Assembly (NCBI GenBank): GCA_029238935.1
Contig: JAQZBN010000019.1
Coordinates: 1-64,000 of the forward strand
Length of the DNA: 64,000 bases
Reading direction: 5' to 3'
Origin: Herbinix sp.
GTDB lineage: Bacteria > Bacillota > Clostridia > Lachnospirales > Lachnospiraceae
Shown: piece after piece, positions 1-64,000 of the stretch
Numbering within the stretch: the stretch's first letter is position 1
Layout: each line of letters opens with the position of its first letter
Program-made: the position numbers and the translations under genes
Notes under the pieces: model-generated
Seen by the model: the letters and a program-made list of their open reading frames with translations, nothing else
Told to the model about the DNA's origin: nothing
The model's database searches: none

Positions 1-891
1 GAAGGGCTGGAAGGCTTCAAAGGTCTCGATCAAAAGGAGGTCCATATCAATGAGTTCTTTTTTTAAGTTCCATTTTCCTGCATCCGTTGCTGCCAAAAGC
101 AGAAGGTCTTCAATCAAAGAGGATAATCGTCTGCATTCCTTTTGAATTCCTTGGGTATAATGTTCAGTTCTGTCCTGGTCTACTAGCATTGCAGACGCAT
201 TTGCTGATATCACTGCAAGGGGTGATTTCAACTCATGGGAGGCAGAAGCGATAAACTGTGTTTGACTCCTCCTGCTTTCCTCGATCGGCCTAAGAGATTT
301 TCCTACGATCCATCTACTGACGAAGTAAAGTGCTGTAATACCTGATAGATATAATGCTATCATCAGAATCTTCTGACGAAGAGCTGCAGCATAATTCTCT
401 GATCTATACTGGAGCATAACAACACTGCGGTAACCTTTCTGTGCCGCTACCAGAAAGACAGCACCAAAATACCTATCACCTTGTTTCCCCTTTAACTCAT
501 ATATCTTACTCTGAACCTCACTGACAGAAGCCGGACGAATATCGGTATTGATTTTATCCTTTAAAGCCAACGTTTTCACCATCTCAACCAACTGATCACG
601 TTCTGTAGCTGGTTTCCATGCACCTTTATAAATAAAAGGCTCTCCGTTATCTTCGATAGAAAGAATGAGCCGATTTTTCATCTCCATCTCAGCCAGCCAG
701 AAATGGCTGATCTCATTATTAATCAACAGCTTTTGCGTTACCGTCATGAAGTTATTCTGAAAATTTTCTTTCCTGTTTTGTAAAAGTTGCTGATTTGTAA
801 TAGCCAAAGCCATCATGAGTACGATTGCTAAAATGATCCCAGTAGAGCAGGTATAAATAAATATTAATTTTTTCCTTAATTGGTTAATCAT
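1..891 (-). CDS. Sensor histidine kinase, 3' part outside window
   Basis: This is the sensor of a two-component pair: it autophosphorylates on His and passes phosphate to the adjacent regulator. Translated from 891 it starts MINQLRKKLIFIYTC. It has a first membrane segment near residues 9-28, an extracellular sensor region of about 120 residues, and a second membrane segment near 145-165. A HisKA helix follows with the phospho-acceptor motif ASASHELKSPLAV. The window ends before the HATPase_c domain, so the gene is incomplete here. Its ATG overlaps the last 8 bases of the regulator gene, which implies translational coupling. The signal sensed is not visible. Confidence 0.9.
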   Translation of the reverse strand, partial: MINQLRKKLIFIYTCSTGIILAIVLMMALAITNQQLLQNRKENFQNNFMTVTQKLLINNEISHFWLAEMEMKNRLILSIEDNGEPFIYKGAWKPATERDQLVEMVKTLALKDKINTDIRPASVSEVQSKIYELKGKQGDRYFGAVFLVAAQKGYRSVVMLQYRSENYAAALRQKILMIALYLSGITALYFVSRWIVGKSLRPIEESRRSQTQFIASASHELKSPLAVISANASAMLVDQDRTEHYTQGIQKECRRLSSLIEDLLLLAATDAGKWNLKKELIDMDLLLIETFEAFQPF

Positions 892-1567
892 TTCTTCTAA
901 TCTCCAATTGATATCCGATGCCGTGTACTGTCTTAATCATTACGACAGTATTTAAAGCTTTTAGTCTTCTCCTTAAAAGAAATATGTAATTATCAATATT
1001 TCCGTCTTCCACAAAGCTATCCGTACCCCAAACCCGGTTTAAGATCTGTTCTCTTGCTAAAAGCTGGCCCTTATTCATCAGAAAATACTCCAGTAGCGCT
1101 CCTTCTCTCTTCGACAGGGAAATACTTCTATCACCGAGGGAGACTGTGTAGGTATTGACATTTAACGTGATATCACCATACTGCAGAATATCAGGACTTT
1201 CCATCTTTCTTGGTCTTCGAAGCAGAGCCCTAATTCTAGCCTGTAATTCCTCAAATGCAAAGGGTTTCACAAGGTAGTCATCTGCTCCTGTATCAAGTCC
1301 ATCGATTCTGTCACCAAGTCCATTCATGGCAGTGATCATAATGACCGGTGTCGCTATTTTTTTCCTGCGCATTTTACCAAGGATCGTTAATCCGTCCTCA
1401 CCAGGAAGCATCCGATCGAGCATAATCACATCGTGGTTAAAACCGGAGATATAATAGAATGCATCCTTACCATCATTGCAGATATCCAGCTCGTAACCAT
1501 CCTTTTTTAGTTGAACCGCAATAGCATCACATAGTTCCATATCATCTTCAATCAGCAACAGTCTCAT
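884..1567 (-). CDS. OmpR/PhoB-family response regulator
   Basis: This 227-residue DNA-binding response regulator has a receiver domain at about residues 1-115. The acidic pair is in LIEDD, the phospho-acceptor is Asp51 in MLDRMLPGEDG, and the conserved Lys is in LVKPF. A winged-helix Trans_reg_C domain follows at about 125-222. The length is normal for the family. The ATG is preceded by GGAAGGG at good spacing. It is the first gene of an operon with the overlapping histidine kinase. Nothing nearby identifies its target genes, and the transposition-free gap to the glucan locus gives no evidence of a functional link. Confidence 0.93.
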   Translation of the reverse strand: MRLLLIEDDMELCDAIAVQLKKDGYELDICNDGKDAFYYISGFNHDVIMLDRMLPGEDGLTILGKMRRKKIATPVIMITAMNGLGDRIDGLDTGADDYLVKPFAFEELQARIRALLRRPRKMESPDILQYGDITLNVNTYTVSLGDRSISLSKREGALLEYFLMNKGQLLAREQILNRVWGTDSFVEDGNIDNYIFLLRRRLKALNTVVMIKTVHGIGYQLEIRRND

Positions 1568-2163
1568 AGAATCCCTTCCAACTCAATCAAGTTGTAATAT
1601 TATTTTGCTTTTATCCTGTCTGTTTATAAGATTATAAATAGCATGCTTAGAAAAACTATTTATACATCTTACTTATTTATCTATACTAAAACAAGAAAGG
1701 TATAACCACCCACAAAGTAGATAGCTTTCGTCATAGTTAATTAACAACTCAACGGATCTCAAGTTAGGAGCAGAATGTAAATCATATACAAATACCGTAA
1801 TATTTTTTCATTATAGCATCCATAATTTACATATTCAAATTATTTTTTAAATACCAATGTATCCTAGTCGATCCCAAAAACGTTGTATCCTGGATATCCT
1901 TCCTGACAGACCCTAGTAGTATCTCTCTTCTTACTTTCGGGAAGTGAACCGTTCAGATTATCCTATGGAATACGTAATTATAACGTTTCTTTTATTCGAT
2001 AAACAGGAACGGTGGCATGAGGTTTATTTCTCATGCTTAAAAATAGGTTTTTAAAACGTCCTATAGAAAAAGAGCCCTAAAGTCAGTAATGAGGTGGGAT
2101 TTCTGTAGAATCCCACCCTCACAATTGACAAAGAACCCTTTTAAATTCTTTATTTAGATCATT
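1568..2163. other. Intergenic region between regulator and glucan arm
   Basis: No convincing gene lies in these 596 bases. The right end holds a hairpin listed separately. The left end must hold the promoter of the two-component operon, and an AT-rich TATAAT-like sequence lies near 1630-1640. A palindrome GTTAATTAAC lies near 1737. No repeat or mobile-element relic was recognised. Confidence 0.5.
2093..2117 (-). terminator. Hairpin downstream of the sulfatase maturase
   Basis: A 9-bp perfect stem GGTGGGATT / AATCCCACC with a 7-base loop lies about 45 bases after the maturase stop. There is no immediate T tract; the nearest one is about 30 bases further on. It is a plausible but imperfect terminator for the long minus-strand glucan operon. 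Confidence 0.5.
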
Positions 2164-3288
2164 TCATAAATGACTACTCTTATTTGCAATCATCCTTGCT
2201 ACCTCTTTTAACCGAGGATAAGCATATTCCAAAAAACTATAGTAAGCTTTGCAATAATAATTGGTCGATATTCCTTCTTGATGATCCCTTTCTCTTGCAC
2301 ATCCTCCTCTACAAAGCGTATACCATTTACAATCATTACATCTTGAGCCATTCGATACAGAGATTTGAATAAACTTTTTAGTAGCATCACAATTAAGTAA
2401 CTCAACGACTGTGTTCTCCCTAATGCTTCCGAGCCGCCACTGATCAACCACGTAAAAGTCACATGGGTATACACTACCATCCGCTTCGACGACGAACTGA
2501 CACTGACAAATACCATTCATACTACAAGCTTCTGGCCGAAACCCAAGTATCATTCTTATCAAATTATCAAAGTATCTGATACTTACATATTCACCATTGG
2601 TGATATCCTTGTACCATAGATCAAAGGTATCCTTTAAAAATCTCTCATAGTGTTCCGGTTTCAATGAGTAGGGCCTTTGACCTTGCTTCTCATTCAATGG
2701 GTCTAGGCAGGGTATAAACTGAAGATATGTAAGATTGTTTTTCTTAAAAAACCCATAGATCAAATTGGCACTTCTTGCACTTTGAGCGGTTATAACGGAA
2801 AGTATATTATACTCTATTTTATGTTTATGAAACAACTCTACCGTCTTCATTACATTCTTAAAGGTTCCCTCTTGATTGGCATCCTTCCGATTTCTATTAT
2901 GAATCTCCTTGGGTCCATCCAGGGATAAACCAATTAAAAACTTATTATCTTTAAGAAATGCACACCATTCATCATTCATTAACATACCATTGGTCTGCAT
3001 AGAGTAGTTCACAGGAATCTTCTTTATATTATATTTTTGTACAATTTCTATAAACTCTATAAAATAATCAAGTCCTGCCATGGTAGGTTCACCACCTTGA
3101 AATGCAAAACTACATCCCTGATCAGCATAGGCAAAAGCTTCTCTTATCATATGTTCCATAGTATCAGAATTCATAATCCCATATGAATAAACCGTTCTTT
3201 TTTCTGCTAGGGAATGATAAAAGCAATATTGACATCGCAGTCCGCAATTACTGGATGCAGGTTTTATTAATAGGCTTATTGTAGGTAT
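2164..3288 (-). CDS. Anaerobic sulfatase-maturating radical SAM enzyme, ATA start
   Basis: The enzyme converts the active-site Cys (or Ser) of a sulfatase to formylglycine using S-adenosylmethionine and Fe-S clusters. Extending the frame upstream of the first ATG gives ISLLIKPASSNCGLRCQYCF, which holds the CxxxCxxC cluster motif (Cys15, Cys19, Cys22). That stretch matches the clostridial anSME N-terminus closely. Further marks are FAFQGGEPTMAG, SLDGPKEIHNRNRKD, and the C-terminal SPASM cysteines from about residue 255 onward (CQCQFVVEADGSVYPCDF, then C..C.....C...C). An in-frame TAA lies upstream, and no ATG, GTG or TTG occurs before the cluster motif. An ATA behind GGGAGGG sits exactly where the family Met is expected, so 3288 was chosen. 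The gene follows the sulfatase by 57 bases. Family confidence is high; the start codon is an inference. Confidence 0.9.
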   Translation of the reverse strand: MPTISLLIKPASSNCGLRCQYCFYHSLAEKRTVYSYGIMNSDTMEHMIREAFAYADQGCSFAFQGGEPTMAGLDYFIEFIEIVQKYNIKKIPVNYSMQTNGMLMNDEWCAFLKDNKFLIGLSLDGPKEIHNRNRKDANQEGTFKNVMKTVELFHKHKIEYNILSVITAQSARSANLIYGFFKKNNLTYLQFIPCLDPLNEKQGQRPYSLKPEHYERFLKDTFDLWYKDITNGEYVSIRYFDNLIRMILGFRPEACSMNGICQCQFVVEADGSVYPCDFYVVDQWRLGSIRENTVVELLNCDATKKFIQISVSNGSRCNDCKWYTLCRGGCARERDHQEGISTNYYCKAYYSFLEYAYPRLKEVARMIANKSSHL

Positions 3289-3345
3289 ATCAAATCCCTC
3301 CCAAACCAGTTTTTATCATGCTGTCTAATTAATGTTTCATTTGAA

Positions 3346-4794
3346 TTATTTATACTTCTTCTCTAACTGGTCTGCACCTTCACTTCTCCCTGTATTTCTT
3401 AGCCTGATCAGGTATTTATCGAGATTTCCTTTTGCATGAAAAGGTCCCCCCTCTTCTATCACTGTCCAGAGTGGATCTACTTTGTGATCCGCAGATAACA
3501 ACATCTCATCATGCCAGTTAAGGAGAATTCTAGCCGCTTTGTCACATATGTCCTGCCTGCTTGCAGCAAGATTATGTTCTTCATAAGGATCATCCTTCAG
3601 GGAAAACAGCATCTCTTTATCAAACAGATGGTATCCGTCATGATAGGTTCTGATATAGATCCAATCCTCAAATCTTACTGCTCTTTGGCATACATGAGCC
3701 ATTTGAGATAAAACTAGGAACTCCTGTCCTCTGTCCTCTCCCGCTACGATTGTATCGGCATAACTTTTTCCATCCCATTTTTTATAAGGCTGCACCTTGA
3801 AAAGATCAGCCATGGTAGGACATAGGTCAATATTATAATGTAATCCTTTATCCACATAGTTCTTTTTTCCACCGGGCCATTTGATTATCATCGGTATACG
3901 ACAGGTTGCATGGTCAGCAGTTCCATGTTCTGCATAAATCCCCAGTTCACCAAAGTTTTCACCATGGTCTGAAGTAATAATGACTGCAGTTTCTTCATAA
4001 ATTCCCTTTTCTTTTAATAAATCAAATACCTGCCCCAGAACATGATCGGCATACCATATACCGGTATCATATCCATCGATTACTTTTCTTAATCCCTCCA
4101 TATCGGAAGCCTTGCCTGGTTGCCTCGGAAATGCTGGGTTCTCCCAGTCATCATACATACTAATTTCGTTAATACTATGGGGGCCAACATGCTTCAAATG
4201 TTGGTTTAGGACGTCTTCTGTTATCCATTTCGGAAGGGGATCATGTTCAAAAGGATTACCATATTCCATCGGAGTTCTGTAAGGTGTATGAGGATCCCAC
4301 AGATGAAGGTGTAAAAACCAATTATCCTGTGCACCCTTTCGTTCGATCCAATCCAATGCAACCGGTAGAACCTCATCTCCTCTTTCATCACCACGTTTTC
4401 CAACGTTATAAATCTCATGAAAACCGGAATTAAACCACCAGGATGAATGCCTCTCCGGAAATGTACTAATTGATGTTGTGCGTAATCCTGCTTTACGGAA
4501 GATATAATTAAAATTATTCGTGTCTATTTCAGATACAAAACCTCGGTCTCTTCCATCCAGCATTCTGTCACCGGTAGTACCTCCATGTCCAACAGCACCA
4601 TTATGTATTCCAAACATACCACTGATTAATGCTGCCCGGGATGGAAGACAAGGTGCGTCAGAACAATAATAATTATCGAACATAACACCTTCCTTGGCTA
4701 TCTGGTCAAAATTTGGAGTAGTATTACGATGGTACCCATAGCACCCCATATGGTCCGGCCTTAATGTATCAATGTCAACAAATAACACTCTCAT
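3346..4794 (-). CDS. Formylglycine-dependent sulfatase-family hydrolase
   Basis: This 482-residue member of the alkaline phosphatase superfamily, sulfatase branch, would hydrolyse a sulfate ester, or possibly a phosphodiester as some family members do. The N-terminal metal-binding strand is FVDIDTLRPDHMGCYGY. The modification motif is CLPSR at Cys49-Arg53, the Cys-type motif matured by the adjacent anSME. The second metal site is in IITSDHGENFGELGIYAEHG. No signal peptide is seen, so the protein appears cytosolic and would act on imported oligosaccharide. GGAGG precedes the ATG. It lies between the secreted GH144 and the maturase in the glucan operon, suggesting it removes a charged substituent from the glucan. 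The actual substrate is unknown. Confidence 0.9.
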   Translation of the reverse strand: MRVLFVDIDTLRPDHMGCYGYHRNTTPNFDQIAKEGVMFDNYYCSDAPCLPSRAALISGMFGIHNGAVGHGGTTGDRMLDGRDRGFVSEIDTNNFNYIFRKAGLRTTSISTFPERHSSWWFNSGFHEIYNVGKRGDERGDEVLPVALDWIERKGAQDNWFLHLHLWDPHTPYRTPMEYGNPFEHDPLPKWITEDVLNQHLKHVGPHSINEISMYDDWENPAFPRQPGKASDMEGLRKVIDGYDTGIWYADHVLGQVFDLLKEKGIYEETAVIITSDHGENFGELGIYAEHGTADHATCRIPMIIKWPGGKKNYVDKGLHYNIDLCPTMADLFKVQPYKKWDGKSYADTIVAGEDRGQEFLVLSQMAHVCQRAVRFEDWIYIRTYHDGYHLFDKEMLFSLKDDPYEEHNLAASRQDICDKAARILLNWHDEMLLSADHKVDPLWTVIEEGGPFHAKGNLDKYLIRLRNTGRSEGADQLEKKYK

Positions 4795-4893
4795 AAGAAT
4801 ACCTCCAATTATTTTTGGTTATCATTATATCAATTAAATATAGAACACAAACTAAGAAAGCTCGGGTTCATACTTATTGCTTCTCATAATAAC

Positions 4894-6405
4894 TTACTGA
4901 ATGGCACATGCTTCCATTCCCTTTTGTACATATTCGTTCTTCATAAATTGATCCCATATAAATCCACTCTGATAATTTACCAGCTGAACAAGGGTGATAC
5001 CCTTGTCTATCCCAAGATAACACTTTGTAATGTGTCCCTTTTTCCCTTGATCCAAGTTATAGGATTCATAGAAACCATAGGGGCCCCAGGTATCCGGATA
5101 ATTGGTATAATAGTGTAGCATCGCTTCTTTTGAATATTCCGGAGTAAATGGCATGGAAGCAATCGCTCCGTACAGAGCGATAGTACCGTCATTGGCACCT
5201 AAGGGTTCCCCCTGAGGCATACCGTTTGGCTCTGCCCCATAAAGACCATTGTAACCTTTTTTACCTAGACACGCAGAAAGTCCCCAGGAATTCTCATGAT
5301 AGGTCTTAGAGATATCTTTATGGTCGATAGAATACTGTCTGGAGGCAAGGGTTGCCTGAATGGAGTTCTCAAACCAGTTAATACCCTTTTTATCGGTTTT
5401 ACCTCTAAAATCCACATACGCATGGCTAAATTGATAAGCAAATAAGGAATTTGCCCAGGAACGTATAAAGGTAAAGTCCCCATAAGTCGCTTTCCAACGC
5501 TGAAATCCATAAAACAAATCACCTGAAACAGGATAGGTTGGTGACCCTGCTCCAAGAATATACATCATAAACTGCTCCGCAGCCACATCCCATTCACCAA
5601 CTTTTTTCATATTACCATCGTCTCCAGGCTGATAAGCCATATAAAAACGGTTATTGCTTTTGACAATCTGATCCCATTTGACTTTTTTATAGATATCTTC
5701 GTAGGTTGCTTTCACATCCCCTTGAAAATACTCTGCTGCGACGGTAGCACCGCAGAGGAATAATGCCGTATCAATGGTAGATACCTCAACATCATATTTC
5801 TCACCGGTGGATAAATGATAGAAATGATAATAAAACCCGTCAACGCTTTCTAATTTATCCCGAAAGGTAATGAGAGTATTTAAGCTTCTCTCCTGACCCT
5901 CTTCCAAACTGATGTATCCTTTCTCCACACCTATCGCATAAGCGGATAATGCAAAACCAGTACTAGCGATGGATGAAAAATCCAAGTCACCGGTATTTCC
6001 ATCCCTACTTAAGCCATAGCCTTCCGAACCCAACTCTGTTTGAGTCTCATTCCAAAAATAATCAAATGCACCTTTTATCTCCATCTCAATCAGCTCATCT
6101 GCCGTAATTTCAACTGCTTCAGAGTTGACTGTATCATTTGCGGAAGAGCTTTCTTCCTGGGCGGTGTTATTATCCTGCGAAGTGCTATCATCCTGTGAGG
6201 TGTTTCCCTCCGATGAGGTGTTATCATCCTGTAAGCTGCTACCATCCTGCGAGGTGTTTTCACTCTGCGAGGAGTCTATCGTATCGGAAGAATTACTCTC
6301 AGTAATACTACTGGATGGAGCATTCACTTCATCCTTTTTACTGCATCCTGTTATCGCTAATAGAACGATAATTAATAGGAATACAAAAAATGCTCTAAGT
6401 TTTAT
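4894..6405 (-). CDS. Secreted GH144-type glucanase lipoprotein, ATA start
   Basis: The first ordinary start in this frame (GTG at 6327) would omit the export signal. Upstream in frame, beginning at ATA 6405, the protein reads IKLRAFFVFLLIIVLLAITG followed by CSKK, a textbook lipoprotein signal with the lipidated Cys at residue 21. AAGGAGG lies 9 bases before the ATA. A low-complexity Ser/Thr/Asp/Gln linker follows (about 30-105), made of imperfect NTSQD repeats. Then comes a globular domain of about 390 residues with SSIASTGFALSA, DTALFLCG and WGPYGFYES. These belong to the glucoamylase-like family that includes GH144 endo-beta-1,2-glucanases. It probably cleaves glucan at the outer membrane face. 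The specificity is inferred from the neighbouring GH94. A paralogue without signal lies at 30830. Confidence 0.85.
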   Translation of the reverse strand: MKLRAFFVFLLIIVLLAITGCSKKDEVNAPSSSITESNSSDTIDSSQSENTSQDGSSLQDDNTSSEGNTSQDDSTSQDNNTAQEESSSANDTVNSEAVEITADELIEMEIKGAFDYFWNETQTELGSEGYGLSRDGNTGDLDFSSIASTGFALSAYAIGVEKGYISLEEGQERSLNTLITFRDKLESVDGFYYHFYHLSTGEKYDVEVSTIDTALFLCGATVAAEYFQGDVKATYEDIYKKVKWDQIVKSNNRFYMAYQPGDDGNMKKVGEWDVAAEQFMMYILGAGSPTYPVSGDLFYGFQRWKATYGDFTFIRSWANSLFAYQFSHAYVDFRGKTDKKGINWFENSIQATLASRQYSIDHKDISKTYHENSWGLSACLGKKGYNGLYGAEPNGMPQGEPLGANDGTIALYGAIASMPFTPEYSKEAMLHYYTNYPDTWGPYGFYESYNLDQGKKGHITKCYLGIDKGITLVQLVNYQSGFIWDQFMKNEYVQKGMEACAIQ

Positions 6406-6438
6406 AGCGATCCACCTCCTTACTTAATAACACGAATA

Positions 6439-8763
6439 CTAGAAGCTGATTTTCCTTTGAAACTCAATTTCCATCGTATCCTCTAGCGTAATCAATGGTG
6501 ACTTTCCGTTCATCATTTCATAGTCACCGATAAATTTAAGTTCTAGTATTGGGGTTTTCATCGTGAATCTACAAAGAATTGCATCCGCTTCATAGCGAAC
6601 AGCTTTTAATTCCTGCGTAGCATAAAGTAAAGTGAAATCCTTAGCAAGCTTTAGATTAACCGGAAGAATAAGACCTTCCCTGCCATTCACTTCAATGATT
6701 GTATCCTCAAAAGGCTCAGCTCCGTTATAGCTTAGACTTATCTGCTTCTTCCAATCGTCAAGATTGTTAATCATAAAAAATTCACTTTGGCTATGTATAT
6801 CCTTTAGGCAGTGAACCATCACATCAGCATTTACCTGTACCTTTGGCCCAATTCCCAGCATGGTAAATGCACTTCGAAAGCCGTCTCTTACATAATCATA
6901 TCCGGTATCAACAATCCCTCCCAGAACGACAAGCTGCCCTAAACCAATTCTCTTAGAAATTCCCACTGCATATTCTTTTTGCTTCCCAGCAACGGCGATA
7001 CACTCATAATCATCTTTCGTATTCATAGAGTATCTTTGTCCACCGTATACACCAATTTCTGAATGTCCATTTATACAAATCATTTCGTGCTGATGAAAAT
7101 GTTCAATCGATACATCGATCGCATCTTTTACTATAGTACAGCTCCTTCCCATCAAATCGTACTGAGGAATCTTAGGGTACATGAAAACTTTACCACCTCG
7201 CTGTATATAATCTACCAGACTTTTTTGAACAGCCTCATCCATATAGTCCGTGGAAAATACAATTAAGTTTTCACAACTTTGAAGTCCTGGTTCTGTTAGT
7301 TGTGATTTGGATAAACCTACAACGTTAAGATTTTCATAGATCAGATATCTGCCCAAGCTGTTAAACAATCCATAATTTAAATCAGCTCCGATTTTCTCTA
7401 CCATTTCCTGATTTTCTTTGTTCTTATAATCTGTAAGGAAATAATCAATATCTACGAACAAGCAGGTATCGGCAACCGGTTGAGCTTTGACAAAAGGTTC
7501 TCCATACGCATCAATTACATCTTTTAAATGCTTTAATAACTCATAGCTTTTACGAAGCTCACCCTTGGCGCTGATTGGTGCCTGCCAATCATGATTTTTA
7601 CTGATAATGCCCAGATCCTCATAATTGTAACCACCTACAAACATGTAGTAATTAATGGCTTTCATTCCTTGTGCGATACATATTCTTGAATTAAGATCAT
7701 GGGTATTGGGCTGTAATCTTGGTACTGAGTTTTGAAAGCCGCTTTGAAATTCCGCTGAAAACAAAGGCTGCCCAGGATCTTGCATACTTTTCGTCAGTAC
7801 ATTGGCAAGGTACAAATCCTGTACGTTATCATATACAACATTTCCAATATAATAATCTCCGGCAACGATGACATTATCTAACTCGAAGCATTTTTTTAAC
7901 TGGCTTAATCCGATGGGATATTGATTTCCTCTCTTAGCGTAATCCTGCTGCGTAAATCCATGGACATTTATGATTACGGGAATTTCCAGTCCATATTGTT
8001 TTGCAATATTGATTAGCTTTAATAAATATTTTTGAAGATATATTCTTTCATAATAGCGGTACTCGTTAAGCAGTTCGCCACTTTCTTCCTTCAGCTGCTG
8101 TTTTACTTCCTCAATCTGAGACAGAAGGTTTGTTTCACTATTTGTAATGCCCAACTCCTGATTTCTTGTCAATACAAAATCTGCAAGTACACTATGGCTA
8201 AAATCCGGTGTATGGGTCACCCAATGAAACATTCCGATCTCATTATCCAGCTGTGCCATGACGATACACCCACCCCTGCTGCTCTGATGAGGTGCGAGTA
8301 ATTCAAAAACTGCCTGATACCAACGATCCACTTTTTCCAAATAAACCGGATGCAAAAACTGAACCAACTCATATACCGGATGTTTACTTCCATCCAGGCG
8401 TTCTGCTCTGATTTCCTCGTAATTTTCTAATAACCAACCAGGAAGTCCGGCATCTTTGAGTTCACTCATAACATAGGGACCGGGTCTGATGCATAGCTTC
8501 ATCTCATGATATTCAACTAATTCCACAAAGCTCTTCAGATCCCTTTCTCTGGTCGTACTGCCCGTAAGATCAATCGTTCCTTCTTCTTTCTCATGCCAGA
8601 TCCATGGAATATAAGTACTAATCATGGAAAATCCTGCGTTTTTTATTTTTAAAATTCGGTCCTCCCATTCCTCACAGGGAACTCTGAAATAATGGAGTTC
8701 CCCACCTAGAATAAAAGTTTCTTTCTCATTTATTTTAAATACTGAGTCTTCAAATGTAAGCAT
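6439..8763 (-). CDS. GH35-type glycosidase or transglycosidase, copy A
   Basis: This 774-residue protein has a GH35 catalytic barrel in its first ~370 residues, starting LTFEDSVFKINEKETFILGG. The motif IRPGPYVMSE is present. The presumed acid/base is Glu175 in QLDNEIG and the presumed nucleophile is Glu338 in SAEFQSG. A beta-galactosidase trimerisation-like / flavodoxin-like region and beta-rich C-terminus follow. It has no signal peptide, so it is cytosolic. The start at 8763 was chosen because AGGAG lies 7 bases upstream and it aligns with its paralogue; an ATG ten codons earlier lies inside the permease gene. Most annotation pipelines would call it beta-galactosidase. In this locus an activity on beta-1,2-linked glucosides is more likely, since GH35-related enzymes acting on that linkage have been described. 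Confidence 0.85.
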   Translation of the reverse strand: MLTFEDSVFKINEKETFILGGELHYFRVPCEEWEDRILKIKNAGFSMISTYIPWIWHEKEEGTIDLTGSTTRERDLKSFVELVEYHEMKLCIRPGPYVMSELKDAGLPGWLLENYEEIRAERLDGSKHPVYELVQFLHPVYLEKVDRWYQAVFELLAPHQSSRGGCIVMAQLDNEIGMFHWVTHTPDFSHSVLADFVLTRNQELGITNSETNLLSQIEEVKQQLKEESGELLNEYRYYERIYLQKYLLKLINIAKQYGLEIPVIINVHGFTQQDYAKRGNQYPIGLSQLKKCFELDNVIVAGDYYIGNVVYDNVQDLYLANVLTKSMQDPGQPLFSAEFQSGFQNSVPRLQPNTHDLNSRICIAQGMKAINYYMFVGGYNYEDLGIISKNHDWQAPISAKGELRKSYELLKHLKDVIDAYGEPFVKAQPVADTCLFVDIDYFLTDYKNKENQEMVEKIGADLNYGLFNSLGRYLIYENLNVVGLSKSQLTEPGLQSCENLIVFSTDYMDEAVQKSLVDYIQRGGKVFMYPKIPQYDLMGRSCTIVKDAIDVSIEHFHQHEMICINGHSEIGVYGGQRYSMNTKDDYECIAVAGKQKEYAVGISKRIGLGQLVVLGGIVDTGYDYVRDGFRSAFTMLGIGPKVQVNADVMVHCLKDIHSQSEFFMINNLDDWKKQISLSYNGAEPFEDTIIEVNGREGLILPVNLKLAKDFTLLYATQELKAVRYEADAILCRFTMKTPILELKFIGDYEMMNGKSPLITLEDTMEIEFQRKISF

Positions 8764-8764
8764 G

Positions 8765-9676
8765 TTATTCTCCTGTGATTCCTGATTTGTCAACGCTTTC
8801 TACGAACTGCTTCTGCAAGATAGCATAGAAGATCAAAAGTGGTACGATGGTGATAAAATTAGAAGCCATTTTTACCGGAATATTGATTTGCGCTGCATTC
8901 GGGTCCTTATTTGCCAAATTCTCCAGCGTACTTAAGACGGATGCCATTTGGATTGGTAAAGTCCCCGCTTCCCCGATGTAAAGCGTTGTTAAATAGTTTT
9001 CATTCCAATACCATACCACCGAAAATATCATGGTAAGAATAATTGCCGGAATGGATAGTGGAATGGCAATTCTTCGAAAAATCTGCATAGCTGAAGCTCC
9101 ATCAATCTGAGCAGCCTCATCCAGAACTCTTGGAATTGTATTAAAAAAGTTAAAGAATATTAGGATGAAGATCGAACTCTTTAACCCCTGCCCCAAGATC
9201 GCCGGTAGGAAAAAAGATAATTTACTTCCGATCAACCCCAGCTCATTGTATCCTAAATAAGTGGGTATCATCAGCACCTGGCTAGGGATTACGAAGGATA
9301 CAATAACCAAGGCGATGTATAACTTCTTTAATCGAAAATCAAATCGCGAAAGACCGTAGCCCATGAAACCGCATGCTACCACCTGTAGTGCGGAGGAGGT
9401 AAATGATAGGAAGATACTTTGCGTTAAGCCTTTCCAAAAATTCATTTTAGAAAACAGAAGCTTGTAATTATCCAACACGATCTGGCTTGGTACCAAATGG
9501 ACAAAGGGATTGAAGATATCTCCCTGTGACATCAAGCTTCGCAATACCATATAAACAATCGGGTAAATAAATACGAACCCAAAGATCAATAATAATGCAT
9601 AGGCGATCAGATTCATCAATCTTATTTTCCATATTTTTTTTGAGGTCATATGACTCATCTTTTTCGATACTTTCAT
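8765..9676 (-). CDS. Sugar ABC permease, MalG type (pair 2)
   Basis: This inner-membrane subunit of a carbohydrate uptake-1 type ABC transporter has about 303 residues and six membrane segments. The EAA loop DEAAQIDGASAMQIFRRIAIPL contacts the ATPase. The start at 9676 overlaps the preceding stop as ATGA and has AGGAAG upstream; a longer reading frame from 9760 would lie inside the other permease. It pairs with the upstream MalF-type gene. No ATP-binding subunit is encoded in the locus, so a shared MsmK-type ATPase elsewhere in the genome must energise it. Confidence 0.92.
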   Translation of the reverse strand: MKVSKKMSHMTSKKIWKIRLMNLIAYALLLIFGFVFIYPIVYMVLRSLMSQGDIFNPFVHLVPSQIVLDNYKLLFSKMNFWKGLTQSIFLSFTSSALQVVACGFMGYGLSRFDFRLKKLYIALVIVSFVIPSQVLMIPTYLGYNELGLIGSKLSFFLPAILGQGLKSSIFILIFFNFFNTIPRVLDEAAQIDGASAMQIFRRIAIPLSIPAIILTMIFSVVWYWNENYLTTLYIGEAGTLPIQMASVLSTLENLANKDPNAAQINIPVKMASNFITIVPLLIFYAILQKQFVESVDKSGITGE

Positions 9677-10560
9677 CTTACACGCTTCCTTTCCTTCCCA
9701 ATTCCCGTTAGTAATAGGAATAAGGACATAATGAGAATAATCATCACGAAATAAATCCAAGCAAGTGCTGATGAATATCCAAGCCCTTGGTAATCCCCCT
9801 GACCAAACATATTACTCTTAATTAAAGCTACAACCTTTGAAGATGGGAAGGTGGCAAGAAGTACAATCGTATACACTATGTTTAAGGTTGTAAATTGCTT
9901 CATCGCCGGAAATGTTAATTTCCAAAATACCTGCCAGCTGCTGGCACCATCAATATAAGCGGCTTCATAAGTGGCTTGATCAAGCTTTTGAAGACCGGAT
10001 AGATAGATAAGAATTTGTACGCCAGAAAACCAAAGGACTGAAAATATATTCTTTAACAGAAGCTCTATAATCAAATACACCTGACGAAAATTGGTATAGT
10101 TCATCCATCTTAGGATACCATTCTCTGTTAAATCGATAATATCAAAGACACCATTCTTTTCGAGACTGCTCATCAATCCTCCGCTGATGATAATAACCGG
10201 GAGGAAATAGATTGCTCTGAAAAAAGTTCGAAACATGAGTTTTTTATTTAAAAGCATTGCAAGAATCAGGGCTAAAATGACAATCAAAGGGGTTAATACA
10301 ATGACAAATCGACCTGTCTCAATGACAGCTTCCAAGAATTCAAAGTCCAAGGTTAACGCATAGATCAAATTCCCTGTTCCGACAAATGTTGTATTAATGC
10401 CCTCTGCACTAATTTGAACTTTATTCAAAGACATATGGAGGGAGGAAGCCAGAGGATACAGTGTGAAACTTAAGAAACCGATTAACCAAGGCAGGGTAAA
10501 CAGATATCCGTAGAACGCTTTTCTCTTTTCCATCCCTCTTCTTTTCTTTAATAATCTCAT
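9673..10560 (-). CDS. Sugar ABC permease, MalF type (pair 2)
   Basis: This 295-residue membrane subunit opens KRKAFYGYLFTLPWLIGFLSF and has six predicted membrane helices. Its EAA loop is ATYEAAYIDGASSWQVFWKLTFPAMKQ. The start overlaps the DUF5696 gene stop by four bases (ATGA), and a GAGGTG ribosome site lies in the end of that gene. It is translationally coupled on both sides, showing that DUF5696 and this permease pair are made together. The substrate is inferred from the locus. Confidence 0.92.
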   Translation of the reverse strand: MRLLKKRRGMEKRKAFYGYLFTLPWLIGFLSFTLYPLASSLHMSLNKVQISAEGINTTFVGTGNLIYALTLDFEFLEAVIETGRFVIVLTPLIVILALILAMLLNKKLMFRTFFRAIYFLPVIIISGGLMSSLEKNGVFDIIDLTENGILRWMNYTNFRQVYLIIELLLKNIFSVLWFSGVQILIYLSGLQKLDQATYEAAYIDGASSWQVFWKLTFPAMKQFTTLNIVYTIVLLATFPSSKVVALIKSNMFGQGDYQGLGYSSALAWIYFVMIILIMSLFLLLTGIGKERKRVR

Positions 10561-12857
10561 GGTCTTATCACCTCATAACTTCCCGCGGCAACATTCAGAT
10601 TTGCACTTTGATATCCTTGATCCGTATAATTAACTACGATGGCTACCTGATTGCTATAGGTTACTAAAACAACTCCTGATGCCAATACCTGATGATCTAC
10701 GATGGTTTCTCCTGTTACATTTTTGAGTGCCTCAGAAACAAAAGTATAAGTTTCTAGTATTTCATCCTTCCAATCAGAATACTTACTGGATACAAGATAC
10801 CAATTTTCCGAATATAGCAATTCACTTGGATCTTCATAGGTTACATCAAAAGCTGGATAAATACCCCATTCCACCATTTTCAGCTTCCTGATCTCCGGAT
10901 CACCAATGGTATTGAGTGTTTGGGAAAACAAATCGATGCTACCATGATAAACGAGGGAAGTAAATGGAATTGAATCCGTTATATATGGGAACAGCGTTGT
11001 CTCCATTAATATGTTCTTTAATCCTGTTACATTGGCAAGAACCGACGGAGTACCCTGATCCCAACTAACATAGTTGTAATTCGCTTTCTGCTTGGTATCA
11101 CCCAACGTCTTTCCAATCTGTGCAAAAGAAGCCTCTCTTGTAACCGGCACTTTCCCATAGCTGCTTGCACCTTGCGGTAATCGATAGGATATTCCGTTAA
11201 TCCCCAGTTCCTCCATCTTCTTAACGTCTGCTGCCATATACTTATCGAAGCCATGACTATTTAGCATAGTACTTTTTACTGTTTTCAAACCAATCTTATA
11301 TTCATAATACAGGTAATTCTTATTCATCATGTAAAGCAAATCTGATTCTGGTTTAATATCTGCATACTCCTTATAGCTGTGTTCCGTATAATTCATCTGC
11401 AGAGCCAACAAATCTCCTTGCTCTTCCATATCCCCTGCCAGATCCGCCAAATCATCCAGATCACCAATCTTATGTTGCAGACGGAACCGATCCTTTGCGT
11501 TCACAGTAGCGGTATCTTTAAACATTCCAATTGCAGTAGCAACAGTTTTATCCACGCCTAAAAGCTTAAGGTCATCAACGATTCGATAAAGCTGCTCTAC
11601 GGAGGTCATAGGAATGAGCTTGTTAAAAAAAATACCCGGTTTCACGCTGGACATTAAAACATCCAGCATCAATGGAACCTCCTCAGAAGCGGCATTCTTA
11701 GCAAGCATACCATTCTCATTCAGATAATTTCTGTAATTTGTAGCAATGCCCATGTAATCTGCCATCTCATCACTTAGGAGTTCAATAGACATCTGCACTT
11801 CAACCGGTGTCATATTCTCCTGCATCACCAGTGCACTGGTCGATGAGTTAACCACATGTAGATAAGGCTGTCGATAGATAAATCGATTTGTAATATAGTA
11901 AAAATCGGTTCGAACACCAGCGGGATTCATAGTCAGTTCGGCATTGCTACTACCCTTTTTGATCAGAACAGATAATCCATTATCGGATACACCGTGGACA
12001 ATCCCATAGATCGGGTAATTTAAAGGTTTCGGTGCCTTGATAAAGTCCTGATTATGAAAACTTGGAATTAAACCAAAGTCCTCTCCATAATATTTTTTCT
12101 GATAGCCTGTATTAATGTTTTCATAGAACTTTTCAAAGTTAACCAATGCCCCGTCCCCATCGGGAAGGAAGAAATAACCACTTTGACCGGCTGCTTTTGT
12201 ACTTCCTAAGAAAGGATAAAAGGTAACTGATACAAGACGTTTCGGACTTTCCTTTTTCTTCTCGTTCGTCTGTTCTACTTCTTTCTCTTTAATATCTTCC
12301 GGCTTTAGTTCTACGTCGAAACCAGACTCTGTTAAATGGACGGAGAATGTTAATTCTATCTGAGATTCTCCAAATAAAATTTTAGCTTCAAAACCATCTG
12401 CCACCTTCTGAAAGGATACGGTTGTCTGATCACTGGTTAATACTGATTCCTGAATGACCTTATAATCCTGGGTCTTTGCATTGGTTTCATAATACTCAAT
12501 CGTAATACCCGATTCAAAATAAGCCTCCCAGGTTGCATTTAGCCGTTCCTCTTCATAGCTGTCCAGATTGGAGGACCAGATATAACCTGTTTTTTTATTT
12601 ATGATTCTTAATGCTAAGGATTCTGGTTTAAGATAAAGCGCTAAAGTATCATTTTCAGCAATTAGTTGAAAATCGGAGGTAATCGTAAAATTCGATTTAG
12701 CTTCACTTGCTTCATACAAACCCAAATAACGGTTCGATTCATAAGCTGCAATAGCTTTCGTATCAGCAGGTTTCTGATTACCGGTTTGCGCAAAACTCAT
12801 AGTAGCGGTAAGGAGCATAACTAATATGACCGTAATAATTACAACACGTTTAACCAC
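10557..12857 (-). CDS. DUF5696-type exported protein
   Basis: This 766-residue protein has an N-terminal signal (VKRVVIITVILVMLLTATMS, cut after SFA) and no other membrane segment. The first half is beta-rich, resembling a carbohydrate-binding or glycosidase-associated sandwich, with FYPFLGSTKAAGQSGYFFLPDGDG. Residues ~390-640 (PLMLDVLMSS, RIVDDLKLLGVDKTVATAIG, MEELGINGISYRLPQG) look like a glycosidase-style barrel. A small beta domain closes the protein. DUF5696 proteins regularly accompany Paenibacillus and Lachnospiraceae sugar ABC operons but have no assigned reaction that I know of. The GTG start overlaps the previous stop by 8 bases. It could be an extracellular glycoside hydrolase or a glycan-capturing part of the importer. 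Confidence 0.7.
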   Translation of the reverse strand: MVKRVVIITVILVMLLTATMSFAQTGNQKPADTKAIAAYESNRYLGLYEASEAKSNFTITSDFQLIAENDTLALYLKPESLALRIINKKTGYIWSSNLDSYEEERLNATWEAYFESGITIEYYETNAKTQDYKVIQESVLTSDQTTVSFQKVADGFEAKILFGESQIELTFSVHLTESGFDVELKPEDIKEKEVEQTNEKKKESPKRLVSVTFYPFLGSTKAAGQSGYFFLPDGDGALVNFEKFYENINTGYQKKYYGEDFGLIPSFHNQDFIKAPKPLNYPIYGIVHGVSDNGLSVLIKKGSSNAELTMNPAGVRTDFYYITNRFIYRQPYLHVVNSSTSALVMQENMTPVEVQMSIELLSDEMADYMGIATNYRNYLNENGMLAKNAASEEVPLMLDVLMSSVKPGIFFNKLIPMTSVEQLYRIVDDLKLLGVDKTVATAIGMFKDTATVNAKDRFRLQHKIGDLDDLADLAGDMEEQGDLLALQMNYTEHSYKEYADIKPESDLLYMMNKNYLYYEYKIGLKTVKSTMLNSHGFDKYMAADVKKMEELGINGISYRLPQGASSYGKVPVTREASFAQIGKTLGDTKQKANYNYVSWDQGTPSVLANVTGLKNILMETTLFPYITDSIPFTSLVYHGSIDLFSQTLNTIGDPEIRKLKMVEWGIYPAFDVTYEDPSELLYSENWYLVSSKYSDWKDEILETYTFVSEALKNVTGETIVDHQVLASGVVLVTYSNQVAIVVNYTDQGYQSANLNVAAGSYEVIRP

Positions 12858-14886
12858 GACTCAGTACCTCCTCTATGATTGATTTAATAAAGTCGATAAA
12901 CTCTTTCCCTAAGATAGAAATTACTACAATAACAACAAATATGACCATCATAACAAATAGGGTCAATAACAGGTTGATGACAACCTCCCGTATCGTATAA
13001 TTATGAACTTCCATAATCATACAAAAGATAAGGATAAAGCACCAAATATAAATGAGTGCTTGCATAAACTGGAAAATAAATAGTTCCTGAAGTGTTAATA
13101 CGTTGGACACGATGCTTAAGGGTATTGCCAGAAGAATCGCCGGTGTAAGAGAAACTGCAAACCCCTTAAATACTTGAATAAACTTTCCTTCTCCATCCTT
13201 GATGGAAGCCACAAGATAATTAGATATTACAAAAAGTCCCATCAGCACGAGCATATTAACAATATCCTGGAATGGTTCGTAATACCCTAGGGATACATGA
13301 TTGAAAAGGAACCCAAAGGTGTATACACGACTGACATTTAGGGAAATAAAAAGTACAATCAGTGTAATTGCTGTTCCTATTGCTATGGTATTGCTATAAC
13401 GAAGCTCATAAAAAACATCCCGGGGATGCTTTACGCACCATATTACATGCCGTATCTGTACCGTTACATAGGTTTTCGACAGCTTGTGAAATAACTTCTC
13501 CGTTTTTGTAAAAAGTCTTGTATGCTTTCTTAAGAGCTTAATGATACTTCCAAAAATTGATAGCAGGAATATTCCTATGATAAAATACTTCACATAATCA
13601 AGAAGAAATTGCTGTCTTACCTCCCAGAATGCATTGGAATAATTATCACGAGCATTCGCTCTTTCGAAGTACTTCATCGCAGTTTCATAATTCTGCTGTT
13701 TATAATAACTATAGCCTAAACCTTTGTTCGCAATGGCGATGGAAGAATTGCGTATCAATACCTTTTCCCATAATTCCTGACTTTCGATGTAGCGCCCGTC
13801 ATTGTATAATACAAGGGCTTCATAGATCAGATTCATAAAGGGTGTTGGCATAAATACCTGAACATTTCCTTGGGCATCTCCGATATAAATTTGATGGCTT
13901 GAATCCACACCAACGGCAAGAGGGTTGGTTAAAATTCCCAGCTCATTATTTCCACCATCATTTTTTGCTCCAAAAATACCAATATTGCTTCCCGATTTAT
14001 CAAACAGAAATATGTTTCCAAAGGTATTGGATAATGTAATCATGTTACCATCGGTATCCACAGCGATACTGGCAAAATTCAGATAAGTTCCTTCGCCAAA
14101 AAAGTCGTTGGGAATAAAATCGGATAGTAGGTTTTTACCTGCTATATTTAGTTTTTTTAGAGGTTCCTTGGTATCTCCTTGCGTGGTTGCATAAACGATA
14201 CCTTGTTCATCGATAGCGACATTACTCATGGACTGTGGAATGGATTTAATAAAATAATCCAGCATTTCCTTGGAAAAAAACCTTTTTTGCAGTTCATGAA
14301 TCAATGTACTATCCGTCAAATTAGCTCCGAAATATCCTTCAAACTCCCCATATTTATTGAGCTGAATAATACCATTCGTTGTTCCTTCACTGATGATATA
14401 TAGATTCCCCTGCTTATCAACAACCACCTTCGTTGGCTTAAAAGGTGTTGAACTACCATACAACGGATCATCCGGTTTACCAATGCTATTTACCAGATTT
14501 CCATTTTCATTAAAGACATGGATCAATGCATTGGTATAGTCTACTACATAAACCAACTCATTTTGATCAACAAATATGCCTTTCGCACTCTTCATATCCT
14601 CATGAAGAATACTTCTTATAAAATTGCCCTTCGTATCAAAGATAAGGACCTCACCCTTCCCAGCATCGGTTCTGGATACATAAAGAAGGTCTTTCTTACT
14701 GACATATAGATCCGAGATTCCCTTTAGATCATAGTCAATCATAAAAGCAGGCTCATATAAACTTGGTGAATACCGATATGAACCATCCTTATCGACAACA
14801 AAACTCTCATATGGAGCTGCAAAAGCTGTACTGCTTTGCACCAAAAGTAGAATAACAGCGGCGAATATAAATATTATTTTTTTCAT
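12850..14886 (-). CDS. NHL-propeller / TPR / Yip1 membrane protein
   Basis: This 678-residue protein begins with a signal peptide (residues 1-23) and an extracellular NHL-type beta-propeller at about 40-335. The propeller has repeats such as GIFVDQNELVYVVDYTNALIHVF and VGVDSSHQIYIGDAQGN. A TPR pair follows at about 345-405 (YESQ/ALGYSYYKQQNYETAMKYFERA pattern), then a membrane helix near 412-430, a basic cytosolic stretch, and a Yip1-like block of about five helices at 490-675. Its start shares one base with the preceding permease stop (TAATG). The combination of glycan-facing propeller and multi-pass domain suggests an accessory or scaffold subunit of the importer. No enzymatic motif was recognised. 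Confidence 0.7.
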   Translation of the reverse strand: MKKIIFIFAAVILLLVQSSTAFAAPYESFVVDKDGSYRYSPSLYEPAFMIDYDLKGISDLYVSKKDLLYVSRTDAGKGEVLIFDTKGNFIRSILHEDMKSAKGIFVDQNELVYVVDYTNALIHVFNENGNLVNSIGKPDDPLYGSSTPFKPTKVVVDKQGNLYIISEGTTNGIIQLNKYGEFEGYFGANLTDSTLIHELQKRFFSKEMLDYFIKSIPQSMSNVAIDEQGIVYATTQGDTKEPLKKLNIAGKNLLSDFIPNDFFGEGTYLNFASIAVDTDGNMITLSNTFGNIFLFDKSGSNIGIFGAKNDGGNNELGILTNPLAVGVDSSHQIYIGDAQGNVQVFMPTPFMNLIYEALVLYNDGRYIESQELWEKVLIRNSSIAIANKGLGYSYYKQQNYETAMKYFERANARDNYSNAFWEVRQQFLLDYVKYFIIGIFLLSIFGSIIKLLRKHTRLFTKTEKLFHKLSKTYVTVQIRHVIWCVKHPRDVFYELRYSNTIAIGTAITLIVLFISLNVSRVYTFGFLFNHVSLGYYEPFQDIVNMLVLMGLFVISNYLVASIKDGEGKFIQVFKGFAVSLTPAILLAIPLSIVSNVLTLQELFIFQFMQALIYIWCFILIFCMIMEVHNYTIREVVINLLLTLFVMMVIFVVIVVISILGKEFIDFIKSIIEEVLSRG

Positions 14887-15758
14887 TATTTAATACCCGA
14901 GTGCGCTACTGTATTCATAATTTTACTCTGGAAGAAGATAAAGATAATTACATTGGGTAAAAACATGATCAAAGATGCCGCCGCAGCAATGCCTTGACCC
15001 GCAATGGTGTTACCCGATGTAGAACTTAGTGTATTCATATAAAATGCCAGAGTTTTTATTTGATCATTATTAATGTATAGGGAAGAGGTTTCCGTTCCAT
15101 TCCATACGGTCTGAAATGCTAGGATAGCTACTGTTGCCAGCGCCGGCATAATGAGTGGAATAATGATTTTTCGATAAATCATAAAGTCACCGGCTCCGTC
15201 AATATAAGCAGCTTCAATCAGGGAATCCGGAATTTGGTCGATGAATTGTTTGACCAGGAACAAGCCTACCGGAATCGCAAGAATCGTAAAAATATGTGCC
15301 CATATCGTATCGATTAACCCTAACTTCTCCACCACTAGATATTTCGGAATTGCAACTGAGGCAGCTACGAACATCAATGCCAGCTGATTCACTTCAAACC
15401 AAAACTTCTTACCGGCAAATTTCATCTTGCTTAAGGCAAAGCCAGCCATGGAGCTTATTACAATGGAAAAGAACAGGACTGCTAAGGTCACTACAATACT
15501 GTTAAAAGCGTAACGGGAAACAGGTATCTCACCGCTTCCTGCTTCAAACAATTTAGTAAAATTACTAATCGTCGGATTTTTAACCAAAAACCTTGGAGGA
15601 AAAAGAAATAATTCATCGATTGGTTTAAAGGCTGTCGTGAATATATAAACGATGGGCAATAGCATAAACAAAATAACCGGGAAAAGTATAATATAAAGCT
15701 TTATTTGATTTTTATTGAACCCTTTGGGGTTCATCTTTGTTTTTGTATAAGACGCCAT
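14886..15758 (-). CDS. Sugar ABC permease, MalG type (pair 1)
   Basis: About 290 residues starting ASYTKTKMNPKGFNKNQIK, with six membrane segments and the EAA loop LIEAAYIDGAGDFMIYRKIIIPL. An upstream ATG at 15890 is open, but it lies inside the MalF-type gene. AGAGGTGAAG just before 15758 decides the start. It forms a pair with the gene that ends 11 bases upstream and follows the large binding protein directly. Presumed substrate: glucan oligosaccharides. Confidence 0.92.
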   Translation of the reverse strand: MASYTKTKMNPKGFNKNQIKLYIILFPVILFMLLPIVYIFTTAFKPIDELFLFPPRFLVKNPTISNFTKLFEAGSGEIPVSRYAFNSIVVTLAVLFFSIVISSMAGFALSKMKFAGKKFWFEVNQLALMFVAASVAIPKYLVVEKLGLIDTIWAHIFTILAIPVGLFLVKQFIDQIPDSLIEAAYIDGAGDFMIYRKIIIPLIMPALATVAILAFQTVWNGTETSSLYINNDQIKTLAFYMNTLSSTSGNTIAGQGIAAAASLIMFLPNVIIFIFFQSKIMNTVAHSGIK

Positions 15759-15768
15759 ATCTTCACCT

Positions 15769-16671
15769 CTAATCTTTTTCCAAGAATAATTTAAATGCCA
15801 GTTTGGATATCCAATATACAAAGAGCAATAACACAACAGATAGTGCAGCTGCATAACCCATTTCGTAACGGATGAAACCAAAATCTTCAATGTGAGTCAC
15901 AATTAACTGTCCTGCATAACGAGGAGTTGGATTTTCACCGGATAGCTGGACTCCGATCGATGAAACATTAAACGTATTTACCACAGCCATTACCCCTCCA
16001 AAGAGCATCTGAGGTTTCATACTGGGTATGGTGATATAAAAAATTTCCTGCGCACGGGACTTAATACCGTCAATGGCACCAGCCTCATAAAGCTGTTCAT
16101 CTACATTCATGATTCCGGCAAGCATTGCCAGGAAGCCAATTCCCATACTTCCCCAAATAGCTACAATAATCATGATATTCATCAAATATTCCGGGGAAGT
16201 TAGGAACTGAATTGGTTCCTGTATTCTGCCAAGGTTCATAAGGATGCTATTTACATAGCCAAAGGAATCACCACTGAAAACGGTCTTCCATATAACAGTC
16301 ATAACAACACCCGAAGTTGTGGAAGGAATATAAATGATAATGGCTAATATGGTTCTGGGAATACGGGGAAGCTGTGCCAGTATCCATGCCAGAAGAAAGG
16401 ATAATGCATACCCGCCTATCCCCACAAAGATAGCAAACTTAATGGTATTCGGTATTACATATTGCATGAATTCCCGGTCTTTCGTAAAAAGATTGATATA
16501 ATTTGTGATACCTACGAACTCAGGTGGTTGTATCGAATTAAAATAGGTAAAGGATAAACCAATTCCGGCGATTACAGGTATCACGATGAACGTAATAAAG
16601 AATAATAAATACCCAGAAAGGAAAAAATAAGATGTTATATTTTTTCTAGTTGATTTTTTCAGCTTATTCAT
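15769..16671 (-). CDS. Sugar ABC permease, MalF type (pair 1)
   Basis: This 300-residue membrane subunit opens with a basic [10 protein letters not shown] before the first helix and has six helices. The EAA loop is [27 protein letters not shown]. Its ATG overlaps the stop of the large solute-binding protein gene by 8 bases, so the two are translationally coupled. This makes it likely that the 977-residue binding protein feeds this permease pair. Confidence 0.92.
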
Positions 16672-19597
16672 CCTTTAACCACCTTTCTACATCTTCTATC
16701 GTGGGAACCAGATAAGGTTTTACCATTTCACCGTTTTTCATATATCCAAATTCCTCTAGCTTACGAGTAATCTCACGATTGGAAATCATAACTGCATCAT
16801 CTACAGCTGTTCTGACATCCACATCATCAAATACGATTTTGTTCCATGCATTGCTGACTTCTCTCTCAGTGAAATAACCTCCCGGAAGCTTCGGTGCTTC
16901 CTTCACCCATTGAACCTGTTCCATAATAACTTCAAGGTCAGCCGGCTCGATCGGCATTTGACTGAGAGCTTTTAAATTACCACTATTCCAGAGATATTCT
17001 TTGCCATAGATGTTTTGAAGTCTTTCGGTATACTGAGTTTGAATCTCCTCGGATAGCCACCACTTCATGAACTCCCAGGCCTTATCTTTTTTTGCTGACT
17101 TTTCAAATATAGCAACTGCTTGACTTCCCCCGGTACACCAACGCTCTATCTCACCATCTTCATTTTTTCGACCCGGGAGCAGGGCAACACCCCAACGATT
17201 ATTAATCTCGGGAGCACCATTTTTTAATTGAATATAGACTGGGAAATTGCCAACACCAATTGGTGTTTCACCAAAACGGAAATTATTATAAAAGTTCTTG
17301 ATTTGGATCGGCATGCCATAAATCTTAAATAATTCAGTCATAAATTTCATTGCTTGAAGGCCTTCATCACTATCAATGATAGTACCACTACCATCTTTCT
17401 TATAAATATCTGCACCAAATTGTGCGTAAAACGGCATCGTGGATGGCCAGCTCTTGAATGCAGATTCACCGGATAACGGTGTATAGAAGTTCATACCGTT
17501 ACGCTGCAATGCAGGTAGCATCAGCAATACCTCATCCCAAGTTTGAGGTACTTCAAATCCAAATTCTTCAAAGATGTCTTTTCGATAGAATAGTATGTAA
17601 AAATCCTGCGTCTGCGGTAATCCATATAATTTGTCATCAATAATCATTTGCATAAGGGAACCCTTTGCTACATCTTCAAGCACCTCGTTAATACCATCAA
17701 ATTCCCGCAAGTCAGTTAATGATCCACGAACAGCAAGGTCATTAACATAAAAGGAATCAATTCCAAGAACTCCATCCGGCTGTTTGTTTGCCGCATTTGC
17801 CAGAGTTAACTTTCCTTGGTCATTCATCAAGGATAAATTCACCTGTATTCCTGTTTTCTCTGTAAAAGACTCATCCACTAAGCTTTGTAATACATCGATA
17901 TACTGCCTGGAGTTTTTTACCCAGATATCAATGGTGTTTTCTTCCTTTGTAGCTTTTACATTTTTCTTTTCAAAGGATTTGACAAATCTGTGTACTCCTT
18001 CGTACATGGAATAAAACAGGTTCTTATGATCCTCCGGTAAGCCTTCCCTCGAATTCGTAACGATGATCTGATCGAGGGTAAACTCTTGCAGGTTCAATGT
18101 TAATAATACCTTAGAAAGCATTTCCAATATGGAGCTGCTTCCTTGTGACAATATGGATAGCTTGGATGGAATCCGATTTGGATCTTGCATTAATTTTTCT
18201 AATTGTTTCATTGAGAAACGAATATTTTGGATTTCCTCCGTTGATTCACCGTTCGTCACTTCCAAAAGCTTTGCTTCTACTCCTTTTAGAGTATTTTCCC
18301 ATTTACTTAAATCGGAGACCAAAGTTGGCAAATACTCGGTAAGATCCCATTCTCTCTTCTTATCCTGATTATTTCCGGTCAATTTTTTAATATCCATAGC
18401 CAACTGATTAATCTCATCCACTATAATCTCAATATCCGAACTGGCTACATAATAAGGCTTTCCATTTAAGACAAAGGAAATCTCATGAATACCCTTTTCC
18501 AGATACACCGGAGTCTGTAAGAGTTGATTTTTTAGCTTTTGAGAATATTCAAATCTCGCTTGGCAGAACTCTTTGAAAGGTATGCTGCCATCCACCTTCA
18601 CATCCATGAATACCGGTGAATTTTGCTTTGTCAGCATAAATCCCCTAACTCCAATAGAATAAAAGCCCGGATTTTTGATATCGATATAGTAGGATATTTG
18701 ATCGCCTGAGTTTTTGAAGGTTGTACCATCAATACTATTTAATAAAACTCTGTTGGTTTTATATGGACTCAACAGATAATTTGTTTTACTTACAATACTG
18801 ATATCAATGTTATTTTTATAATAAAATTGTTCTGCTTCTAATAGAAACGTTTCACCAATGGAATCTTCATTCTCATTTATCTTTACATTAGGATTTATGT
18901 TTGCTATCTGCTTCTGATAAGTCTCAAAATCAACCAGCTCTTCCTGTTCAACCAGACTTATTCTTCCTAGATATAAGCTTCCGGAATTCAATTTTAATCT
19001 AATTTCGTTCTCTCCTTGATTGACCTTTACAATAATCGGAGACGGATCGTGGGTAATCGACCCCTTATTTAATGTTTCAACCATAATGTTACCAAGTAGC
19101 TCCTGCTCTGGAAATATATGATTCCCCTTATCATTTGTCTTAAACTCATAATCTTGATAACGATACTTTGTCAATAAGCGTATATTTTCATACCCTTCTT
19201 CTTTTTTGCCATTGACCAAAAGCGACATCGATATCTGTTGAAAATCACTGATGAGCGGCTGATATTCGAGCCTTAGCTCATAATTACCGGCTGTTTTTGC
19301 AACTACATGTAAAACAATCTCATCTTTACCAGAGGACCAATGTACTACTTTATCTTCATAGTTTTCGATTGATTGTACATCTATAACCCCTTCCACTGCG
19401 GGGTCTGTGATATGAAAATCATAGATAACCTTTCCTTCTGATTTCGGCAGATATGTATCATAAAAAGCCTCATTAAAAGGAAGACTTATATTATTATGCA
19501 GCCCTTTGCTGTATTGATAGGCGCTTATAATCCCCCAAATAACGCAAAGAGTTATGATGCTGGCACTAATCAAATTTATCCTTTTTAATTTACTCAT
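16664..19597 (-). CDS. Large membrane-anchored ABC solute-binding protein
   Basis: The protein has 977 residues, about twice the usual length for a sugar-binding protein. An uncleaved N-terminal membrane helix lies at about 7-27 ([20 protein letters not shown]). Two beta-sandwich-like modules follow at about 60-220 and 250-390, resembling carbohydrate-binding modules. A helical linker spans about 400-520. A type-1 extracellular solute-binding domain occupies about 540-960, with [34 protein letters not shown] and [14 protein letters not shown]. Start 19597 (MSKLKRINL) has GGAAAGGGAAA upstream; an ATG 12 codons earlier has a poor site. The extra modules suggest that it holds long glucan chains at the membrane before transfer. 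Confidence 0.85.
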
Positions 19598-19640
19598 GAT
19601 TTCCCTTTCCGCTACTTGCATACTTGTTTTCATTTCATCC

Positions 19641-19659
19641 AGAACACCTGCAGTGTTCT
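19641..19659 (-). other. Small hairpin upstream of the large binding protein
   Basis: AGAACAC / GTGTTCT, a perfect 7-bp stem with a 5-base loop, lies 44 bases before the large binding-protein start. With the neighbouring 11-bp hairpin it could cause partial termination or block mRNA decay between the two binding-protein genes. Confidence 0.45.
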
Positions 19660-19686
19660 TAATCCTGACAAGCTTCTTTTCAGTAA

Positions 19687-19720
19687 CAAAACCGTGACAA
19701 AATGATTTATCACGGTTTTG
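19687..19720 (-). terminator. Intra-operon hairpin, possible partial terminator
   Basis: A perfect 11-bp stem, CAAAACCGTGA / TCACGGTTTTG with a 12-base loop, lies 18 bases after the stop of the lipoprotein binding-protein gene. It lacks a long T tract beyond the stem. Such stems often raise the level of the first (binding-protein) gene over the rest of the operon. Confidence 0.6.
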
Positions 19721-19738
19721 TTCATCACTTCATTCGGA

Positions 19739-21250
19739 TTACTTAGGCAAATTAGCCTTTGCATCATTATAGATATTGTTTGCAACCTTATCCATTTCAA
19801 CTGCATAATCAGAAAGTTGTTTTTCACCTTTGATGATTGATATGATTAATTCTGACATTGTCAATGATTTTTCTGCCCCATTCACAGTGCCAACAACACC
19901 TGTATCCCCGTCAAAACGCGATTTTGTATAACCTGGAATAACTTTAAAACCTTCTACATAAACATTTTCCGGTTTTTCTTTTAAAGAAGCATAAACTTGT
20001 AAGAACATCGGGAAATCTGCATAGTCTTTTAAGAAATACTCATCGATCTCTGCATCATAACCTGCATTTAACGGAAGACCGCTATAACCTACAATGCCGT
20101 TCTCATCTTTAATCGCCATTCTTGCTTTCATACCATCTACGCCAAAGGACATCCATTTTGCAAGTTCATAAGCAGCTTGTGCATTCGCTGTATTAGCAGC
20201 AACAAAAATGAAATCCGGTACCAAAACAACCTTTTCGTTTGGAAGAGGAATTAAATCAGACTTGAAAGGTCTTTCGCCATTTTGGAAGCCTGGGATTGCC
20301 CAGCTTGCTTCGTATTGATTTGCGATATAACCTTCACCCCAAGCCCAGTTTACACCTTCTGGTAACCATGGTCCTGTAAAGCTTCCGTTTCCTGTATAAC
20401 CTTTTTCAACAACTTCCTTGTATGTATTAATTGCTTTTGCAAATTCTTCACTGGAGAAATTGTATTTTTCACCATCAAAGGTGCCGAAGCCGATGGTGTC
20501 ACTATTTACAAGAGCACCCCAATCTTCAATTGCAAAATTATCGATACCACGATAGGTATCTGTTGTTGTTGCTGCAATTTTCTCCAACAAGTCATCGAGC
20601 GTATAGGAATATGGTAGTGGGTCAATGTTTAACTCTTCATAAATATTATAGTTTTGCATAATACCAAATAAATGCATTTGAAATGGAATACCATATGTTT
20701 TTCCATTCACTTGGCCACCATCGCGAACAGCTGCAACTACGTTCTGATAGTCAGTATCAGCCGTTGCATATTCAGACACATCTGCTGCCCATCCTGCGGA
20801 GGCTGTATCTGGAACACTAGTCCACATATATACATCCGGAAGTGCTTTTTGAGATGCTAAGGTATTCAAGTAATCACCATAGTTACCTGCTGTACCATCT
20901 TCATTTAACGGTACTTCTACAATATTAATCGTTACATTCGGATAGACCTCCTGAAATTTAGCGAGCATTTTTCTTTCCAGGTTATCTTCTTCCGCAGTGC
21001 CTAAGTTCCACGCTAAATAAGACAATGTTACCGGTTCATCAAAAACCCCCGGTTCTGGTGCTTCTGTTACTGCTTCGTCCGTCCCCGTCTCATCTGTTGC
21101 AGTCTCGTCTGTTCCCTCTCCTGCATCTTCCGTGGTACCTGATTGATCATTATCGGTAGTTTTTGAATCATTGCCTGATTTCGAACATCCCGTAAGAACA
21201 AGTGATGCGATCATCATAATCGCCATAAGAGTAGTTAATAATTTTTTCAT
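19739..21250 (-). CDS. Sugar ABC solute-binding lipoprotein
   Basis: This 503-residue type-1 solute-binding protein is lipid-anchored: MKKLLTTLMAIMMIASLVLT precedes Gly21-Cys22. A Thr/Asp/Glu-rich linker spans 23-62. The binding fold follows with MLAKFQEVYPNVTINIVEVP, SQKALPDVYMWTSVPD and VAANTANAQAAYELAKWMSFG. It is the first gene of the minus-strand arm and has a clear promoter and LacI-like operator. In the Listeria sophoro-oligosaccharide locus a binding protein lies beside the phosphorylase and beta-glucosidase genes; by that analogy this one probably captures beta-1,2-gluco-oligosaccharides. AAGGAGAAGGAAG lies before the ATG. Confidence 0.9.
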   Translation of the reverse strand: MKKLLTTLMAIMMIASLVLTGCSKSGNDSKTTDNDQSGTTEDAGEGTDETATDETGTDEAVTEAPEPGVFDEPVTLSYLAWNLGTAEEDNLERKMLAKFQEVYPNVTINIVEVPLNEDGTAGNYGDYLNTLASQKALPDVYMWTSVPDTASAGWAADVSEYATADTDYQNVVAAVRDGGQVNGKTYGIPFQMHLFGIMQNYNIYEELNIDPLPYSYTLDDLLEKIAATTTDTYRGIDNFAIEDWGALVNSDTIGFGTFDGEKYNFSSEEFAKAINTYKEVVEKGYTGNGSFTGPWLPEGVNWAWGEGYIANQYEASWAIPGFQNGERPFKSDLIPLPNEKVVLVPDFIFVAANTANAQAAYELAKWMSFGVDGMKARMAIKDENGIVGYSGLPLNAGYDAEIDEYFLKDYADFPMFLQVYASLKEKPENVYVEGFKVIPGYTKSRFDGDTGVVGTVNGAEKSLTMSELIISIIKGEKQLSDYAVEMDKVANNIYNDAKANLPK

Positions 21251-21289
21251 ATTAGCTTCCTTCTCCTTCTCCTTTAATCGATTGTGATA

Positions 21290-21304
21290 GAAAACGCTTA
21301 AACC
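21290..21304 (-). promoter_or_regulatory. LacI-like operator copy 1
   Basis: GAAAACGCTTAAACC on the plus strand, centred on a CG step as in LacI-family sites. It lies just downstream of the predicted start point of the binding-protein promoter, a position suited to repression. The same 12-base core GAAAACGCTTAA occurs twice more in this divergent region. Confidence 0.65.
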
Positions 21305-21324
21305 ATTTTTCTACCAGTGGTTTT

Positions 21325-21353
21325 ATATTAGCATAATAAAATATATTTATCAA
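21325..21353 (-). promoter_or_regulatory. Promoter of the minus-strand glucan arm
   Basis: Read on the minus strand: TTGATA (21353-21348), a 17-base spacer, then TATA-type box TAATAT (21330-21325). This is close to the sigma-A consensus. The start point would be near 21318, giving a leader of about 70 bases that contains operator copy 1. Confidence 0.7.
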
Positions 21354-21429
21354 GTGGTATTTGAATATTTTTTTGCTGTTTTGACGAATACCTTGTTGCT
21401 ATTTATGATTTTATTGGCTTTTTTACTAT

Positions 21430-21443
21430 ACTTAAGCGTTTTC
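21430..21443. promoter_or_regulatory. LacI-like operator copy 2 (inverted)
   Basis: ACTTAAGCGTTTTC, the reverse complement of the operator core, lies about midway between the two arms. It could let a LacI tetramer or dimer pair contact both promoters, or serve as a site for a catabolite regulator with a similar core. Confidence 0.6.
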
Positions 21444-21578
21444 TCTCTTCAAATGATTTCTCTTGCTTTTTTTTCTTATTTGTGTTAAATTGCATTATAT
21501 AGGCCAACAAAAACAAGGTGCAAGTACCTACTTTAACTGTTTTCCTGAGGATTTTATCTTTTTCTACTTTATTTTTAG

Positions 21579-21592
21579 GAAAACGCTTAACC
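21579..21592 (+). promoter_or_regulatory. LacI-like operator copy 3
   Basis: GAAAACGCTTAACC lies 22 bases before the ATG of the plus-strand GH35 gene, in its leader. Together with copy 1 it places one operator just inside each arm. No strong plus-strand promoter could be assigned; a TATATA at 21496-21501 is the best -10 candidate. Confidence 0.6.
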
Positions 21593-21614
21593 TCTAAATG
21601 AAAGGAATGAAACA

Positions 21615-24014
21615 ATGCTAAGTTATAAGAACAAACAATTCTTGATAAACGGAAAGCCTTCGCTGATCATGGCAGGTGAAATACATTATTATAGACTGGA
21701 TCCCAGCGAATGGCAGCCACGAATTGATGAGCTAAAAGCAGCCGGTTTTAATACTGTTGCCACTTATATCCCTTGGGTTTGTCACGAACACATCGAAGGA
21801 GATATCGACTTAACAGGTAAATATCACCCAAGGCATAACATAAAAGCCTTTATTGAATTATGTGAAAAGAATGATTTATTTCTTTTTTTAAGACCCGGTC
21901 CTTTTATCATGGCTGAGATGAAAAATGATGGTATCCCCCACTGGGTCTATAAAAAATATCCCGAACTGATTCCCACCGGCTTTGATCACCAGGAGGCAAC
22001 AACACCTACGCTGGACTATCTAGCACCTAATTTCTTAAAAGCCTCGAAGGATTGGTACCAAGCTATCATGACTTTAATTAGTGAACATATTCCTTCCAAA
22101 GGCGGAAAAGTAATAGGAATTCAATTAGATAATGAAATCGGTATGCTTTCTTGGGTTAGTAATCGACCTGATTTAACCGAACATGTTATTAACCAATTCA
22201 AGGATTGGCTTAGAGACCACTATGATGAAGCTACCCTGTCTGTTCGTTATCCTATTCAACTGGAAACCGAATTTCCTGAATTAGTGCGTTCTCCCAAGAA
22301 TGAGCTGGATATCATCGTGCATCATGATTTAGGTTTATTTATGAGAGATCGTTTTAAGAAATATGTACATATATTAAGGGAGTATGCGAGAGAGTTTGGT
22401 GTTGTAGATGTTCTTTATTTCGTCAACATTCACGGAACCGGTGGCGGCAGAGGTTTTACGTACCCTATCGGTGTGAGTCAATTAATCGAAACCTACGCTG
22501 CTGATGATGATATTCTAAGTGGTAGTGATGTATATTTTGGTGACGTTAAGATTTATAACTTCCAAGACATATATCTTTGCAATAGTATCACCGATGCGAC
22601 CAATCATCATGGCAAACCCCTGTCAACTCTGGAGTTTAATCTTGGTGATTGCAATTTTGGAGATAACTTTGCAGGTCGCGATCTAGCCAGCAGCAATGAT
22701 TTTAAAATCAGACTTCATATTGCACAGGGGAATAAATTCTTAAACGATTATTTATACTGTGGTGGAACGAACTATCGCTTCGATACCTCCTTAGGTGACG
22801 GAAACGATCGCATTGCTACAACCGGAGAAACCCACGGCTTTGCTGCACCAATTGGACCCACCGGAATACCTAATTACACTTACCCTAGGATGAAAAGAGT
22901 CCTGAAGCAATTCATGGCACTCCATGAGAAACATGCAACAAGTTTCATTGACTATGATCCTATTTATTACGGCTTTATCCCTGACTACTATATGACGGAA
23001 TACATTTACGAACATGCACCGAATTGTACCAAAAAATATAGAAACATATCGGAGAATCGCAACATTGCTTGGGAAAGTGCAGTTCGAGCCACCTTACTAT
23101 CAGGAACAAAACTAGGTACGATTGATATTCAGAACGACATCCTGGACCAGCAAATCAAGGAACTTATCCTATCCTCCAGCGAATACATGTCGGAGAATTT
23201 ACAGCAAAAGCTTTCTGCTTATGTTAATCAGGGCGGTGCGTTACTGCTTCAAGGCCAGCTGCCGAGGTATAATGAACTGGGTGAAGACTGCACCATACTT
23301 GCTGATTCGATTGGTGCAAAACCTGGAGCTATAGGAAAACAAGCCTTTAGACACCAACTATCAATTGTACACCAAGGGCCTGTCCGTGATTTTCCTGAAT
23401 ATAACGTGGACTATTACGAAGCATATCAGGTTCAGGACGCACTAACCTTATTAACGGTTTATGGCACCAATGAAGTCTGCGGCTTCTTCAAAGAAGTAGG
23501 CTTAGGTAAAGTTGTAGTTCTTGGAACAAATATGAAATGTAATTTAGCCTTCTATCAGCGTATTCAAGACTTACTCCAAGTTTATCCGTCCCTAAGCCAT
23601 GATATTACAATACCAGGGGCGGGCGTATTTATGACCGAAACCATTAACTCTGATCAAGAGCGCTTCCTATACTTGATCAACATGGACGATGTGGATAAAG
23701 ACTTTAACGTTTATCGTAATGGAGAACCTCTCTTTGACCGCAAAATTCATTTACCTGCTAATGATGGGCTAACACTTCCACTCGAGGTACAGTTCGACGA
23801 TGTTACCATCGTTTCCTCCACTGTTGAACTAAGTGACGCAAAACATAAGTCCCTGATTTTTCGAAATACAGAGAAATATAGCACCATTATTTTACGTACT
23901 GACCGAACTATCGAGGAGAATCCATACTTTAAAATTACTAAATCTGAACATTTATTGAAAATTGAAACAGATAATCGACTTTTAGATGATGAAATTATAG
24001 TAAATTTTGTATAG
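21615..24014 (+). CDS. GH35-type glycosidase or transglycosidase, copy B
   Basis: This 799-residue paralogue of the enzyme at 6439-8763 has the same layout: FLINGKPSLIMAGEIHYYRL, RPGPFIMAEM, presumed acid/base Glu174 in QLDNEIG, presumed nucleophile Glu340 in TLEFNLGD. A long C-terminal beta-rich part follows. It has no signal peptide, so it is cytosolic. AAAGGAATG precedes the ATG. It opens the plus-strand arm. The two copies differ enough (for example TLEFNLGD against SAEFQSG) that they may act on different ends or substituted forms of the glucan. Annotation as beta-galactosidase would be misleading in this context; the exact reaction is not established from sequence. Confidence 0.85.
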   Translation: MLSYKNKQFLINGKPSLIMAGEIHYYRLDPSEWQPRIDELKAAGFNTVATYIPWVCHEHIEGDIDLTGKYHPRHNIKAFIELCEKNDLFLFLRPGPFIMAEMKNDGIPHWVYKKYPELIPTGFDHQEATTPTLDYLAPNFLKASKDWYQAIMTLISEHIPSKGGKVIGIQLDNEIGMLSWVSNRPDLTEHVINQFKDWLRDHYDEATLSVRYPIQLETEFPELVRSPKNELDIIVHHDLGLFMRDRFKKYVHILREYAREFGVVDVLYFVNIHGTGGGRGFTYPIGVSQLIETYAADDDILSGSDVYFGDVKIYNFQDIYLCNSITDATNHHGKPLSTLEFNLGDCNFGDNFAGRDLASSNDFKIRLHIAQGNKFLNDYLYCGGTNYRFDTSLGDGNDRIATTGETHGFAAPIGPTGIPNYTYPRMKRVLKQFMALHEKHATSFIDYDPIYYGFIPDYYMTEYIYEHAPNCTKKYRNISENRNIAWESAVRATLLSGTKLGTIDIQNDILDQQIKELILSSSEYMSENLQQKLSAYVNQGGALLLQGQLPRYNELGEDCTILADSIGAKPGAIGKQAFRHQLSIVHQGPVRDFPEYNVDYYEAYQVQDALTLLTVYGTNEVCGFFKEVGLGKVVVLGTNMKCNLAFYQRIQDLLQVYPSLSHDITIPGAGVFMTETINSDQERFLYLINMDDVDKDFNVYRNGEPLFDRKIHLPANDGLTLPLEVQFDDVTIVSSTVELSDAKHKSLIFRNTEKYSTIILRTDRTIEENPYFKITKSEHLLKIETDNRLLDDEIIVNFV

Positions 24015-24029
24015 AATAGAATCAATGAG

Positions 24030-24108
24030 GGGGTAAAGTAAAAAGAATTAGAAAACAGACAACAATTGGATCGAGATGGAGATAATTAACATAGTTAAGC
24101 TTTACCCC
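24030..24108 (+). repeat. Long-range inverted repeat before the LacI gene
   Basis: GGGGTAAAG at 24030-24038 and CTTTACCCC at 24100-24108 are perfect complements about 60 bases apart in the GH35-lacI gap. In RNA this would fold as one large hairpin ending 32 bases before the LacI start. Its function is unknown; it may limit read-through or protect the upstream mRNA. Confidence 0.4.
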
Positions 24109-24140
24109 AAGAAAGATAAAAAGTCGTTAAGGAGATTATT

Positions 24141-25151
24141 ATGAAAACTATCAATGATGTTGCTCAATTAGCTGGTGTTTCAGTAGCTACTGTATCTAAA
24201 GTATTTAACGGAAGAAAAGGAGTTAGCGAAGAAACACGCCAGCGTATAATAGAAATTGCCGAGGAGCTGGATTATTTCCCGAATCATTCTGCTTCTCAAT
24301 TAGCTCGGGGAAAAAGAGAAACGATTGGTGTTGTTTTTTCTTTACTTGAGAGCAAAACTCTTCAGGACGAATATTTAATCCGAATCATCAATGGTATTTT
24401 TAACAAGGCCGAGCTCCTTGGTTACCGAATACTTGTTTTTACAACTAACACGGTGGAACGTAACAATCAAAACTTCTTACAGTTTTGCCGCTCTAATAAT
24501 TTGGCTGGATTAATTATTCATGGTCTGGATCGGGATGATCCTCAACTAGAGAAATTAATCAACAGTGAGATCCCCTGCGTTTTTATTGATATTAATATAT
24601 CCGGTACAAAAACAACGAATATTTCTGTCGACAACGTTACAGCATGCATCGATGTGGTCAATATTTTAACCGGATTAAATCATCAGCATATCGCATTTGT
24701 ATCCGGTAACCTACACTCCTCCGTAGCTCTTGATCGATTAAAAGGATATGAAATCGGAATGAAAGCCATGAACTGGCCTTTGCATGTGATCGAATGTGAT
24801 TATTCCAAAGAGAATGCTTATAAACTCAGCAAGGATTATCTTCTTTACCATCCAGAAATTACAGCCTTTTTCTGTGCTTCTGATCTTATGGCAGTGGGCG
24901 TTTTGGATGCTTGTATAGAACTTGGTTATAAAGTACCGGAGGATATGTCCATCATCGGTTTTGATAATCTTAGCTTTACACAACACATAAAGCCACAATT
25001 ATCAACTGTGGCACAAAATTTCTATGAAATCGGCAATCAAGCCGTTGATTTGCTTGAAGATATCACAAAGGGCAAGAAAATCGAAGATCACAACTACGTT
25101 CCTTATCATATAGAAATGCGAAAATCCACATCAAGGAACCATAGAATATAG
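24141..25151 (+). CDS. LacI-family transcriptional regulator
   Basis: This 336-residue regulator has a helix-turn-helix at 3-25 (INDVAQLAGVSVATVSKVFN) and a hinge helix SASQLARGKR. A periplasmic-binding-like effector domain follows, with IGVVFSLLES, GLIIHGLDRDD, SVDNVTACIDVV and MSIIGFDNLSFTQHIKPQLS. It sits inside the plus-strand arm between GH35 and the GH94 phosphorylase, so it very probably controls both arms through the three GAAAACGCTTAA sites. The inducer is probably a short glucan such as sophorose; this is inference. AAGGAG precedes the ATG. Confidence 0.92.
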   Translation: MKTINDVAQLAGVSVATVSKVFNGRKGVSEETRQRIIEIAEELDYFPNHSASQLARGKRETIGVVFSLLESKTLQDEYLIRIINGIFNKAELLGYRILVFTTNTVERNNQNFLQFCRSNNLAGLIIHGLDRDDPQLEKLINSEIPCVFIDINISGTKTTNISVDNVTACIDVVNILTGLNHQHIAFVSGNLHSSVALDRLKGYEIGMKAMNWPLHVIECDYSKENAYKLSKDYLLYHPEITAFFCASDLMAVGVLDACIELGYKVPEDMSIIGFDNLSFTQHIKPQLSTVAQNFYEIGNQAVDLLEDITKGKKIEDHNYVPYHIEMRKSTSRNHRI

Positions 25152-25200
25152 AAGCTAAAGTGACTGAAAAGATCATTCACTTTACAAAATTTAGAAAGGC

Positions 25201-28200
25201 ATGGTTATCATTATGTTTTTACAAACAAACAATATAACGCTTGAGGTACTTGATACCGGGGATATAAGAAGTATATCTTATCAAGACATATGTATCAATC
25301 AGCTCTTCCCTAATCATATTGACACGATGGCAGCAAATATCTACCTTCGTATCAAAGAAAAAGGATCATATATCGTTCATCCATTACTCGGAAAGGAATC
25401 GAATGGTCAGTTTGCTGTCTTAGAAAACTCGAAACAACTGGTATACAAAGGCCAAGCGTCCGGCATTTCCTATACCGTTGTATATACCCTTGCTGAAGAT
25501 AAATGGTTCATCGATGTTAAATTACATCCAACCTTTGCCGAATCTGCAAAAACCATCGATCTAATCTACGGACAGGATATCGGGCTTGCTTCAAAAGGTC
25601 ATATTCAAGGTAATGAAGCCTATAATTCACAGTATATTGATCATAAAGTGTTCGAAACGGAACAAGGTTATATTGTCTGCTCTAGGCAAAACCAGTGGCA
25701 GGCCTCAGGACAAACAGGTTTTCCTATGCTCCAGCAGGGCTCCTTCCAGCAGGTTCGTTCCTTTTCCACCGATGGTTATCCTTTTTACGGATTAAGTTAT
25801 AAAATTGATGGACAGTTAAAGGAATTACATAGTGAAACCCTGAATAATCGCGTTTATCAATACGAATTTGCTTATACCTCTTTACAGACATTGGAAACAT
25901 CACTGGATGAACCTGCTTATTTTACATTTTACGGTATAGTAAATCCAAGTATTGAAACAGCTATCACTTCTCCTATCCCTATGGATGTAATCAGGGAAAA
26001 TTACACATCTCCTAATTGGGAGTCCTTGGACATGGCTGCCGCTTTTCAAAATGTAAGTACAGTAATTCCTTGTATCTCTTCTCTTTCCTTTACGGACGAA
26101 GAAATCAATTCCATGTACAATATCAAGAGACATATAGAAAGCAAGGATGGTAAGCTCTTGAGCTTCTTTGGTGAAAATCACGAGCATGTAGTTCTTATGG
26201 AGAAGGAACTCCAGGTGGAACGTCCTCATGGACATATCATGCTATCCGGAACCTCTGATTTTATTCATGAAGATCTCCTTGCAACCACCACTTACATATA
26301 CGGTGTATTCAGTTCACAAACTGTTGTAGGAAACACCTCCTTTAACAAACTTACGACAAATTGTCGAAATGCTTTAAACGTAAGCAAGGTTTCCGGCCAA
26401 AGAATTATGATCAAAAGAAATGGGATTTACACTCTCCTTACCATGGCAGGTATCTATGAACTTGGATACAACTACACCAAATGGTTCTATAAGTTTGAGG
26501 ATGATGTAATTGAACTGATCAGTTATACAAATCATAAATCTCCTACCCTTACCTTAGAACTTCACTCCAAAAATAACAAGAGTTATGATATCGCTGTATT
26601 TTGCGAATTATGTAATGGACCAGGACCTTATGATGCACCTTTTCAATACGAATTCAAGGATCAAACAGTTACAATCCGACACGATGCTAACACTCTATCA
26701 GGCAGCTCTTATCCAGGTCTTCATTTTAATATTACTGCAGACCAAGCTTTTGATTTACATAATGATGCTTTCTTCTACCAAAACCTCCAAACAAGAAAGG
26801 AGCCTTATTTAGTTTGGGAATTCCGTCAAGTACAACAGGTTACCATGACAACCACCGGCTTTATTCAAGCCGAGGAAGTGGAAGTTTTACCAACAACCTT
26901 TGAGCATGAAAAAAATACCTTTTTGGATTGGATTAACATCGCTACGAACGGCTTTTCTGTGGAGCTTAATAAAAATACAGAATTTTCGGAAGAAGTAGAT
27001 CAGATGAATGATTTGGTCTTCTGGTACAGTCATAATGCCAGGGTTCATTTTCTCTCCCCACATGGTCTGGAACAATTCGGAGGTGCCGCTTGGGGTACTA
27101 GGGATGTCTGCCAAGGTCCTTTTGAGTACTTTTTATCTTTTCAAAACTATCCGGTTCTTAAAAATATGTTGCTGACGATCTATCGTCACCAATATGAAGA
27201 AAACGGAAATTGGCCTCAATGGTTTATGTTTGACAGATATTACACCATCCAACACCACGAAAGCCATGGAGATATTATCGTCTGGCCATTAAAAGCTCTA
27301 TCTGATTATATAAAAGCCACGGGGGATTTCACTATTCTGAAGGAAGAGTTAGAATATACTCATATCACCGGCTACGAATTCACTAAGCATACAGAACCAC
27401 TTGCTAAGCATGTGCGAAAACAAATTGATTATATCCTTCAGAACTTTATCCCAAATACACACTTATCCTGCTATGGGGATGGTGACTGGGATGATACACT
27501 TCAGCCTTCCAACCCAGCTCTCAGAAAAAGTATGGTCAGTGGCTGGACTGTAACGTTAACCTATCAGGTTTTCAGAGAATTTGGGGAGCTTATGTTATCC
27601 CATGACCCCGAGTTAAGCAAGGAATTAACTCAGATCTCTTCCGAAATTAAAAAAGACTACCATCATTATATTATTAAAAACGGAGTAACCTCAGGATTTA
27701 TCCATTTTGACGGTGATGATATTAAATATTTGCTGCATCCCGAAGACAAGACAACCGGATTAAACTACCGTCTTTTACCAATGACCCGTTCCTGTATCAG
27801 TGAAATGTTCGACTTATCGGAGGCAAATACCCACTATTCTCTTATTAAGGAGCATCTATATCATCCTGATGGGGTACGCTTGATGAATCGGACCTGTACC
27901 TATCGGGGCGGCGTGAATACCTATTTTAAACGAGCTGAGACAGCTGCAAACTTTGGCCGGGAAATCGGACTTCAATATGTTCACGCCCATATTCGCTTTA
28001 TCGAAAGCATGGCAAAACTCGGTAAAGTAGATGAGACCTGGGATAATTTATTAAAAGTACTTCCCATCAATATTAAAAACCATGTGCCGAATGCCTCTTA
28101 CCGGCAGAGCAATTGCTATTTCAGCAGTAGTGATGGTGAGTTTGATAATCGCTACGAAGCCATGGCTGATTTTGACAAATTAAAAAGTGGTAGCATCCCC

Positions 28201-28533
28201 GTTAAGGCTGGTTGGAGAATTTATTCCAGTGGCCCAGGAATACTACTCAATCAATTAATCTCTAATGTCCTTGGACTTAGAATTGAACAGGATGATGTGA
28301 TAATCGATCCCGTATTACCGGATAAATTAAATGGTCTGACTTTCCAATATGAAATTCTTCACAAGCCAGTGAAAATTATCTACGAAATTCAGAACAATGG
28401 ACCAATTCAGGCAATCTACATCAATGATCAATTAATTCCGTATACTACTGTGGAAAACCCTTACCGCCCTGGCGGTGCAAAATTTAAGACCTCTCTTGTT
28501 ACAAAAGATTGTGTCATCCGTATCCTCAAGTAA
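25201..28533 (+). CDS. GH94 phosphorylase, 1,2-beta-oligoglucan phosphorylase type
   Basis: This large 1110-residue enzyme would split beta-1,2-gluco-oligosaccharides with phosphate to release alpha-glucose 1-phosphate. It has N-terminal beta-sandwich domains (about 1-580) and a helical (alpha/alpha)6 barrel (about 620-1010). The barrel holds AWGTRDVCQGPFEY and CYGDGDWDDTLQPSNPALRK at 757-776, whose Asp in GDWDD is the expected general acid. The size and the DWDDTLQP motif fit the long 1,2-beta-oligoglucan phosphorylases described from Listeria and L. phytofermentans rather than the ~800-residue cellobiose phosphorylases (DWNDG). No signal peptide, so cytosolic. The start may be the second ATG at 25213, because AGAAAGG touches the first. 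Together with GH3 and GH144 it defines the locus substrate. Confidence 0.85.
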   Translation: MVIIMFLQTNNITLEVLDTGDIRSISYQDICINQLFPNHIDTMAANIYLRIKEKGSYIVHPLLGKESNGQFAVLENSKQLVYKGQASGISYTVVYTLAEDKWFIDVKLHPTFAESAKTIDLIYGQDIGLASKGHIQGNEAYNSQYIDHKVFETEQGYIVCSRQNQWQASGQTGFPMLQQGSFQQVRSFSTDGYPFYGLSYKIDGQLKELHSETLNNRVYQYEFAYTSLQTLETSLDEPAYFTFYGIVNPSIETAITSPIPMDVIRENYTSPNWESLDMAAAFQNVSTVIPCISSLSFTDEEINSMYNIKRHIESKDGKLLSFFGENHEHVVLMEKELQVERPHGHIMLSGTSDFIHEDLLATTTYIYGVFSSQTVVGNTSFNKLTTNCRNALNVSKVSGQRIMIKRNGIYTLLTMAGIYELGYNYTKWFYKFEDDVIELISYTNHKSPTLTLELHSKNNKSYDIAVFCELCNGPGPYDAPFQYEFKDQTVTIRHDANTLSGSSYPGLHFNITADQAFDLHNDAFFYQNLQTRKEPYLVWEFRQVQQVTMTTTGFIQAEEVEVLPTTFEHEKNTFLDWINIATNGFSVELNKNTEFSEEVDQMNDLVFWYSHNARVHFLSPHGLEQFGGAAWGTRDVCQGPFEYFLSFQNYPVLKNMLLTIYRHQYEENGNWPQWFMFDRYYTIQHHESHGDIIVWPLKALSDYIKATGDFTILKEELEYTHITGYEFTKHTEPLAKHVRKQIDYILQNFIPNTHLSCYGDGDWDDTLQPSNPALRKSMVSGWTVTLTYQVFREFGELMLSHDPELSKELTQISSEIKKDYHHYIIKNGVTSGFIHFDGDDIKYLLHPEDKTTGLNYRLLPMTRSCISEMFDLSEANTHYSLIKEHLYHPDGVRLMNRTCTYRGGVNTYFKRAETAANFGREIGLQYVHAHIRFIESMAKLGKVDETWDNLLKVLPINIKNHVPNASYRQSNCYFSSSDGEFDNRYEAMADFDKLKSGSIPVKAGWRIYSSGPGILLNQLISNVLGLRIEQDDVIIDPVLPDKLNGLTFQYEILHKPVKIIYEIQNNGPIQAIYINDQLIPYTTVENPYRPGGAKFKTSLVTKDCVIRILK

Positions 28534-28546
28534 GAAAGGTACTAAC

Positions 28547-30763
28547 ATGAATTTATATGAAGAACAAATAAAAAAACTTTCTCATCCTCCTCTCCCAAAG
28601 AGGAGGAAAGAGGAAATCCAAAACCTCGTTGCAGAGTTGCTGTCAAAAATGACCTTACGAGAGAAAATAGGTCAGTTATTTCAAACCGCTCCTAACGATG
28701 CTCATATTGAAGGTCTTCGCTTTGACGATAGCCACGGTACGGTTCAGTATATTAAAGAAGGCTTATGTGGATCAATTTTAGGTGTCCACACTCCCATTAA
28801 CGCATACCAATTGCAAAGAATCGCTGTGGAAGAAACCAGACTTGGGATTCCTCTTTTCTTTGGACTCGATATCATCCACGGATGCAGGACTATATTTCCG
28901 ATCAATCTGGCAATGAGCTGCAGCTTCAACCCAGAGCTAATCGAAAAAGCAAGCTCTGTGGCAGCTGCTGAATCTGCCCATACCGGCATCAGCATAACGT
29001 ATTCTCCTATGGTAGATGTTGTTCGAGATCCCAGATGGGGAAGAGTGATGGAAAGCAACGGAGAAGATTCTTATCTAAGCCGTATCCTGGGGCGAGCGTA
29101 TATAAGGGGTTACCAGCAGGATGACTTATCCGGTAATCAAGCCATTGGAGCTTGTGTCAAACATTTTGCTGGCTATGGGGCTGTGGAAGCCGGTCGGGAA
29201 TACAATTCAGTAGATCTATCTGATCGTCAGCTTCGTATGAATTATCTTCCGGCTTATCAAAGCTGTGTAGACGAGGACTGCGCCAGCATTATGTCCTCCT
29301 TCAATGTCATTGACGGTGTTCCATCCACCTGCAACAGGTATCTGCTCACAGATATTTTAAGAAATGAATGGGGCTATGAAGGTTTTGTTATCTCAGATTA
29401 TACCTCTACCTTCGAGATCATGAACCATAAGATTACAACGGATGCAAAGGAAGTCGCAAAGCTTTGCCTTAATGCCGGTCTCGACCACGAGATGGTCTCC
29501 AATCACTACATTACTTATCTGGAAGAATTGGTACGGGAAAATCAGGTAGATACTCATACGATAGAAGAAAGCTGTAAGCGTATTCTCACCTTCAAATACA
29601 AGCTTGGTCTATTCGATAACCCCTATAAGTACATCTACCATGAACCGGAACAATATATGCAGTTGCCAGAATATCGCGAATTAGCCTTAGAGATAGCGAA
29701 AAACTCTATTGTTCTCCTGAAAAACGAGAATCAGGTGCTACCAGTTCAAAAGAATAAAAAAGTTGCTTTGATTGGCCCTGCCGCTCTTACGAAAAATGTT
29801 GTGGGCGGCTGGGGAGGTCTTGGACGCGTCGAAGAATGTGTATCCTTTTATGAAGGTATGAAGAACAGTGGTTATGATGTCATAGCTCATGAGGGCTGCT
29901 CCTTCGAAGGTGCTGAACATGATGATCAGCTAATGGAAGAAGCTCTAAGGATAGCCGCAGAAGCAGAGGTATTACTTCTTGCCATTGGTGAGCCGGATTA
30001 CCTTACCGGGGAATGGAGTTCCCGTTCCGAACTTTGTCTGACAGGCCGCCAGTTAGAATTGGTTGCACGTCTAAAGCTGCTTGGCAAACCCATGATTGGT
30101 GTGATTTTTTCCGGTCGTCCTCTGGATCTAACCTGGTGCACAGACAACTTGGACGGCTTGATTTACGGCTGGTATCTTGGGAATGAAACTGGTAATGCTT
30201 TAGCTTCTGTTATCAGTGGGGATTACAACCCAACGGGAAAACTCACCATGTCCTTTCCTAGAAGAGTTGGACAAATTCCCGTTTACTACAATCAGTTACC
30301 CACAGGTCGCCCCTCTCTTACCGGTGGCCCAAGAGATTTATTTAAAAGCTGCTATACCGATATCCCCAATTCTCCATTATATCCTTTTGGATACGGCTTA
30401 AGTTATACCACTTTTAACTATAAAAACTTAAGATTATCCACAAACTGCATCAAAGGATTAGAGGAAACGGTGGTTTCTGTGGATATCACCAATACCGGAC
30501 GTTGTCCTGGTAAGATTATATCCCAGCTATACATTGAAGCTCTTAGTTTTTCTGTTAGTAGACCTGTTAAGGAGTTTAAAGGTTTTGAACATACCTACCT
30601 GGAGGTTTCTGAAACGAAAACCATAAGCTTTGTAATCAATAGAGAGATGTTGTCCTATCTGAACATTTACAATGAAATGACTCCGGAGAATCGAACCTAC
30701 CGAATATTTATCGGAAGTGATTCCTCAACCTCTGATTATCAACAGCTGGAGTATAAGGAATAA
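28547..30763 (+). CDS. GH3 beta-glucosidase
   Basis: This 738-residue retaining beta-glucosidase has a GH3 N-terminal barrel with FGLDIIHGCRTIFP, SPMVDVVRDPRWGRVMES and KHFAGYG. The nucleophile is Asp284 in FVISDYTS. The C-terminal sandwich has ALIGPAALTKNVVGGWGG and AIGEPDYLTGEWSSRSELCL, and the fibronectin-like tail has PLYPFGYGLSYTTFNY. No signal peptide is seen. It starts 13 bases after the phosphorylase stop, with AAGAAAGG upstream; an earlier ATG at 28475 lies inside the phosphorylase gene. It would trim sophorose or short glucans in the cytosol. A GH94-GH3 pair of this kind is known from Listeria for sophoro-oligosaccharides. Confidence 0.92.
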   Translation: MNLYEEQIKKLSHPPLPKRRKEEIQNLVAELLSKMTLREKIGQLFQTAPNDAHIEGLRFDDSHGTVQYIKEGLCGSILGVHTPINAYQLQRIAVEETRLGIPLFFGLDIIHGCRTIFPINLAMSCSFNPELIEKASSVAAAESAHTGISITYSPMVDVVRDPRWGRVMESNGEDSYLSRILGRAYIRGYQQDDLSGNQAIGACVKHFAGYGAVEAGREYNSVDLSDRQLRMNYLPAYQSCVDEDCASIMSSFNVIDGVPSTCNRYLLTDILRNEWGYEGFVISDYTSTFEIMNHKITTDAKEVAKLCLNAGLDHEMVSNHYITYLEELVRENQVDTHTIEESCKRILTFKYKLGLFDNPYKYIYHEPEQYMQLPEYRELALEIAKNSIVLLKNENQVLPVQKNKKVALIGPAALTKNVVGGWGGLGRVEECVSFYEGMKNSGYDVIAHEGCSFEGAEHDDQLMEEALRIAAEAEVLLLAIGEPDYLTGEWSSRSELCLTGRQLELVARLKLLGKPMIGVIFSGRPLDLTWCTDNLDGLIYGWYLGNETGNALASVISGDYNPTGKLTMSFPRRVGQIPVYYNQLPTGRPSLTGGPRDLFKSCYTDIPNSPLYPFGYGLSYTTFNYKNLRLSTNCIKGLEETVVSVDITNTGRCPGKIISQLYIEALSFSVSRPVKEFKGFEHTYLEVSETKTISFVINREMLSYLNIYNEMTPENRTYRIFIGSDSSTSDYQQLEYKE

Positions 30764-30829
30764 TCGGAGCAAGGTATCTATCTTTCATAATAATATGAGT
30801 CGCTATCGGGCGGCAGATGGGAGAATGAA

Positions 30830-32077
30830 ATGACTTCTAGAGAACTACTAGATCTAGAGATGCGTAAGTGTTTTGATTTTTTTTGGGATACAAGTAACCA
30901 TATTGAAGGTAGTAAAGGGTATGGTCTTATGCTGGATCGTTCCAATAACCCTGCCCTATCTTCTATCGCATCCGTTGGATTCGCTTTAAGCAGTATTGTT
31001 GTTGGTGTTTTACACAAATACATTTCCTATGAGGAAGGGCTTCATAGAGCAAAAGGCACCCTTCATACCTTGCTTTATAACGTACCCCATTATGAAGGCT
31101 TCTTTGTTCATTTCTGTGACATGATGACTGCAAAGAGGCATAAGAACTGCGAATATTCCACGATAGATACTGCATTGTGTTTGAATGGAATTCTCGTTAT
31201 CGATGCATTTTTTAAGGATGAAGAAGTTCATCGGATGTCGGAAGCCATTATAAATCGAACCGACTATTCTAAATTCGTATTTTACCGGGATCAAAAGGCA
31301 TTTTTTCATATGGCCTATAATGATATTGTAGGAGGAGATTATACAAAGGACGGCTCAGGTTTCATCAGCGCATGGGATATGACGGCAGAACAGCTTATGA
31401 TGTATATTCAGGCTGCAGGTCAGGATAACATAGACGAAGAGACTGCCCGTAACCTCTATCTATCCTTTGATCGCCCCTATGGCATGTACAAAGACATTGG
31501 TTGTTATTATGAGCCCGGCGGCGTTTTATTTGTACACCAATATTCTCATTGCTGGTTTAAATTTCTGGAATACAAAGGATGCGACAATATTGATTGGTCC
31601 GTAAATACAAAAAATGCTACTCTTGCTCAAATTAAGTGGTGTCAGGATCAGCCTCATATCAAAACCTTTCGTGAGGGTTTATGGGGAGTCAGCGCTATGG
31701 ATGGAAAAGAAGGGTATATTGTTCACGGAACAGTACCCAGTAGGTCAATGAAACCACATAGTGATGGTACCATTGGTCCCTGTGCTATTGCCGGCTCGCT
31801 GCCCTATACCTATGAGGAAAGTGCCGTTGCCTTACAATATATTTATCATAATCATCCAACTATGTGGGGTCCTTATGGTTTTTATGATAGTATGAATAGC
31901 GAACAAGATTGGTATGCAAGCACTTATCTGGGCATTGATAAAGGTGAAACTATACTTATGATCAATAATGCGTTGTATGGAGAGGTTTGGGATTTATATA
32001 TGAACCATCCCCGGGTGAAAAATGCAATTCATAAGTTAGGTATGATACCGAGTAAAATAAAGCAAATAATACCATGA
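30830..32077 (+). CDS. Cytosolic GH144-type glucanase
   Basis: This 415-residue catalytic domain has no signal peptide, linker or membrane segment. It matches the secreted enzyme at 4894-6405 over its length: LSSIASVGFALSSIVVGV, STIDTALCLNG, AWDMTAEQLMMYIQAAG, WGVSAMDGKEGY and WGPYGFYDSMN. The glucoamylase-like domain family includes GH144 endo- and exo-acting beta-1,2-glucanases. A cytosolic copy probably shortens imported oligosaccharides or releases a fixed small product. GGGAGAATGAA precedes the ATG, 66 bases after the GH3 gene. It is the last gene of the plus-strand arm. Confidence 0.85.
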   Translation: MTSRELLDLEMRKCFDFFWDTSNHIEGSKGYGLMLDRSNNPALSSIASVGFALSSIVVGVLHKYISYEEGLHRAKGTLHTLLYNVPHYEGFFVHFCDMMTAKRHKNCEYSTIDTALCLNGILVIDAFFKDEEVHRMSEAIINRTDYSKFVFYRDQKAFFHMAYNDIVGGDYTKDGSGFISAWDMTAEQLMMYIQAAGQDNIDEETARNLYLSFDRPYGMYKDIGCYYEPGGVLFVHQYSHCWFKFLEYKGCDNIDWSVNTKNATLAQIKWCQDQPHIKTFREGLWGVSAMDGKEGYIVHGTVPSRSMKPHSDGTIGPCAIAGSLPYTYEESAVALQYIYHNHPTMWGPYGFYDSMNSEQDWYASTYLGIDKGETILMINNALYGEVWDLYMNHPRVKNAIHKLGMIPSKIKQIIP

Positions 32078-32192
32078 TACCATCCACGACCAAATATATG
32101 CTTAACCTTGGATACTTTTACCTTTGTCAATCTATTAACGCTGACAAGGCAGTACAAGAGGTGAAAAGAGCATCTTTCGTGCAAAAAAAATA

Positions 32193-32219
32193 AGGACAAA
32201 GCCATAATCGCTTTGTCCT
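32193..32219 (-). terminator. Rho-independent terminator of the DUF6273 gene
   Basis: A perfect 10-bp stem AGGACAAAGC / GCTTTGTCCT with a 7-base loop. On the minus strand it is followed by TTATTTTTTTT. The orientation of the T tract assigns it to the minus-strand gene, though the hairpin may also stop plus-strand transcripts. Confidence 0.85.
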
Positions 32220-32306
32220 ATAGGGGAGCGTATCTAATCCAGTAAATCTCGGCGTTATGCCGTATTTAGTCCTGTTTTGTGGTTTGCTTATTCGATATGA
32301 TTCAAA

Positions 32307-32918
32307 TTACAGCTTCAACCACAAAGCGGGACGGACACCTCCCGTACATTTACCGTCACTGATGTTGCCTTTCAATATATTGTTGCCTTGAATACCTATA
32401 TTACCGTCAGTCCCGAAGATGTACACGGCTTTTACATTAACACGGCCGGGGGACCGAAGCCACCACCACCAACCCCATTCTTTATCCTGAAGTTTTGCTA
32501 TTCGTTTACTGTTGTTTTCATCTTTTCTTTCAAACCAATATCTTTGATTTTTTCCTGGGTTATGCAGTTTTGAAAGGCTATCACCGAAATATTTGCACAC
32601 TTCTTCAAGGCTTAATAAAAATATACTGTCCCTCGTATCTGCTCCACCCTTTGAACCATACCACTGATTATCAAGATTTTTATTTAACACCGGAATTATT
32701 CTTGACTTATCAGTAGCGTTGAATTTGTCATAGAACTCACCGTTAAGATATTTTCTTAAGGAGCAGTCAGCCCATGTTATATCTTTATAAGCGTCATGGT
32801 AAGCCCGTTGTTCTATTATTTCTTCGGTTATAATCAACGCCGCGTTATTTTGAATGTCAAGCACACGCCAACTATAACCACCGAATGATAATAATGAGTC
32901 AATTTTAATATCCTCCAT
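32307..32918 (-). CDS. DUF6273 domain protein
   Basis: This 203-residue protein of unknown function has the domain seen in many clostridial proteins: SFGGYSWRVLDIQNNAALIITEEI, DITWADCSLRKYLNGEFY, DSIFLLSLEEVCKYF, a Trp-rich WGWWWWLRSPGRVN and the closing CTGGVRPALWLKL. These motifs recall the formylglycine-enzyme / C-type-lectin-like fold, and the protein is probably a binding or structural module. It lacks a signal peptide. GGAAGAGG precedes the ATG. It is a single-gene unit with its own terminator, and no link to the neighbouring glucan arm is evident. Confidence 0.8.
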   Translation of the reverse strand: MEDIKIDSLLSFGGYSWRVLDIQNNAALIITEEIIEQRAYHDAYKDITWADCSLRKYLNGEFYDKFNATDKSRIIPVLNKNLDNQWYGSKGGADTRDSIFLLSLEEVCKYFGDSLSKLHNPGKNQRYWFERKDENNSKRIAKLQDKEWGWWWWLRSPGRVNVKAVYIFGTDGNIGIQGNNILKGNISDGKCTGGVRPALWLKL

Positions 32919-33482
32919 TTAAGTACCTCTTCCTTCCCCTTCGTACTTATTCTTAATACTTCTCTTTCATCGAAAACAATAAATCAAGCTGTACATCTCC
33001 CATTTTACTTCCCTTTTGTTAAATGATAGAAAGCTAACGTCTCTTTAGATCCTTGTCTCGTAACTGTTTTAGGCAATGTCAACGTGGAAATGAAACCCCA
33101 AAAATAAAAACGCATGAAAAATTAGGATTAGCTTGCTGTACTCTCATAAAATAAATCTTCAAATTCTCCCGCCGTTGATTTGGTCACTTAAAGAAAATTT
33201 TACCATTTATAGATTATACACCATAATCATGCTGAACTCAAGGTTTTCAATCTAGGTGTTTCAATGCCACAGTTTATATTCAGTCTGTCAATGGGTTAAG
33301 TGTAGATGTTTTTGCACTCTCATGCAAAGGCTTATTCAAAAAGTTAAGCTTTACAATATTTGATATATTAAATTGTGATTTCAAATCAAAAAAGTTGACA
33401 TTCTGGGCTATTTGACATATATTTGATATATCATATTTATTTTTACTAAGTCATTATTAAATGAAGGAGAAAACAGAAGTTT
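32919..33482. other. Intergenic region upstream of the CotH gene
   Basis: This 564-base gap holds the CotH promoter (listed separately) and AT-rich TTTGATATAT repeats around 33358-33430. On the minus strand, 33005-33115 can be read as an open stretch ending TRQGSKETLAFYHLTKGK, without a start or ribosome site. It may be a decayed gene end, but its family was not recognised. Confidence 0.4.
33395..33423 (+). promoter_or_regulatory. Promoter of the CotH gene
   Basis: TTGACA (33395-33400), a 17-base spacer, and TATATT (33418-33423). The -35 box is a perfect sigma-A consensus. The start point would be near 33430, about 50 bases before the ATG. Confidence 0.65.
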
Positions 33483-35369
33483 ATGGGGATTCGTAAAAAA
33501 CAAATTTTAATGTTATTTGTGGGGCTTCTTTTATTAATTCTGGGGGTTACAACCATCTTACTATCTAGCAGAAATAAACCTATATCTGAGACGAAGGAAA
33601 GTAGCGCTTTCACCACTCAAACAGAGAACACAGAAGCGAAGCATACTGTAAATGCGGAAACCGAAACAACTCCCCTGGAAAATGAAACGGTTTCTTTGGA
33701 AACTGAAGAAAATCCGTTAAAGGAAACAACGGGGTCAATTGCATTTGCACAAATCTCTGATATACCCGACAATGCAGTGGATATCACTGACAGCACCAAG
33801 CATATTGGTCGCTTTTTATTAACCACAGAAAAAAATGCGAGACTCCCCTACAATGTTGCATGTAGTGTAGGTGAGGATACCATTTCGTCCTTATTACCTG
33901 CCGGAATTGATCTGTCTGCTGTGATACCAGATTTCACCTACTACGGTGATAAGATTATGGCAAATGGTGAGGAAGTTATATCTGGAATTACTGCACTAGA
34001 CTTGCGAACACCTCTGGAGTTAACCCTCTATGGTAAGGATGGTTCTACCAAAGTGATAACTTTAACGGTTGAATCTATAAATACCGGCTTGCCCTCCGTT
34101 TCCATTGTTACTGCAGATTATCAGGATATCACCAGTAAGAATGACTATGCATCCGCTAGCTTCTATATGGGTGGTGGCAATACAAAGACCTGCTATTATG
34201 CTATGGACGACACAGATGTCCTTACAATTACCGGAGGTATGAAAGGAAGAGGAAATAGCTCCTGGAAGCATCCAAAAAAAAGCTATACCATAAAGCTCGA
34301 TGATAAAGCTGCTCTTCTTGATATGCCAGCCTCTAAAGATTGGGCACTCGTTGCCAATTATGAGGATTATTCCCTGCTTCGCAATTATACAGCAGCTTAT
34401 CTTGGTGGGTTAGCTGGTCAGAAATATATCATGAAGAACCGTCCGGTAGATGCCTTCCTCAATGGAGAATATATAGGTACTTATAATCTCTCTGAGAAAA
34501 TTGAAATTGATGAAAACAGAGTAAACATAACCGAGTTCGATGCAAATAAAGAAGTTTCTGAGGTGGGTTATCTTATGGAATTTGATGCTCATGTTATGGA
34601 GGAGTTTCTTCCGGATGGTACTGTTTTACCCAGAGATCCAAACAAATGGCAACAATATGGATGGAAGAAAACAGGGGGACTATTTTATAATCCTGAAACA
34701 GATGAGACCTTTTTCCCTATCGATATTGGCGGCAAATGGCTTACGATTAAAAAACCTTCCACAAAAAATCTTACTTTAGAACACGGAAATTACATCTATC
34801 AAAAGGTGACAGAGGCCGTATTTTATTTGAAGAGTAATAATTATGAAAATGTCTCCAAACGGATTGATGTTGAGTCTTTTGTGAAATGGTATCTAGTGGA
34901 AGAATATATGAACAATGGTGACAGCTCCATGCATTCCAGTGTTTATATGTATCTGGATGCCGATGGAAAACTGGCTCTGGGGCCGATGTGGGATTTTGAT
35001 CGCAGCAGCGGAAACTGTGACTATTGGAATTATCCTCGTGAAAGTGTAGACGACCTATATAACAGTGGTGCCGGCTGGTTTAAATACCTCTTTCATTTTA
35101 AAGAAGCAAGGGATATTCTTAAAGTCGAGTGGTGTAAATTTGTAAGTCAACTGGATGGACTGGATAACGAGATTGATCAATGGGCCGATATGATCTCTGT
35201 TTCAGCCAAATACAACTTTGAAAAGTGGAATATATTAGGCACCAAAGTAGCCTCTAATCCTGATAAAATTGTAGAACTAAAAACCTATGAGGAACAAGTT
35301 GATTTTCTAAAAAACTGGTTAGTAAATCGCAAGAGTGGTATGGATGTCTTTATAAACTCATTAAATTAA
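33483..35369 (+). CDS. CotH kinase family exported protein
   Basis: This 628-residue protein has an N-terminal membrane anchor (IRKKQILMLFVGLLLLILGV) and a Thr/Glu-rich linker (about 32-85). A small beta domain follows, then a CotH kinase-like domain from about residue 200. Marks are MKGRGNSSWKHPKKSYTIKL, MPASKDWALVANYEDYSLLRN, GEYIGTYNLSEKIEI and LGPMWDFDRSSGN, the last holding the acidic metal site. CotH proteins phosphorylate coat or surface proteins; clostridial CotH-fold proteins also occur with cell-surface polysaccharide and cellulosome components. The exposed location suggests a surface role rather than the spore coat. AAGGAG lies 13 bases from the ATG. It is monocistronic. Confidence 0.85.
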   Translation: MGIRKKQILMLFVGLLLLILGVTTILLSSRNKPISETKESSAFTTQTENTEAKHTVNAETETTPLENETVSLETEENPLKETTGSIAFAQISDIPDNAVDITDSTKHIGRFLLTTEKNARLPYNVACSVGEDTISSLLPAGIDLSAVIPDFTYYGDKIMANGEEVISGITALDLRTPLELTLYGKDGSTKVITLTVESINTGLPSVSIVTADYQDITSKNDYASASFYMGGGNTKTCYYAMDDTDVLTITGGMKGRGNSSWKHPKKSYTIKLDDKAALLDMPASKDWALVANYEDYSLLRNYTAAYLGGLAGQKYIMKNRPVDAFLNGEYIGTYNLSEKIEIDENRVNITEFDANKEVSEVGYLMEFDAHVMEEFLPDGTVLPRDPNKWQQYGWKKTGGLFYNPETDETFFPIDIGGKWLTIKKPSTKNLTLEHGNYIYQKVTEAVFYLKSNNYENVSKRIDVESFVKWYLVEEYMNNGDSSMHSSVYMYLDADGKLALGPMWDFDRSSGNCDYWNYPRESVDDLYNSGAGWFKYLFHFKEARDILKVEWCKFVSQLDGLDNEIDQWADMISVSAKYNFEKWNILGTKVASNPDKIVELKTYEEQVDFLKNWLVNRKSGMDVFINSLN

Positions 35370-35434
35370 GCACGAAATATGCAATGGATTTCTTATTTAA
35401 TAAACACACCGAATGATATTTAAGTGATTTCTAA

Positions 35435-35465
35435 TGAAAGCCTGCCGTTAACCGACAGGCTTTCA
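35435..35465. terminator. Bidirectional terminator between convergent genes
   Basis: A 10-bp stem TGAAAGCCTG / CAGGCTTTCA, extended by an inner CG/CG pair, lies between the end of the CotH gene (plus) and the DUF3795 gene (minus). Confidence 0.75.
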
Positions 35466-35505
35466 CTTCTATTCCTTCATTCTTATATAAGCTAAATAAA
35501 GTTCT

Positions 35506-35880
35506 CTACTTGTTATATTTCTTTTCATTTTCTGAATATTTATCAGATAACTGAAGCTGTGATCCTTTATTAACTTCCATAAAATTTACCATGCGAAGCT
35601 CCAGCCACTTCTCCTTATCCTCATCACTCATTCCAGGGTCAGGAAACTTAAAATGCTTGTTACATGGTACCTTATTACAAGCGGAGCAATTATGAATCTT
35701 ATTTTCGTCACAACACTTATAAAAAGCGCAAGGTTCTGTCAAGTTATAAAGTTGATACCATATGGGCTTTCCATTCCGATTTCTGCAGCCATCGCAAACC
35801 GTACCCATGTCTTCACAATTATCACAATACGTACCACAGGGATTAATCTCATGCTTATCGTTCTTTATCATATAGCTCAA
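35506..35880 (-). CDS. Cys-rich DUF3795-type protein
   Basis: This 124-residue protein carries about a dozen cysteines in CxxC-like groups: CGTYCDNCEDMGTVCDGCRNRNG, CAFYKCCDENKIHNC and CNKVPCNKH. The pattern fits the DUF3795 zinc-finger-like family, whose function is not known. Its ATG overlaps the GNAT stop by four bases (ATGA), so it is the third gene of a coupled operon behind the leader peptide at 37018-37056. It may bind Zn or an Fe-S cluster. Confidence 0.75.
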   Translation of the reverse strand: MSYMIKNDKHEINPCGTYCDNCEDMGTVCDGCRNRNGKPIWYQLYNLTEPCAFYKCCDENKIHNCSACNKVPCNKHFKFPDPGMSDEDKEKWLELRMVNFMEVNKGSQLQLSDKYSENEKKYNK

Positions 35881-36458
35881 ACCTCCTTTTTAACAAATTC
35901 CTTTTCAAACTCAATTAAATCTTCTTCTTTTATTTCAAATGCTTTATCTTCAAAACACTTTCCATGTATCCCATCTAATCTTCCTTCCCCAAGCTCCAGT
36001 ATCATAAAATCCTCAAAATTACTACCATCCGGGGTGGTGATGCCATATTCTTTCGCATTTACAAAACCAAAGCGGTGGTAATAATTCGGATTACCATATA
36101 ATGCAATTCCCACATATCCCATTTTACGAGCACGATCAATAGCTTTTTCCATCAATAAACTACCGATCCCATGGTTCTTCAATTCCGGAATTACTCCAAT
36201 TGGACCAATACATATCATTTCTTTCATTGGATCAATATTCTCTATTACTACCTTAGAGCAAACAATATTGCCTACAATATGTCCATCTATTTCTGCAACT
36301 AAATCCAAATCCTTAATAAAATTACTGGAATCATGTAATTGATGCACCATTAAGTGCTCATCACACCCTGGCTTATATACATTCCAAAATGCTTCCCTAA
36401 TTGCATTTTCTACAATCCTTCGTTCGTCTTCTCTTTCATTTCTGATAATAACGTTCAT
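35877..36458 (-). CDS. GNAT-family N-acetyltransferase
   Basis: This 193-residue acetyltransferase uses acetyl-CoA. The beta4 / P-loop region is ICIGPIGVIPELKNHGIGSLLMEKAIDRA, containing the (Q/R)xxGxG/A-like NHGIGS acetyl-CoA loop, and YVGIALYGNPNYYHRFGF follows. This form resembles the YhbS-like group. It overlaps both neighbours by four bases, so the three proteins should be made together. The substrate is unknown; an rsgA-like fragment and an attenuator in the same unit suggest a ribosome or antibiotic connection, which is only an inference. Confidence 0.85.
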   Translation of the reverse strand: MNVIIRNEREDERRIVENAIREAFWNVYKPGCDEHLMVHQLHDSSNFIKDLDLVAEIDGHIVGNIVCSKVVIENIDPMKEMICIGPIGVIPELKNHGIGSLLMEKAIDRARKMGYVGIALYGNPNYYHRFGFVNAKEYGITTPDGSNFEDFMILELGEGRLDGIHGKCFEDKAFEIKEEDLIEFEKEFVKKEV

Positions 36459-36820
36459 AGTTCTTCCTCCCTATTTATGTGTAACTCCTCTTGTAACTGA
36501 ACTGTTTCTTGATCCAATGTGTCAATCTCATTCTTTTTATATGCACTTTTTCTTTTACTTGACTTACTTAATTGGACCGTAAAATTCCTCCATTGTTGGT
36601 TATATTTGATTTTATCTTTATGAAATATATTCGCTTTTATTAATTTATTGTAACGAGTAAGATAATCCTCTGACAAATCTCCGGAATTCATCGCTTCTAT
36701 AACAGCACAACCAGGTTCACTTCGATGCGTACAATTACTAAACTTACACTGTCTCGCAAACTGATTTACGCTGCTAAAAACCAATTCATCACTACTATCA
36801 TTTATGTTGAAATCTTTCAT
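36455..36820 (-). CDS. Truncated RsgA: C-terminal zinc-binding domain only
   Basis: RsgA is the GTPase that matures the 30S ribosomal subunit. This 121-residue gene matches only its C-terminus: ARQCKFSNCTHRSEPGCAVI carries the family zinc site (Cys25, Cys30, His32, Cys38). It starts at the point that would follow the DTPG motif of the GTPase, so the OB-fold and GTPase domains are absent. The frame upstream of the ATG is closed by TAA ten codons earlier and shows no GTPase sequence. GGAAAGGAAA precedes the ATG, so the fragment may still be translated. It is most likely the remnant of a deletion, or a stand-alone Zn domain. Confidence 0.75.
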   Translation of the reverse strand: MKDFNINDSSDELVFSSVNQFARQCKFSNCTHRSEPGCAVIEAMNSGDLSEDYLTRYNKLIKANIFHKDKIKYNQQWRNFTVQLSKSSKRKSAYKKNEIDTLDQETVQLQEELHINREEEL

Positions 36821-36894
36821 TTAAATTTCCTTTCCTTTACCTTTTATCAACTTCATGCATTTTCACTTTAGGCATCCTCCTTAATTTTGGGCAT

Positions 36895-36923
36895 AAAAAT
36901 AGCCACACCAATCAGATGTGACT
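36895..36923 (-). terminator. Leader attenuator-type terminator
   Basis: On the minus strand AGTCACA pairs with TGTGGCT (7 bp including one G-U), followed directly by ATTTTTATG. It lies inside the leader between the short peptide at 37018-37056 and the truncated rsgA gene, 75 bases before that start. Confidence 0.55.
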
Positions 36924-37017
36924 TTACGTTTTTCATTATTCACAAGAAGATTAGTTATGATAGCATCAAAAAGAAAGCCATACATGGCCATATCTTTTCA
37001 TGCTTCCCAATATTAAG

Positions 37018-37056
37018 TTAGATGCCTAATACCTCACTTAATACCGTATTCTTCAT
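37018..37056 (-). CDS. Leader peptide of 12 residues
   Basis: MKNTVLSEVLGI followed by TAA, with a perfect AAAGGAGG 8 bases before the ATG and a promoter about 30 bases upstream. A tiny, strongly initiated ORF ahead of a terminator-like hairpin is the arrangement of ribosome-mediated attenuation, as in inducible antibiotic-resistance leaders. The peptide has no run of one amino acid, so amino-acid starvation control is unlikely. Confidence 0.55.
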   Translation of the reverse strand: MKNTVLSEVLGI

Positions 37057-37088
37057 AACAAAATCCTCCTTTCATATTTTATAGATCT

Positions 37089-37117
37089 ATACTATCATGA
37101 ATTCCTCTATTTATCAA
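37089..37117 (-). promoter_or_regulatory. Promoter of the leader / rsgA-fragment operon
   Basis: On the minus strand: TTGATA (37117-37112), a 17-base spacer, TAGTAT (37094-37089). It would start transcription near 37083, just before the leader peptide ribosome site. Confidence 0.5.
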
Positions 37118-37215
37118 TACGGATACCAAAATTATGAAATTTAATATAATTCTTTCTGATATACCTTATTCATTCGCAGGTTTACTGTGACATATAAATA
37201 AATGCTTCTGTTACA

Positions 37216-37252
37216 AAAAGCCTACCGGTAACTGGTAAACCGGGAAGCCTTT
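37216..37252 (-). terminator. Terminator of the GyrI-like gene
   Basis: The minus-strand arm AAAGGCTTCCCGGT pairs with ACCGGTAGGCTTTT across a 9-base loop (two G-U pairs and one C-U mismatch), and the final T tract completes an intrinsic terminator 28 bases after the stop at 37280. Confidence 0.7.
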
Positions 37253-37279
37253 CGTTTTAGTATTCCATATTAAGAATGC

Positions 37280-37927
37280 TTATTTTAAAGGGATATAAAA
37301 ACTTATTTCTGCATCATCTTGAAGTTCAACTTTATATATCTCTATCATACCCAAATAGTATGTCCTATCTCCTTTTTTGACCTCAAAGCATAAATTATTT
37401 AAGTCAACCACATTAACTTCGTCACCATGTTCAGGTAACCAAATCTCTCTGATATATTCACCCGCTGTCACCATAGCATCGCCTGGCCCTTTATCATCTC
37501 CCACAAGCTCATAGATCGTTTTTACTCTGAATGTGATTTCTACAAATCGTTTTAATTCTATATCAAAACTTATGAGCCCCTCAGGTACATCCTCCATAGA
37601 TCTTATCTGGCAGCCGAAAATATAATCCCAAGATCCATTACCAAAAGTTCCGGAGTAACCCACTTCGGTATAGGGAGCATAATGATTCATCATGTTTTCT
37701 TTATATTCATCATGGAACCTTCCAATGTTTCCGAAATTTGGATATAAACTGAGTGGTACACCAGCAAATATCAAACTATCCTTTAACTCCACGTAATCCA
37801 TCTTAAGCTCAATATTCTTATATTCCTTATACTTTTTGCCTGCTTTCGCTTCTAGCGTATTAATAATCTCCGGTCTTTCACTGGGACTATAACCTTCTAA
37901 GTCATTCCTTGGTATTGCAGTATTCAT
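37280..37927 (-). CDS. GyrI-like / AraC-type effector-binding protein
   Basis: This 215-residue protein has no DNA-binding domain. Its body, with FAGVPLSLYPNFGNIGRFHDEY, SWDYIFGCQI, VPEGLISFDIELKRFVEITFR and IREIWLPEHG, fits the GyrI-like ligand-binding fold (integron cassette / effector-binding class), which binds small hydrophobic molecules or antibiotics. AGAGG precedes the ATG. A frameshifted relative follows on the same strand just upstream (37976-38410), so the two may once have formed a pair. Confidence 0.6.
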   Translation of the reverse strand: MNTAIPRNDLEGYSPSERPEIINTLEAKAGKKYKEYKNIELKMDYVELKDSLIFAGVPLSLYPNFGNIGRFHDEYKENMMNHYAPYTEVGYSGTFGNGSWDYIFGCQIRSMEDVPEGLISFDIELKRFVEITFRVKTIYELVGDDKGPGDAMVTAGEYIREIWLPEHGDEVNVVDLNNLCFEVKKGDRTYYLGMIEIYKVELQDDAEISFYIPLK

Positions 37928-37975
37928 ATAATTTACCTCTTTCGAATATGTTGATAAGTTATATTTTAGCTTTCA

Positions 37976-38410
37976 TCATTTGGTTTGTCTTATATTTTTC
38001 TGCCATTTTATTTTTACATAGGTGTTAAAAAGGACATCCTTCTCCTTCAATCCTTCTGAAATATCATATATCGTAAACGGTTCCCCTTCTGCTTCGTATC
38101 CATTCTCCAGGATCCATTGCATCAATATTTGTTCATCTTCACAACTTACACCAAAAGATGTCCCTTGTAAGACTGCATATTTGAAATTTTATAGTAGTTA
38201 ATACGTGGTTTTACCGGTAAATATAAAAGCAATTTGCTTATTTTATTATTCTCAAATAAATACTCTTCAAAATATCTTGTATCATCTAAATCGAACATAC
38301 TGTTCTTTCTCCACAGAGTATAAAGATGATCCCAAGCTAATTTAATTTGCGTTTCATCGTTTCTGACAATTGTACTGGCGCAAGTACAGCTCCAGGATGG
38401 TCTTAAGGAA
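37976..38410 (-). pseudogene. Frameshifted GyrI-like effector-binding relic
   Basis: One frame reads TIVRNDETQIKLAWDHLYTLW up to LPVKPRINYYKISNMQSYKG and then stops. The continuation, GVSCEDEQILMQWILENGYEAEGEPF and on to VLFNTYVKIKWQK, is in another frame from about 38195. The pieces join into the end of an AraC-associated GyrI-like domain. The 5' part is missing or unrecognisable above about 38410. It is therefore a broken gene with at least one frameshift and a lost N-terminus. Confidence 0.7.
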
Positions 38411-38459
38411 ACTGTACACTATCCTTCGAACGAAAGGATTTCAGGAGAAAAAACGAAAA

Positions 38460-38496
38460 AAGTAATAAATTTGGATATTCTGTAAATTTATTACTT
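38460..38496. other. AT-rich hairpin before the FliB gene
   Basis: A perfect 13-bp stem AAGTAATAAATTT / AAATTTATTACTT with an 11-base loop lies 83 bases before the FliB-like start. A smaller ATCCTT / AAGGAT hairpin lies at about 38421-38439. With no T tract after the large stem, it is either a terminator remnant or a regulatory element. Confidence 0.4.
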
Positions 38497-38578
38497 TACA
38501 AAATCAATTTCTGAAATTAGAATTGATAACATATTCATTAATTTATAAAACAAATTCTAACTGACAGGTGTTGATTGA

Positions 38579-39673
38579 ATGAACTACATAACTCCCGAAT
38601 ACTATAAACATTTTAAATGTAAATGCGGCGAATGCAGACATTCTTGTTGTGATGGGTGGCCGATTAGAATCTCTAAGAAGGAATACTACAGTCTTCTAGG
38701 AATCAGATGCTCTGATACTCTGCGTACGAAGCTTGATTGTGCTCTTAAAATTAACGAAGAACCGAGTAATGAGTGTTTTGCACAGATATCAACAAACTGG
38801 CACGGAATCTGTAAACTACATCGTGAGGACGGGCTATGCGCTCTTCAAGTGGAGCTCGGCGAAAGTTATCTTCCTGAAGTATGCCGTCTATATCCTCGCA
38901 ATACCAAACGGCTTATTGAAATTAATAAGTGTTCCTGTTCCAATAGTTGTGAAGAAGTATTGGAATTATTAATGAATTTGAAAGAACCTCTTAAGTTCGA
39001 AAAAAATGAATTGTCCGTCGATCCCGAATTTGAAACTAATTTATCTCCAGAAAAATATAAATGCTGTCAAAAGTCTGTATCAATTATTCAAGAACGGAGC
39101 CTTCCACTACCTGAGCGCTTCATTAACCTTGGAAACTTTCTATATGGGACTGACATTTATTCAAAGAAACCTGACCACTTATCACTTGCTTTTCAGTCCC
39201 TTTATGCATTTGACAAATATTTCGAAAACAGCATTAGCGTTAGGGATTACTGCAAGGAAGCACTAAATTATTTTGGATTGAGTGGAAAGGATAAGCTGTC
39301 TGAAAAAGACACGAAGGTTTTGAAAGAAAAGTATATCTTAGCATCATTGCATCTGGATACAATCCTGCCGGATTGGTCAATTCTATTTGAGCAACTTATT
39401 GTAAATCATATGTTTTATAACAATTTCCCTTATATTGATCAACATGAGCAAGTTCATAATGCTTACTTGGCTCTTGTAATTATGTATACATTCCTACGGT
39501 TTAATATACTAGGTTATATGTATAATAAAACGAATAAGGAAACACTGATTGATTACCTTGCAGCAATGTTTCGGTTAATCGAGCATTCTAATTTTAAATA
39601 CATAGCAGTTAGAATTTTTAAAGAGGAGAATTATTCGATTTTTGATTGCACGCTACAAATGTTATATGTCTAA
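38579..39673 (+). CDS. Flagellin lysine-N-methylase (FliB-like)
   Basis: This 364-residue Cys-rich protein starts YITPEYYKHFKCKCGECRHS, followed by CCDGWPI, CKLHREDGLCALQ, YLPEVCRLYPRN and CSCSNSCEEV. These Cys clusters mark the FliB family, which methylates lysines on flagellin and probably binds an Fe-S cluster. The C-terminal two thirds are helical with few recognisable motifs. No flagellar gene lies in this window; a chemoreceptor follows on the opposite strand. The ATG is placed by the conserved N-terminus; the ribosome site is weak (ACAGGTG). Confidence 0.8.
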   Translation: MNYITPEYYKHFKCKCGECRHSCCDGWPIRISKKEYYSLLGIRCSDTLRTKLDCALKINEEPSNECFAQISTNWHGICKLHREDGLCALQVELGESYLPEVCRLYPRNTKRLIEINKCSCSNSCEEVLELLMNLKEPLKFEKNELSVDPEFETNLSPEKYKCCQKSVSIIQERSLPLPERFINLGNFLYGTDIYSKKPDHLSLAFQSLYAFDKYFENSISVRDYCKEALNYFGLSGKDKLSEKDTKVLKEKYILASLHLDTILPDWSILFEQLIVNHMFYNNFPYIDQHEQVHNAYLALVIMYTFLRFNILGYMYNKTNKETLIDYLAAMFRLIEHSNFKYIAVRIFKEENYSIFDCTLQMLYV

Positions 39674-39770
39674 TACCTCCCTATTACATAATGCTCTTTG
39701 CTTATTTTAGATTATCTACTGACAATGGTCATTTACTTCGACTTTCTTACGATCTTTTCCTGTTGTTCCA

Positions 39771-39809
39771 ATGAAAACAGCCCGCCAATATATGGCAGGC
39801 TGTTTTCAT
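39771..39809. terminator. Bidirectional terminator
   Basis: ATGAAAACAGCC pairs with GGCTGTTTTCAT, with an inner GCC/GGC pair around a short ATATAT loop. It separates the FliB-like gene (plus) from the chemoreceptor (minus); T-rich and A-rich flanks serve both directions. Confidence 0.85.
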
Positions 39810-39853
39810 TGATACATAACAAAATAAATAAAAGCATGTTCTATTAATCTATT

Positions 39854-41848
39854 CTACACTCTGAATTTATCTATATCTTCCTTTAGTTTATTCGTACTAG
39901 CTTTCGTTTTTGACACAATTTCCTGAACTTCACTTGCTTTTAGATTTGTATTCGAAATTCGATTTGCTATATCGGTAGTTCCTTTTGCTCCTTCATCCGC
40001 AGCGGACGCTACACCCTCAATGGCAGTAATCACATTTTGAATGGAAACCAGAAGTTCCTCTGAGGTTGCACTAAATTCGGTTACAAGGTCATCGACATAA
40101 ATCGCATCTTTACTGTATTGATCTGCAACTCCAAGTAATACCTGATAATCATTAACGACATCCGTGGACACAAATGTCAATACTTCATTTGCACATTCGG
40201 ATAAGCGGGTTACAGAACCGGTTACTTTCGATGTAGTATCTTGAATTTTAAGTACTGCCTTCTTGGATTGCTCTGCCAAGTTTCTGATTTCATCCGCAAC
40301 AACAGAGAAACCTTTGCCAGCTTCTCCAGCCCTCGCAGCCTCAATTGATGCATTCAGCGCAAGTAGATTTGTTTGAGAAGTTATTTGCATGATTGCTTGT
40401 GACAGAATATCAATTTCTCTAACAACCTCAGCATCTTTCAATGCTTGTTCCAGATTATTCTTTGTATGGCTTAAGGTTTCTCTTGCCCTCTGTTCAGAAG
40501 CATTTACGTTTATTTTTGTTTGTTCTGCTCTCTTATTAATCGCATCTGCTTCGATAGCACCTTCCTGAGATTTCTGAGCAATTACATGAACGGCTCTCTC
40601 AATTTCCTGAGAAGCGGCAGACATTTCCTCCGAAGATGCCGCGGTTTCTTCCATTCCGGCTGCCAACTCTTCGGTAGTAGCGGATACATCTCCAATATTG
40701 TCGTACAAGATGCTCACATTATGCACCACCTGTTCGACATCGCTTTCTATATTCTTGGATTCCTTTTTCACACTAATGATCAGCTGTTTCAATGATTCCT
40801 TCATATGATTGATTCCATTGGTCATGATACCAATTTCATCTTTTCTTAATAATTGCTTCTTCTCTATCACCTGCGTAAAATCGCCCTCAGCAATCTTTTG
40901 AATATAATCCTCCAGCTTTCTAATTGGTTTAACGATATGACTCGTTGCTCTTTCAATTGCAAATCCTATCAGGAGAATGGCTACAATTGCTGTCATCATC
41001 ATATTCATAAACAATTTCTTTAGTGCTTCCATTGCTTCTTCTTGAGTAATCGCCACAACTATGGTCCAGTTTGCGTTATCCAGTGGCATGAAATTCGCGA
41101 TCATCATCTTCTTTTCACTGGTAAAGGTATAATCACCCTTGTGTTCCTTGTTAATCGCTTCTTGTAACTTCTTTAAACTGCCATCATCTATTTCACTCAT
41201 ATTTTTCGTAATCAAGGTATCGTCTTTATGCGCTAGAATTGTTCCATCGGTATTATTAATAAGAAATGCATATCCTGTCTCACCATAAGTTATTTGTTTT
41301 ATAAACTTTGTAATTGTTTCAAGGCTAACATCTCCTCCGCATACTCCTCTCGTGCTACCATCTTTGTTATTAAGTATTGCACTTCCGGATACAACAATCT
41401 TTTTCGTTACTTGATCGAGATAAGGCTCGGAGAATACAGCTGTCTCGCTTTCTATCCCCGTCGTGTACCATTCTCGTACTCTAGGATCATAATCTGACGG
41501 TACGTCCCAGCCGGAACCGTCAATCATTTCACCATTCACGGTTCCTATGTATAAATCAGATAAATTCGGACTCTCTTTTAGTAAACCTCCTAAAAAGTTT
41601 AGCTCATCCTCTGATTTGATATAAGAAAGTTCTAATGTATCCTTCGTACTATTGATTAATTGTAGCTGAACACTCAGCCATCCGTCCAACTTGTTTGCAC
41701 TAGCCTGTGCCGTCTGCTCCAGAATCTCATTGGTATTGCTATTAATCACTTGTTTCGCAAAGTAATAGCTGATTCCTGAAATAATTCCCAATGCCACTAA
41801 AGTAAATGGAAGAAGTATGAATAGCATTTTTAATTTCAGTTTCTTCAT
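39854..41848 (-). CDS. Methyl-accepting chemotaxis protein
   Basis: This 664-residue transmembrane chemoreceptor has a first membrane helix at about 5-27 and an extracellular double-Cache sensor at about 30-275, with [19 protein letters not shown] and GEGYAF-like [14 protein letters not shown]. The second helix is near 280-300, the HAMP domain near 300-355, and the signalling hairpin carries [20 protein letters not shown]. dCache domains usually bind amino acids or small organic acids; the ligand here is unknown. The start at 41848 has GAGGAG upstream; the reading frame also has an earlier TTG that would add six residues. No methylation or Che genes are nearby. Confidence 0.95.
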
Positions 41849-42219
41849 GTTAGTGTCTCCTCTCAATATTCGTCTTATGTGTTAGATATTGTCTTGCTAA
41901 GGATAATAATTTGTTGCTTACTATTACCCTCTTACTAACTCATTGCATTTTCTCATAAACAATCATTATATTTTTAATATATTGGGGAATGTTTTATTTG
42001 TTTCAGATAATGCAATTAAGTTAATTGATTATAATCACTCTTTTGTTGTTTTTGCAAGTATAATTCATTGCATAATTAGAAAATATTACTAGCGTTATGC
42101 TTGTTTATTTAGCAAAAATTACCTGGAGTGATTGATGGACATAAAAAACCCCCTTTCATTTTCTAAATAAAAGGGGGTCACTTCACACGTACTGAGATGA
42201 TGTTCTTCTTATTTTTCTG
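41849..42219. other. AT-rich gap upstream of the chemoreceptor
   Basis: This region holds the control region of the chemoreceptor and, at its right end, the ABC exporter terminator. No gene was found. A clear sigma-28 flagellar promoter (TAAA / GCCGATAA) was not seen. Confidence 0.5.
42148..42178 (-). terminator. Terminator of the ABC exporter
   Basis: ACCCCCTTT / AAAGGGGGT, a perfect 9-bp GC-rich stem. On the minus strand it is followed by TTTTT, 42 bases after the ATPase stop. Confidence 0.9.
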
Positions 42220-42897
42220 TTAACTCTGCTCCATCAGTTGCAAATTACCATCCTGCATCTGTAAAACAATATCCGCCTTATTTGCAATTGCTAGATCATG
42301 AGTGACAATTACTACTGCAAGATTATCCTGATGAGCTAGGTCTGTGAGAAGTTTAAATACCACATCCGTATTTGCTACATCGAGATTACCGGTAGGTTCA
42401 TCGGCTAGTAAAAGCTTAGATCCGGTAGCCAATGCCCTTGCGATAGCCACTCGTTGTCGTTCACCACCGGAAAGCATATTAGGAAATCTCATATAATACT
42501 GTTCATCCAACCCAACACTCCCTAGATGATTCTCGGCAATTCCTTTCACTTCTTTATACTTCATTCCTTTTAGTTCCAAAGGATAAATGACATTTTCAAT
42601 CACTGTCATTAACGGAAAGAGATTAAAGGTTTGATAAATAACCGATGTCTTATCTCTTCGGTATTCCTCCATATTAAGCTTCTTCACCGAATCACCATTG
42701 TAAAAGATATCACCTTCCGATGGTAGGGATATACCAGCCATCATAGATAAAAGGGTTGATTTACCGGAACCTGATTTTCCTATGACTGCATATACCTTAC
42801 CTTGATTGATCGTAAGGTTTACTTTCTTCACTGCTTCCACACTTTGATATTTACTTTTATAGATATAAGAGACATTCTTCATTTCTAAAATTCCCAT
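42220..42897 (-). CDS. ABC transporter ATPase, MacB/LolD type
   Basis: This 225-residue ATP-binding subunit has a Walker A GKSGSGKSTL, Q-loop IYQTFNLFPLM, signature LSGGERQRVAIARAL, Walker B LLLADEPTGNLD and switch VTHD. It pairs with the FtsX-type permease encoded 125 bases upstream. Systems of this kind export peptides or lipids, or transmit mechanical force to the envelope. The cargo cannot be told from the sequence. Confidence 0.93.
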   Translation of the reverse strand: MGILEMKNVSYIYKSKYQSVEAVKKVNLTINQGKVYAVIGKSGSGKSTLLSMMAGISLPSEGDIFYNGDSVKKLNMEEYRRDKTSVIYQTFNLFPLMTVIENVIYPLELKGMKYKEVKGIAENHLGSVGLDEQYYMRFPNMLSGGERQRVAIARALATGSKLLLADEPTGNLDVANTDVVFKLLTDLAHQDNLAVVIVTHDLAIANKADIVLQMQDGNLQLMEQS

Positions 42898-43022
42898 TAA
42901 CTATCACACCTTTCATCACTTCATTTAACTTTGAACTGCTGTTAAACTATTCATAAATATGTTAATCTACTGTAAGCCCTTGTAATCGGAACATTTTTAT
43001 TCTAGCAAGAGAAAAGTTACTC

Positions 43023-46000
43023 TTACTCCTTTGTAAATAAAACATCCAGTATCTTTGCTCTGTTCATAATGATGAGGGCTAATGCGGTTCCAAACAGATA
43101 GCAAACTATGAAGTAAACTAAGGATGCCCCATAATATGCTATTTTTTGTGGTAAGATAATAGCATAAATCACCGCAGGAAGAAGGCCCGCCATAAATAAT
43201 AACAACTGTTCCAAGTAAAATGATAAGAATACCTGTCTCTTCTTCGCTCCGATACTTCTCATAATCGCAAATTCATTGGTGCGATGTTTCATAAGCAAAT
43301 AGGAAACCGCAAATCCGATTACCCCAAACAGGATCATCATGATTGGCTGAATAATTTCTATTAATCGAATAAAACTTTTTAAGTTTTGAACAGTATCCAT
43401 TAAACGTTTATCTTGAATTACAATCGCTTTTCGGTTAACTCCAACTTTCCCTACTTGACTATACCCCTTGTCTTCCAGGTAATTGCGAAATGCCGATAAC
43501 TCCTCCGTATTTTTTAATGTTAAGGTAACAGCCCGTACATATCTTGCAGTTACAGCGTTAGGGATCGGTTGTTGTCCTCCAATACCTTCTCCCCTTGGAT
43601 AATCAAAATCAATATAGTAAATATGTTCATAACTTTTAATCCATGGTATATAGATAACATCGGTTTTCCATGAAACATCATAAATACCCACTACCTTAAG
43701 ATCCATCATACTGCAAATCGCCAATTCATCGAATTCTTGCCATGCGGTAATACGTATCGTATCACCATTTTCAATTCCATGTTCCTTAGCATAATCCTTG
43801 GAGATAAATGCAATATCTTCAATTTTACGTAGTGAATCATAGTCATAACCATCCAAAAACTCCATCTCTGGTTTTGAATCATTGAAAAAGTCCGGAGTAT
43901 AGCTGATATTATCCGCATACGAAAGCCTTGGCATCTGCCTGATTTTTATTAAAAACCAATCATAACCGAACGCATTATTATGTATTCTGATTTCCGGTAA
44001 CTGAGCTATGGTGTTGTTTGTCTCTCCGTCTTTCGTTTTCGATATTCCCATAAACTCATATTTTACTGCGGTATATAAATGCATTTGTGAAACGAACTTT
44101 GAGCTTTCCAATATTTTTTTTCGATCGGTATCATATTTTAATGAAGTATATCTGTCATTCTGTATGTAATCTTCTGATTGTTCCTTATTCATCCATTCTA
44201 ATTCCTGGCTATAATTAGGATTAACCAATGGGTAAATATCCATATCCAGTAATATTCCTCCCATGACACGAGTATCGTTCCTGCTGGAAGTGACATAGGC
44301 AGTTACCGGAATTCGGTCATATACCGTATCTAGCTTTGCCTGCTGCATACTTGAAAACAGTCCCAGAAAAATAATAAATATCGAAAGAATCAATGAAATG
44401 AATGGAATAATCAAACTCCTTCCCGGACTCCTTGTTAATGAAAGTAAAGCAAATTTAAAGGAAAGAGGACGAACTCTACCAAATTTTATTTTCTTAACGG
44501 CTACTTTTCTCGGTATGACAGCTCTTTGTTTCATTATCTTCTTCACCGAGATCTCTTTATCCTCTTGCAACACAAAATTCGTGATAAAAAATAAAAGGAT
44601 AAAACTAATCATAAGAATAAACGCTATAACAATAGCAGGCAACCACGGTGTTACCTTTACCTGAGGGACGAAATTCATATCAACACCGATACTTCTCTCA
44701 CTATAGCGTAAATCAGTTCCGTACGTATCCTCCATGGCTTCAAAGAGTAACTCCGTTATCCTGTTTAAGAAACCTGAGGAAAGGATTGCACTAATGGAGG
44801 AAGCGCAGAATACTAAAGTCATTGATCCAAATAGGATATAGTTTCTGGTTCTTCTTTTTCCTGTTCCCAAGGAAAGCATTGTTCTTAATGTATCTTTTTG
44901 CTTAATTACATATAAATAAGAAAAAAGAATAAGGATAGCAATTCCGGAAATAGTTCCTAACAGAAGTATGATGATTGCATTGTTTCTTAAGGCAACAATA
45001 GGCTTAATCGTTTCCGCATAACCTTGATCATAGAGTGTAAATTCCATATTAGGAAGCAGTAACTTCTGATTCTCTTTCATAAATTTCTCGCCGGATCCAT
45101 TTTTCACAATATATCTGGCTAAAATGATGGAATGTAGCTTTTGTTCCAGCCAATCTGCTTCCGGCATATAGATCATATTCCTATTATCTGTTTTATTCTC
45201 AATGATACCAACTACTTCATAATCGGCTTCATAGTCGTAGGTAACCCCCTTTAGAAAGTCAGAGAAGCCAATGCCGTTGTTGCTGGAATGTAGTTTTAAA
45301 TGAAGCTCATCCCCTATTCCTACCTTATAAAAATCAGCTAATGCTTTGCTAATTAAGATTACTTCATTCTTTCCCTGCTGATATTCCGAAGGGTTAAAGC
45401 TTCTACCCTCCTTGATAATCATTTCTTTATAATAAAAGGGTGAATATGCTTCCAGACTCGATACCGTGGTAACCTGAAGAGAATTATCCACCACATTCAT
45501 TGCCATCTGCAAGGATAGCATCTGTTTACCCTCCTCGGTAAGCAAATAATCCGGTTGCTCAGTTACATCAACAATGCTTGGTAAACTTTCTGCCGGTTTC
45601 GGTATCTCTGGAGATATAATAAGTGTGGGCGTTCTGCCGTTTATTATTTTCCCAACGATGATGTACTCGTGATCTCTATTAAATGTATAATTCAAGGGAA
45701 ATCCCTGTTCATCAATTCCATTGATCAGGACATAGGCATTCTCTCTTGCTCTTCTACCAAATAAGGTCTCAGAGATAACCCCCATAAATAGATTTTCCTG
45801 CCCATTTTCTTTACTTTCAATAATACTCCCTACTTTTATCATTACATAATCACTCATGGGTGAGTAATTTCTTTTAATGACATCCCCTTCTATGAATGCC
45901 CAAGCTGTTTTTTCCCTGCCGATTGATTTTACCGCGAAATGTTCTGCAAGCTGATTAAACTCAAATTTCTCCAACTCCGTATTCATTTTTTGATAAAAAC

Positions 46001-46208
46001 TCTCTTCTTCACTTCCCACATCACTAAGGTAATTAAGTTGGGCGATCGAAGTAAAGGTTTTATCCGCATCCTGAAGCATATTGCGAGCTGCTTCAAACAT
46101 TCCTATCCCAATGCTTAATAATATCGTTAATACCATAAGTAAAAATAGAAATAGAAGTGATTTTTTCGGTGTTCTAAGTACGCTTTTTACACTATGTTTT
46201 AAAATCAT
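43023..46208 (-). CDS. FtsX-like ABC permease, large
   Basis: This 1061-residue protein has a first membrane helix (LLFLFLLMVLTILLSIGIG) and a large extracellular domain. A cluster of helices lies around 410-560 (IILLLGTISGIAILILFSYL and others), followed by a second extracellular domain. A final FtsX block has MMILFGVIGFAVSYLLM, MRSIGAKKRQVFLSFYLEQLLLFMAG and a last helix. Two FtsX-type halves are fused in one chain, so one polypeptide may provide the whole membrane part. GGAAGGGAG precedes the ATG. It is transcribed with the ATPase. Confidence 0.9.
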   Translation of the reverse strand: MILKHSVKSVLRTPKKSLLFLFLLMVLTILLSIGIGMFEAARNMLQDADKTFTSIAQLNYLSDVGSEEESFYQKMNTELEKFEFNQLAEHFAVKSIGREKTAWAFIEGDVIKRNYSPMSDYVMIKVGSIIESKENGQENLFMGVISETLFGRRARENAYVLINGIDEQGFPLNYTFNRDHEYIIVGKIINGRTPTLIISPEIPKPAESLPSIVDVTEQPDYLLTEEGKQMLSLQMAMNVVDNSLQVTTVSSLEAYSPFYYKEMIIKEGRSFNPSEYQQGKNEVILISKALADFYKVGIGDELHLKLHSSNNGIGFSDFLKGVTYDYEADYEVVGIIENKTDNRNMIYMPEADWLEQKLHSIILARYIVKNGSGEKFMKENQKLLLPNMEFTLYDQGYAETIKPIVALRNNAIIILLLGTISGIAILILFSYLYVIKQKDTLRTMLSLGTGKRRTRNYILFGSMTLVFCASSISAILSSGFLNRITELLFEAMEDTYGTDLRYSERSIGVDMNFVPQVKVTPWLPAIVIAFILMISFILLFFITNFVLQEDKEISVKKIMKQRAVIPRKVAVKKIKFGRVRPLSFKFALLSLTRSPGRSLIIPFISLILSIFIIFLGLFSSMQQAKLDTVYDRIPVTAYVTSSRNDTRVMGGILLDMDIYPLVNPNYSQELEWMNKEQSEDYIQNDRYTSLKYDTDRKKILESSKFVSQMHLYTAVKYEFMGISKTKDGETNNTIAQLPEIRIHNNAFGYDWFLIKIRQMPRLSYADNISYTPDFFNDSKPEMEFLDGYDYDSLRKIEDIAFISKDYAKEHGIENGDTIRITAWQEFDELAICSMMDLKVVGIYDVSWKTDVIYIPWIKSYEHIYYIDFDYPRGEGIGGQQPIPNAVTARYVRAVTLTLKNTEELSAFRNYLEDKGYSQVGKVGVNRKAIVIQDKRLMDTVQNLKSFIRLIEIIQPIMMILFGVIGFAVSYLLMKHRTNEFAIMRSIGAKKRQVFLSFYLEQLLLFMAGLLPAVIYAIILPQKIAYYGASLVYFIVCYLFGTALALIIMNRAKILDVLFTKE

Positions 46209-46360
46209 GCCTAACTCCCTTCCAGGTTCAATGATTCCAGTAGATATCGAATTTTTGTCTCATTTTAAGATATTTTGCCCTATGCTGCACACCATAATCT
46301 CTTTTATTTGACCTGTACTTGTCTTAACATTTTCTTGACTTGGTACTCCTGTTGAAATAA

Positions 46361-48571
46361 TTATTTACTAAACCCTATATTATCCATCATAATCTCACCA
46401 GTATCATTTCTATCAATTAGAAAGCGAATATTAACTATGGACGAACTGTCAAACTCTTTATTCTCAGCTTCAAAATCACTGCAAGCAATTCTCACCGTTT
46501 GAAAACATAGTTTATAATCATAGGAGTCCGTTAGAAATTGAAGTTTATATAGCTTTACCGGTAAAGGTGGATAAATCGTAATATAATCACTCATGGATAC
46601 AGAACTCGAATTTCCTTTGGAATCTTCTAGCACAATCGTTGCATCAAGGAAATTCAGGCTGTCGCTATCATTACGTTCCTGATTTTTATCCATCATATCA
46701 AATTGAAGATATCTGTCAGCGGCATTATATTCTGGTAATGCTATAGTATAGTTCGCCTCTTTCGTATCCTTCCATTTAAGATGAAGCACATAATCGTTCC
46801 AGATTGTTGCGATTGGATTTTTTTCTTCTTTCCATAAAGTCATAAAATCTGCATCTAAACTGATTTGTTCTACTGCTCCATATTGTATGTTTGAATCTTC
46901 ATCAAATCCAGATAGTAAATCGAAGGATGAATCTTGATAATTTTGTAGGTATAAGGTACTTGGCATATCATCTCGATATGATTTTTGATTTGTAAATAGA
47001 GATTTATAGGTCTCGTCATTCTTTAAAGTTACATCAAGAAATACTTTGGAGTATGCCTGTAAAATCGTTCTCTGATCATTCTCATCCATTAAATTTCGAG
47101 TATTCAAGAACGGTTTGAACGGAAATGGAAGATCATATCTACCCCAAGTTGTGTTGAATTGACCATGATTTGCACCTGCAATATATACATAGGATTTAAA
47201 CATATTACTATCCTTTTGAAATGATATCTTGTGATATTGGCTGTATCCCATTAAGGTTGTAACATCTTGATCGTTTGTTCCATGGACAAGGAGATAATTG
47301 ATATTATCTAGATGCACTGTATGTTGCGCAGGCTGATACTGATCACAGGTAGGTGCTATGGCTATTAATGACTTAATGTTAAAGTTATACTTCCAAGAGA
47401 TATTCCCATTATCCGGATAGTATTGATAGTGGTTAAATAATGCTGCCGTAGCTACACTCTCACCACCTCTGGAATGACCCGCTAATGCAATGTTATTAAA
47501 ATCCATTTTTTGATATAGAAAGTTTTTTTGATCTTTATTATAACTTTCTATAAGCTGCATATTCTCAAGGAGAAGTATCGCTCTTGCATCATTTTCATTG
47601 GAAAGACCAAAATCAATATAAGCATTACAAAATGCTTCATCCACGGATATTACCACATATCCGAAACTTGCCAGGTATTCACCAAGATAATCATAACCCA
47701 GGTAGGACTTTGTTGTCATAATATGATTCCCATGAATAATAAAAAGCACAGGATAATTGCCACCTTCAGAAGGGTACCAAATCTTCCCTGCAAGGGGTAC
47801 CTGATCGATGTCATACCCCCAATATAATCCTCTTATCAAACTTGGGATACCTTGATAATTTTTTATGTAAGGGGAAAGGTCGGTTGTTCTTTGCTCCAAA
47901 TCGGAATCTTTGTTTATTCCATATTCGACCTCACTGACTGATAAGCTGCCTTTTCTTGTTGTGTCTTGATAAAAATCAGAGACAATGTTATTTTCCGATT
48001 GATTGTTATAAGCTAAATACTCTTTAATATAATCATCCTTAAAACCTTCACCCAAGGAGAATAAACCCATGACTACATTTAATAATAAAGTTAAACTCAG
48101 CGAAAGGATAACTACTAACGACCTTCTCTTACATAAGAAGAAACTCCATATGCTTTTAGCAAAAAGAATTTCCAAAGCTGTTACGATGATTGATACGATT
48201 AGCAGTATTGGAATAGGCACAAGATAGGAACCAGATACTACAGTAATAAGGATTATGCTAAATATCATGAGCGTATAAACAGCTGTTTTGGCACTCTGAT
48301 GAAATATCGGTTTCAATATTAATGTAATGATGATACGAAGTAGATTGATACCAAGATAAGCTAACCCACTAAATAATAAAAAGCCAACAGATTTAGGCAA
48401 ACCTGATCCTTCAAATAAGCTTCCAATAATAACACATCCCAAAATATTAAATAGCCAAACTTTACCATGATCTGTATTTGCGTAATTATCATTTTTAAAA
48501 GAGCTCCATTTATCCTTTATTTCATGAATTTTATCCTTTATTTTATGAATTCTATCTTTTATCTTTTTCAT
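46361..48571 (-). CDS. Membrane-anchored alpha/beta hydrolase
   Basis: This 736-residue protein starts with a lysine-rich amphipathic stretch of repeated KIKD/HEIKDK units. About five membrane helices follow in residues 35-180. The alpha/beta-hydrolase domain has VLFIIHGNHIMTT (oxyanion region) and the nucleophile elbow AGHSRGGES with Ser367. The probable His is in YIAGANHGQFNTT. A beta-rich C-terminal domain follows. It resembles the chlorophyllase / platelet-activating-factor acetylhydrolase-type dienelactone hydrolases of clostridia. Its substrate is unknown; the domain lies outside or at the membrane. The ATG was chosen over a TTG two codons earlier; AGGAG is about 15 bases upstream. Confidence 0.8.
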   Translation of the reverse strand: MKKIKDRIHKIKDKIHEIKDKWSSFKNDNYANTDHGKVWLFNILGCVIIGSLFEGSGLPKSVGFLLFSGLAYLGINLLRIIITLILKPIFHQSAKTAVYTLMIFSIILITVVSGSYLVPIPILLIVSIIVTALEILFAKSIWSFFLCKRRSLVVILSLSLTLLLNVVMGLFSLGEGFKDDYIKEYLAYNNQSENNIVSDFYQDTTRKGSLSVSEVEYGINKDSDLEQRTTDLSPYIKNYQGIPSLIRGLYWGYDIDQVPLAGKIWYPSEGGNYPVLFIIHGNHIMTTKSYLGYDYLGEYLASFGYVVISVDEAFCNAYIDFGLSNENDARAILLLENMQLIESYNKDQKNFLYQKMDFNNIALAGHSRGGESVATAALFNHYQYYPDNGNISWKYNFNIKSLIAIAPTCDQYQPAQHTVHLDNINYLLVHGTNDQDVTTLMGYSQYHKISFQKDSNMFKSYVYIAGANHGQFNTTWGRYDLPFPFKPFLNTRNLMDENDQRTILQAYSKVFLDVTLKNDETYKSLFTNQKSYRDDMPSTLYLQNYQDSSFDLLSGFDEDSNIQYGAVEQISLDADFMTLWKEEKNPIATIWNDYVLHLKWKDTKEANYTIALPEYNAADRYLQFDMMDKNQERNDSDSLNFLDATIVLEDSKGNSSSVSMSDYITIYPPLPVKLYKLQFLTDSYDYKLCFQTVRIACSDFEAENKEFDSSSIVNIRFLIDRNDTGEIMMDNIGFSK

Positions 48572-48773
48572 TATCAACTCACTCTACTCCTATCCAACCT
48601 TTTAAGTATCACAATTTCTATCCATTAATTGATATCATACCACCTTTACCATATAATAACAATTATCATTTATATCGCTTTATGTAGGATAGGGAAGCCT
48701 CAGTATCTTTTTGTTGTATTAATCCAATCAAGGTTCATGAATTCTTATATTCATTTCCTTCTTATATAATAAA

Positions 48774-48822
48774 GAGAAGCTATCATTTTTACTGACTTTA
48801 GTCAGTAGAATAATAGCTCCTC
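48774..48822 (-). terminator. Terminator downstream of the sigma factor gene
   Basis: A cruciform-like element has an outer stem AGCTAT / ATAGCT (extended to GAG/CTC) and an inner perfect stem ACTGACT / AGTCAGT with a 2-base loop at 48791-48806. It lies 46 bases after the sigma gene stop. Confidence 0.6.
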
Positions 48823-48867
48823 GATACCTTATTGATTAATATCCATCGTTATTCTTAATAGGTCAAT

Positions 48868-50484
48868 TTATGGTTCACTCGCAAAGAGACTTAACCACGC
48901 TTTATTATGTTCATCCGGTTTTGATATGCTTCCACTATTGACGGCTTCATATAATGAACAGGTAACAAAAGTATTTAGATAATTTGATAGAAAATTTCCC
49001 ATTTGCCACTTTATGCTTTTTGGCACACCGTCTAGAAATTCCTTTCGTACAATTTCATATGCCAAATCATAATATCTTTTAGCAATTTCATAAAATCCGT
49101 CTGCTATACTTTCTATCATCCTAAATTCTTCTCTTGCAATGTAGTAATAGTTTAGTTTAAATCCGGTTTCTGTTTTTATAAATAACTCTTTTTCAATCGC
49201 AAAGCTAAACAAATACTTTTGCTTCTCATCAAGCTTCTCTATGTCTAATCCTCCCTGAATTATATCACGGCATAATGCAAAAACGCCACCAGGTATTTCA
49301 AAGAATATACTACTGTCAAGCCCGCTCCAATAATGGAAAAAACCTTGTGCATAATCATTATCACTTTTATGAACAGGACCATCAAATGGTAGATATTCTT
49401 TCCATTCAAAATGTGTGTTAGCTGAATGTTTATGGTCCTCAAACCCAAGAGCAATCCACTTTCCACCATTTGGCCGGTTAGGAGTATTACTAAACGTAAT
49501 TATTTTACATTCTTCTCTTTTATATTTACATAAACTAAGATCCGTTATAATATGAATATAGACCCATAGCAACCGTTCCCAGGACATATTAGCCAAATTA
49601 AATTTTTTGCTTATTAATTGAGATTTATTATGATTGATTACTTTTATTATCTCAACATAGTATTCCGGAAAGCAAGCTTTATAAATTTTATCTGATACTT
49701 CTACGTTCTGTCCCGGTAATATAACAAAGTCTGTTTGGTATTTATCAACGGAAACCTCCTTCATAAGTTGGTTATCTACGAGATATTTGACCTCGTCCTC
49801 AATGTATGGTGCTGATATACCAAGTTCAATACATAGTTCCTCTATCGTTACTGGTTTTTTGTAAGCGGAAAGTAAGATATTTTGAGCTGATTTTCTTTCG
49901 GCACACTTCATAGGTTCCAGACTTGCACCTGGCATGCCTTGGCAAGAAAGATTCAGGTCTCCAGGATTATAACTTCTTTCTCCGTATTCGCGCATAGATT
50001 TCAATCCTTCCTTAATAAATTTTCTGGCATCGAAAAGCCACCATTTGATGGTACCTACACTTTTTCCTTGTAACAATGCAATATTATCACAGGACATCCC
50101 ATTAAAGTAATGCAAAACAACTGCTTCTCTATATTTTTTCGATAATAGAGAAATCTCTCGGTATAAAACGTTTCGTTGTTCATGATAAATGTAATCATCT
50201 TCTATATTATCTACTGAAGGAAATAATTCGGTTAAATAAGCTGTAGTGTTGCTCTTTTTGCTACGTAACCATTTAAAAAAGGTGTGGTTAGATATGCTCC
50301 AAACTAAAGCATTCAAATTTATAATCTCCTTACCCGATAATATCGTTTTTAATACTTCCATGGTTATATCCTGTGCCAAATCCTCGGAATCTTCCTTAGA
50401 ATTCGTTTTTAAATAACAAAACCCGAGAATCTTAGATATATATTCTGTTTCCAATAGCTTAAGTGCCTCTTTTTTATCCATCAT
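48868..50484 (-). CDS. ECF-like sigma factor with large C-terminal domain
   Basis: This 538-residue protein has sigma region 2 at about 10-75 (KILGFCYLKTNSKEDSEDLAQD, then ITMEVL and FFKWLRSKK) and region 4 at about 110-165 (SLLSKKYREAVVLHYFNGMS followed by CDNIALLQGKSVGTIKWWL). A second winged-helix-like segment lies near 200-245 (ITIEELCIELGISAPYIEDEV type). About 290 further residues match no family known to me. Usual ECF factors have about 180 residues. The extension takes the place of a separate anti-sigma factor in some groups, so it may be the sensor. The ribosome site is weak. A 14-bp palindrome lies 28 bases upstream. Confidence 0.8.
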   Translation of the reverse strand: MMDKKEALKLLETEYISKILGFCYLKTNSKEDSEDLAQDITMEVLKTILSGKEIINLNALVWSISNHTFFKWLRSKKSNTTAYLTELFPSVDNIEDDYIYHEQRNVLYREISLLSKKYREAVVLHYFNGMSCDNIALLQGKSVGTIKWWLFDARKFIKEGLKSMREYGERSYNPGDLNLSCQGMPGASLEPMKCAERKSAQNILLSAYKKPVTIEELCIELGISAPYIEDEVKYLVDNQLMKEVSVDKYQTDFVILPGQNVEVSDKIYKACFPEYYVEIIKVINHNKSQLISKKFNLANMSWERLLWVYIHIITDLSLCKYKREECKIITFSNTPNRPNGGKWIALGFEDHKHSANTHFEWKEYLPFDGPVHKSDNDYAQGFFHYWSGLDSSIFFEIPGGVFALCRDIIQGGLDIEKLDEKQKYLFSFAIEKELFIKTETGFKLNYYYIAREEFRMIESIADGFYEIAKRYYDLAYEIVRKEFLDGVPKSIKWQMGNFLSNYLNTFVTCSLYEAVNSGSISKPDEHNKAWLSLFASEP

Positions 50485-50511
50485 ATGAGTTATTTCACTT
50501 TCTTAATTTAC

Positions 50512-50525
50512 TACAACATGTTGTA
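50512..50525. promoter_or_regulatory. Palindrome upstream of the sigma factor gene
   Basis: TACAACATGTTGTA, a perfect 14-bp palindrome 28 bases before the sigma ATG. Its CAACA/TGTTG arms recur in the palindrome at 50619-50634, which fits a dimeric regulator or autoregulation. Confidence 0.5.
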
Positions 50526-50618
50526 TATCTATTAAGTACCAGAAAATAGTTATTGGTTGGGAAATCAATTAAAATTTTTCTATAAATTTTTTAAATGGTT
50601 TTCAACATTGTATAGCTG

Positions 50619-50634
50619 ACCAACAAGTGTTGGT
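50619..50634. promoter_or_regulatory. Second palindrome with related arms
   Basis: ACCAACAAGTGTTGGT: ACCAACA and TGTTGGT arms, with a 2-base centre. It shares CAACA/TGTTG with the palindrome at 50512-50525. Confidence 0.45.
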
Positions 50635-50823
50635 ACACCTCCAATATAGCTCGTCCAAAATCACCTAATCGCTTTTTATTCACAAGTTTTTTTCATCTTA
50701 TCATAATTTACCACTTCCAGGCAATCTTTCATAACATATGAGACATAACTGTCTTTTTTTGTAGTAATGAAACTTAGAGTTATAAAGCAGGTTTTTAGCA
50801 ACAAGTTTCTTGAGCCGTAAAAA

Positions 50824-50880
50824 ATGTTCCTCTTGCAATAAACTGTTAACTATTGTAACTGCTTTTTACAAGAGGAGCAT
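50824..50880 (-). terminator. Long hairpin after the surface-protein pair
   Basis: ATGTTCCTCTTG pairs with CAAGAGGAGCAT (12 bp, one G-U) across a 33-base loop, 17 bases after the stop at 50898. The loop includes further self-complementary GTTAAC. It probably terminates the two-gene surface-protein operon. Confidence 0.6.
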
Positions 50881-50897
50881 ATCACTCTCTAACCCAA

Positions 50898-52058
50898 CTA
50901 CCGTAACTTTCTAAACCCACGTTGTATCCTTACCAATATCAAAATAAGAACCAATATAATCAATAGGATGCATACGATGATGATCCACCATACAAAGAAT
51001 GGCATACTGACATTATAATAAAGAATTCCTGTTTCTTGTTGATCACCGATCAGAATGCTATAATCGATCGAATATCGTCCCATCTTAGTATTCATAGTCG
51101 GCCACTCAAAACTGATCTCTTTAACGTTATCCATAAATAAAATATCCGATTTTGTCTCCTCATAGATTATATTATCTCTTCTATCCTTCACATAAATTTG
51201 CACTATAACAGGCAAATCTTGCGTCCCAATATTTTTTATCACTGAATGAAATACTGCAGGTTCTCCTTTTCGCACATCCCTGGTTGAAACACTTACCAGC
51301 TCACCCTTTCTCTCCCCGACATTAAATTCTGTCTGATATGTTAATAGAATATCGTCCTCTTCCATTGCAACCAGATGATAGATGTAATCACCATATTCCC
51401 AAGGTTTTGATGGCAAAGGTGTATCAATTTGTCCATAATAGCCTGTGACAGGATACGATTCCATGGTTATCGTATCACTCTGCTGCCATACCAGTTCACT
51501 CGATCCTTTTTTTGTGATATCGATAGTGACATTTACCGTTTTACTTTTCTCATAGAAATTACATAGAATGCTATGAAAAGGGTCTTTTTGCAGTGGTGCA
51601 ATATCTTTTACATTACAAGTAGCTAATGCCATTCCTTCCATACGAAACTTAACACGTGATGCATTTGTTCCGTATGCCTTGATCGATTGTTTGCCATCTG
51701 TTTCGGTTAGAAATGTAAAAGATAAATCATACATTCCAATCTTCATGGTATCATCATTATGAAGTGTTACAACGACTTCTTTTTGTTCATTTTTTGATAG
51801 AGTAAATTCATCCGGTGCTACCGTAACTTTTATATTGTCAGCATTATCAACTTTTGCTTTCAAACTAACCGTATTACCTTTATTCACGACAGTGAGTGCG
51901 AAGGATTTGGTTTCCCCCGTTATGCTTCCCAAATCCAGATAAGCTGGGGAGAGAGAGACCCCAGTGGAATCTTCCTCTCCCTGAACAGACTTATCGTTCA
52001 CTAATAACATACCTATCATGAATACTATCATAAAAAGCAAAGCTTTCTTGACTTTCAT
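50898..52058 (-). CDS. DUF916-like surface protein with C-terminal anchor
   Basis: This 386-residue exported protein has a signal peptide (1-27, AFLLFMIVFMIGMLLV type) and an Ig-like first domain, VSLSPAYLDLGSITGETKSFALTV, resembling WxL-associated DUF916/DUF3324 or NEW3 domains. A second beta-sandwich (about 140-340) carries ISFEWPTMNTKMGRYSIDYS. The C-terminal membrane helix MPFFVWWIIIVCILLIILVL is followed by basic residues. It is probably a peptidoglycan-facing partner of the upstream secreted protein, whose gene ends 29 bases before. Function not established. Confidence 0.65.
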   Translation of the reverse strand: MKVKKALLFMIVFMIGMLLVNDKSVQGEEDSTGVSLSPAYLDLGSITGETKSFALTVVNKGNTVSLKAKVDNADNIKVTVAPDEFTLSKNEQKEVVVTLHNDDTMKIGMYDLSFTFLTETDGKQSIKAYGTNASRVKFRMEGMALATCNVKDIAPLQKDPFHSILCNFYEKSKTVNVTIDITKKGSSELVWQQSDTITMESYPVTGYYGQIDTPLPSKPWEYGDYIYHLVAMEEDDILLTYQTEFNVGERKGELVSVSTRDVRKGEPAVFHSVIKNIGTQDLPVIVQIYVKDRRDNIIYEETKSDILFMDNVKEISFEWPTMNTKMGRYSIDYSILIGDQQETGILYYNVSMPFFVWWIIIVCILLIILVLILILVRIQRGFRKLR

Positions 52059-52087
52059 GATTCATTTCCTCATTCCATAAAATATAA

Positions 52088-52966
52088 TTATACTGCTGAA
52101 TAAAACTCAACAATGATTGATAAATTCCATGTCCAATTGTGGTTATATGCAGCATGCATTGGTAAATCAACCAATGTTGAGAAGGTTTCCTGATTATTAT
52201 TCTGTGTTGCATCCCAATCCATCTTATAACCAAAGTTAAGTGTTACATTATTTCCTGCCAGGGTTGGAAACGTACTAGTCTCTGTAAAATAATTTCCGAG
52301 GAATGGTGTATTTACTGCGTCTCCTTTTGCTGTATAATAGGATGCGGTAGATAAATCAGCTGCATCACTTACATACAAACGTCCGTTATTTCCAAGCATA
52401 ACATAGATATCCTTTGTTATTCTATCCCATGTTGTTCCACCATCAGTTGAAGTATAAAATACTACACTTTGTTTAAAGCTTCCTATTTCAATTACAGTAG
52501 CAGGAGGGGTAACACCACCGCCACCAGAAGTTAAGGTACCTGTAATTTCATTTTGAACATAACCGGTAGCAGCAGTATCCTTTACAAATAACCATGTTGT
52601 ATTGTTTAAACCGTTCGTTAGGGGATAATTTTCACCAGTATAGGTTACTTTAGCAAATATATTGGAATTACTGGCACCTTCATTAAAGACAATACTTTGA
52701 GCTGGTGATAAATATTTTAATGAATCAAAGATTACATATTTACCATTCACATCGCTCCGATCATTTACTAACTGCTGATCATTCACTGTAAAGGTACCAT
52801 AGTTAATAACATCTTCTTCCATGGCAATCTCAACGAATTTATCCGGAGTACCATTCACCGTTCCATTACCGGTATCAGTCGTCTGTTCCGCTGCTAACGC
52901 ATAGCTGGAACATATTACTATGAATAAAACTGCTGTAGTAAGAATTGCTTTTATCTTTTTGCCCAT
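52088..52966 (-). CDS. Secreted WxL-like surface protein, unclassified
   Basis: This 292-residue protein starts with a signal peptide (about 1-26, ending ALAAEQ) and is otherwise beta-rich. It has a glycine/proline hinge (TSGGGGVTPPAT at ~180) and a C-terminus with WTWNLSIIVEFYSAV, whose W-x-W/L ending recalls WxL surface proteins. The partner gene with a DUF916-like domain supports that comparison. No catalytic motif was seen. AAAGGAG precedes the ATG. Confidence 0.6.
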   Translation of the reverse strand: MGKKIKAILTTAVLFIVICSSYALAAEQTTDTGNGTVNGTPDKFVEIAMEEDVINYGTFTVNDQQLVNDRSDVNGKYVIFDSLKYLSPAQSIVFNEGASNSNIFAKVTYTGENYPLTNGLNNTTWLFVKDTAATGYVQNEITGTLTSGGGGVTPPATVIEIGSFKQSVVFYTSTDGGTTWDRITKDIYVMLGNNGRLYVSDAADLSTASYYTAKGDAVNTPFLGNYFTETSTFPTLAGNNVTLNFGYKMDWDATQNNNQETFSTLVDLPMHAAYNHNWTWNLSIIVEFYSAV

Positions 52967-53200
52967 AATATTACTCCTTTCTTCTTTTTACTACATTTTA
53001 TTCATAATATAATAAATCGTGATTAATTTAACACCTTCTTACAGTTCATGAAAGATAGTACAATAAAATGGATATCACTCTCTCGTAACATGGTGTAATA
53101 CGAATTTGTTATTTAAATGAGCAAATTTATCTTAACATTAAGTATTTATGATGTATAATAAAGATGAAAATGAAATGTTATTTACATGTGGAGGAAATGT
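52967..53200. other. Divergent control region
   Basis: This 234-base AT-rich region separates the surface-protein pair from the PH-domain gene and must carry both promoters. No distinctive operator was recognised. Confidence 0.4.
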
Positions 53201-53644
53201 ATGAAGTTTAAAGGGAAAATCGCGATTTGGTATTATGCTATGATTATAGCAATGAATGTGTTATTTATATGGTCTTTCACTTTACCTGAAGATAGTAGAA
53301 CCGGAGGTGACATAGGTTTAGTTGCAGCAACCCTTGTGATTATCCTAACTGATTTGTTTATGGGCTCTATGATAATTAAAAACTACGTGTTGTTAGATTC
53401 CGAGAAACTTACGATCTATGTTGGTGTCATAAAACAAGAAATACCGTACAAACATATCATATCTTTGAAAAAAACACATAACCCCTTATCTTCTATGGGA
53501 TTATCTCTTGACCGACTTGAAATCAAGTGGAATAACCGTTTCGTATTAATATCCGTAAAGGATAATGATGCATTGATTCATAAATTATGTGAGTTAAACC
53601 CGAAGATCAAAGTAATACAAAGAGGGAATTACGATAGAGCATAG
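53201..53644 (+). CDS. Small PH-domain membrane protein
   Basis: This 147-residue protein has two N-terminal membrane helices (AIWYYAMIIAMNVLFIWSF and GLVAATLVIILTDLFMGSMI). A bacterial PH-like domain follows (LDSEKLTIYVGVIKQEIPYKHI, RLEIKWNNRFVLISVKDND). The start at 53201 has GGAGG 6 bases upstream; an earlier in-frame ATG at 53186 lies before that site. The function of such proteins is unknown; PH-like domains of this kind often occur in envelope proteins. Confidence 0.75.
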   Translation: MKFKGKIAIWYYAMIIAMNVLFIWSFTLPEDSRTGGDIGLVAATLVIILTDLFMGSMIIKNYVLLDSEKLTIYVGVIKQEIPYKHIISLKKTHNPLSSMGLSLDRLEIKWNNRFVLISVKDNDALIHKLCELNPKIKVIQRGNYDRA

Positions 53645-53693
53645 AAGATTTAATACAAAATAGAATAAATTAAAAATCAGAATATAAAATTAA

Positions 53694-53745
53694 TAAATAC
53701 CTAGAGAAAGACCTGCATTTTGGCAGGTCTTTCTCTAGGTATTTA
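53694..53745. terminator. Long perfect-stem bidirectional terminator
   Basis: A 23-bp perfect stem with a 6-base loop: left arm ends CTGC at 53716, right arm starts GCAG at 53723. A- and T-rich ends make it work in both directions between the converging PH-domain and oxidase genes. Confidence 0.9.
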
Positions 53746-53829
53746 CTATCTTAGCTTAATATCATAATTTATCATCGATCTTTATTTATCTTTCCTTTGC
53801 AGTAAAATCTGGTTGTTATTCAAAACATA

Positions 53830-54732
53830 TTATTTTTTCCATATGATGGACGCATCGATAGCTTCAATATCTTTTGAACAGGTGCGTGCCATAGCACCAG
53901 CCAGTTCCTCTGTCATTTCTCTAATTCTTACTCTTACACCTTCCGCACCGTTTTCCGATAGGGGCGTCATAAGCTCTCGCCCTACAGAAACTGCGGTTGC
54001 CCCTAACGCTAATGCCTTAAATGCATCAATTCCGCTCTCCACACCACAATCCACAAATATCGGTATGTAGCGATCAATTACTTTTGCGATTTTAGGTAAT
54101 ACCAGAAGCGGAGGAACAGCATAATTTAATATTCCGTGATGATGCGAAACAACAATACCTTTTGCTCCTGCTTCCAAGCATTTGTAAGCATCCTGCTCAC
54201 TTAGAACACCTTTGATCACAAAGGGAAGTTTTGTTGCTTTAATAAAACCTTTGATTTCATCCAATGTTTTCGGAGACATAGGAAATCCTAATACATTATC
54301 ATATTGACCTCTACCATTAAAAGCATGGTCAATATCCATTCCCATAGCTAAAACACCACATTTCTCAGCATGCTCAATTCTGCGGTAGATCATATCATTA
54401 TCTGCATAGGGTTTAATAATTTTAATTGTCTTGGCACCTGTGGCAGTGATTGCTTCGAGTTCAGCTTCATCACCCATTCCAGCCCACATCACTGTGTTGG
54501 CTTCCAAAGCTCACTTGGCTAGTTCAACCATCCCTCCTGGATGGCATTTGTTCAGATGAGATAATGCTGCGGTCATGATTGGGGATGAAAATGTCTCTCC
54601 ATATAGCTTCAGTGTGGTTGATGGTAATACAGCATCCATATGCCGCATTTCAATTAATAGTGAATCAAAGTAATCTCGTGTGATTTGATTTGCATCACTG
54701 ACATTCGTATTCTGTTTCATAATAATAACCAT
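53830..54732 (-). pseudogene. FMN-dependent alpha-hydroxy-acid oxidase gene with in-frame TGA
   Basis: Two pieces join in the same frame across a TGA at 54513-54511: ...HPGGMVELAK (stop) ALEANTVMWAGMGDEAELEA.... The joined product of about 300 residues matches the FMN oxidoreductase family (lactate oxidase-like) with GVLAMGMDIDHAFNGRGQ, PFVIKGVLSEQDAYKCLEAG, AKGIVVSHHHG, FVDCGVESGIDAFKALALGA and VGREL. The catalytic base His lies in VVSHHHG. The second piece has no good ribosome site. It is most simply a recent nonsense mutation; read-through cannot be excluded. Confidence 0.75.
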
Positions 54733-54913
54733 GCCTTTCTACCTGCCAACTTGACTACAGGCACATATTTGCTAGTAAATGGTAGGAAAATCAAATTTAC
54801 CATCTTCCATGAATTTAATTATATGAGTATTTTATCCTCTCATTTACTCCTTGTCCATAGATTATCTTAATTGATATCTTGCTGATCTTTGGATAATTTT
54901 ATATAAACCTCTA

Positions 54914-55495
54914 TCATTCCTTCCCTCTGAGTCCATAGAAGAATAGCTTTCCGATATCCAATCTCTGCTTCATTGTCAAAGGGCCTGTTGTTATCCCTCC
55001 TATTAATTGCATGTACATCAGTATGGTTTCAGTGGATAGATCGTTATCGATTTCTCCCTCACGTTTTCCTTGTTCTATAAAATCTATATAAAAAGGTTTG
55101 ATTTTTGTTTCTGTATAAGTTTGTAGAAACTGTTGAACTTGTGGAGATGCTAATACATTATAATTCAATAGTCCATCGGTTTGTCCATCGGTTAAATCAT
55201 TCATAGAATCTAACTTAACATCCACCAACAATTTATACTTTTCTGTAAATGAGAGATTGCTATTCATAAGTTCCTTGAATTCTTCCGCTTTCCGATCCAT
55301 ATAATCATAGATTACCTGTCTTAATAATTCTTCTTTACTTCCAAAAAAATTATATATACTCACCTTCGAGACATTGGCTTTTTCAGCTACATCTGTCATT
55401 TTGACAGTCTCAAATCCCTGATTTCGGAATAATTCAAAAGCTGCCTTTAAAATATAATTCATCTTTTCCTGTTTTCTTCGATCAAATCCGTTCAT
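54914..55495 (-). CDS. TetR-family repressor
   Basis: About 193 residues. The DNA-binding domain is at 10-55: ILKAAFELFRNQGFETVKMT followed by DVAEKANVSKVSIYNFFGSK. A C-terminal ligand domain of about 130 residues follows. The start at 55495 has GAGGTGA upstream; an ATG six codons earlier would put the ribosome site inside the gene. It is divergent from the ABC-2 exporter and has two identical-format inverted repeats between, so it should repress the exporter. The ligand is unknown. Confidence 0.92.
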   Translation of the reverse strand: MNGFDRRKQEKMNYILKAAFELFRNQGFETVKMTDVAEKANVSKVSIYNFFGSKEELLRQVIYDYMDRKAEEFKELMNSNLSFTEKYKLLVDVKLDSMNDLTDGQTDGLLNYNVLASPQVQQFLQTYTETKIKPFYIDFIEQGKREGEIDNDLSTETILMYMQLIGGITTGPLTMKQRLDIGKLFFYGLRGKE

Positions 55496-55533
55496 TATAA
55501 TCACCTCATACACTATATTGTATCAAATATTAT

Positions 55534-55558
55534 GAACTAAATCAAACAGAAAGTTCAC
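55534..55558. promoter_or_regulatory. TetR operator O1
   Basis: TGAACT-N13-AGTTCA, 39 bases upstream of the tetR start. It has exactly the same arms and spacing as O2 at 55594-55618. Confidence 0.7.
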
Positions 55559-55565
55559 AATTCTA

Positions 55566-55594
55566 TTGACAGAATTGCGAGCAAGGTATATTAT
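55566..55594 (+). promoter_or_regulatory. Promoter of the ABC-2 exporter
   Basis: TTGACA (55566-55571), 17-base spacer, TATTAT (55589-55594). A near-consensus sigma-A promoter whose -10 box touches operator O2. Confidence 0.8.
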
Positions 55595-55620
55595 GAACTT
55601 ACAAGCTTGTAAAGTTCATA
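55592..55620 (+). promoter_or_regulatory. TetR operator O2 over the -10 box
   Basis: TATGAACT-N13-AGTTCATA with a further internal CAAGCTTG palindrome. It overlaps the end of the exporter -10 box, so a bound repressor would block transcription. Confidence 0.75.
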
Positions 55621-55640
55621 ATTTAAAAAGGAGTGATACT

Positions 55641-56525
55641 ATGAGTATTGTTGTAAAGAATTTAACAAAAGCATTTACTGAATCTATCGGTATTTTTAAT
55701 ATTAACTTCGAGATAAAAAAAGGAGAGGTTTTTGGCTATCTAGGACCTAATGGTGCTGGGAAAACTACTACCATACGCCATCTTCTGGGATTTATGCATC
55801 CTGATTCAGGCAGTGCAACAATCAATGGATTCGATTGTTGGAAGCAAAGAACCGATATTCAGAATCATCTTGGCTATCTTCCCGGTGAAATCAATTTTGT
55901 TGAAGGAATGACCGGGATCGAGCTTTTAAATCTCATCGGAGATATGAGATCCATAAAGGATTTTCGATTACGTGATCAACTGATCGATCGCTTTGATATA
56001 AATACAAAGGCTAAGATTAAAAGGATGTCCAAAGGAATGAAACAAAAAATTGGAATTGTTACAGCATTTATGCATGATCCTGATATCTTAATTCTGGATG
56101 AACCCTCCTCCGGGCTGGATCCCCTAATGCAAAATGAGTTTATCAAATTAATCCTAGAGGAAAAAAGCCGTGGTAAAACAATTCTTATGTCCTCCCATAT
56201 ATTTGAAGAGGTAAGTCGTACCTGTGATCGAATATCGATTATTAAGGAAGGACGCTTAGTGATAACAGATAAAACAATGAATATAGAACAATCACAAGAT
56301 AGGCTTTTTAACATTATCGTAAAATCCTCAGAAGATATCGTATTTCTTAAGAAAACAGGACTCGAAATTACAGATGAACATGGCCTGACTGTTACAATCC
56401 GTGTTAAGCAAGATTTAAAAACTTTATTTTCTGCATTATCACAGTGTGAAGTTGTTAATTTTACGAACTCAAATCAAGGATTGGAAGAGACCTTTATGAA
56501 TTTTTACACTAAGGAGGCGAACTAA
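55641..56525 (+). CDS. ABC-2 type exporter ATPase
   Basis: This 294-residue ATP-binding protein has Walker A LGPNGAGKTTTIRHLLG, Q-loop region, signature RMSKGMKQKIGIVTAF, Walker B ILILDEPSSGLDP and switch MSSHIFEE. A C-terminal ~80-residue domain follows. AAAGGAG precedes the ATG at 55641; an open frame upstream from 55566 overlaps the promoter and is not coding. Forms a drug or lipid exporter with the next gene, controlled by the divergent TetR. Confidence 0.95.
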   Translation: MSIVVKNLTKAFTESIGIFNINFEIKKGEVFGYLGPNGAGKTTTIRHLLGFMHPDSGSATINGFDCWKQRTDIQNHLGYLPGEINFVEGMTGIELLNLIGDMRSIKDFRLRDQLIDRFDINTKAKIKRMSKGMKQKIGIVTAFMHDPDILILDEPSSGLDPLMQNEFIKLILEEKSRGKTILMSSHIFEEVSRTCDRISIIKEGRLVITDKTMNIEQSQDRLFNIIVKSSEDIVFLKKTGLEITDEHGLTVTIRVKQDLKTLFSALSQCEVVNFTNSNQGLEETFMNFYTKEAN

Positions 56526-56526
56526 T

Positions 56527-57330
56527 ATGAACCGTGCATTATTTTTTTCTACATTAAAATCAAAATTTAAATTTATACTTATATGTTCATCGGCACTGGT
56601 ATTATATTCAGTCATCATTATCAGCATGTATGATCCGAACAATTCGGAATCTAGTAAAATATTTATGGAAATGATGCCGGAGGATTTTATTAAAGCCCTT
56701 GGATTTACAGTTCTTGATACCGGTCTCACTGCTTTCCTTGGAACAACGATGTATTCCATGCCATATATGATTTTTATGATTGCCTTTACGCTGATTACAG
56801 CAAATAGTTTGGTTGCTCGCAACGTTGATCGAGGATCTATGGCTTGTTATCTATCTACTCCGGTTTCCAAATCTAAAGTTGTTATGACACAGGGTAGCAT
56901 TTTAGTTGTTGGCCAGTTTATTATGGCAACCATATTGACCATACTGTCTATATTAGCCGCAGACTCCATATTTGGCAGTGGACTTCTGGAATATGATTCT
57001 TTTATTAACGTGAACCTATTAGGATTTCTTTTGTTCTTTGTCGTTGGAGCCTATTCCTTTTTATTTTCATGTATCTTTAATGAGGAAAAATACTCCATTG
57101 CTTTTAGTTCTGGTGTAACTTTAGTTTTTTATGTACTTAATGCAATCGGTAACATGAGTGAAAACCTTTCGTTTTTCAACAAGATCAGTATCTTTGGAGC
57201 CTTTAATCCAGCTAAAATTGTAAATGGAAGTGTATCCATTATCATTCCTAGTATTATTTTTATCGTCTCTGGGATTGTGTTATACTTCATAGCAATTCAA
57301 GTCTTTAATAGAAAGAATTTACCGTTATAA
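56527..57330 (+). CDS. ABC-2 type exporter permease
   Basis: This 267-residue membrane protein has six hydrophobic segments: 20-40, 70-100, 120-145, 155-180, 195-215 and 235-262. The segment containing MARNVDRGSMACYLSTPVSK (about 95-115) is the usual cytosolic coupling region. It begins one base after the ATPase stop. AAGGAGGCGAAC in the end of the ATPase gene is its ribosome site. Exported substrate not known. Confidence 0.9.
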   Translation: MNRALFFSTLKSKFKFILICSSALVLYSVIIISMYDPNNSESSKIFMEMMPEDFIKALGFTVLDTGLTAFLGTTMYSMPYMIFMIAFTLITANSLVARNVDRGSMACYLSTPVSKSKVVMTQGSILVVGQFIMATILTILSILAADSIFGSGLLEYDSFINVNLLGFLLFFVVGAYSFLFSCIFNEEKYSIAFSSGVTLVFYVLNAIGNMSENLSFFNKISIFGAFNPAKIVNGSVSIIIPSIIFIVSGIVLYFIAIQVFNRKNLPL

Positions 57331-57336
57331 ATGAAA

Positions 57337-57372
57337 AAGTCTATTTCAAGTGTTTATTTTTGAAATAGACTT
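57337..57372. terminator. Bidirectional terminator
   Basis: AAGTCTATTTCA / TGAAATAGACTT, a perfect 12-bp stem with a 12-base loop, followed by TTATTT on the plus strand. It lies between the ABC-2 permease and the convergent small gene. Confidence 0.85.
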
Positions 57373-57382
57373 ATTTCATTAT

Positions 57383-57580
57383 TTATTTCTCTTTCGCTAT
57401 CTGCTCGCCATTTTCGTTCTCATTTGTATCATGTTCTTTCATCATTTCATCCTTAACTCCTGATAGAGTTTCAAGCATCTTGATGACTTCATTACCTACC
57501 ACTGGACCTGAAGTAAGGGATAAGCATACAGATAATATTAGGAACAATTTTATAAGCTTTTTCTTAATAGATTTTAACAT
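57383..57580 (-). CDS. Small secreted or membrane peptide
   Basis: The 65-residue product starts LKSIKKKLIKLFLILSVCLS, a signal or membrane sequence, and has a charged C-terminus rich in Glu, Asn and Asp. AAGGGG lies about 12 bases before the ATG. The reading frame is open further upstream (to 57655) but without a ribosome site. No family was recognised; the length and charged tail fit a small exported protein. Confidence 0.5.
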   Translation of the reverse strand: MLKSIKKKLIKLFLILSVCLSLTSGPVVGNEVIKMLETLSGVKDEMMKEHDTNENENGEQIAKEK

Positions 57581-57694
57581 CGAGACAACACCCCTTTTTG
57601 CGTATATTTTACATACCAAACCAAGCCATTGACAAGATACCATGGCTATCGACATGAAACATTCGTATTTATAACTATCCGGGGTGAAATGATT

Positions 57695-58096
57695 TTAATC
57701 GTTCAGACGGATCTTAAGATTTACTAGTGTAAGAACATCCGGTAAACGAAAAACAAGACTAAAACATACAATTAAGACAAGAACAAATAGTAGAATTTCG
57801 AACCCAGAGATAAAACCTAGATTTTCTGAAGAATACCTAAAATGTGTTATCTTTTTAGTCGCCTCTATTTTATTACTGATGCATATATCCTTGTCAGAAG
57901 TATCACGATTGTGGATTTGATCAACATATTCTGCATCGATTTCACTATCTACAACTAACATTGCAACAGGATTTGTAGCTTCTGTATCACAATATTGATA
58001 GCCGTAAAGTATACCATTTGTTGTGATACAAGCTACATAGAGAAATATAATAAACAATAATGAAATATTCGATTTCAAATATGTTTTCTTTTTCAT
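57695..58096 (-). CDS. Two-helix membrane protein, unknown
   Basis: The 133-residue protein begins at a Met with GAGGAGGAAG upstream (start 58096): KKKTYLKSNISLLFIIFLYV is the first helix. An extracellular segment with two Cys and acidic residues follows, then a second helix ISGFEILLFVLVLIVCFSLVF. The same frame is open to 58297, 16 bases after glyS, and could add 67 residues (SVIFHKSLDSMQKTLDATKN), but with a poor ribosome site. Function unknown. Confidence 0.5.
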   Translation of the reverse strand: MKKKTYLKSNISLLFIIFLYVACITTNGILYGYQYCDTEATNPVAMLVVDSEIDAEYVDQIHNRDTSDKDICISNKIEATKKITHFRYSSENLGFISGFEILLFVLVLIVCFSLVFRLPDVLTLVNLKIRLND

Positions 58097-58313
58097 TTTT
58101 ATTATCTTCCTCCTCAATAAGCTATCAGCCATTATTCCTTTTAGACAATCTTTAAGGTTTTCAATGGTTCCATATTTTCCCTGCAATATATAATTTATAG
58201 GATAGTATTTATTTTTGGTAGCGTCAAGTGTTTTCTGCATAGAATCAAGGGATTTATGGAATATAACACTGCATGTAAACCCTCCCATAGATCCCATTCT
58301 AGTAACGTTATTC

Positions 58314-59696
58314 TTACCGATTTACTTCAAAGGAAAATGATTTCTTTAAATATTCTTGTAAATCCCCTACAGGGATAGTAATTTGCTTCATTGTATCTCG
58401 ATCCCTAAGAGTAACGGTATCCTTCTCTATTGTATTGTCATCAATCGTAATTGCATAAGGTGTTCCTATGACATCTCCTCTTCGATATCGTTTACCGATA
58501 TTTCCGGAGTCATCATAGCTGACCATAAAGTACTTTCTTAGATTTTGATAGATTTCCAATGCTTTCTCACTATGTCGCTTCTTTATTAGTGGTAAAACAT
58601 TTACTTTGATCGGAGCCAGCATTGGATGAAGTCTTAAAACCTGCCTTGTTTCACCATCTTCCAATTCCTCTTCCTTCAATGCTTCAAACATGACTGCAAG
58701 AAAAATTCTGTCCACTCCATAAGTGGATTCAATGATATATGGAATATACTTTTCTCTTGTCAGTTCATCAAAATACTCCATGCTTCTTCCGGAATATTCT
58801 TGATGTCTTGTTAAATCAAAGTTCGTCCTGTTGTGAGTACCGTTAATCTCTCCCCAGCCAAACGGAAATAAATACTCAATATCACAAGCTGCTTTTGCAT
58901 AGTGGGCTAATTTATCATGATCATGAAATCGTAAATGTTCCTTCGGTAATCCGAGATACTCAAAGAATTCATTACCATACTGTTTATAATAATCATACAG
59001 CTCTTCATCATTCCCTTTTTTACAGAATGTCTGAAACTCCATTTGCTCGAACTCAATGGTTCGGAATGTAAAATTACCAGGGGTTATCTCATTACGAAAA
59101 GCCTTACCGATCTGTCCGATGCTAAAGGGCAACTTGGTTCTCATGGTACGTAATACATTCAAATAATTCACATACTCCCCTTGGGCATTTTCCGGACGAA
59201 GATAGATAATGTTCGTGTTGCCCTGTGTAACACCTCTTTGTGTCGCAAACATTAGATTAAATTGTCTTATGTCCGTAAAATTAGATTTACCGCACTTCGG
59301 ACAAGGAATCTGTTCCTTCAGGATGTATTGAAACATCTCCTCCTGTGTCATTGCATCTGCCATAGCGGAGGAATCATATTCGTTAATTAAATTGTCTGCA
59401 CGATGTCTGGTTTTGCATTCCTTGCAATCAAGTAATGGATCTGTAAAACTTGATCGATGGCCGCTGGCTTCCCATACCGTAGGATTCATCAGAATATCAG
59501 AATCAATTTCATAGCTATTGTCTTTTTTCTGAATAAAGTAGTATCTCCAAGCATCCTTAATATTGTTCTTTAGTCTGGTGCCCAACGGTCCATAATCCCA
59601 GGTATTCGCCAGACCACCATAGATCTCACTTCCCTGAAAGATAAATCCGTACTGATTACAAAATGCTGTTAGCTCTTCCATTGTAAACTGTTTCAT
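58314..59696 (-). CDS. glyS: Glycyl-tRNA synthetase, single-chain type
   Basis: This 460-residue class II enzyme charges tRNA-Gly. Motifs are FCNQYGFIFQGSEIYGGLANTWDYGPLG (substrate-binding start), IGQIGKAFRNEITPGNFTFR (class II motif 2) and YIIESTYGVDRIFLAVMFEA (motif 3). A C-terminal anticodon-binding domain follows, with VNVLPLIKKRHSEKALEIYQ, YRRGDVIGTPYAITID. The zinc-site cysteines CKECKTRH and CPKCG are intact. It is the dimeric, eukaryote-like form. Start 59696 has GGAGG 8 bases upstream; an ATG five codons earlier overlaps that site. Transcription is governed by the T-box directly upstream. Confidence 0.96.
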   Translation of the reverse strand: MKQFTMEELTAFCNQYGFIFQGSEIYGGLANTWDYGPLGTRLKNNIKDAWRYYFIQKKDNSYEIDSDILMNPTVWEASGHRSSFTDPLLDCKECKTRHRADNLINEYDSSAMADAMTQEEMFQYILKEQIPCPKCGKSNFTDIRQFNLMFATQRGVTQGNTNIIYLRPENAQGEYVNYLNVLRTMRTKLPFSIGQIGKAFRNEITPGNFTFRTIEFEQMEFQTFCKKGNDEELYDYYKQYGNEFFEYLGLPKEHLRFHDHDKLAHYAKAACDIEYLFPFGWGEINGTHNRTNFDLTRHQEYSGRSMEYFDELTREKYIPYIIESTYGVDRIFLAVMFEALKEEELEDGETRQVLRLHPMLAPIKVNVLPLIKKRHSEKALEIYQNLRKYFMVSYDDSGNIGKRYRRGDVIGTPYAITIDDNTIEKDTVTLRDRDTMKQITIPVGDLQEYLKKSFSFEVNR

Positions 59697-60346
59697 TGTT
59701 AGTTCCTCCATTTTTATTTTGAACGTATTTAATAACTTAAAGCTACAACCGTTCGATTTTCATTAATTAATTCACAATTTATAAACATAGTTCATTCGAA
59801 ACATGATTTCATAGTAGTAAAACTAATAATTCCCATCATTACTTCTCTACAAGGATATTTGTTATTCGAAATGTTGATAAATAAGAACATATCCTTCCGA
59901 TTCTTAAGATTCGGTATAAAAAAAGTCCGCTCTAAGCTTTCGCTTAGGGCGAACTATATAGTCCGTGGTACCACCTAAATTCAGTTAGAATTTCGCGTAT
60001 TCATCAAATATTGTAATTCTTAAAATACACCTATTCCATCTGCACTCTTTACAGCACGAGAATGTCATTCTTTATACTGCTTTCCCTGATAACGGTGGAA
60101 TCTCCGTTGGCATCTACTCGGATAGGTCCTTTCAAACCACAGCTCAAAGGCGCCTTCTATGTTATTCTCATGAAGATTCGCACCAACCATCTTCTCTCTG
60201 AAAGAAAAACTTAAACAGTATCTCTTATAATCAAATAACATATACTATTCCTTATCATAGCCTGTAAATTTTTTCTTATCTTATCATTCCTAAATCCGGA
60301 AGTCAAGGATTAATTTGCAATAGAACAATCTCATCCATACGTCAAT
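59697..60346. other. glyS leader region
   Basis: These 650 bases carry the T-box, which occupies about 59916-60225. The 3' 200 bases (59697-59915) between the T-box terminator and glyS hold no recognised element. Confidence 0.6.
59916..60225 (-). ncRNA. Glycine T-box riboswitch
   Basis: On the minus strand the conserved T-box sequence GGTGGTACCACGG lies at 59976-59963, followed by a terminator. The terminator is a stem AGTTCGCCCTAAGC / GCTTAGAGCGGACT with a GAAA loop, then TTTTTTT. Upstream are the stem I features, including AGAAGGCGCC with a GGC (Gly) specifier. Uncharged tRNA-Gly should bind stem I and favour the antiterminator, raising glyS expression. Confidence 0.9.
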
Positions 60347-61966
60347 CTATTCAATCTCACGAACCTTCTTACGTAATTCAAGAACCATGCCAGGTGATAC
60401 GGAGAGTTCGTCAATCCCCATCTGTAGAAAACGCTCGGTTACCGATAAATCTGCTGCCAGTTCTCCACAGATACCAACCCAGATGCCATTCTTATGAGCA
60501 TTTTCAGCCGTCATTTCAATCAGCCTAAAAATAGCCGGGTGATACGGATGATAGAATTTTTCTAACTTAGGATTTTGTCTGTCAATCGCCGTTGTATATT
60601 GAGTCAGATCATTAGTTCCGATACTAAAAAAATCTACCTCTTTCGCCAAAAGATCACTGATCATGGCTGCCGCCGGTGTCTCAATCATAATTCCGAGCTC
60701 CAGGTTCTGATCATAATCTATCCCCACTTCTTTTAACTCGTTCTTTACTTCCTCAATGATTTCTTTAATTTCATGTACTTCTTCTACCGAGATTATCATT
60801 GGAAACATAATGGATAGATTGCCATATGCGGATGCTCTGAAAAGCGCTCGAAGCTGCGTCTTAAAGATGTCCTTTTGTGTCAGACAAATACGGATCGCAC
60901 GATAACCCATGGCAGGATTTTCTTCCTCGGGAAGCTGAAAATAGTCAGCCTGTTTATCGGCACCAATATCCAGTGTACGTATAATTACCTTTTTCCCCGC
61001 CATACTCTCTACAATATATCGATATACGATAAACTGCTCTTCTTCGGTAGGAAATGTCTGCTTATCCATATACAAAAATTCACTGCGTAGTAACCCAATT
61101 CCCCCGGCATCATTATTTAGCACCGCTCCGATATCACTGGGATCACCGATGTTGGCATAAAGTTTAATCTTCCGTCCGCTCTTTGTAATATTTTCTTTTC
61201 CCTTTAGCTCTAACAAGAGTGTCTTTCTCTCGTCATCTTTTCTCTTCTTACGAAGCATCTCATCGGTTGTTTTTTCATCAGGCTCTATATAGACGGTACC
61301 GGTAAACCCATCAATGATGACTGATTTACAATTAAAATCATCTAATAGCTCATCACCAATACCTATGATTGCAGGTATATTCATCGTTCGAGCCAGAATT
61401 GCTGTATGAGAATTGACTGATCCCTTCCTGGTTACAAAGGATAGGATTTTGCTCTTATCAAGCTGTACTGTTTCACTGGGAGCCAAATCCTCAGCGGCAA
61501 TAATCACCGGCTCGGTAATCTCAATATTATTTTCCTCCTTCTGCAAGGTGCGAATCAGCCTTTCCGATATATCCTTGATATCGGCTGCCCGTTCTCTCAT
61601 ATATTCATCTTCCATCGAGGAGAAAATCTGAACAAAATTATCTGCTGTAACACCTACTGCATATTCTGCATTGACCCCTTGTGTCGTAATAATATTCTTA
61701 ATTGAATCCAGGTAATCCAAATCCTCTAACATCATTTGATGAACCTGTAAAATCATTGCATTGGCTTCGCCTACTTCTGCCAACGCCTTTTGATACAGCT
61801 CCTCTAATTGTGAAATTGCTATTTGTTTTGCCTGTTCAAAGCGCTCTATTTCAGCATCTGGTGTATCTACTTTATAGCGTTTGATTTGCCCTGTTGCTTT
61901 CTTTAGAAATAAGAGCTTTCCAACAGCAATTCCACCGAATACGCTTTTTCCTTGTAATACCACCAT
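60347..61966 (-). CDS. ptsI: PTS enzyme I
   Basis: This 539-residue enzyme passes phosphate from phosphoenolpyruvate to HPr. Its active His187 lies in SHTAILARTMNIPAI. The helical HPr-binding part precedes it. The PEP-binding barrel has GGIGLLRSEFLYMDK, RTLDIGADKQADYF, MIETPAAAMISDLLA and FSIGTNDLTQYT. AGGGG precedes the ATG. The length is normal for the family. It is the last gene of the ptsG-ptsH-ptsI unit. Confidence 0.97.
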   Translation of the reverse strand: MVVLQGKSVFGGIAVGKLLFLKKATGQIKRYKVDTPDAEIERFEQAKQIAISQLEELYQKALAEVGEANAMILQVHQMMLEDLDYLDSIKNIITTQGVNAEYAVGVTADNFVQIFSSMEDEYMRERAADIKDISERLIRTLQKEENNIEITEPVIIAAEDLAPSETVQLDKSKILSFVTRKGSVNSHTAILARTMNIPAIIGIGDELLDDFNCKSVIIDGFTGTVYIEPDEKTTDEMLRKKRKDDERKTLLLELKGKENITKSGRKIKLYANIGDPSDIGAVLNNDAGGIGLLRSEFLYMDKQTFPTEEEQFIVYRYIVESMAGKKVIIRTLDIGADKQADYFQLPEEENPAMGYRAIRICLTQKDIFKTQLRALFRASAYGNLSIMFPMIISVEEVHEIKEIIEEVKNELKEVGIDYDQNLELGIMIETPAAAMISDLLAKEVDFFSIGTNDLTQYTTAIDRQNPKLEKFYHPYHPAIFRLIEMTAENAHKNGIWVGICGELAADLSVTERFLQMGIDELSVSPGMVLELRKKVREIE

Positions 61967-61982
61967 TTGAGCATCCCCTTAC

Positions 61983-62240
61983 TTATAAGTTTGTTTCCAA
62001 CAATTGTTTCATTGACTCACAGGCAGCATCTTCATCTTCCCCATCAATGGTAAGAGTGATGGTATCCGCTTTCTTTGCGCCAAGTCCCATTAGTGCGAAT
62101 AATTTTTTGGCATCCGCTTTTTTTTCACCTTTTTGCAGAAGAATGGAAGCGTTAAATTTTGCTGCTTCTTTTACGATTAATCCCGCAGGTCTTGCATGGA
62201 TACCTAATTCATCCTTTATTACAAAATCAAAGTTCTTCAT
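61983..62240 (-). CDS. ptsH: HPr-like phosphocarrier with Lys at the Ser46 position
   Basis: This 85-residue protein carries phosphate between enzyme I and the sugar enzymes. The active His15 lies in GIHARPAG. Where classical Gram-positive HPr has regulatory Ser46, the sequence reads KKADAKKLFALMGLG with Lys46. Thus HPr kinase phosphorylation at that residue is not possible. AAGGAG precedes the ATG at 62240; a TTA-rich extension from 62282 is not used. It lies between ptsG and ptsI. Confidence 0.92.
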   Translation of the reverse strand: MKNFDFVIKDELGIHARPAGLIVKEAAKFNASILLQKGEKKADAKKLFALMGLGAKKADTITLTIDGEDEDAACESMKQLLETNL

Positions 62241-62271
62241 ATTTATTGACTCCTTATAAATTAATATTTCT

Positions 62272-64000
62272 TTATTTATCAAGTTTTAATACAGCATCTC
62301 GCTCCTTGGCATTCTCTTTCCCTATTGTTTGTATCGAAGTAAATTCCGAGGAATTTGTTATTACAACCGGTGTAATCATCTGATAACCTGCTTTTTTAAT
62401 TGCCAATAAATCAAATTCCGCCAACAGATCACCGACATTCACATCATCTCCGTCTTTCACATGAGTGGTGTAATATTGCCCATTGAGTTCTACTGTCTCT
62501 AATCCGATATGAATGAGCACTTCTGCACCATCCTCAGAGGTAAGTCCAATGGCATGCTTGGTATCAAATACAGTGGAAACCTTACCTTTCACCGGTGAAA
62601 CTGCACGGCCTTTGCTAGGTTCAATTGCTAACCCTTCTCCTAACATACCGCTTGAAAATACTCCATCACCAACCTTCTCCAAAGGCACTACCTTCCCTTC
62701 AATCGGCGCATATATTGTAGAGCTTTTTATCAAACTGCTTCCTGCTGTATTATTATTTTTTCCTTCGTTTACACTTCCTTTATTACCAGAGCTACCACCG
62801 ATGATTTCAACATCATGAGCCTTTGTCATAAAATCATCCAGATTAGACTTAATTACCGTAACTCTTGGTCCATAGATAACCTGAACACCGTTACCTTTCT
62901 TGATTACTCCGGCCGCTCCACTTGCCTTTAAATCCTCATCCTTCACTTTATTCGATTGATGAACTGTAACTCGCAGTCTGGTTGCACAGCAATCCACATC
63001 ACTAATGTTATCCCGTCCACCAAGACCTTTTACAATCAGTGCAGAAACCTGATCCCTTGCCTCATCATTGCCAGCTTTATTTGCCTTAGCAGCATTTACA
63101 TCCGCTCTGGTGTACAATTTAACGTCCTGATCATCCTCTTCACGACCCGGGGTCTTAAAGTCAAACTTAGTAATCAAAAATTTGAACATGAAATAGTATA
63201 CGATAAAATATAGAATACCCACAAATACAATGTTAATCCAATTGGTCTTTGAGTTTCCCTGCAGGATACCAAATAAAAACATATCGATAAAACCACCGGA
63301 GAAGGTCATACCTACACCAACATTTAATATATGCATCAGCATAAAGGCTAACCCTGCGAATACGCAGTGAATTAAATAAAGTACCGGAGCAACAAAGAGA
63401 AATGTGAACTCTAAAGGCTCTGTGATACCGGTTAACATCGAGGTTAAAGCTGCTGATAATAATAAACCGCCTACAATTTTCTTTTTATTCGATTTAGCCG
63501 TATGATACATTGCCAGCGCTGCACCAGGTAAGCCAAAAATCATCAACGGGAATTTACCGGACATAAATCTCGTTGCTTCTACGTTAAAATGAGTAATACC
63601 TGTTGCTCCTAATTCAGCAAAGAATATATTTTGTGCACCTTCAACCAGCTCTCCACCGATGGTGGCAGTGCCACCAACCGCTGTCTGCCAGAACGGAAGA
63701 TAAAACACATGATGAAGACCAAATGGAATTAATGCTCGTTCCATAACACCATACAGCATTGTTCCTGCATATCCTGAATTTCTTACTAATTCACCAACGG
63801 AATAAATACCTGTCTGAACTGTTGGCCAGATATAAAACATAAGGATACCTACACCTAAATAAACGATGGATGAAATAATCGGTACGAACCGAGTTCCTCC
63901 AAAGAAGGATAACACCTGGTGAAGTTCTATCTTATAAAAACGATTGTGCAACGATGCAACACCAAGACCTACGATAATACCTCCAAAGACACCCATTTGC
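62272..64000 (-). CDS. ptsG: PTS glucose-family EIICBA, 5' end outside window
   Basis: This sugar transporter and kinase shows, in order, the membrane EIIC domain (FGGIIVGLGVASLHNRFYKI, YGVMERALIPFGLHHVFYLP, GITEPLEFTFLF), EIIB with NISDVDCCATRLRVTVHQ (phospho-Cys), a linker and EIIA with EVLIHIGLETVELNG (phospho-His). The N-terminus is beyond 64000; about 576 residues are visible. Glucose is the most likely sugar, though N-acetylglucosamine enzymes share the fold. First gene of the pts unit seen here, 31 bases upstream of the HPr gene. Confidence 0.93.
   Translation of the reverse strand, partial: QMGVFGGIIVGLGVASLHNRFYKIELHQVLSFFGGTRFVPIISSIVYLGVGILMFYIWPTVQTGIYSVGELVRNSGYAGTMLYGVMERALIPFGLHHVFYLPFWQTAVGGTATIGGELVEGAQNIFFAELGATGITHFNVEATRFMSGKFPLMIFGLPGAALAMYHTAKSNKKKIVGGLLLSAALTSMLTGITEPLEFTFLFVAPVLYLIHCVFAGLAFMLMHILNVGVGMTFSGGFIDMFLFGILQGNSKTNWINIVFVGILYFIVYYFMFKFLITKFDFKTPGREEDDQDVKLYTRADVNAAKANKAGNDEARDQVSALIVKGLGGRDNISDVDCCATRLRVTVHQSNKVKDEDLKASGAAGVIKKGNGVQVIYGPRVTVIKSNLDDFMTKAHDVEIIGGSSGNKGSVNEGKNNNTAGSSLIKSSTIYAPIEGKVVPLEKVGDGVFSSGMLGEGLAIEPSKGRAVSPVKGKVSTVFDTKHAIGLTSEDGAEVLIHIGLETVELNGQYYTTHVKDGDDVNVGDLLAEFDLLAIKKAGYQMITPVVITNSSEFTSIQTIGKENAKERDAVLKLDK

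Follow-up and report, generated by a model that had tools for sequence, protein, structure and literature searches.

The question raised by this locus is whether its genes together make up a route for the use of beta-1,2-glucan, as the first-pass annotation had read them, and what place a sulfatase with its maturase would have in such a route. Judged from the gene families, the conservation of most catalytic residues examined, the predicted protein locations and three conserved operators, this Lachnospiraceae locus very probably serves the utilisation of beta-1,2-glucan, with two arms under LacI control. The cluster, about 30 kb long, belongs to a Lachnospiraceae genome of 5.37 Mb that is 95% complete.

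Gene layout and regulation

According to the open reading frames and Pfam matches in the window (the whole 64-kb stretch of DNA that was analysed), 17 genes at 2164–32077 form two divergent arms, with three identical operator 12-mers in between. The two-arm gene set described earlier was borne out, the listed genes being found in this interval and their families matching by Pfam. Three more genes, absent from that list, code for a secreted protein with DUF5696, a membrane protein with NHL, TPR and Yip1 matches, and the LacI regulator. The DUF5696 protein (10557..12857; PF18952, E 1.5e-122) and the NHL/TPR/Yip1 protein (12850..14886; PF04893, weak NHL and TPR matches, and hydropathy) are encoded on the minus strand between two ABC permease pairs of the same strand, all four permeases being recognised by PF00528 (1b, 8765..9760, and 1a, 9673..10560; 2b, 14886..15890, and 2a, 15769..16671).

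The LacI-family regulator is encoded in the plus-strand arm (24141..25151; PF00356, PF13377). The divergent gap measures 364 bp, and a motif search placed three copies of the operator GAAAACGCTTAA in it, at 21290..21301 (plus strand), 21432..21443 (minus strand) and 21579..21590 (plus strand). With up to one mismatch allowed, it was not found elsewhere in the 64-kb window, and no further exact copies were found in the 5.37-Mb genome, where the reversed-pattern control also gave 0. The expected number is 0.36 per window, and three copies anywhere in 64 kb were reached by 2 of 100 shuffles. The relative SIG294 keeps the three sites as GAAARCGCTTAA, in identical order and at near-equal spacing. 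With a LacI gene in the locus and three conserved copies in the gap, the operators had rightly been called LacI-like; the regulator gene inside the locus and a repeated operator-like site at both putative promoters suggest a LacI protein with its own operator.

Note that the mechanically assigned starts of the maturase and of GH144A are probably 5'-truncated. Reading in frame upstream of the mechanical start at 3174 brings in a CxxxCxxC motif for the maturase, and reading upstream of 6327 in the frame of GH144A brings in a lipoprotein signal; ATA codons at 3288 and 6405, respectively, are the likely starts. When SD-spaced starts were checked, ATA came up for two genes, a frequency not above that of several non-start codons; the evidence for the ATA starts is therefore the lipobox and the CxxxCxxC motif.

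Enzymes and binding proteins

The GH94 protein (25201..28533, plus strand) carries three SOGP-specific Pfam domains (PF21958, PF21250 and PF21270), with scores of 257 bits for SOGP_N, 261 bits for SOGP_2nd and 54 bits for SOGP_4th. In the PDB search it gave 815 bits with LpSOGP (5h3z) against at most 22 bits with cellobiose phosphorylases, and no laminaribiose phosphorylase was present among its seven matches. Grouping with cellobiose or laminaribiose phosphorylases, named beforehand as one result that would speak against the beta-1,2-glucan reading, was thus not observed in these matches, and assignment as a cellobiose or laminaribiose phosphorylase was rejected. All 12 LpSOGP residues checked (taken from PMC5309861, partial text) are conserved in the alignment to 5h3z, in which the chain numbering is that of the paper plus one; Y1004 and S1005 lie outside the aligned part checked. 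SOGP acts on chains of three or more (PMC5309861, partial text). In a search of the host genome, this protein and the two PF10091 proteins of the locus were the sole ones of their kinds found.

Both GH144-type enzymes previously proposed were recovered by PF10091 (A, 4894..6405, minus strand, E 4.5e-57; B, 30830..32077, plus strand, E 1.5e-50), but an export signal, the in-frame lipobox LAITGC, was present in A only, hydropathy giving no signal peptide in B. On these predictions GH144A looks like a lipoprotein, and the other enzymes look cytosolic. The assignment to GH144 was made by PDB matches, a comparison among enzymes of solved structure, which the characterised GH193 enzyme SkSGL lacks. 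XcSGL and CpSGL are among the matches of both proteins, XcSGL (8xul) being the best for A with 179 bits; the GH194 enzyme PgSGL3 (8xuk) gave 37 bits with A and is absent from the matches listed for B. Matched by eye to XcSGL (PMC12102758), the invariant E251, D186 and F296 (numbering of the GTG open reading frame of A), kept in both proteins, correspond to the general-acid Glu, the base Asp and the catalytic-centre Phe. Tyr367 of XcSGL, which stacks at subsite -3, falls where the alignments of both proteins contain gaps.

The best PDB match of the GH3 beta-glucosidase (28475..30763, plus strand; PF00933, PF01915) is JMB19063 with 629 bits, and Lin1840 stands in the seventh row with 543 bits. 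Two solute-binding proteins are encoded in the minus-strand arm: SBP989 (16664..19633; PF01547), a 989-aa protein predicted by hydropathy to be membrane-anchored, with a Lin1841-like C-terminal part and Lin1841 (5ysb) as best PDB match at E 4.2e-20, and a 503-aa lipoprotein (19739..21250; lipobox LVLTGC) that has no Pfam match and whose best PDB match is 22hh at E 1.5e-47. The SOGP-type GH94, both PF10091 proteins, the GH3 enzyme and SBP989 all fit beta-1,2-glucan and support the original reading.

For the two GH35 proteins (A, 6439..8793, minus strand; B, 21615..24014, plus strand), IaSGT was the best PDB match, with 225 bits in each case. GH35 A gave 195.5 bits with the exo-beta-D-glucosaminidase 5gsm, 193 with 5gsl ("hypothetical beta-galactosidase") and at most 173 with entries named beta-galactosidase; GH35 B gave 160 with 5gsl and 154 with 5gsm. 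IaSGT outscores the beta-galactosidase-named entries for both proteins, and beta-galactosidase was rejected as their function. Read by eye from the PDB alignments against PMC8861115, the seven IaSGT residues of the -1 site and catalysis (Y52, E102, N175, E176, N275, E343 and Y378) are all present in A and all present in B. Arg349 of the +1 acceptor site, which varies among IaSGT homologs (PMC8861115, partial text), is replaced by Gln in A and by Cys in B, and transferase action is uncertain for this reason. Kinship to IaSGT holds, the same acceptor use does not follow, and neither appears to be IaSGT proper; both are probably beta-1,2-glucosyl transferases or glucosidases rather than galactosidases.

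Related loci and the sulfatase

The best 80 of 424 SOGP relatives were surveyed with up to 10 kb on each side, some stretches being ended by contig ends. All neighbour-gene counts given here (SOGP, sulfatase and PF10091 loci, SIG294 and Bacillaceae) are lower bounds, with the longest of overlapping frames kept. At least 54 of the 80 loci had a GH3 match, at least 10 had a strong GH35 or GH144 match, and in at least nine of them parts of the transporter block were near SOGP; of the 80, a strong IaSGT-like GH35 was present in 7 of the 9 with DUF5696 against 1 of the 71 without it. A strong PF10091 protein below synthase size was also present in 13 further phylum-sample genomes; at least two of the stretches around it had a strong GH35, a low share that speaks against the present reading, and in five of the 13 the contig was under 7 kb or the stretch under 13 kb. 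As a marker for beta-1,2-glucan, DUF5696 was rejected, PF18952 matching in 46 of 398 phylum-sample genomes, in 39 of them above the cut-off, and also elsewhere in the host genome, on further contigs. The literature search returned nothing on DUF5696. Its structure model is weak (pLDDT 57, pTM 0.64), and the GH129/GH101-like fold it predicts (Foldseek E 8.6e-25 with GH129) may serve as a lead only; of 40 aligned members, a few of them almost the same in sequence, 90% share an acidic residue at a position where the window's protein has Lys.

The locus had been called unusually full, which holds in comparison with the commoner SOGP loci surveyed, but a similar cluster has already been published for Ignavibacterium album (PMC8861115, partial text). 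That cluster shares two GH144 proteins, a GH94 homolog, a sophoro-oligosaccharide-binding protein with an ABC transporter and a GH35 glucosyltransferase. The introduction of the paper mentions a putative GH3 as well, whose place is less plain because the Discussion describes the cluster as having no beta-glucosidase homolog. The paper compares the GH94 of that cluster to the C-terminal part of a cyclic glucan synthase and mentions a TonB-dependent transporter, whereas the Herbinix locus has two GH35 proteins, a full-length SOGP, a second permease pair, DUF5696, Yip1, LacI with three operators, the sulfatase and the maturase. The Listeria innocua lin1839/lin1840 cluster likewise has SOGP, a sophorose-preferring GH3 beta-glucosidase and a sophoro-oligosaccharide-binding protein (PMC4757417, PMC8861115, both partial text). 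The Lachnospiraceae MAG SIG294 (L183, L184, L185/L017) has both arms and the three operators at protein identities of 65–93%, its gene order matching as far as the contigs reach. One contig ends just past GH35A, before the expected place of GH144A and the sulfatase, neither of which was found in that genome, an absence that counts against the present reading. Halobacillus andaensis (L030) and Gracilibacillus sp. (L083) share the order SBP989-permease-Yip1-DUF5696-permease, SOGP and GH35 B, but have the block on one strand and an extra 425-aa protein; in L030 a further protein matches Exo_endo_phos in Pfam. The components are mostly of known kinds, and the locus is a fuller variant of a published kind; its standout is the formylglycine-type sulfatase with its maturase.

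The maturase (2164..3288, minus strand; Pfam Radical_SAM and SPASM), an anaerobic sulfatase maturase (anSME), exceeds the NCBIfam cut-offs of PRK13758 (466 bits; cut-off 441) and TIGR03942 (350.6; 349.45). The sulfatase (3346..4794, minus strand; PF00884, E 2e-45; no signal peptide by hydropathy) carries the C-x-P-x-R motif as C49-L-P-S-R and is accompanied by the anSME, the two features expected of a formylglycine-dependent sulfatase. Its best PDB match is a sulfatase, and rows 1–10 include the phosphonate monoester hydrolases/multifunctional alkaline-phosphatase-superfamily enzymes 4upk, 2w8s and 2vqr; the NCBIfam scores for arylsulfatase (121 bits) and PehA (119 bits) are both far under the cut-offs. 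The structure model is poor (mean pLDDT 46.5, from an alignment of three sequences).

Related sulfatases are present in other GH35/SOGP loci, as found in a search of 50 of the best 80 SOGP loci (13 chosen by gene content and the 37 next in number), a choice that biases the rates. The tree comprised the window's copy and 27 relatives, from 28 places with E 1e-120 or better; the L151 copy was lost because the longest of overlapping frames was retained. The window's copy falls in a clade mostly outside such loci, with a strong GH35 near 3 of the 18 others, against 6 of 8 in the sister clade, which also speaks against the present reading; it sits on a long branch, and its placement is uncertain, with fork support of 91/93. 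Neighbours within its clade, sampled by scanning 36 of 73 collected proteins, include further sulfatases, FGE and GH20-type genes. The sulfatases of H. andaensis and Gracilibacillus sp. are 46–48% identical to the window's, yet belong to another clade. Among the papers listed in the literature searches, judged by title and the start of the abstract, neither a link of a sulfatase to beta-1,2-glucan nor such an enzyme for phosphoglycerol-bearing glucan was found; the two that contain both sulfatase and 2-glucan deal with polysaccharides in general, and others treat glucan synthesis or different subjects. Both proteins are present as listed earlier, but beta-1,2-glucan as known does not explain them. 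The pair hints, unproven, at a beta-1,2-glucan substituted with sulfate or phosphodiester.

Proposed pathway and alternatives

In the pathway proposed, repression of both arms by the LacI protein would end with the entry of an inducer, probably a sophoro-oligosaccharide. At the cell surface the GH144A lipoprotein would cut beta-1,2-glucan, linear or cyclic, and import of the pieces would fall to both binding proteins and the two permease pairs, powered by an ATPase encoded elsewhere, the Yip1 and DUF5696 proteins possibly being membrane or surface accessories. In the cytosol, GH144B would shorten long pieces, SOGP would release glucose 1-phosphate by phosphorolysis from chains of at least three units, GH3 would split sophorose, and the GH35 proteins would move or release non-reducing-end glucose. 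The weakest step is the one in which the maturase-activated sulfatase would remove a charged substituent from imported pieces. It is a tentative idea, more doubtful than not, that both proteins are true pathway parts, sulfate or phosphodiester groups (e.g., phosphoglycerol) of a natural beta-1,2-glucan being stripped inside the cell before SOGP, and that Bacillaceae use for this the sister-clade sulfatase encoded between an IaSGT-like GH35 and the 425-aa protein, a new GH144 relative.

The two GH35 genes and the sulfatase would also suit a small sophorose-containing glycoside (a plant or microbial glucoside, a sophoroside or a sulfated conjugate) on whose aglycone side they act, and many alkyl and aryl glucosides do serve IaSGT as acceptors (PMC8861115, partial text). 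Such a substrate is improbable: a disaccharide glycoside would offer little to an SOGP with the chain-length preference given above or to a pair of GH144-like proteins of the endo type, of which one has an export signal, and the binding protein is Lin1841-like. A sulfated host or plant glycan, with the beta-1,2-glucan enzymes as side players, is less probable still. The neighbours of the sulfatase's clade relatives agree with it, but the locus has one sulfatase only and no other hydrolase family of the sulfated-glycan type among its Pfam matches, and the SOGP, GH144 and GH35 kinds all indicate beta-1,2-glucose links.

Recycling of the host's own cyclic beta-1,2-glucan was considered in view of PF10091 in frames of at least 2,700 aa, the size of cyclic glucan synthase, in 46 of 398 phylum-sample genomes. 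It was rejected as extremely unlikely: the host genome, at 95% completeness, has two PF10091 proteins only, both short, and the frames of its three PF06165 proteins measure 812–903 aa.

Use of beta-1,2-glucan from outside the cell is thus preferred, and the locus appears to encode, under a single regulator, every step by which a Lachnospiraceae cell would take extracellular beta-1,2-glucan to glucose 1-phosphate; this would link a sulfatase, a doubled permease block and two groups of GH35 to the glucan. Because of the synthase-sized PF10091 proteins in the phylum, the source of the glucan could be other Bacillota and not Proteobacteria alone. If the sulfatase step is true, one can search directly for a beta-1,2-glucan decoration not yet described.

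Arrangement and regulation of the two arms

The gene list of the first-pass annotation for 2164-32077 was borne out by the ORFs and Pfam families found there. The left arm, read leftwards from 21250, encodes a lipoprotein binding protein (503 aa), a 989-aa anchored binding protein, permeases 2a and 2b, an NHL/TPR/Yip1 membrane protein, a DUF5696 protein, permeases 1a and 1b, GH35A, GH144A, a sulfatase and a maturase. The right arm, from 21615, encodes GH35B, LacI, the 1,2-beta-oligoglucan phosphorylase (SOGP), GH3 and GH144B. No ABC ATPase was present among the Pfam matches of either arm. The genome comprises 5.37 Mb in 157 contigs (95% complete, 8% contamination).

The sequence GAAAACGCTTAA occurs at 21290 (+), 21432 (-) and 21579 (+), and these are all three of its exact copies in the genome; the predicted candidate operator sequence for the LacI protein is GAAARCGCTTAA. 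In Lachnospiraceae bacterium SIG294, which has a named SOGP relative, the gap between the arms carries GAAAGCGCTTAA, TTAAGCGTTTTC and GAAAGCGCTTAA at aligned positions, much of the surrounding sequence having drifted, and the LacI proteins of the two genomes are near-identical over their first 60 residues. The simplest reading would be that a single regulator governs both arms.

The SIG294 genes are spread over three contigs, and their products share 65-93% identity with those of the window. Contig L183 carries GH35A, permeases 1b/1a, DUF5696, Yip1, permeases 2b/2a, both binding proteins and, beyond the gap, the start of GH35B; L184 carries the remainder of GH35B, LacI and the start of SOGP; and L185 carries SOGP, GH3 and GH144B. 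In a genome from the separate phylum sample (G466), one contig carries the transporter block, GH144 and GH35, and a second carries SOGP and GH3.

Among the flanking genes, those scanned encode a response regulator, DUF6273, CotH and other proteins with no apparent relation to the locus. Downstream, at 42220-50484, lie genes for an ABC ATPase and a large FtsX/MacB-type permease, and a gene whose 538-aa product contains a sigma-70 region 4; these too look unrelated.

Enzymes and binding proteins

In the PDB search, the GH94 protein matched the characterised LpSOGP (5h3z) with 815 bits, and the remaining six matches were cyclic glucan synthases (24 bits) and cellobiose phosphorylases (22 bits or less). 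The N-terminal, second and C-terminal SOGP domains are all present according to Pfam, and all 12 LpSOGP residues that were taken from the available text of PMC5309861 and fall within the listed alignment stretch are conserved. The GH3 protein matched JMB19063 best (629 bits), followed by 543 bits for Lin1840, a Listeria enzyme with sophorose preference (PMC4757417, in part). For the C-terminal part of the 989-aa binding protein, the top PDB match is Lin1841 (5ysb, E 4.2e-20), described in the accessible part of PMC8861115 as a sophoro-oligosaccharide-binding protein of Listeria, and for the 503-aa lipoprotein it is 22hh (E 1.5e-47).

GH144A and GH144B are the only two PF10091 proteins that a genome-wide search found. 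The best PDB match of GH144A is XcSGL (8xul, 179 bits); GH144B scores highest with the putative glucoamylase 4gl3 (135 bits) and reaches 119 bits with XcSGL. The general acid, base and central Phe, as given in the consulted portion of PMC12102758, are invariant in an alignment of both proteins and five relatives. In this comparison, which covered GH144 and GH194, PgSGL3 (8xuk, GH194) gave 37 bits to GH144A and was absent from the GH144B match list; a further family, GH193, was found mainly in Gram-positive bacteria (PMC12102758, same portion). GH144B begins right at its PF10091 domain. GH144A has a lipoprotein signal in frame upstream of the mechanical ORF start, as does a relative in Paenibacillus castaneae. 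At the expected starts of GH144A (6405, - strand) and the maturase (3288, - strand), ATG, GTG and TTG are missing, and in both cases an ATA lies 7-10 bases past a strong Shine-Dalgarno sequence; this ATA may be the true start codon or else a sequence difference.

IaSGT is the best solved match for GH35A and GH35B alike (225 bits). Two entries follow: 5gsm, an exo-beta-D-glucosaminidase, scores 195.5 bits with GH35A and 154 with GH35B, and 5gsl, which is labelled a hypothetical beta-galactosidase in the PDB and which we take to be a GlmA, scores 193 and 160; entries named beta-galactosidase rank below (173 bits or less for GH35A, 145 or less for GH35B). In alignments read by eye, the seven -1 site and catalytic residues listed in the accessible text of PMC8861115 are conserved in both proteins. 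Arg349, described there as key to the IaSGT acceptor site and as a variable position, is replaced by Gln in GH35A and Cys in GH35B. Judged by their best match, both proteins fall with IaSGT, and either transfer or hydrolysis would be possible.

The DUF5696 gene (10557-12857) and the Yip1 gene sit between both permease pairs, in the window and in relatives. The predicted DUF5696 structure, a weak model, gave GH129 enzymes as top matches (E 8.6e-25, TM 0.55), and a GH129/GH101-like fold is predicted; a widely conserved Asp is Lys in this copy. A literature search on DUF5696 returned nothing. At least three more full-length DUF5696 matches occur elsewhere in the genome (contigs C16, C103 and C3; 3 of 11 candidates scored).

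Related loci and the sulfatase

SOGP loci were surveyed among the best 80 of 424 relatives, up to 10 kb per side; all counts are lower bounds. Among these 80, GH3 accompanies SOGP in at least 54, LacI in at least 68, DUF5696 in at least 9, a strong IaSGT-like GH35 in at least 8, a strong GH144 in at least 5 and a strong sulfatase in at least 2. In the same set, GH35 occurs in 7 of 9 loci with DUF5696 versus 1 of 71 without it (Fisher p 9e-8, kinship among Bacillota ignored).

The sulfatase has the C-x-P-S-R motif, and no signal peptide was seen by hydropathy; the maturase follows it and exceeds the anaerobic-sulfatase-maturase cut-offs. In the tree, the relatives form clades of 8 and 18 genes, with one more (37% identical) outside both. 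A strong IaSGT-like GH35 lies within the fetched stretch for 6 of the 8, and the Halobacillus member is separated by gaps of 26 and 14 bases from a GH35 gene and a gene for a 425-aa protein. The window's sulfatase joins the 18-gene clade on a long branch; here a strong IaSGT-like GH35 is nearby in 3 of 18, and 36 neighbouring proteins scanned from 13 members included 7 sulfatases and 2 FGE. Nearest by tree path is a gene of Neobacillus niacini (L145), with a maturase, second sulfatase, LacI, GH35A and both binding proteins as neighbours. Because of this clade and neighbour pattern, a link of the window's sulfatase to beta-1,2-glucan is only plausible.

Its substrate may be a sulfate ester or a phosphodiester. 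Near sulfatases of the GH35-linked clade lie phosphodiesterase-type Exo_endo_phos proteins, recognised by Pfam (L030, 18739-19539; L141, 9571-10365; L143, 6168-6938) or from similar protein starts only (L145, 3228-3998; L139, 11080-11883). The consulted part of PMC11842490 names succinate, phosphoglycerol and phosphoethanolamine on linear periplasmic glucans, and sulfate is not among the substituents named there.

A 421-430-aa protein adjoins IaSGT-like GH35 or sulfatase genes in Halobacillus andaensis (L030, 17402-18679), Gracilibacillus sp. (L083, 21033-22310) and three further loci (L034, 15281-16546; L040, 14529-15797; L141, 8213-9505). The three of five copies tested gave no Pfam match, and a short segment, 130 aa long in L030, is 27-30% identical to GH144A. 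The protein may form a new branch within the clan of beta-1,2-glucanases.

Distribution of SOGP and possible source of the glucan

SOGP (PF21250) is rare and patchy: counting the window's own genome, where a genome-wide search found the locus copy as its one SOGP, it occurs in 3 of 34 genus genomes, 4 of 200 in the family and 7 of 398 in the phylum sample. Open frames of at least 2,700 aa with a PF10091 match were present in 46 of the 398, and none was found in a genome-wide search of the window's genome. The solved cyclic glucan synthases have 2,799 and 2,818 aa; judged by size and domain, we infer that the large frames are such enzymes, a count that would make cyclic beta-1,2-glucan synthases common in the phylum. 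The assignment of 2164-32077 as a regulated beta-1,2-glucan utilisation locus is well supported by sequence comparison; loci of this kind are already known, and the present version is fuller.
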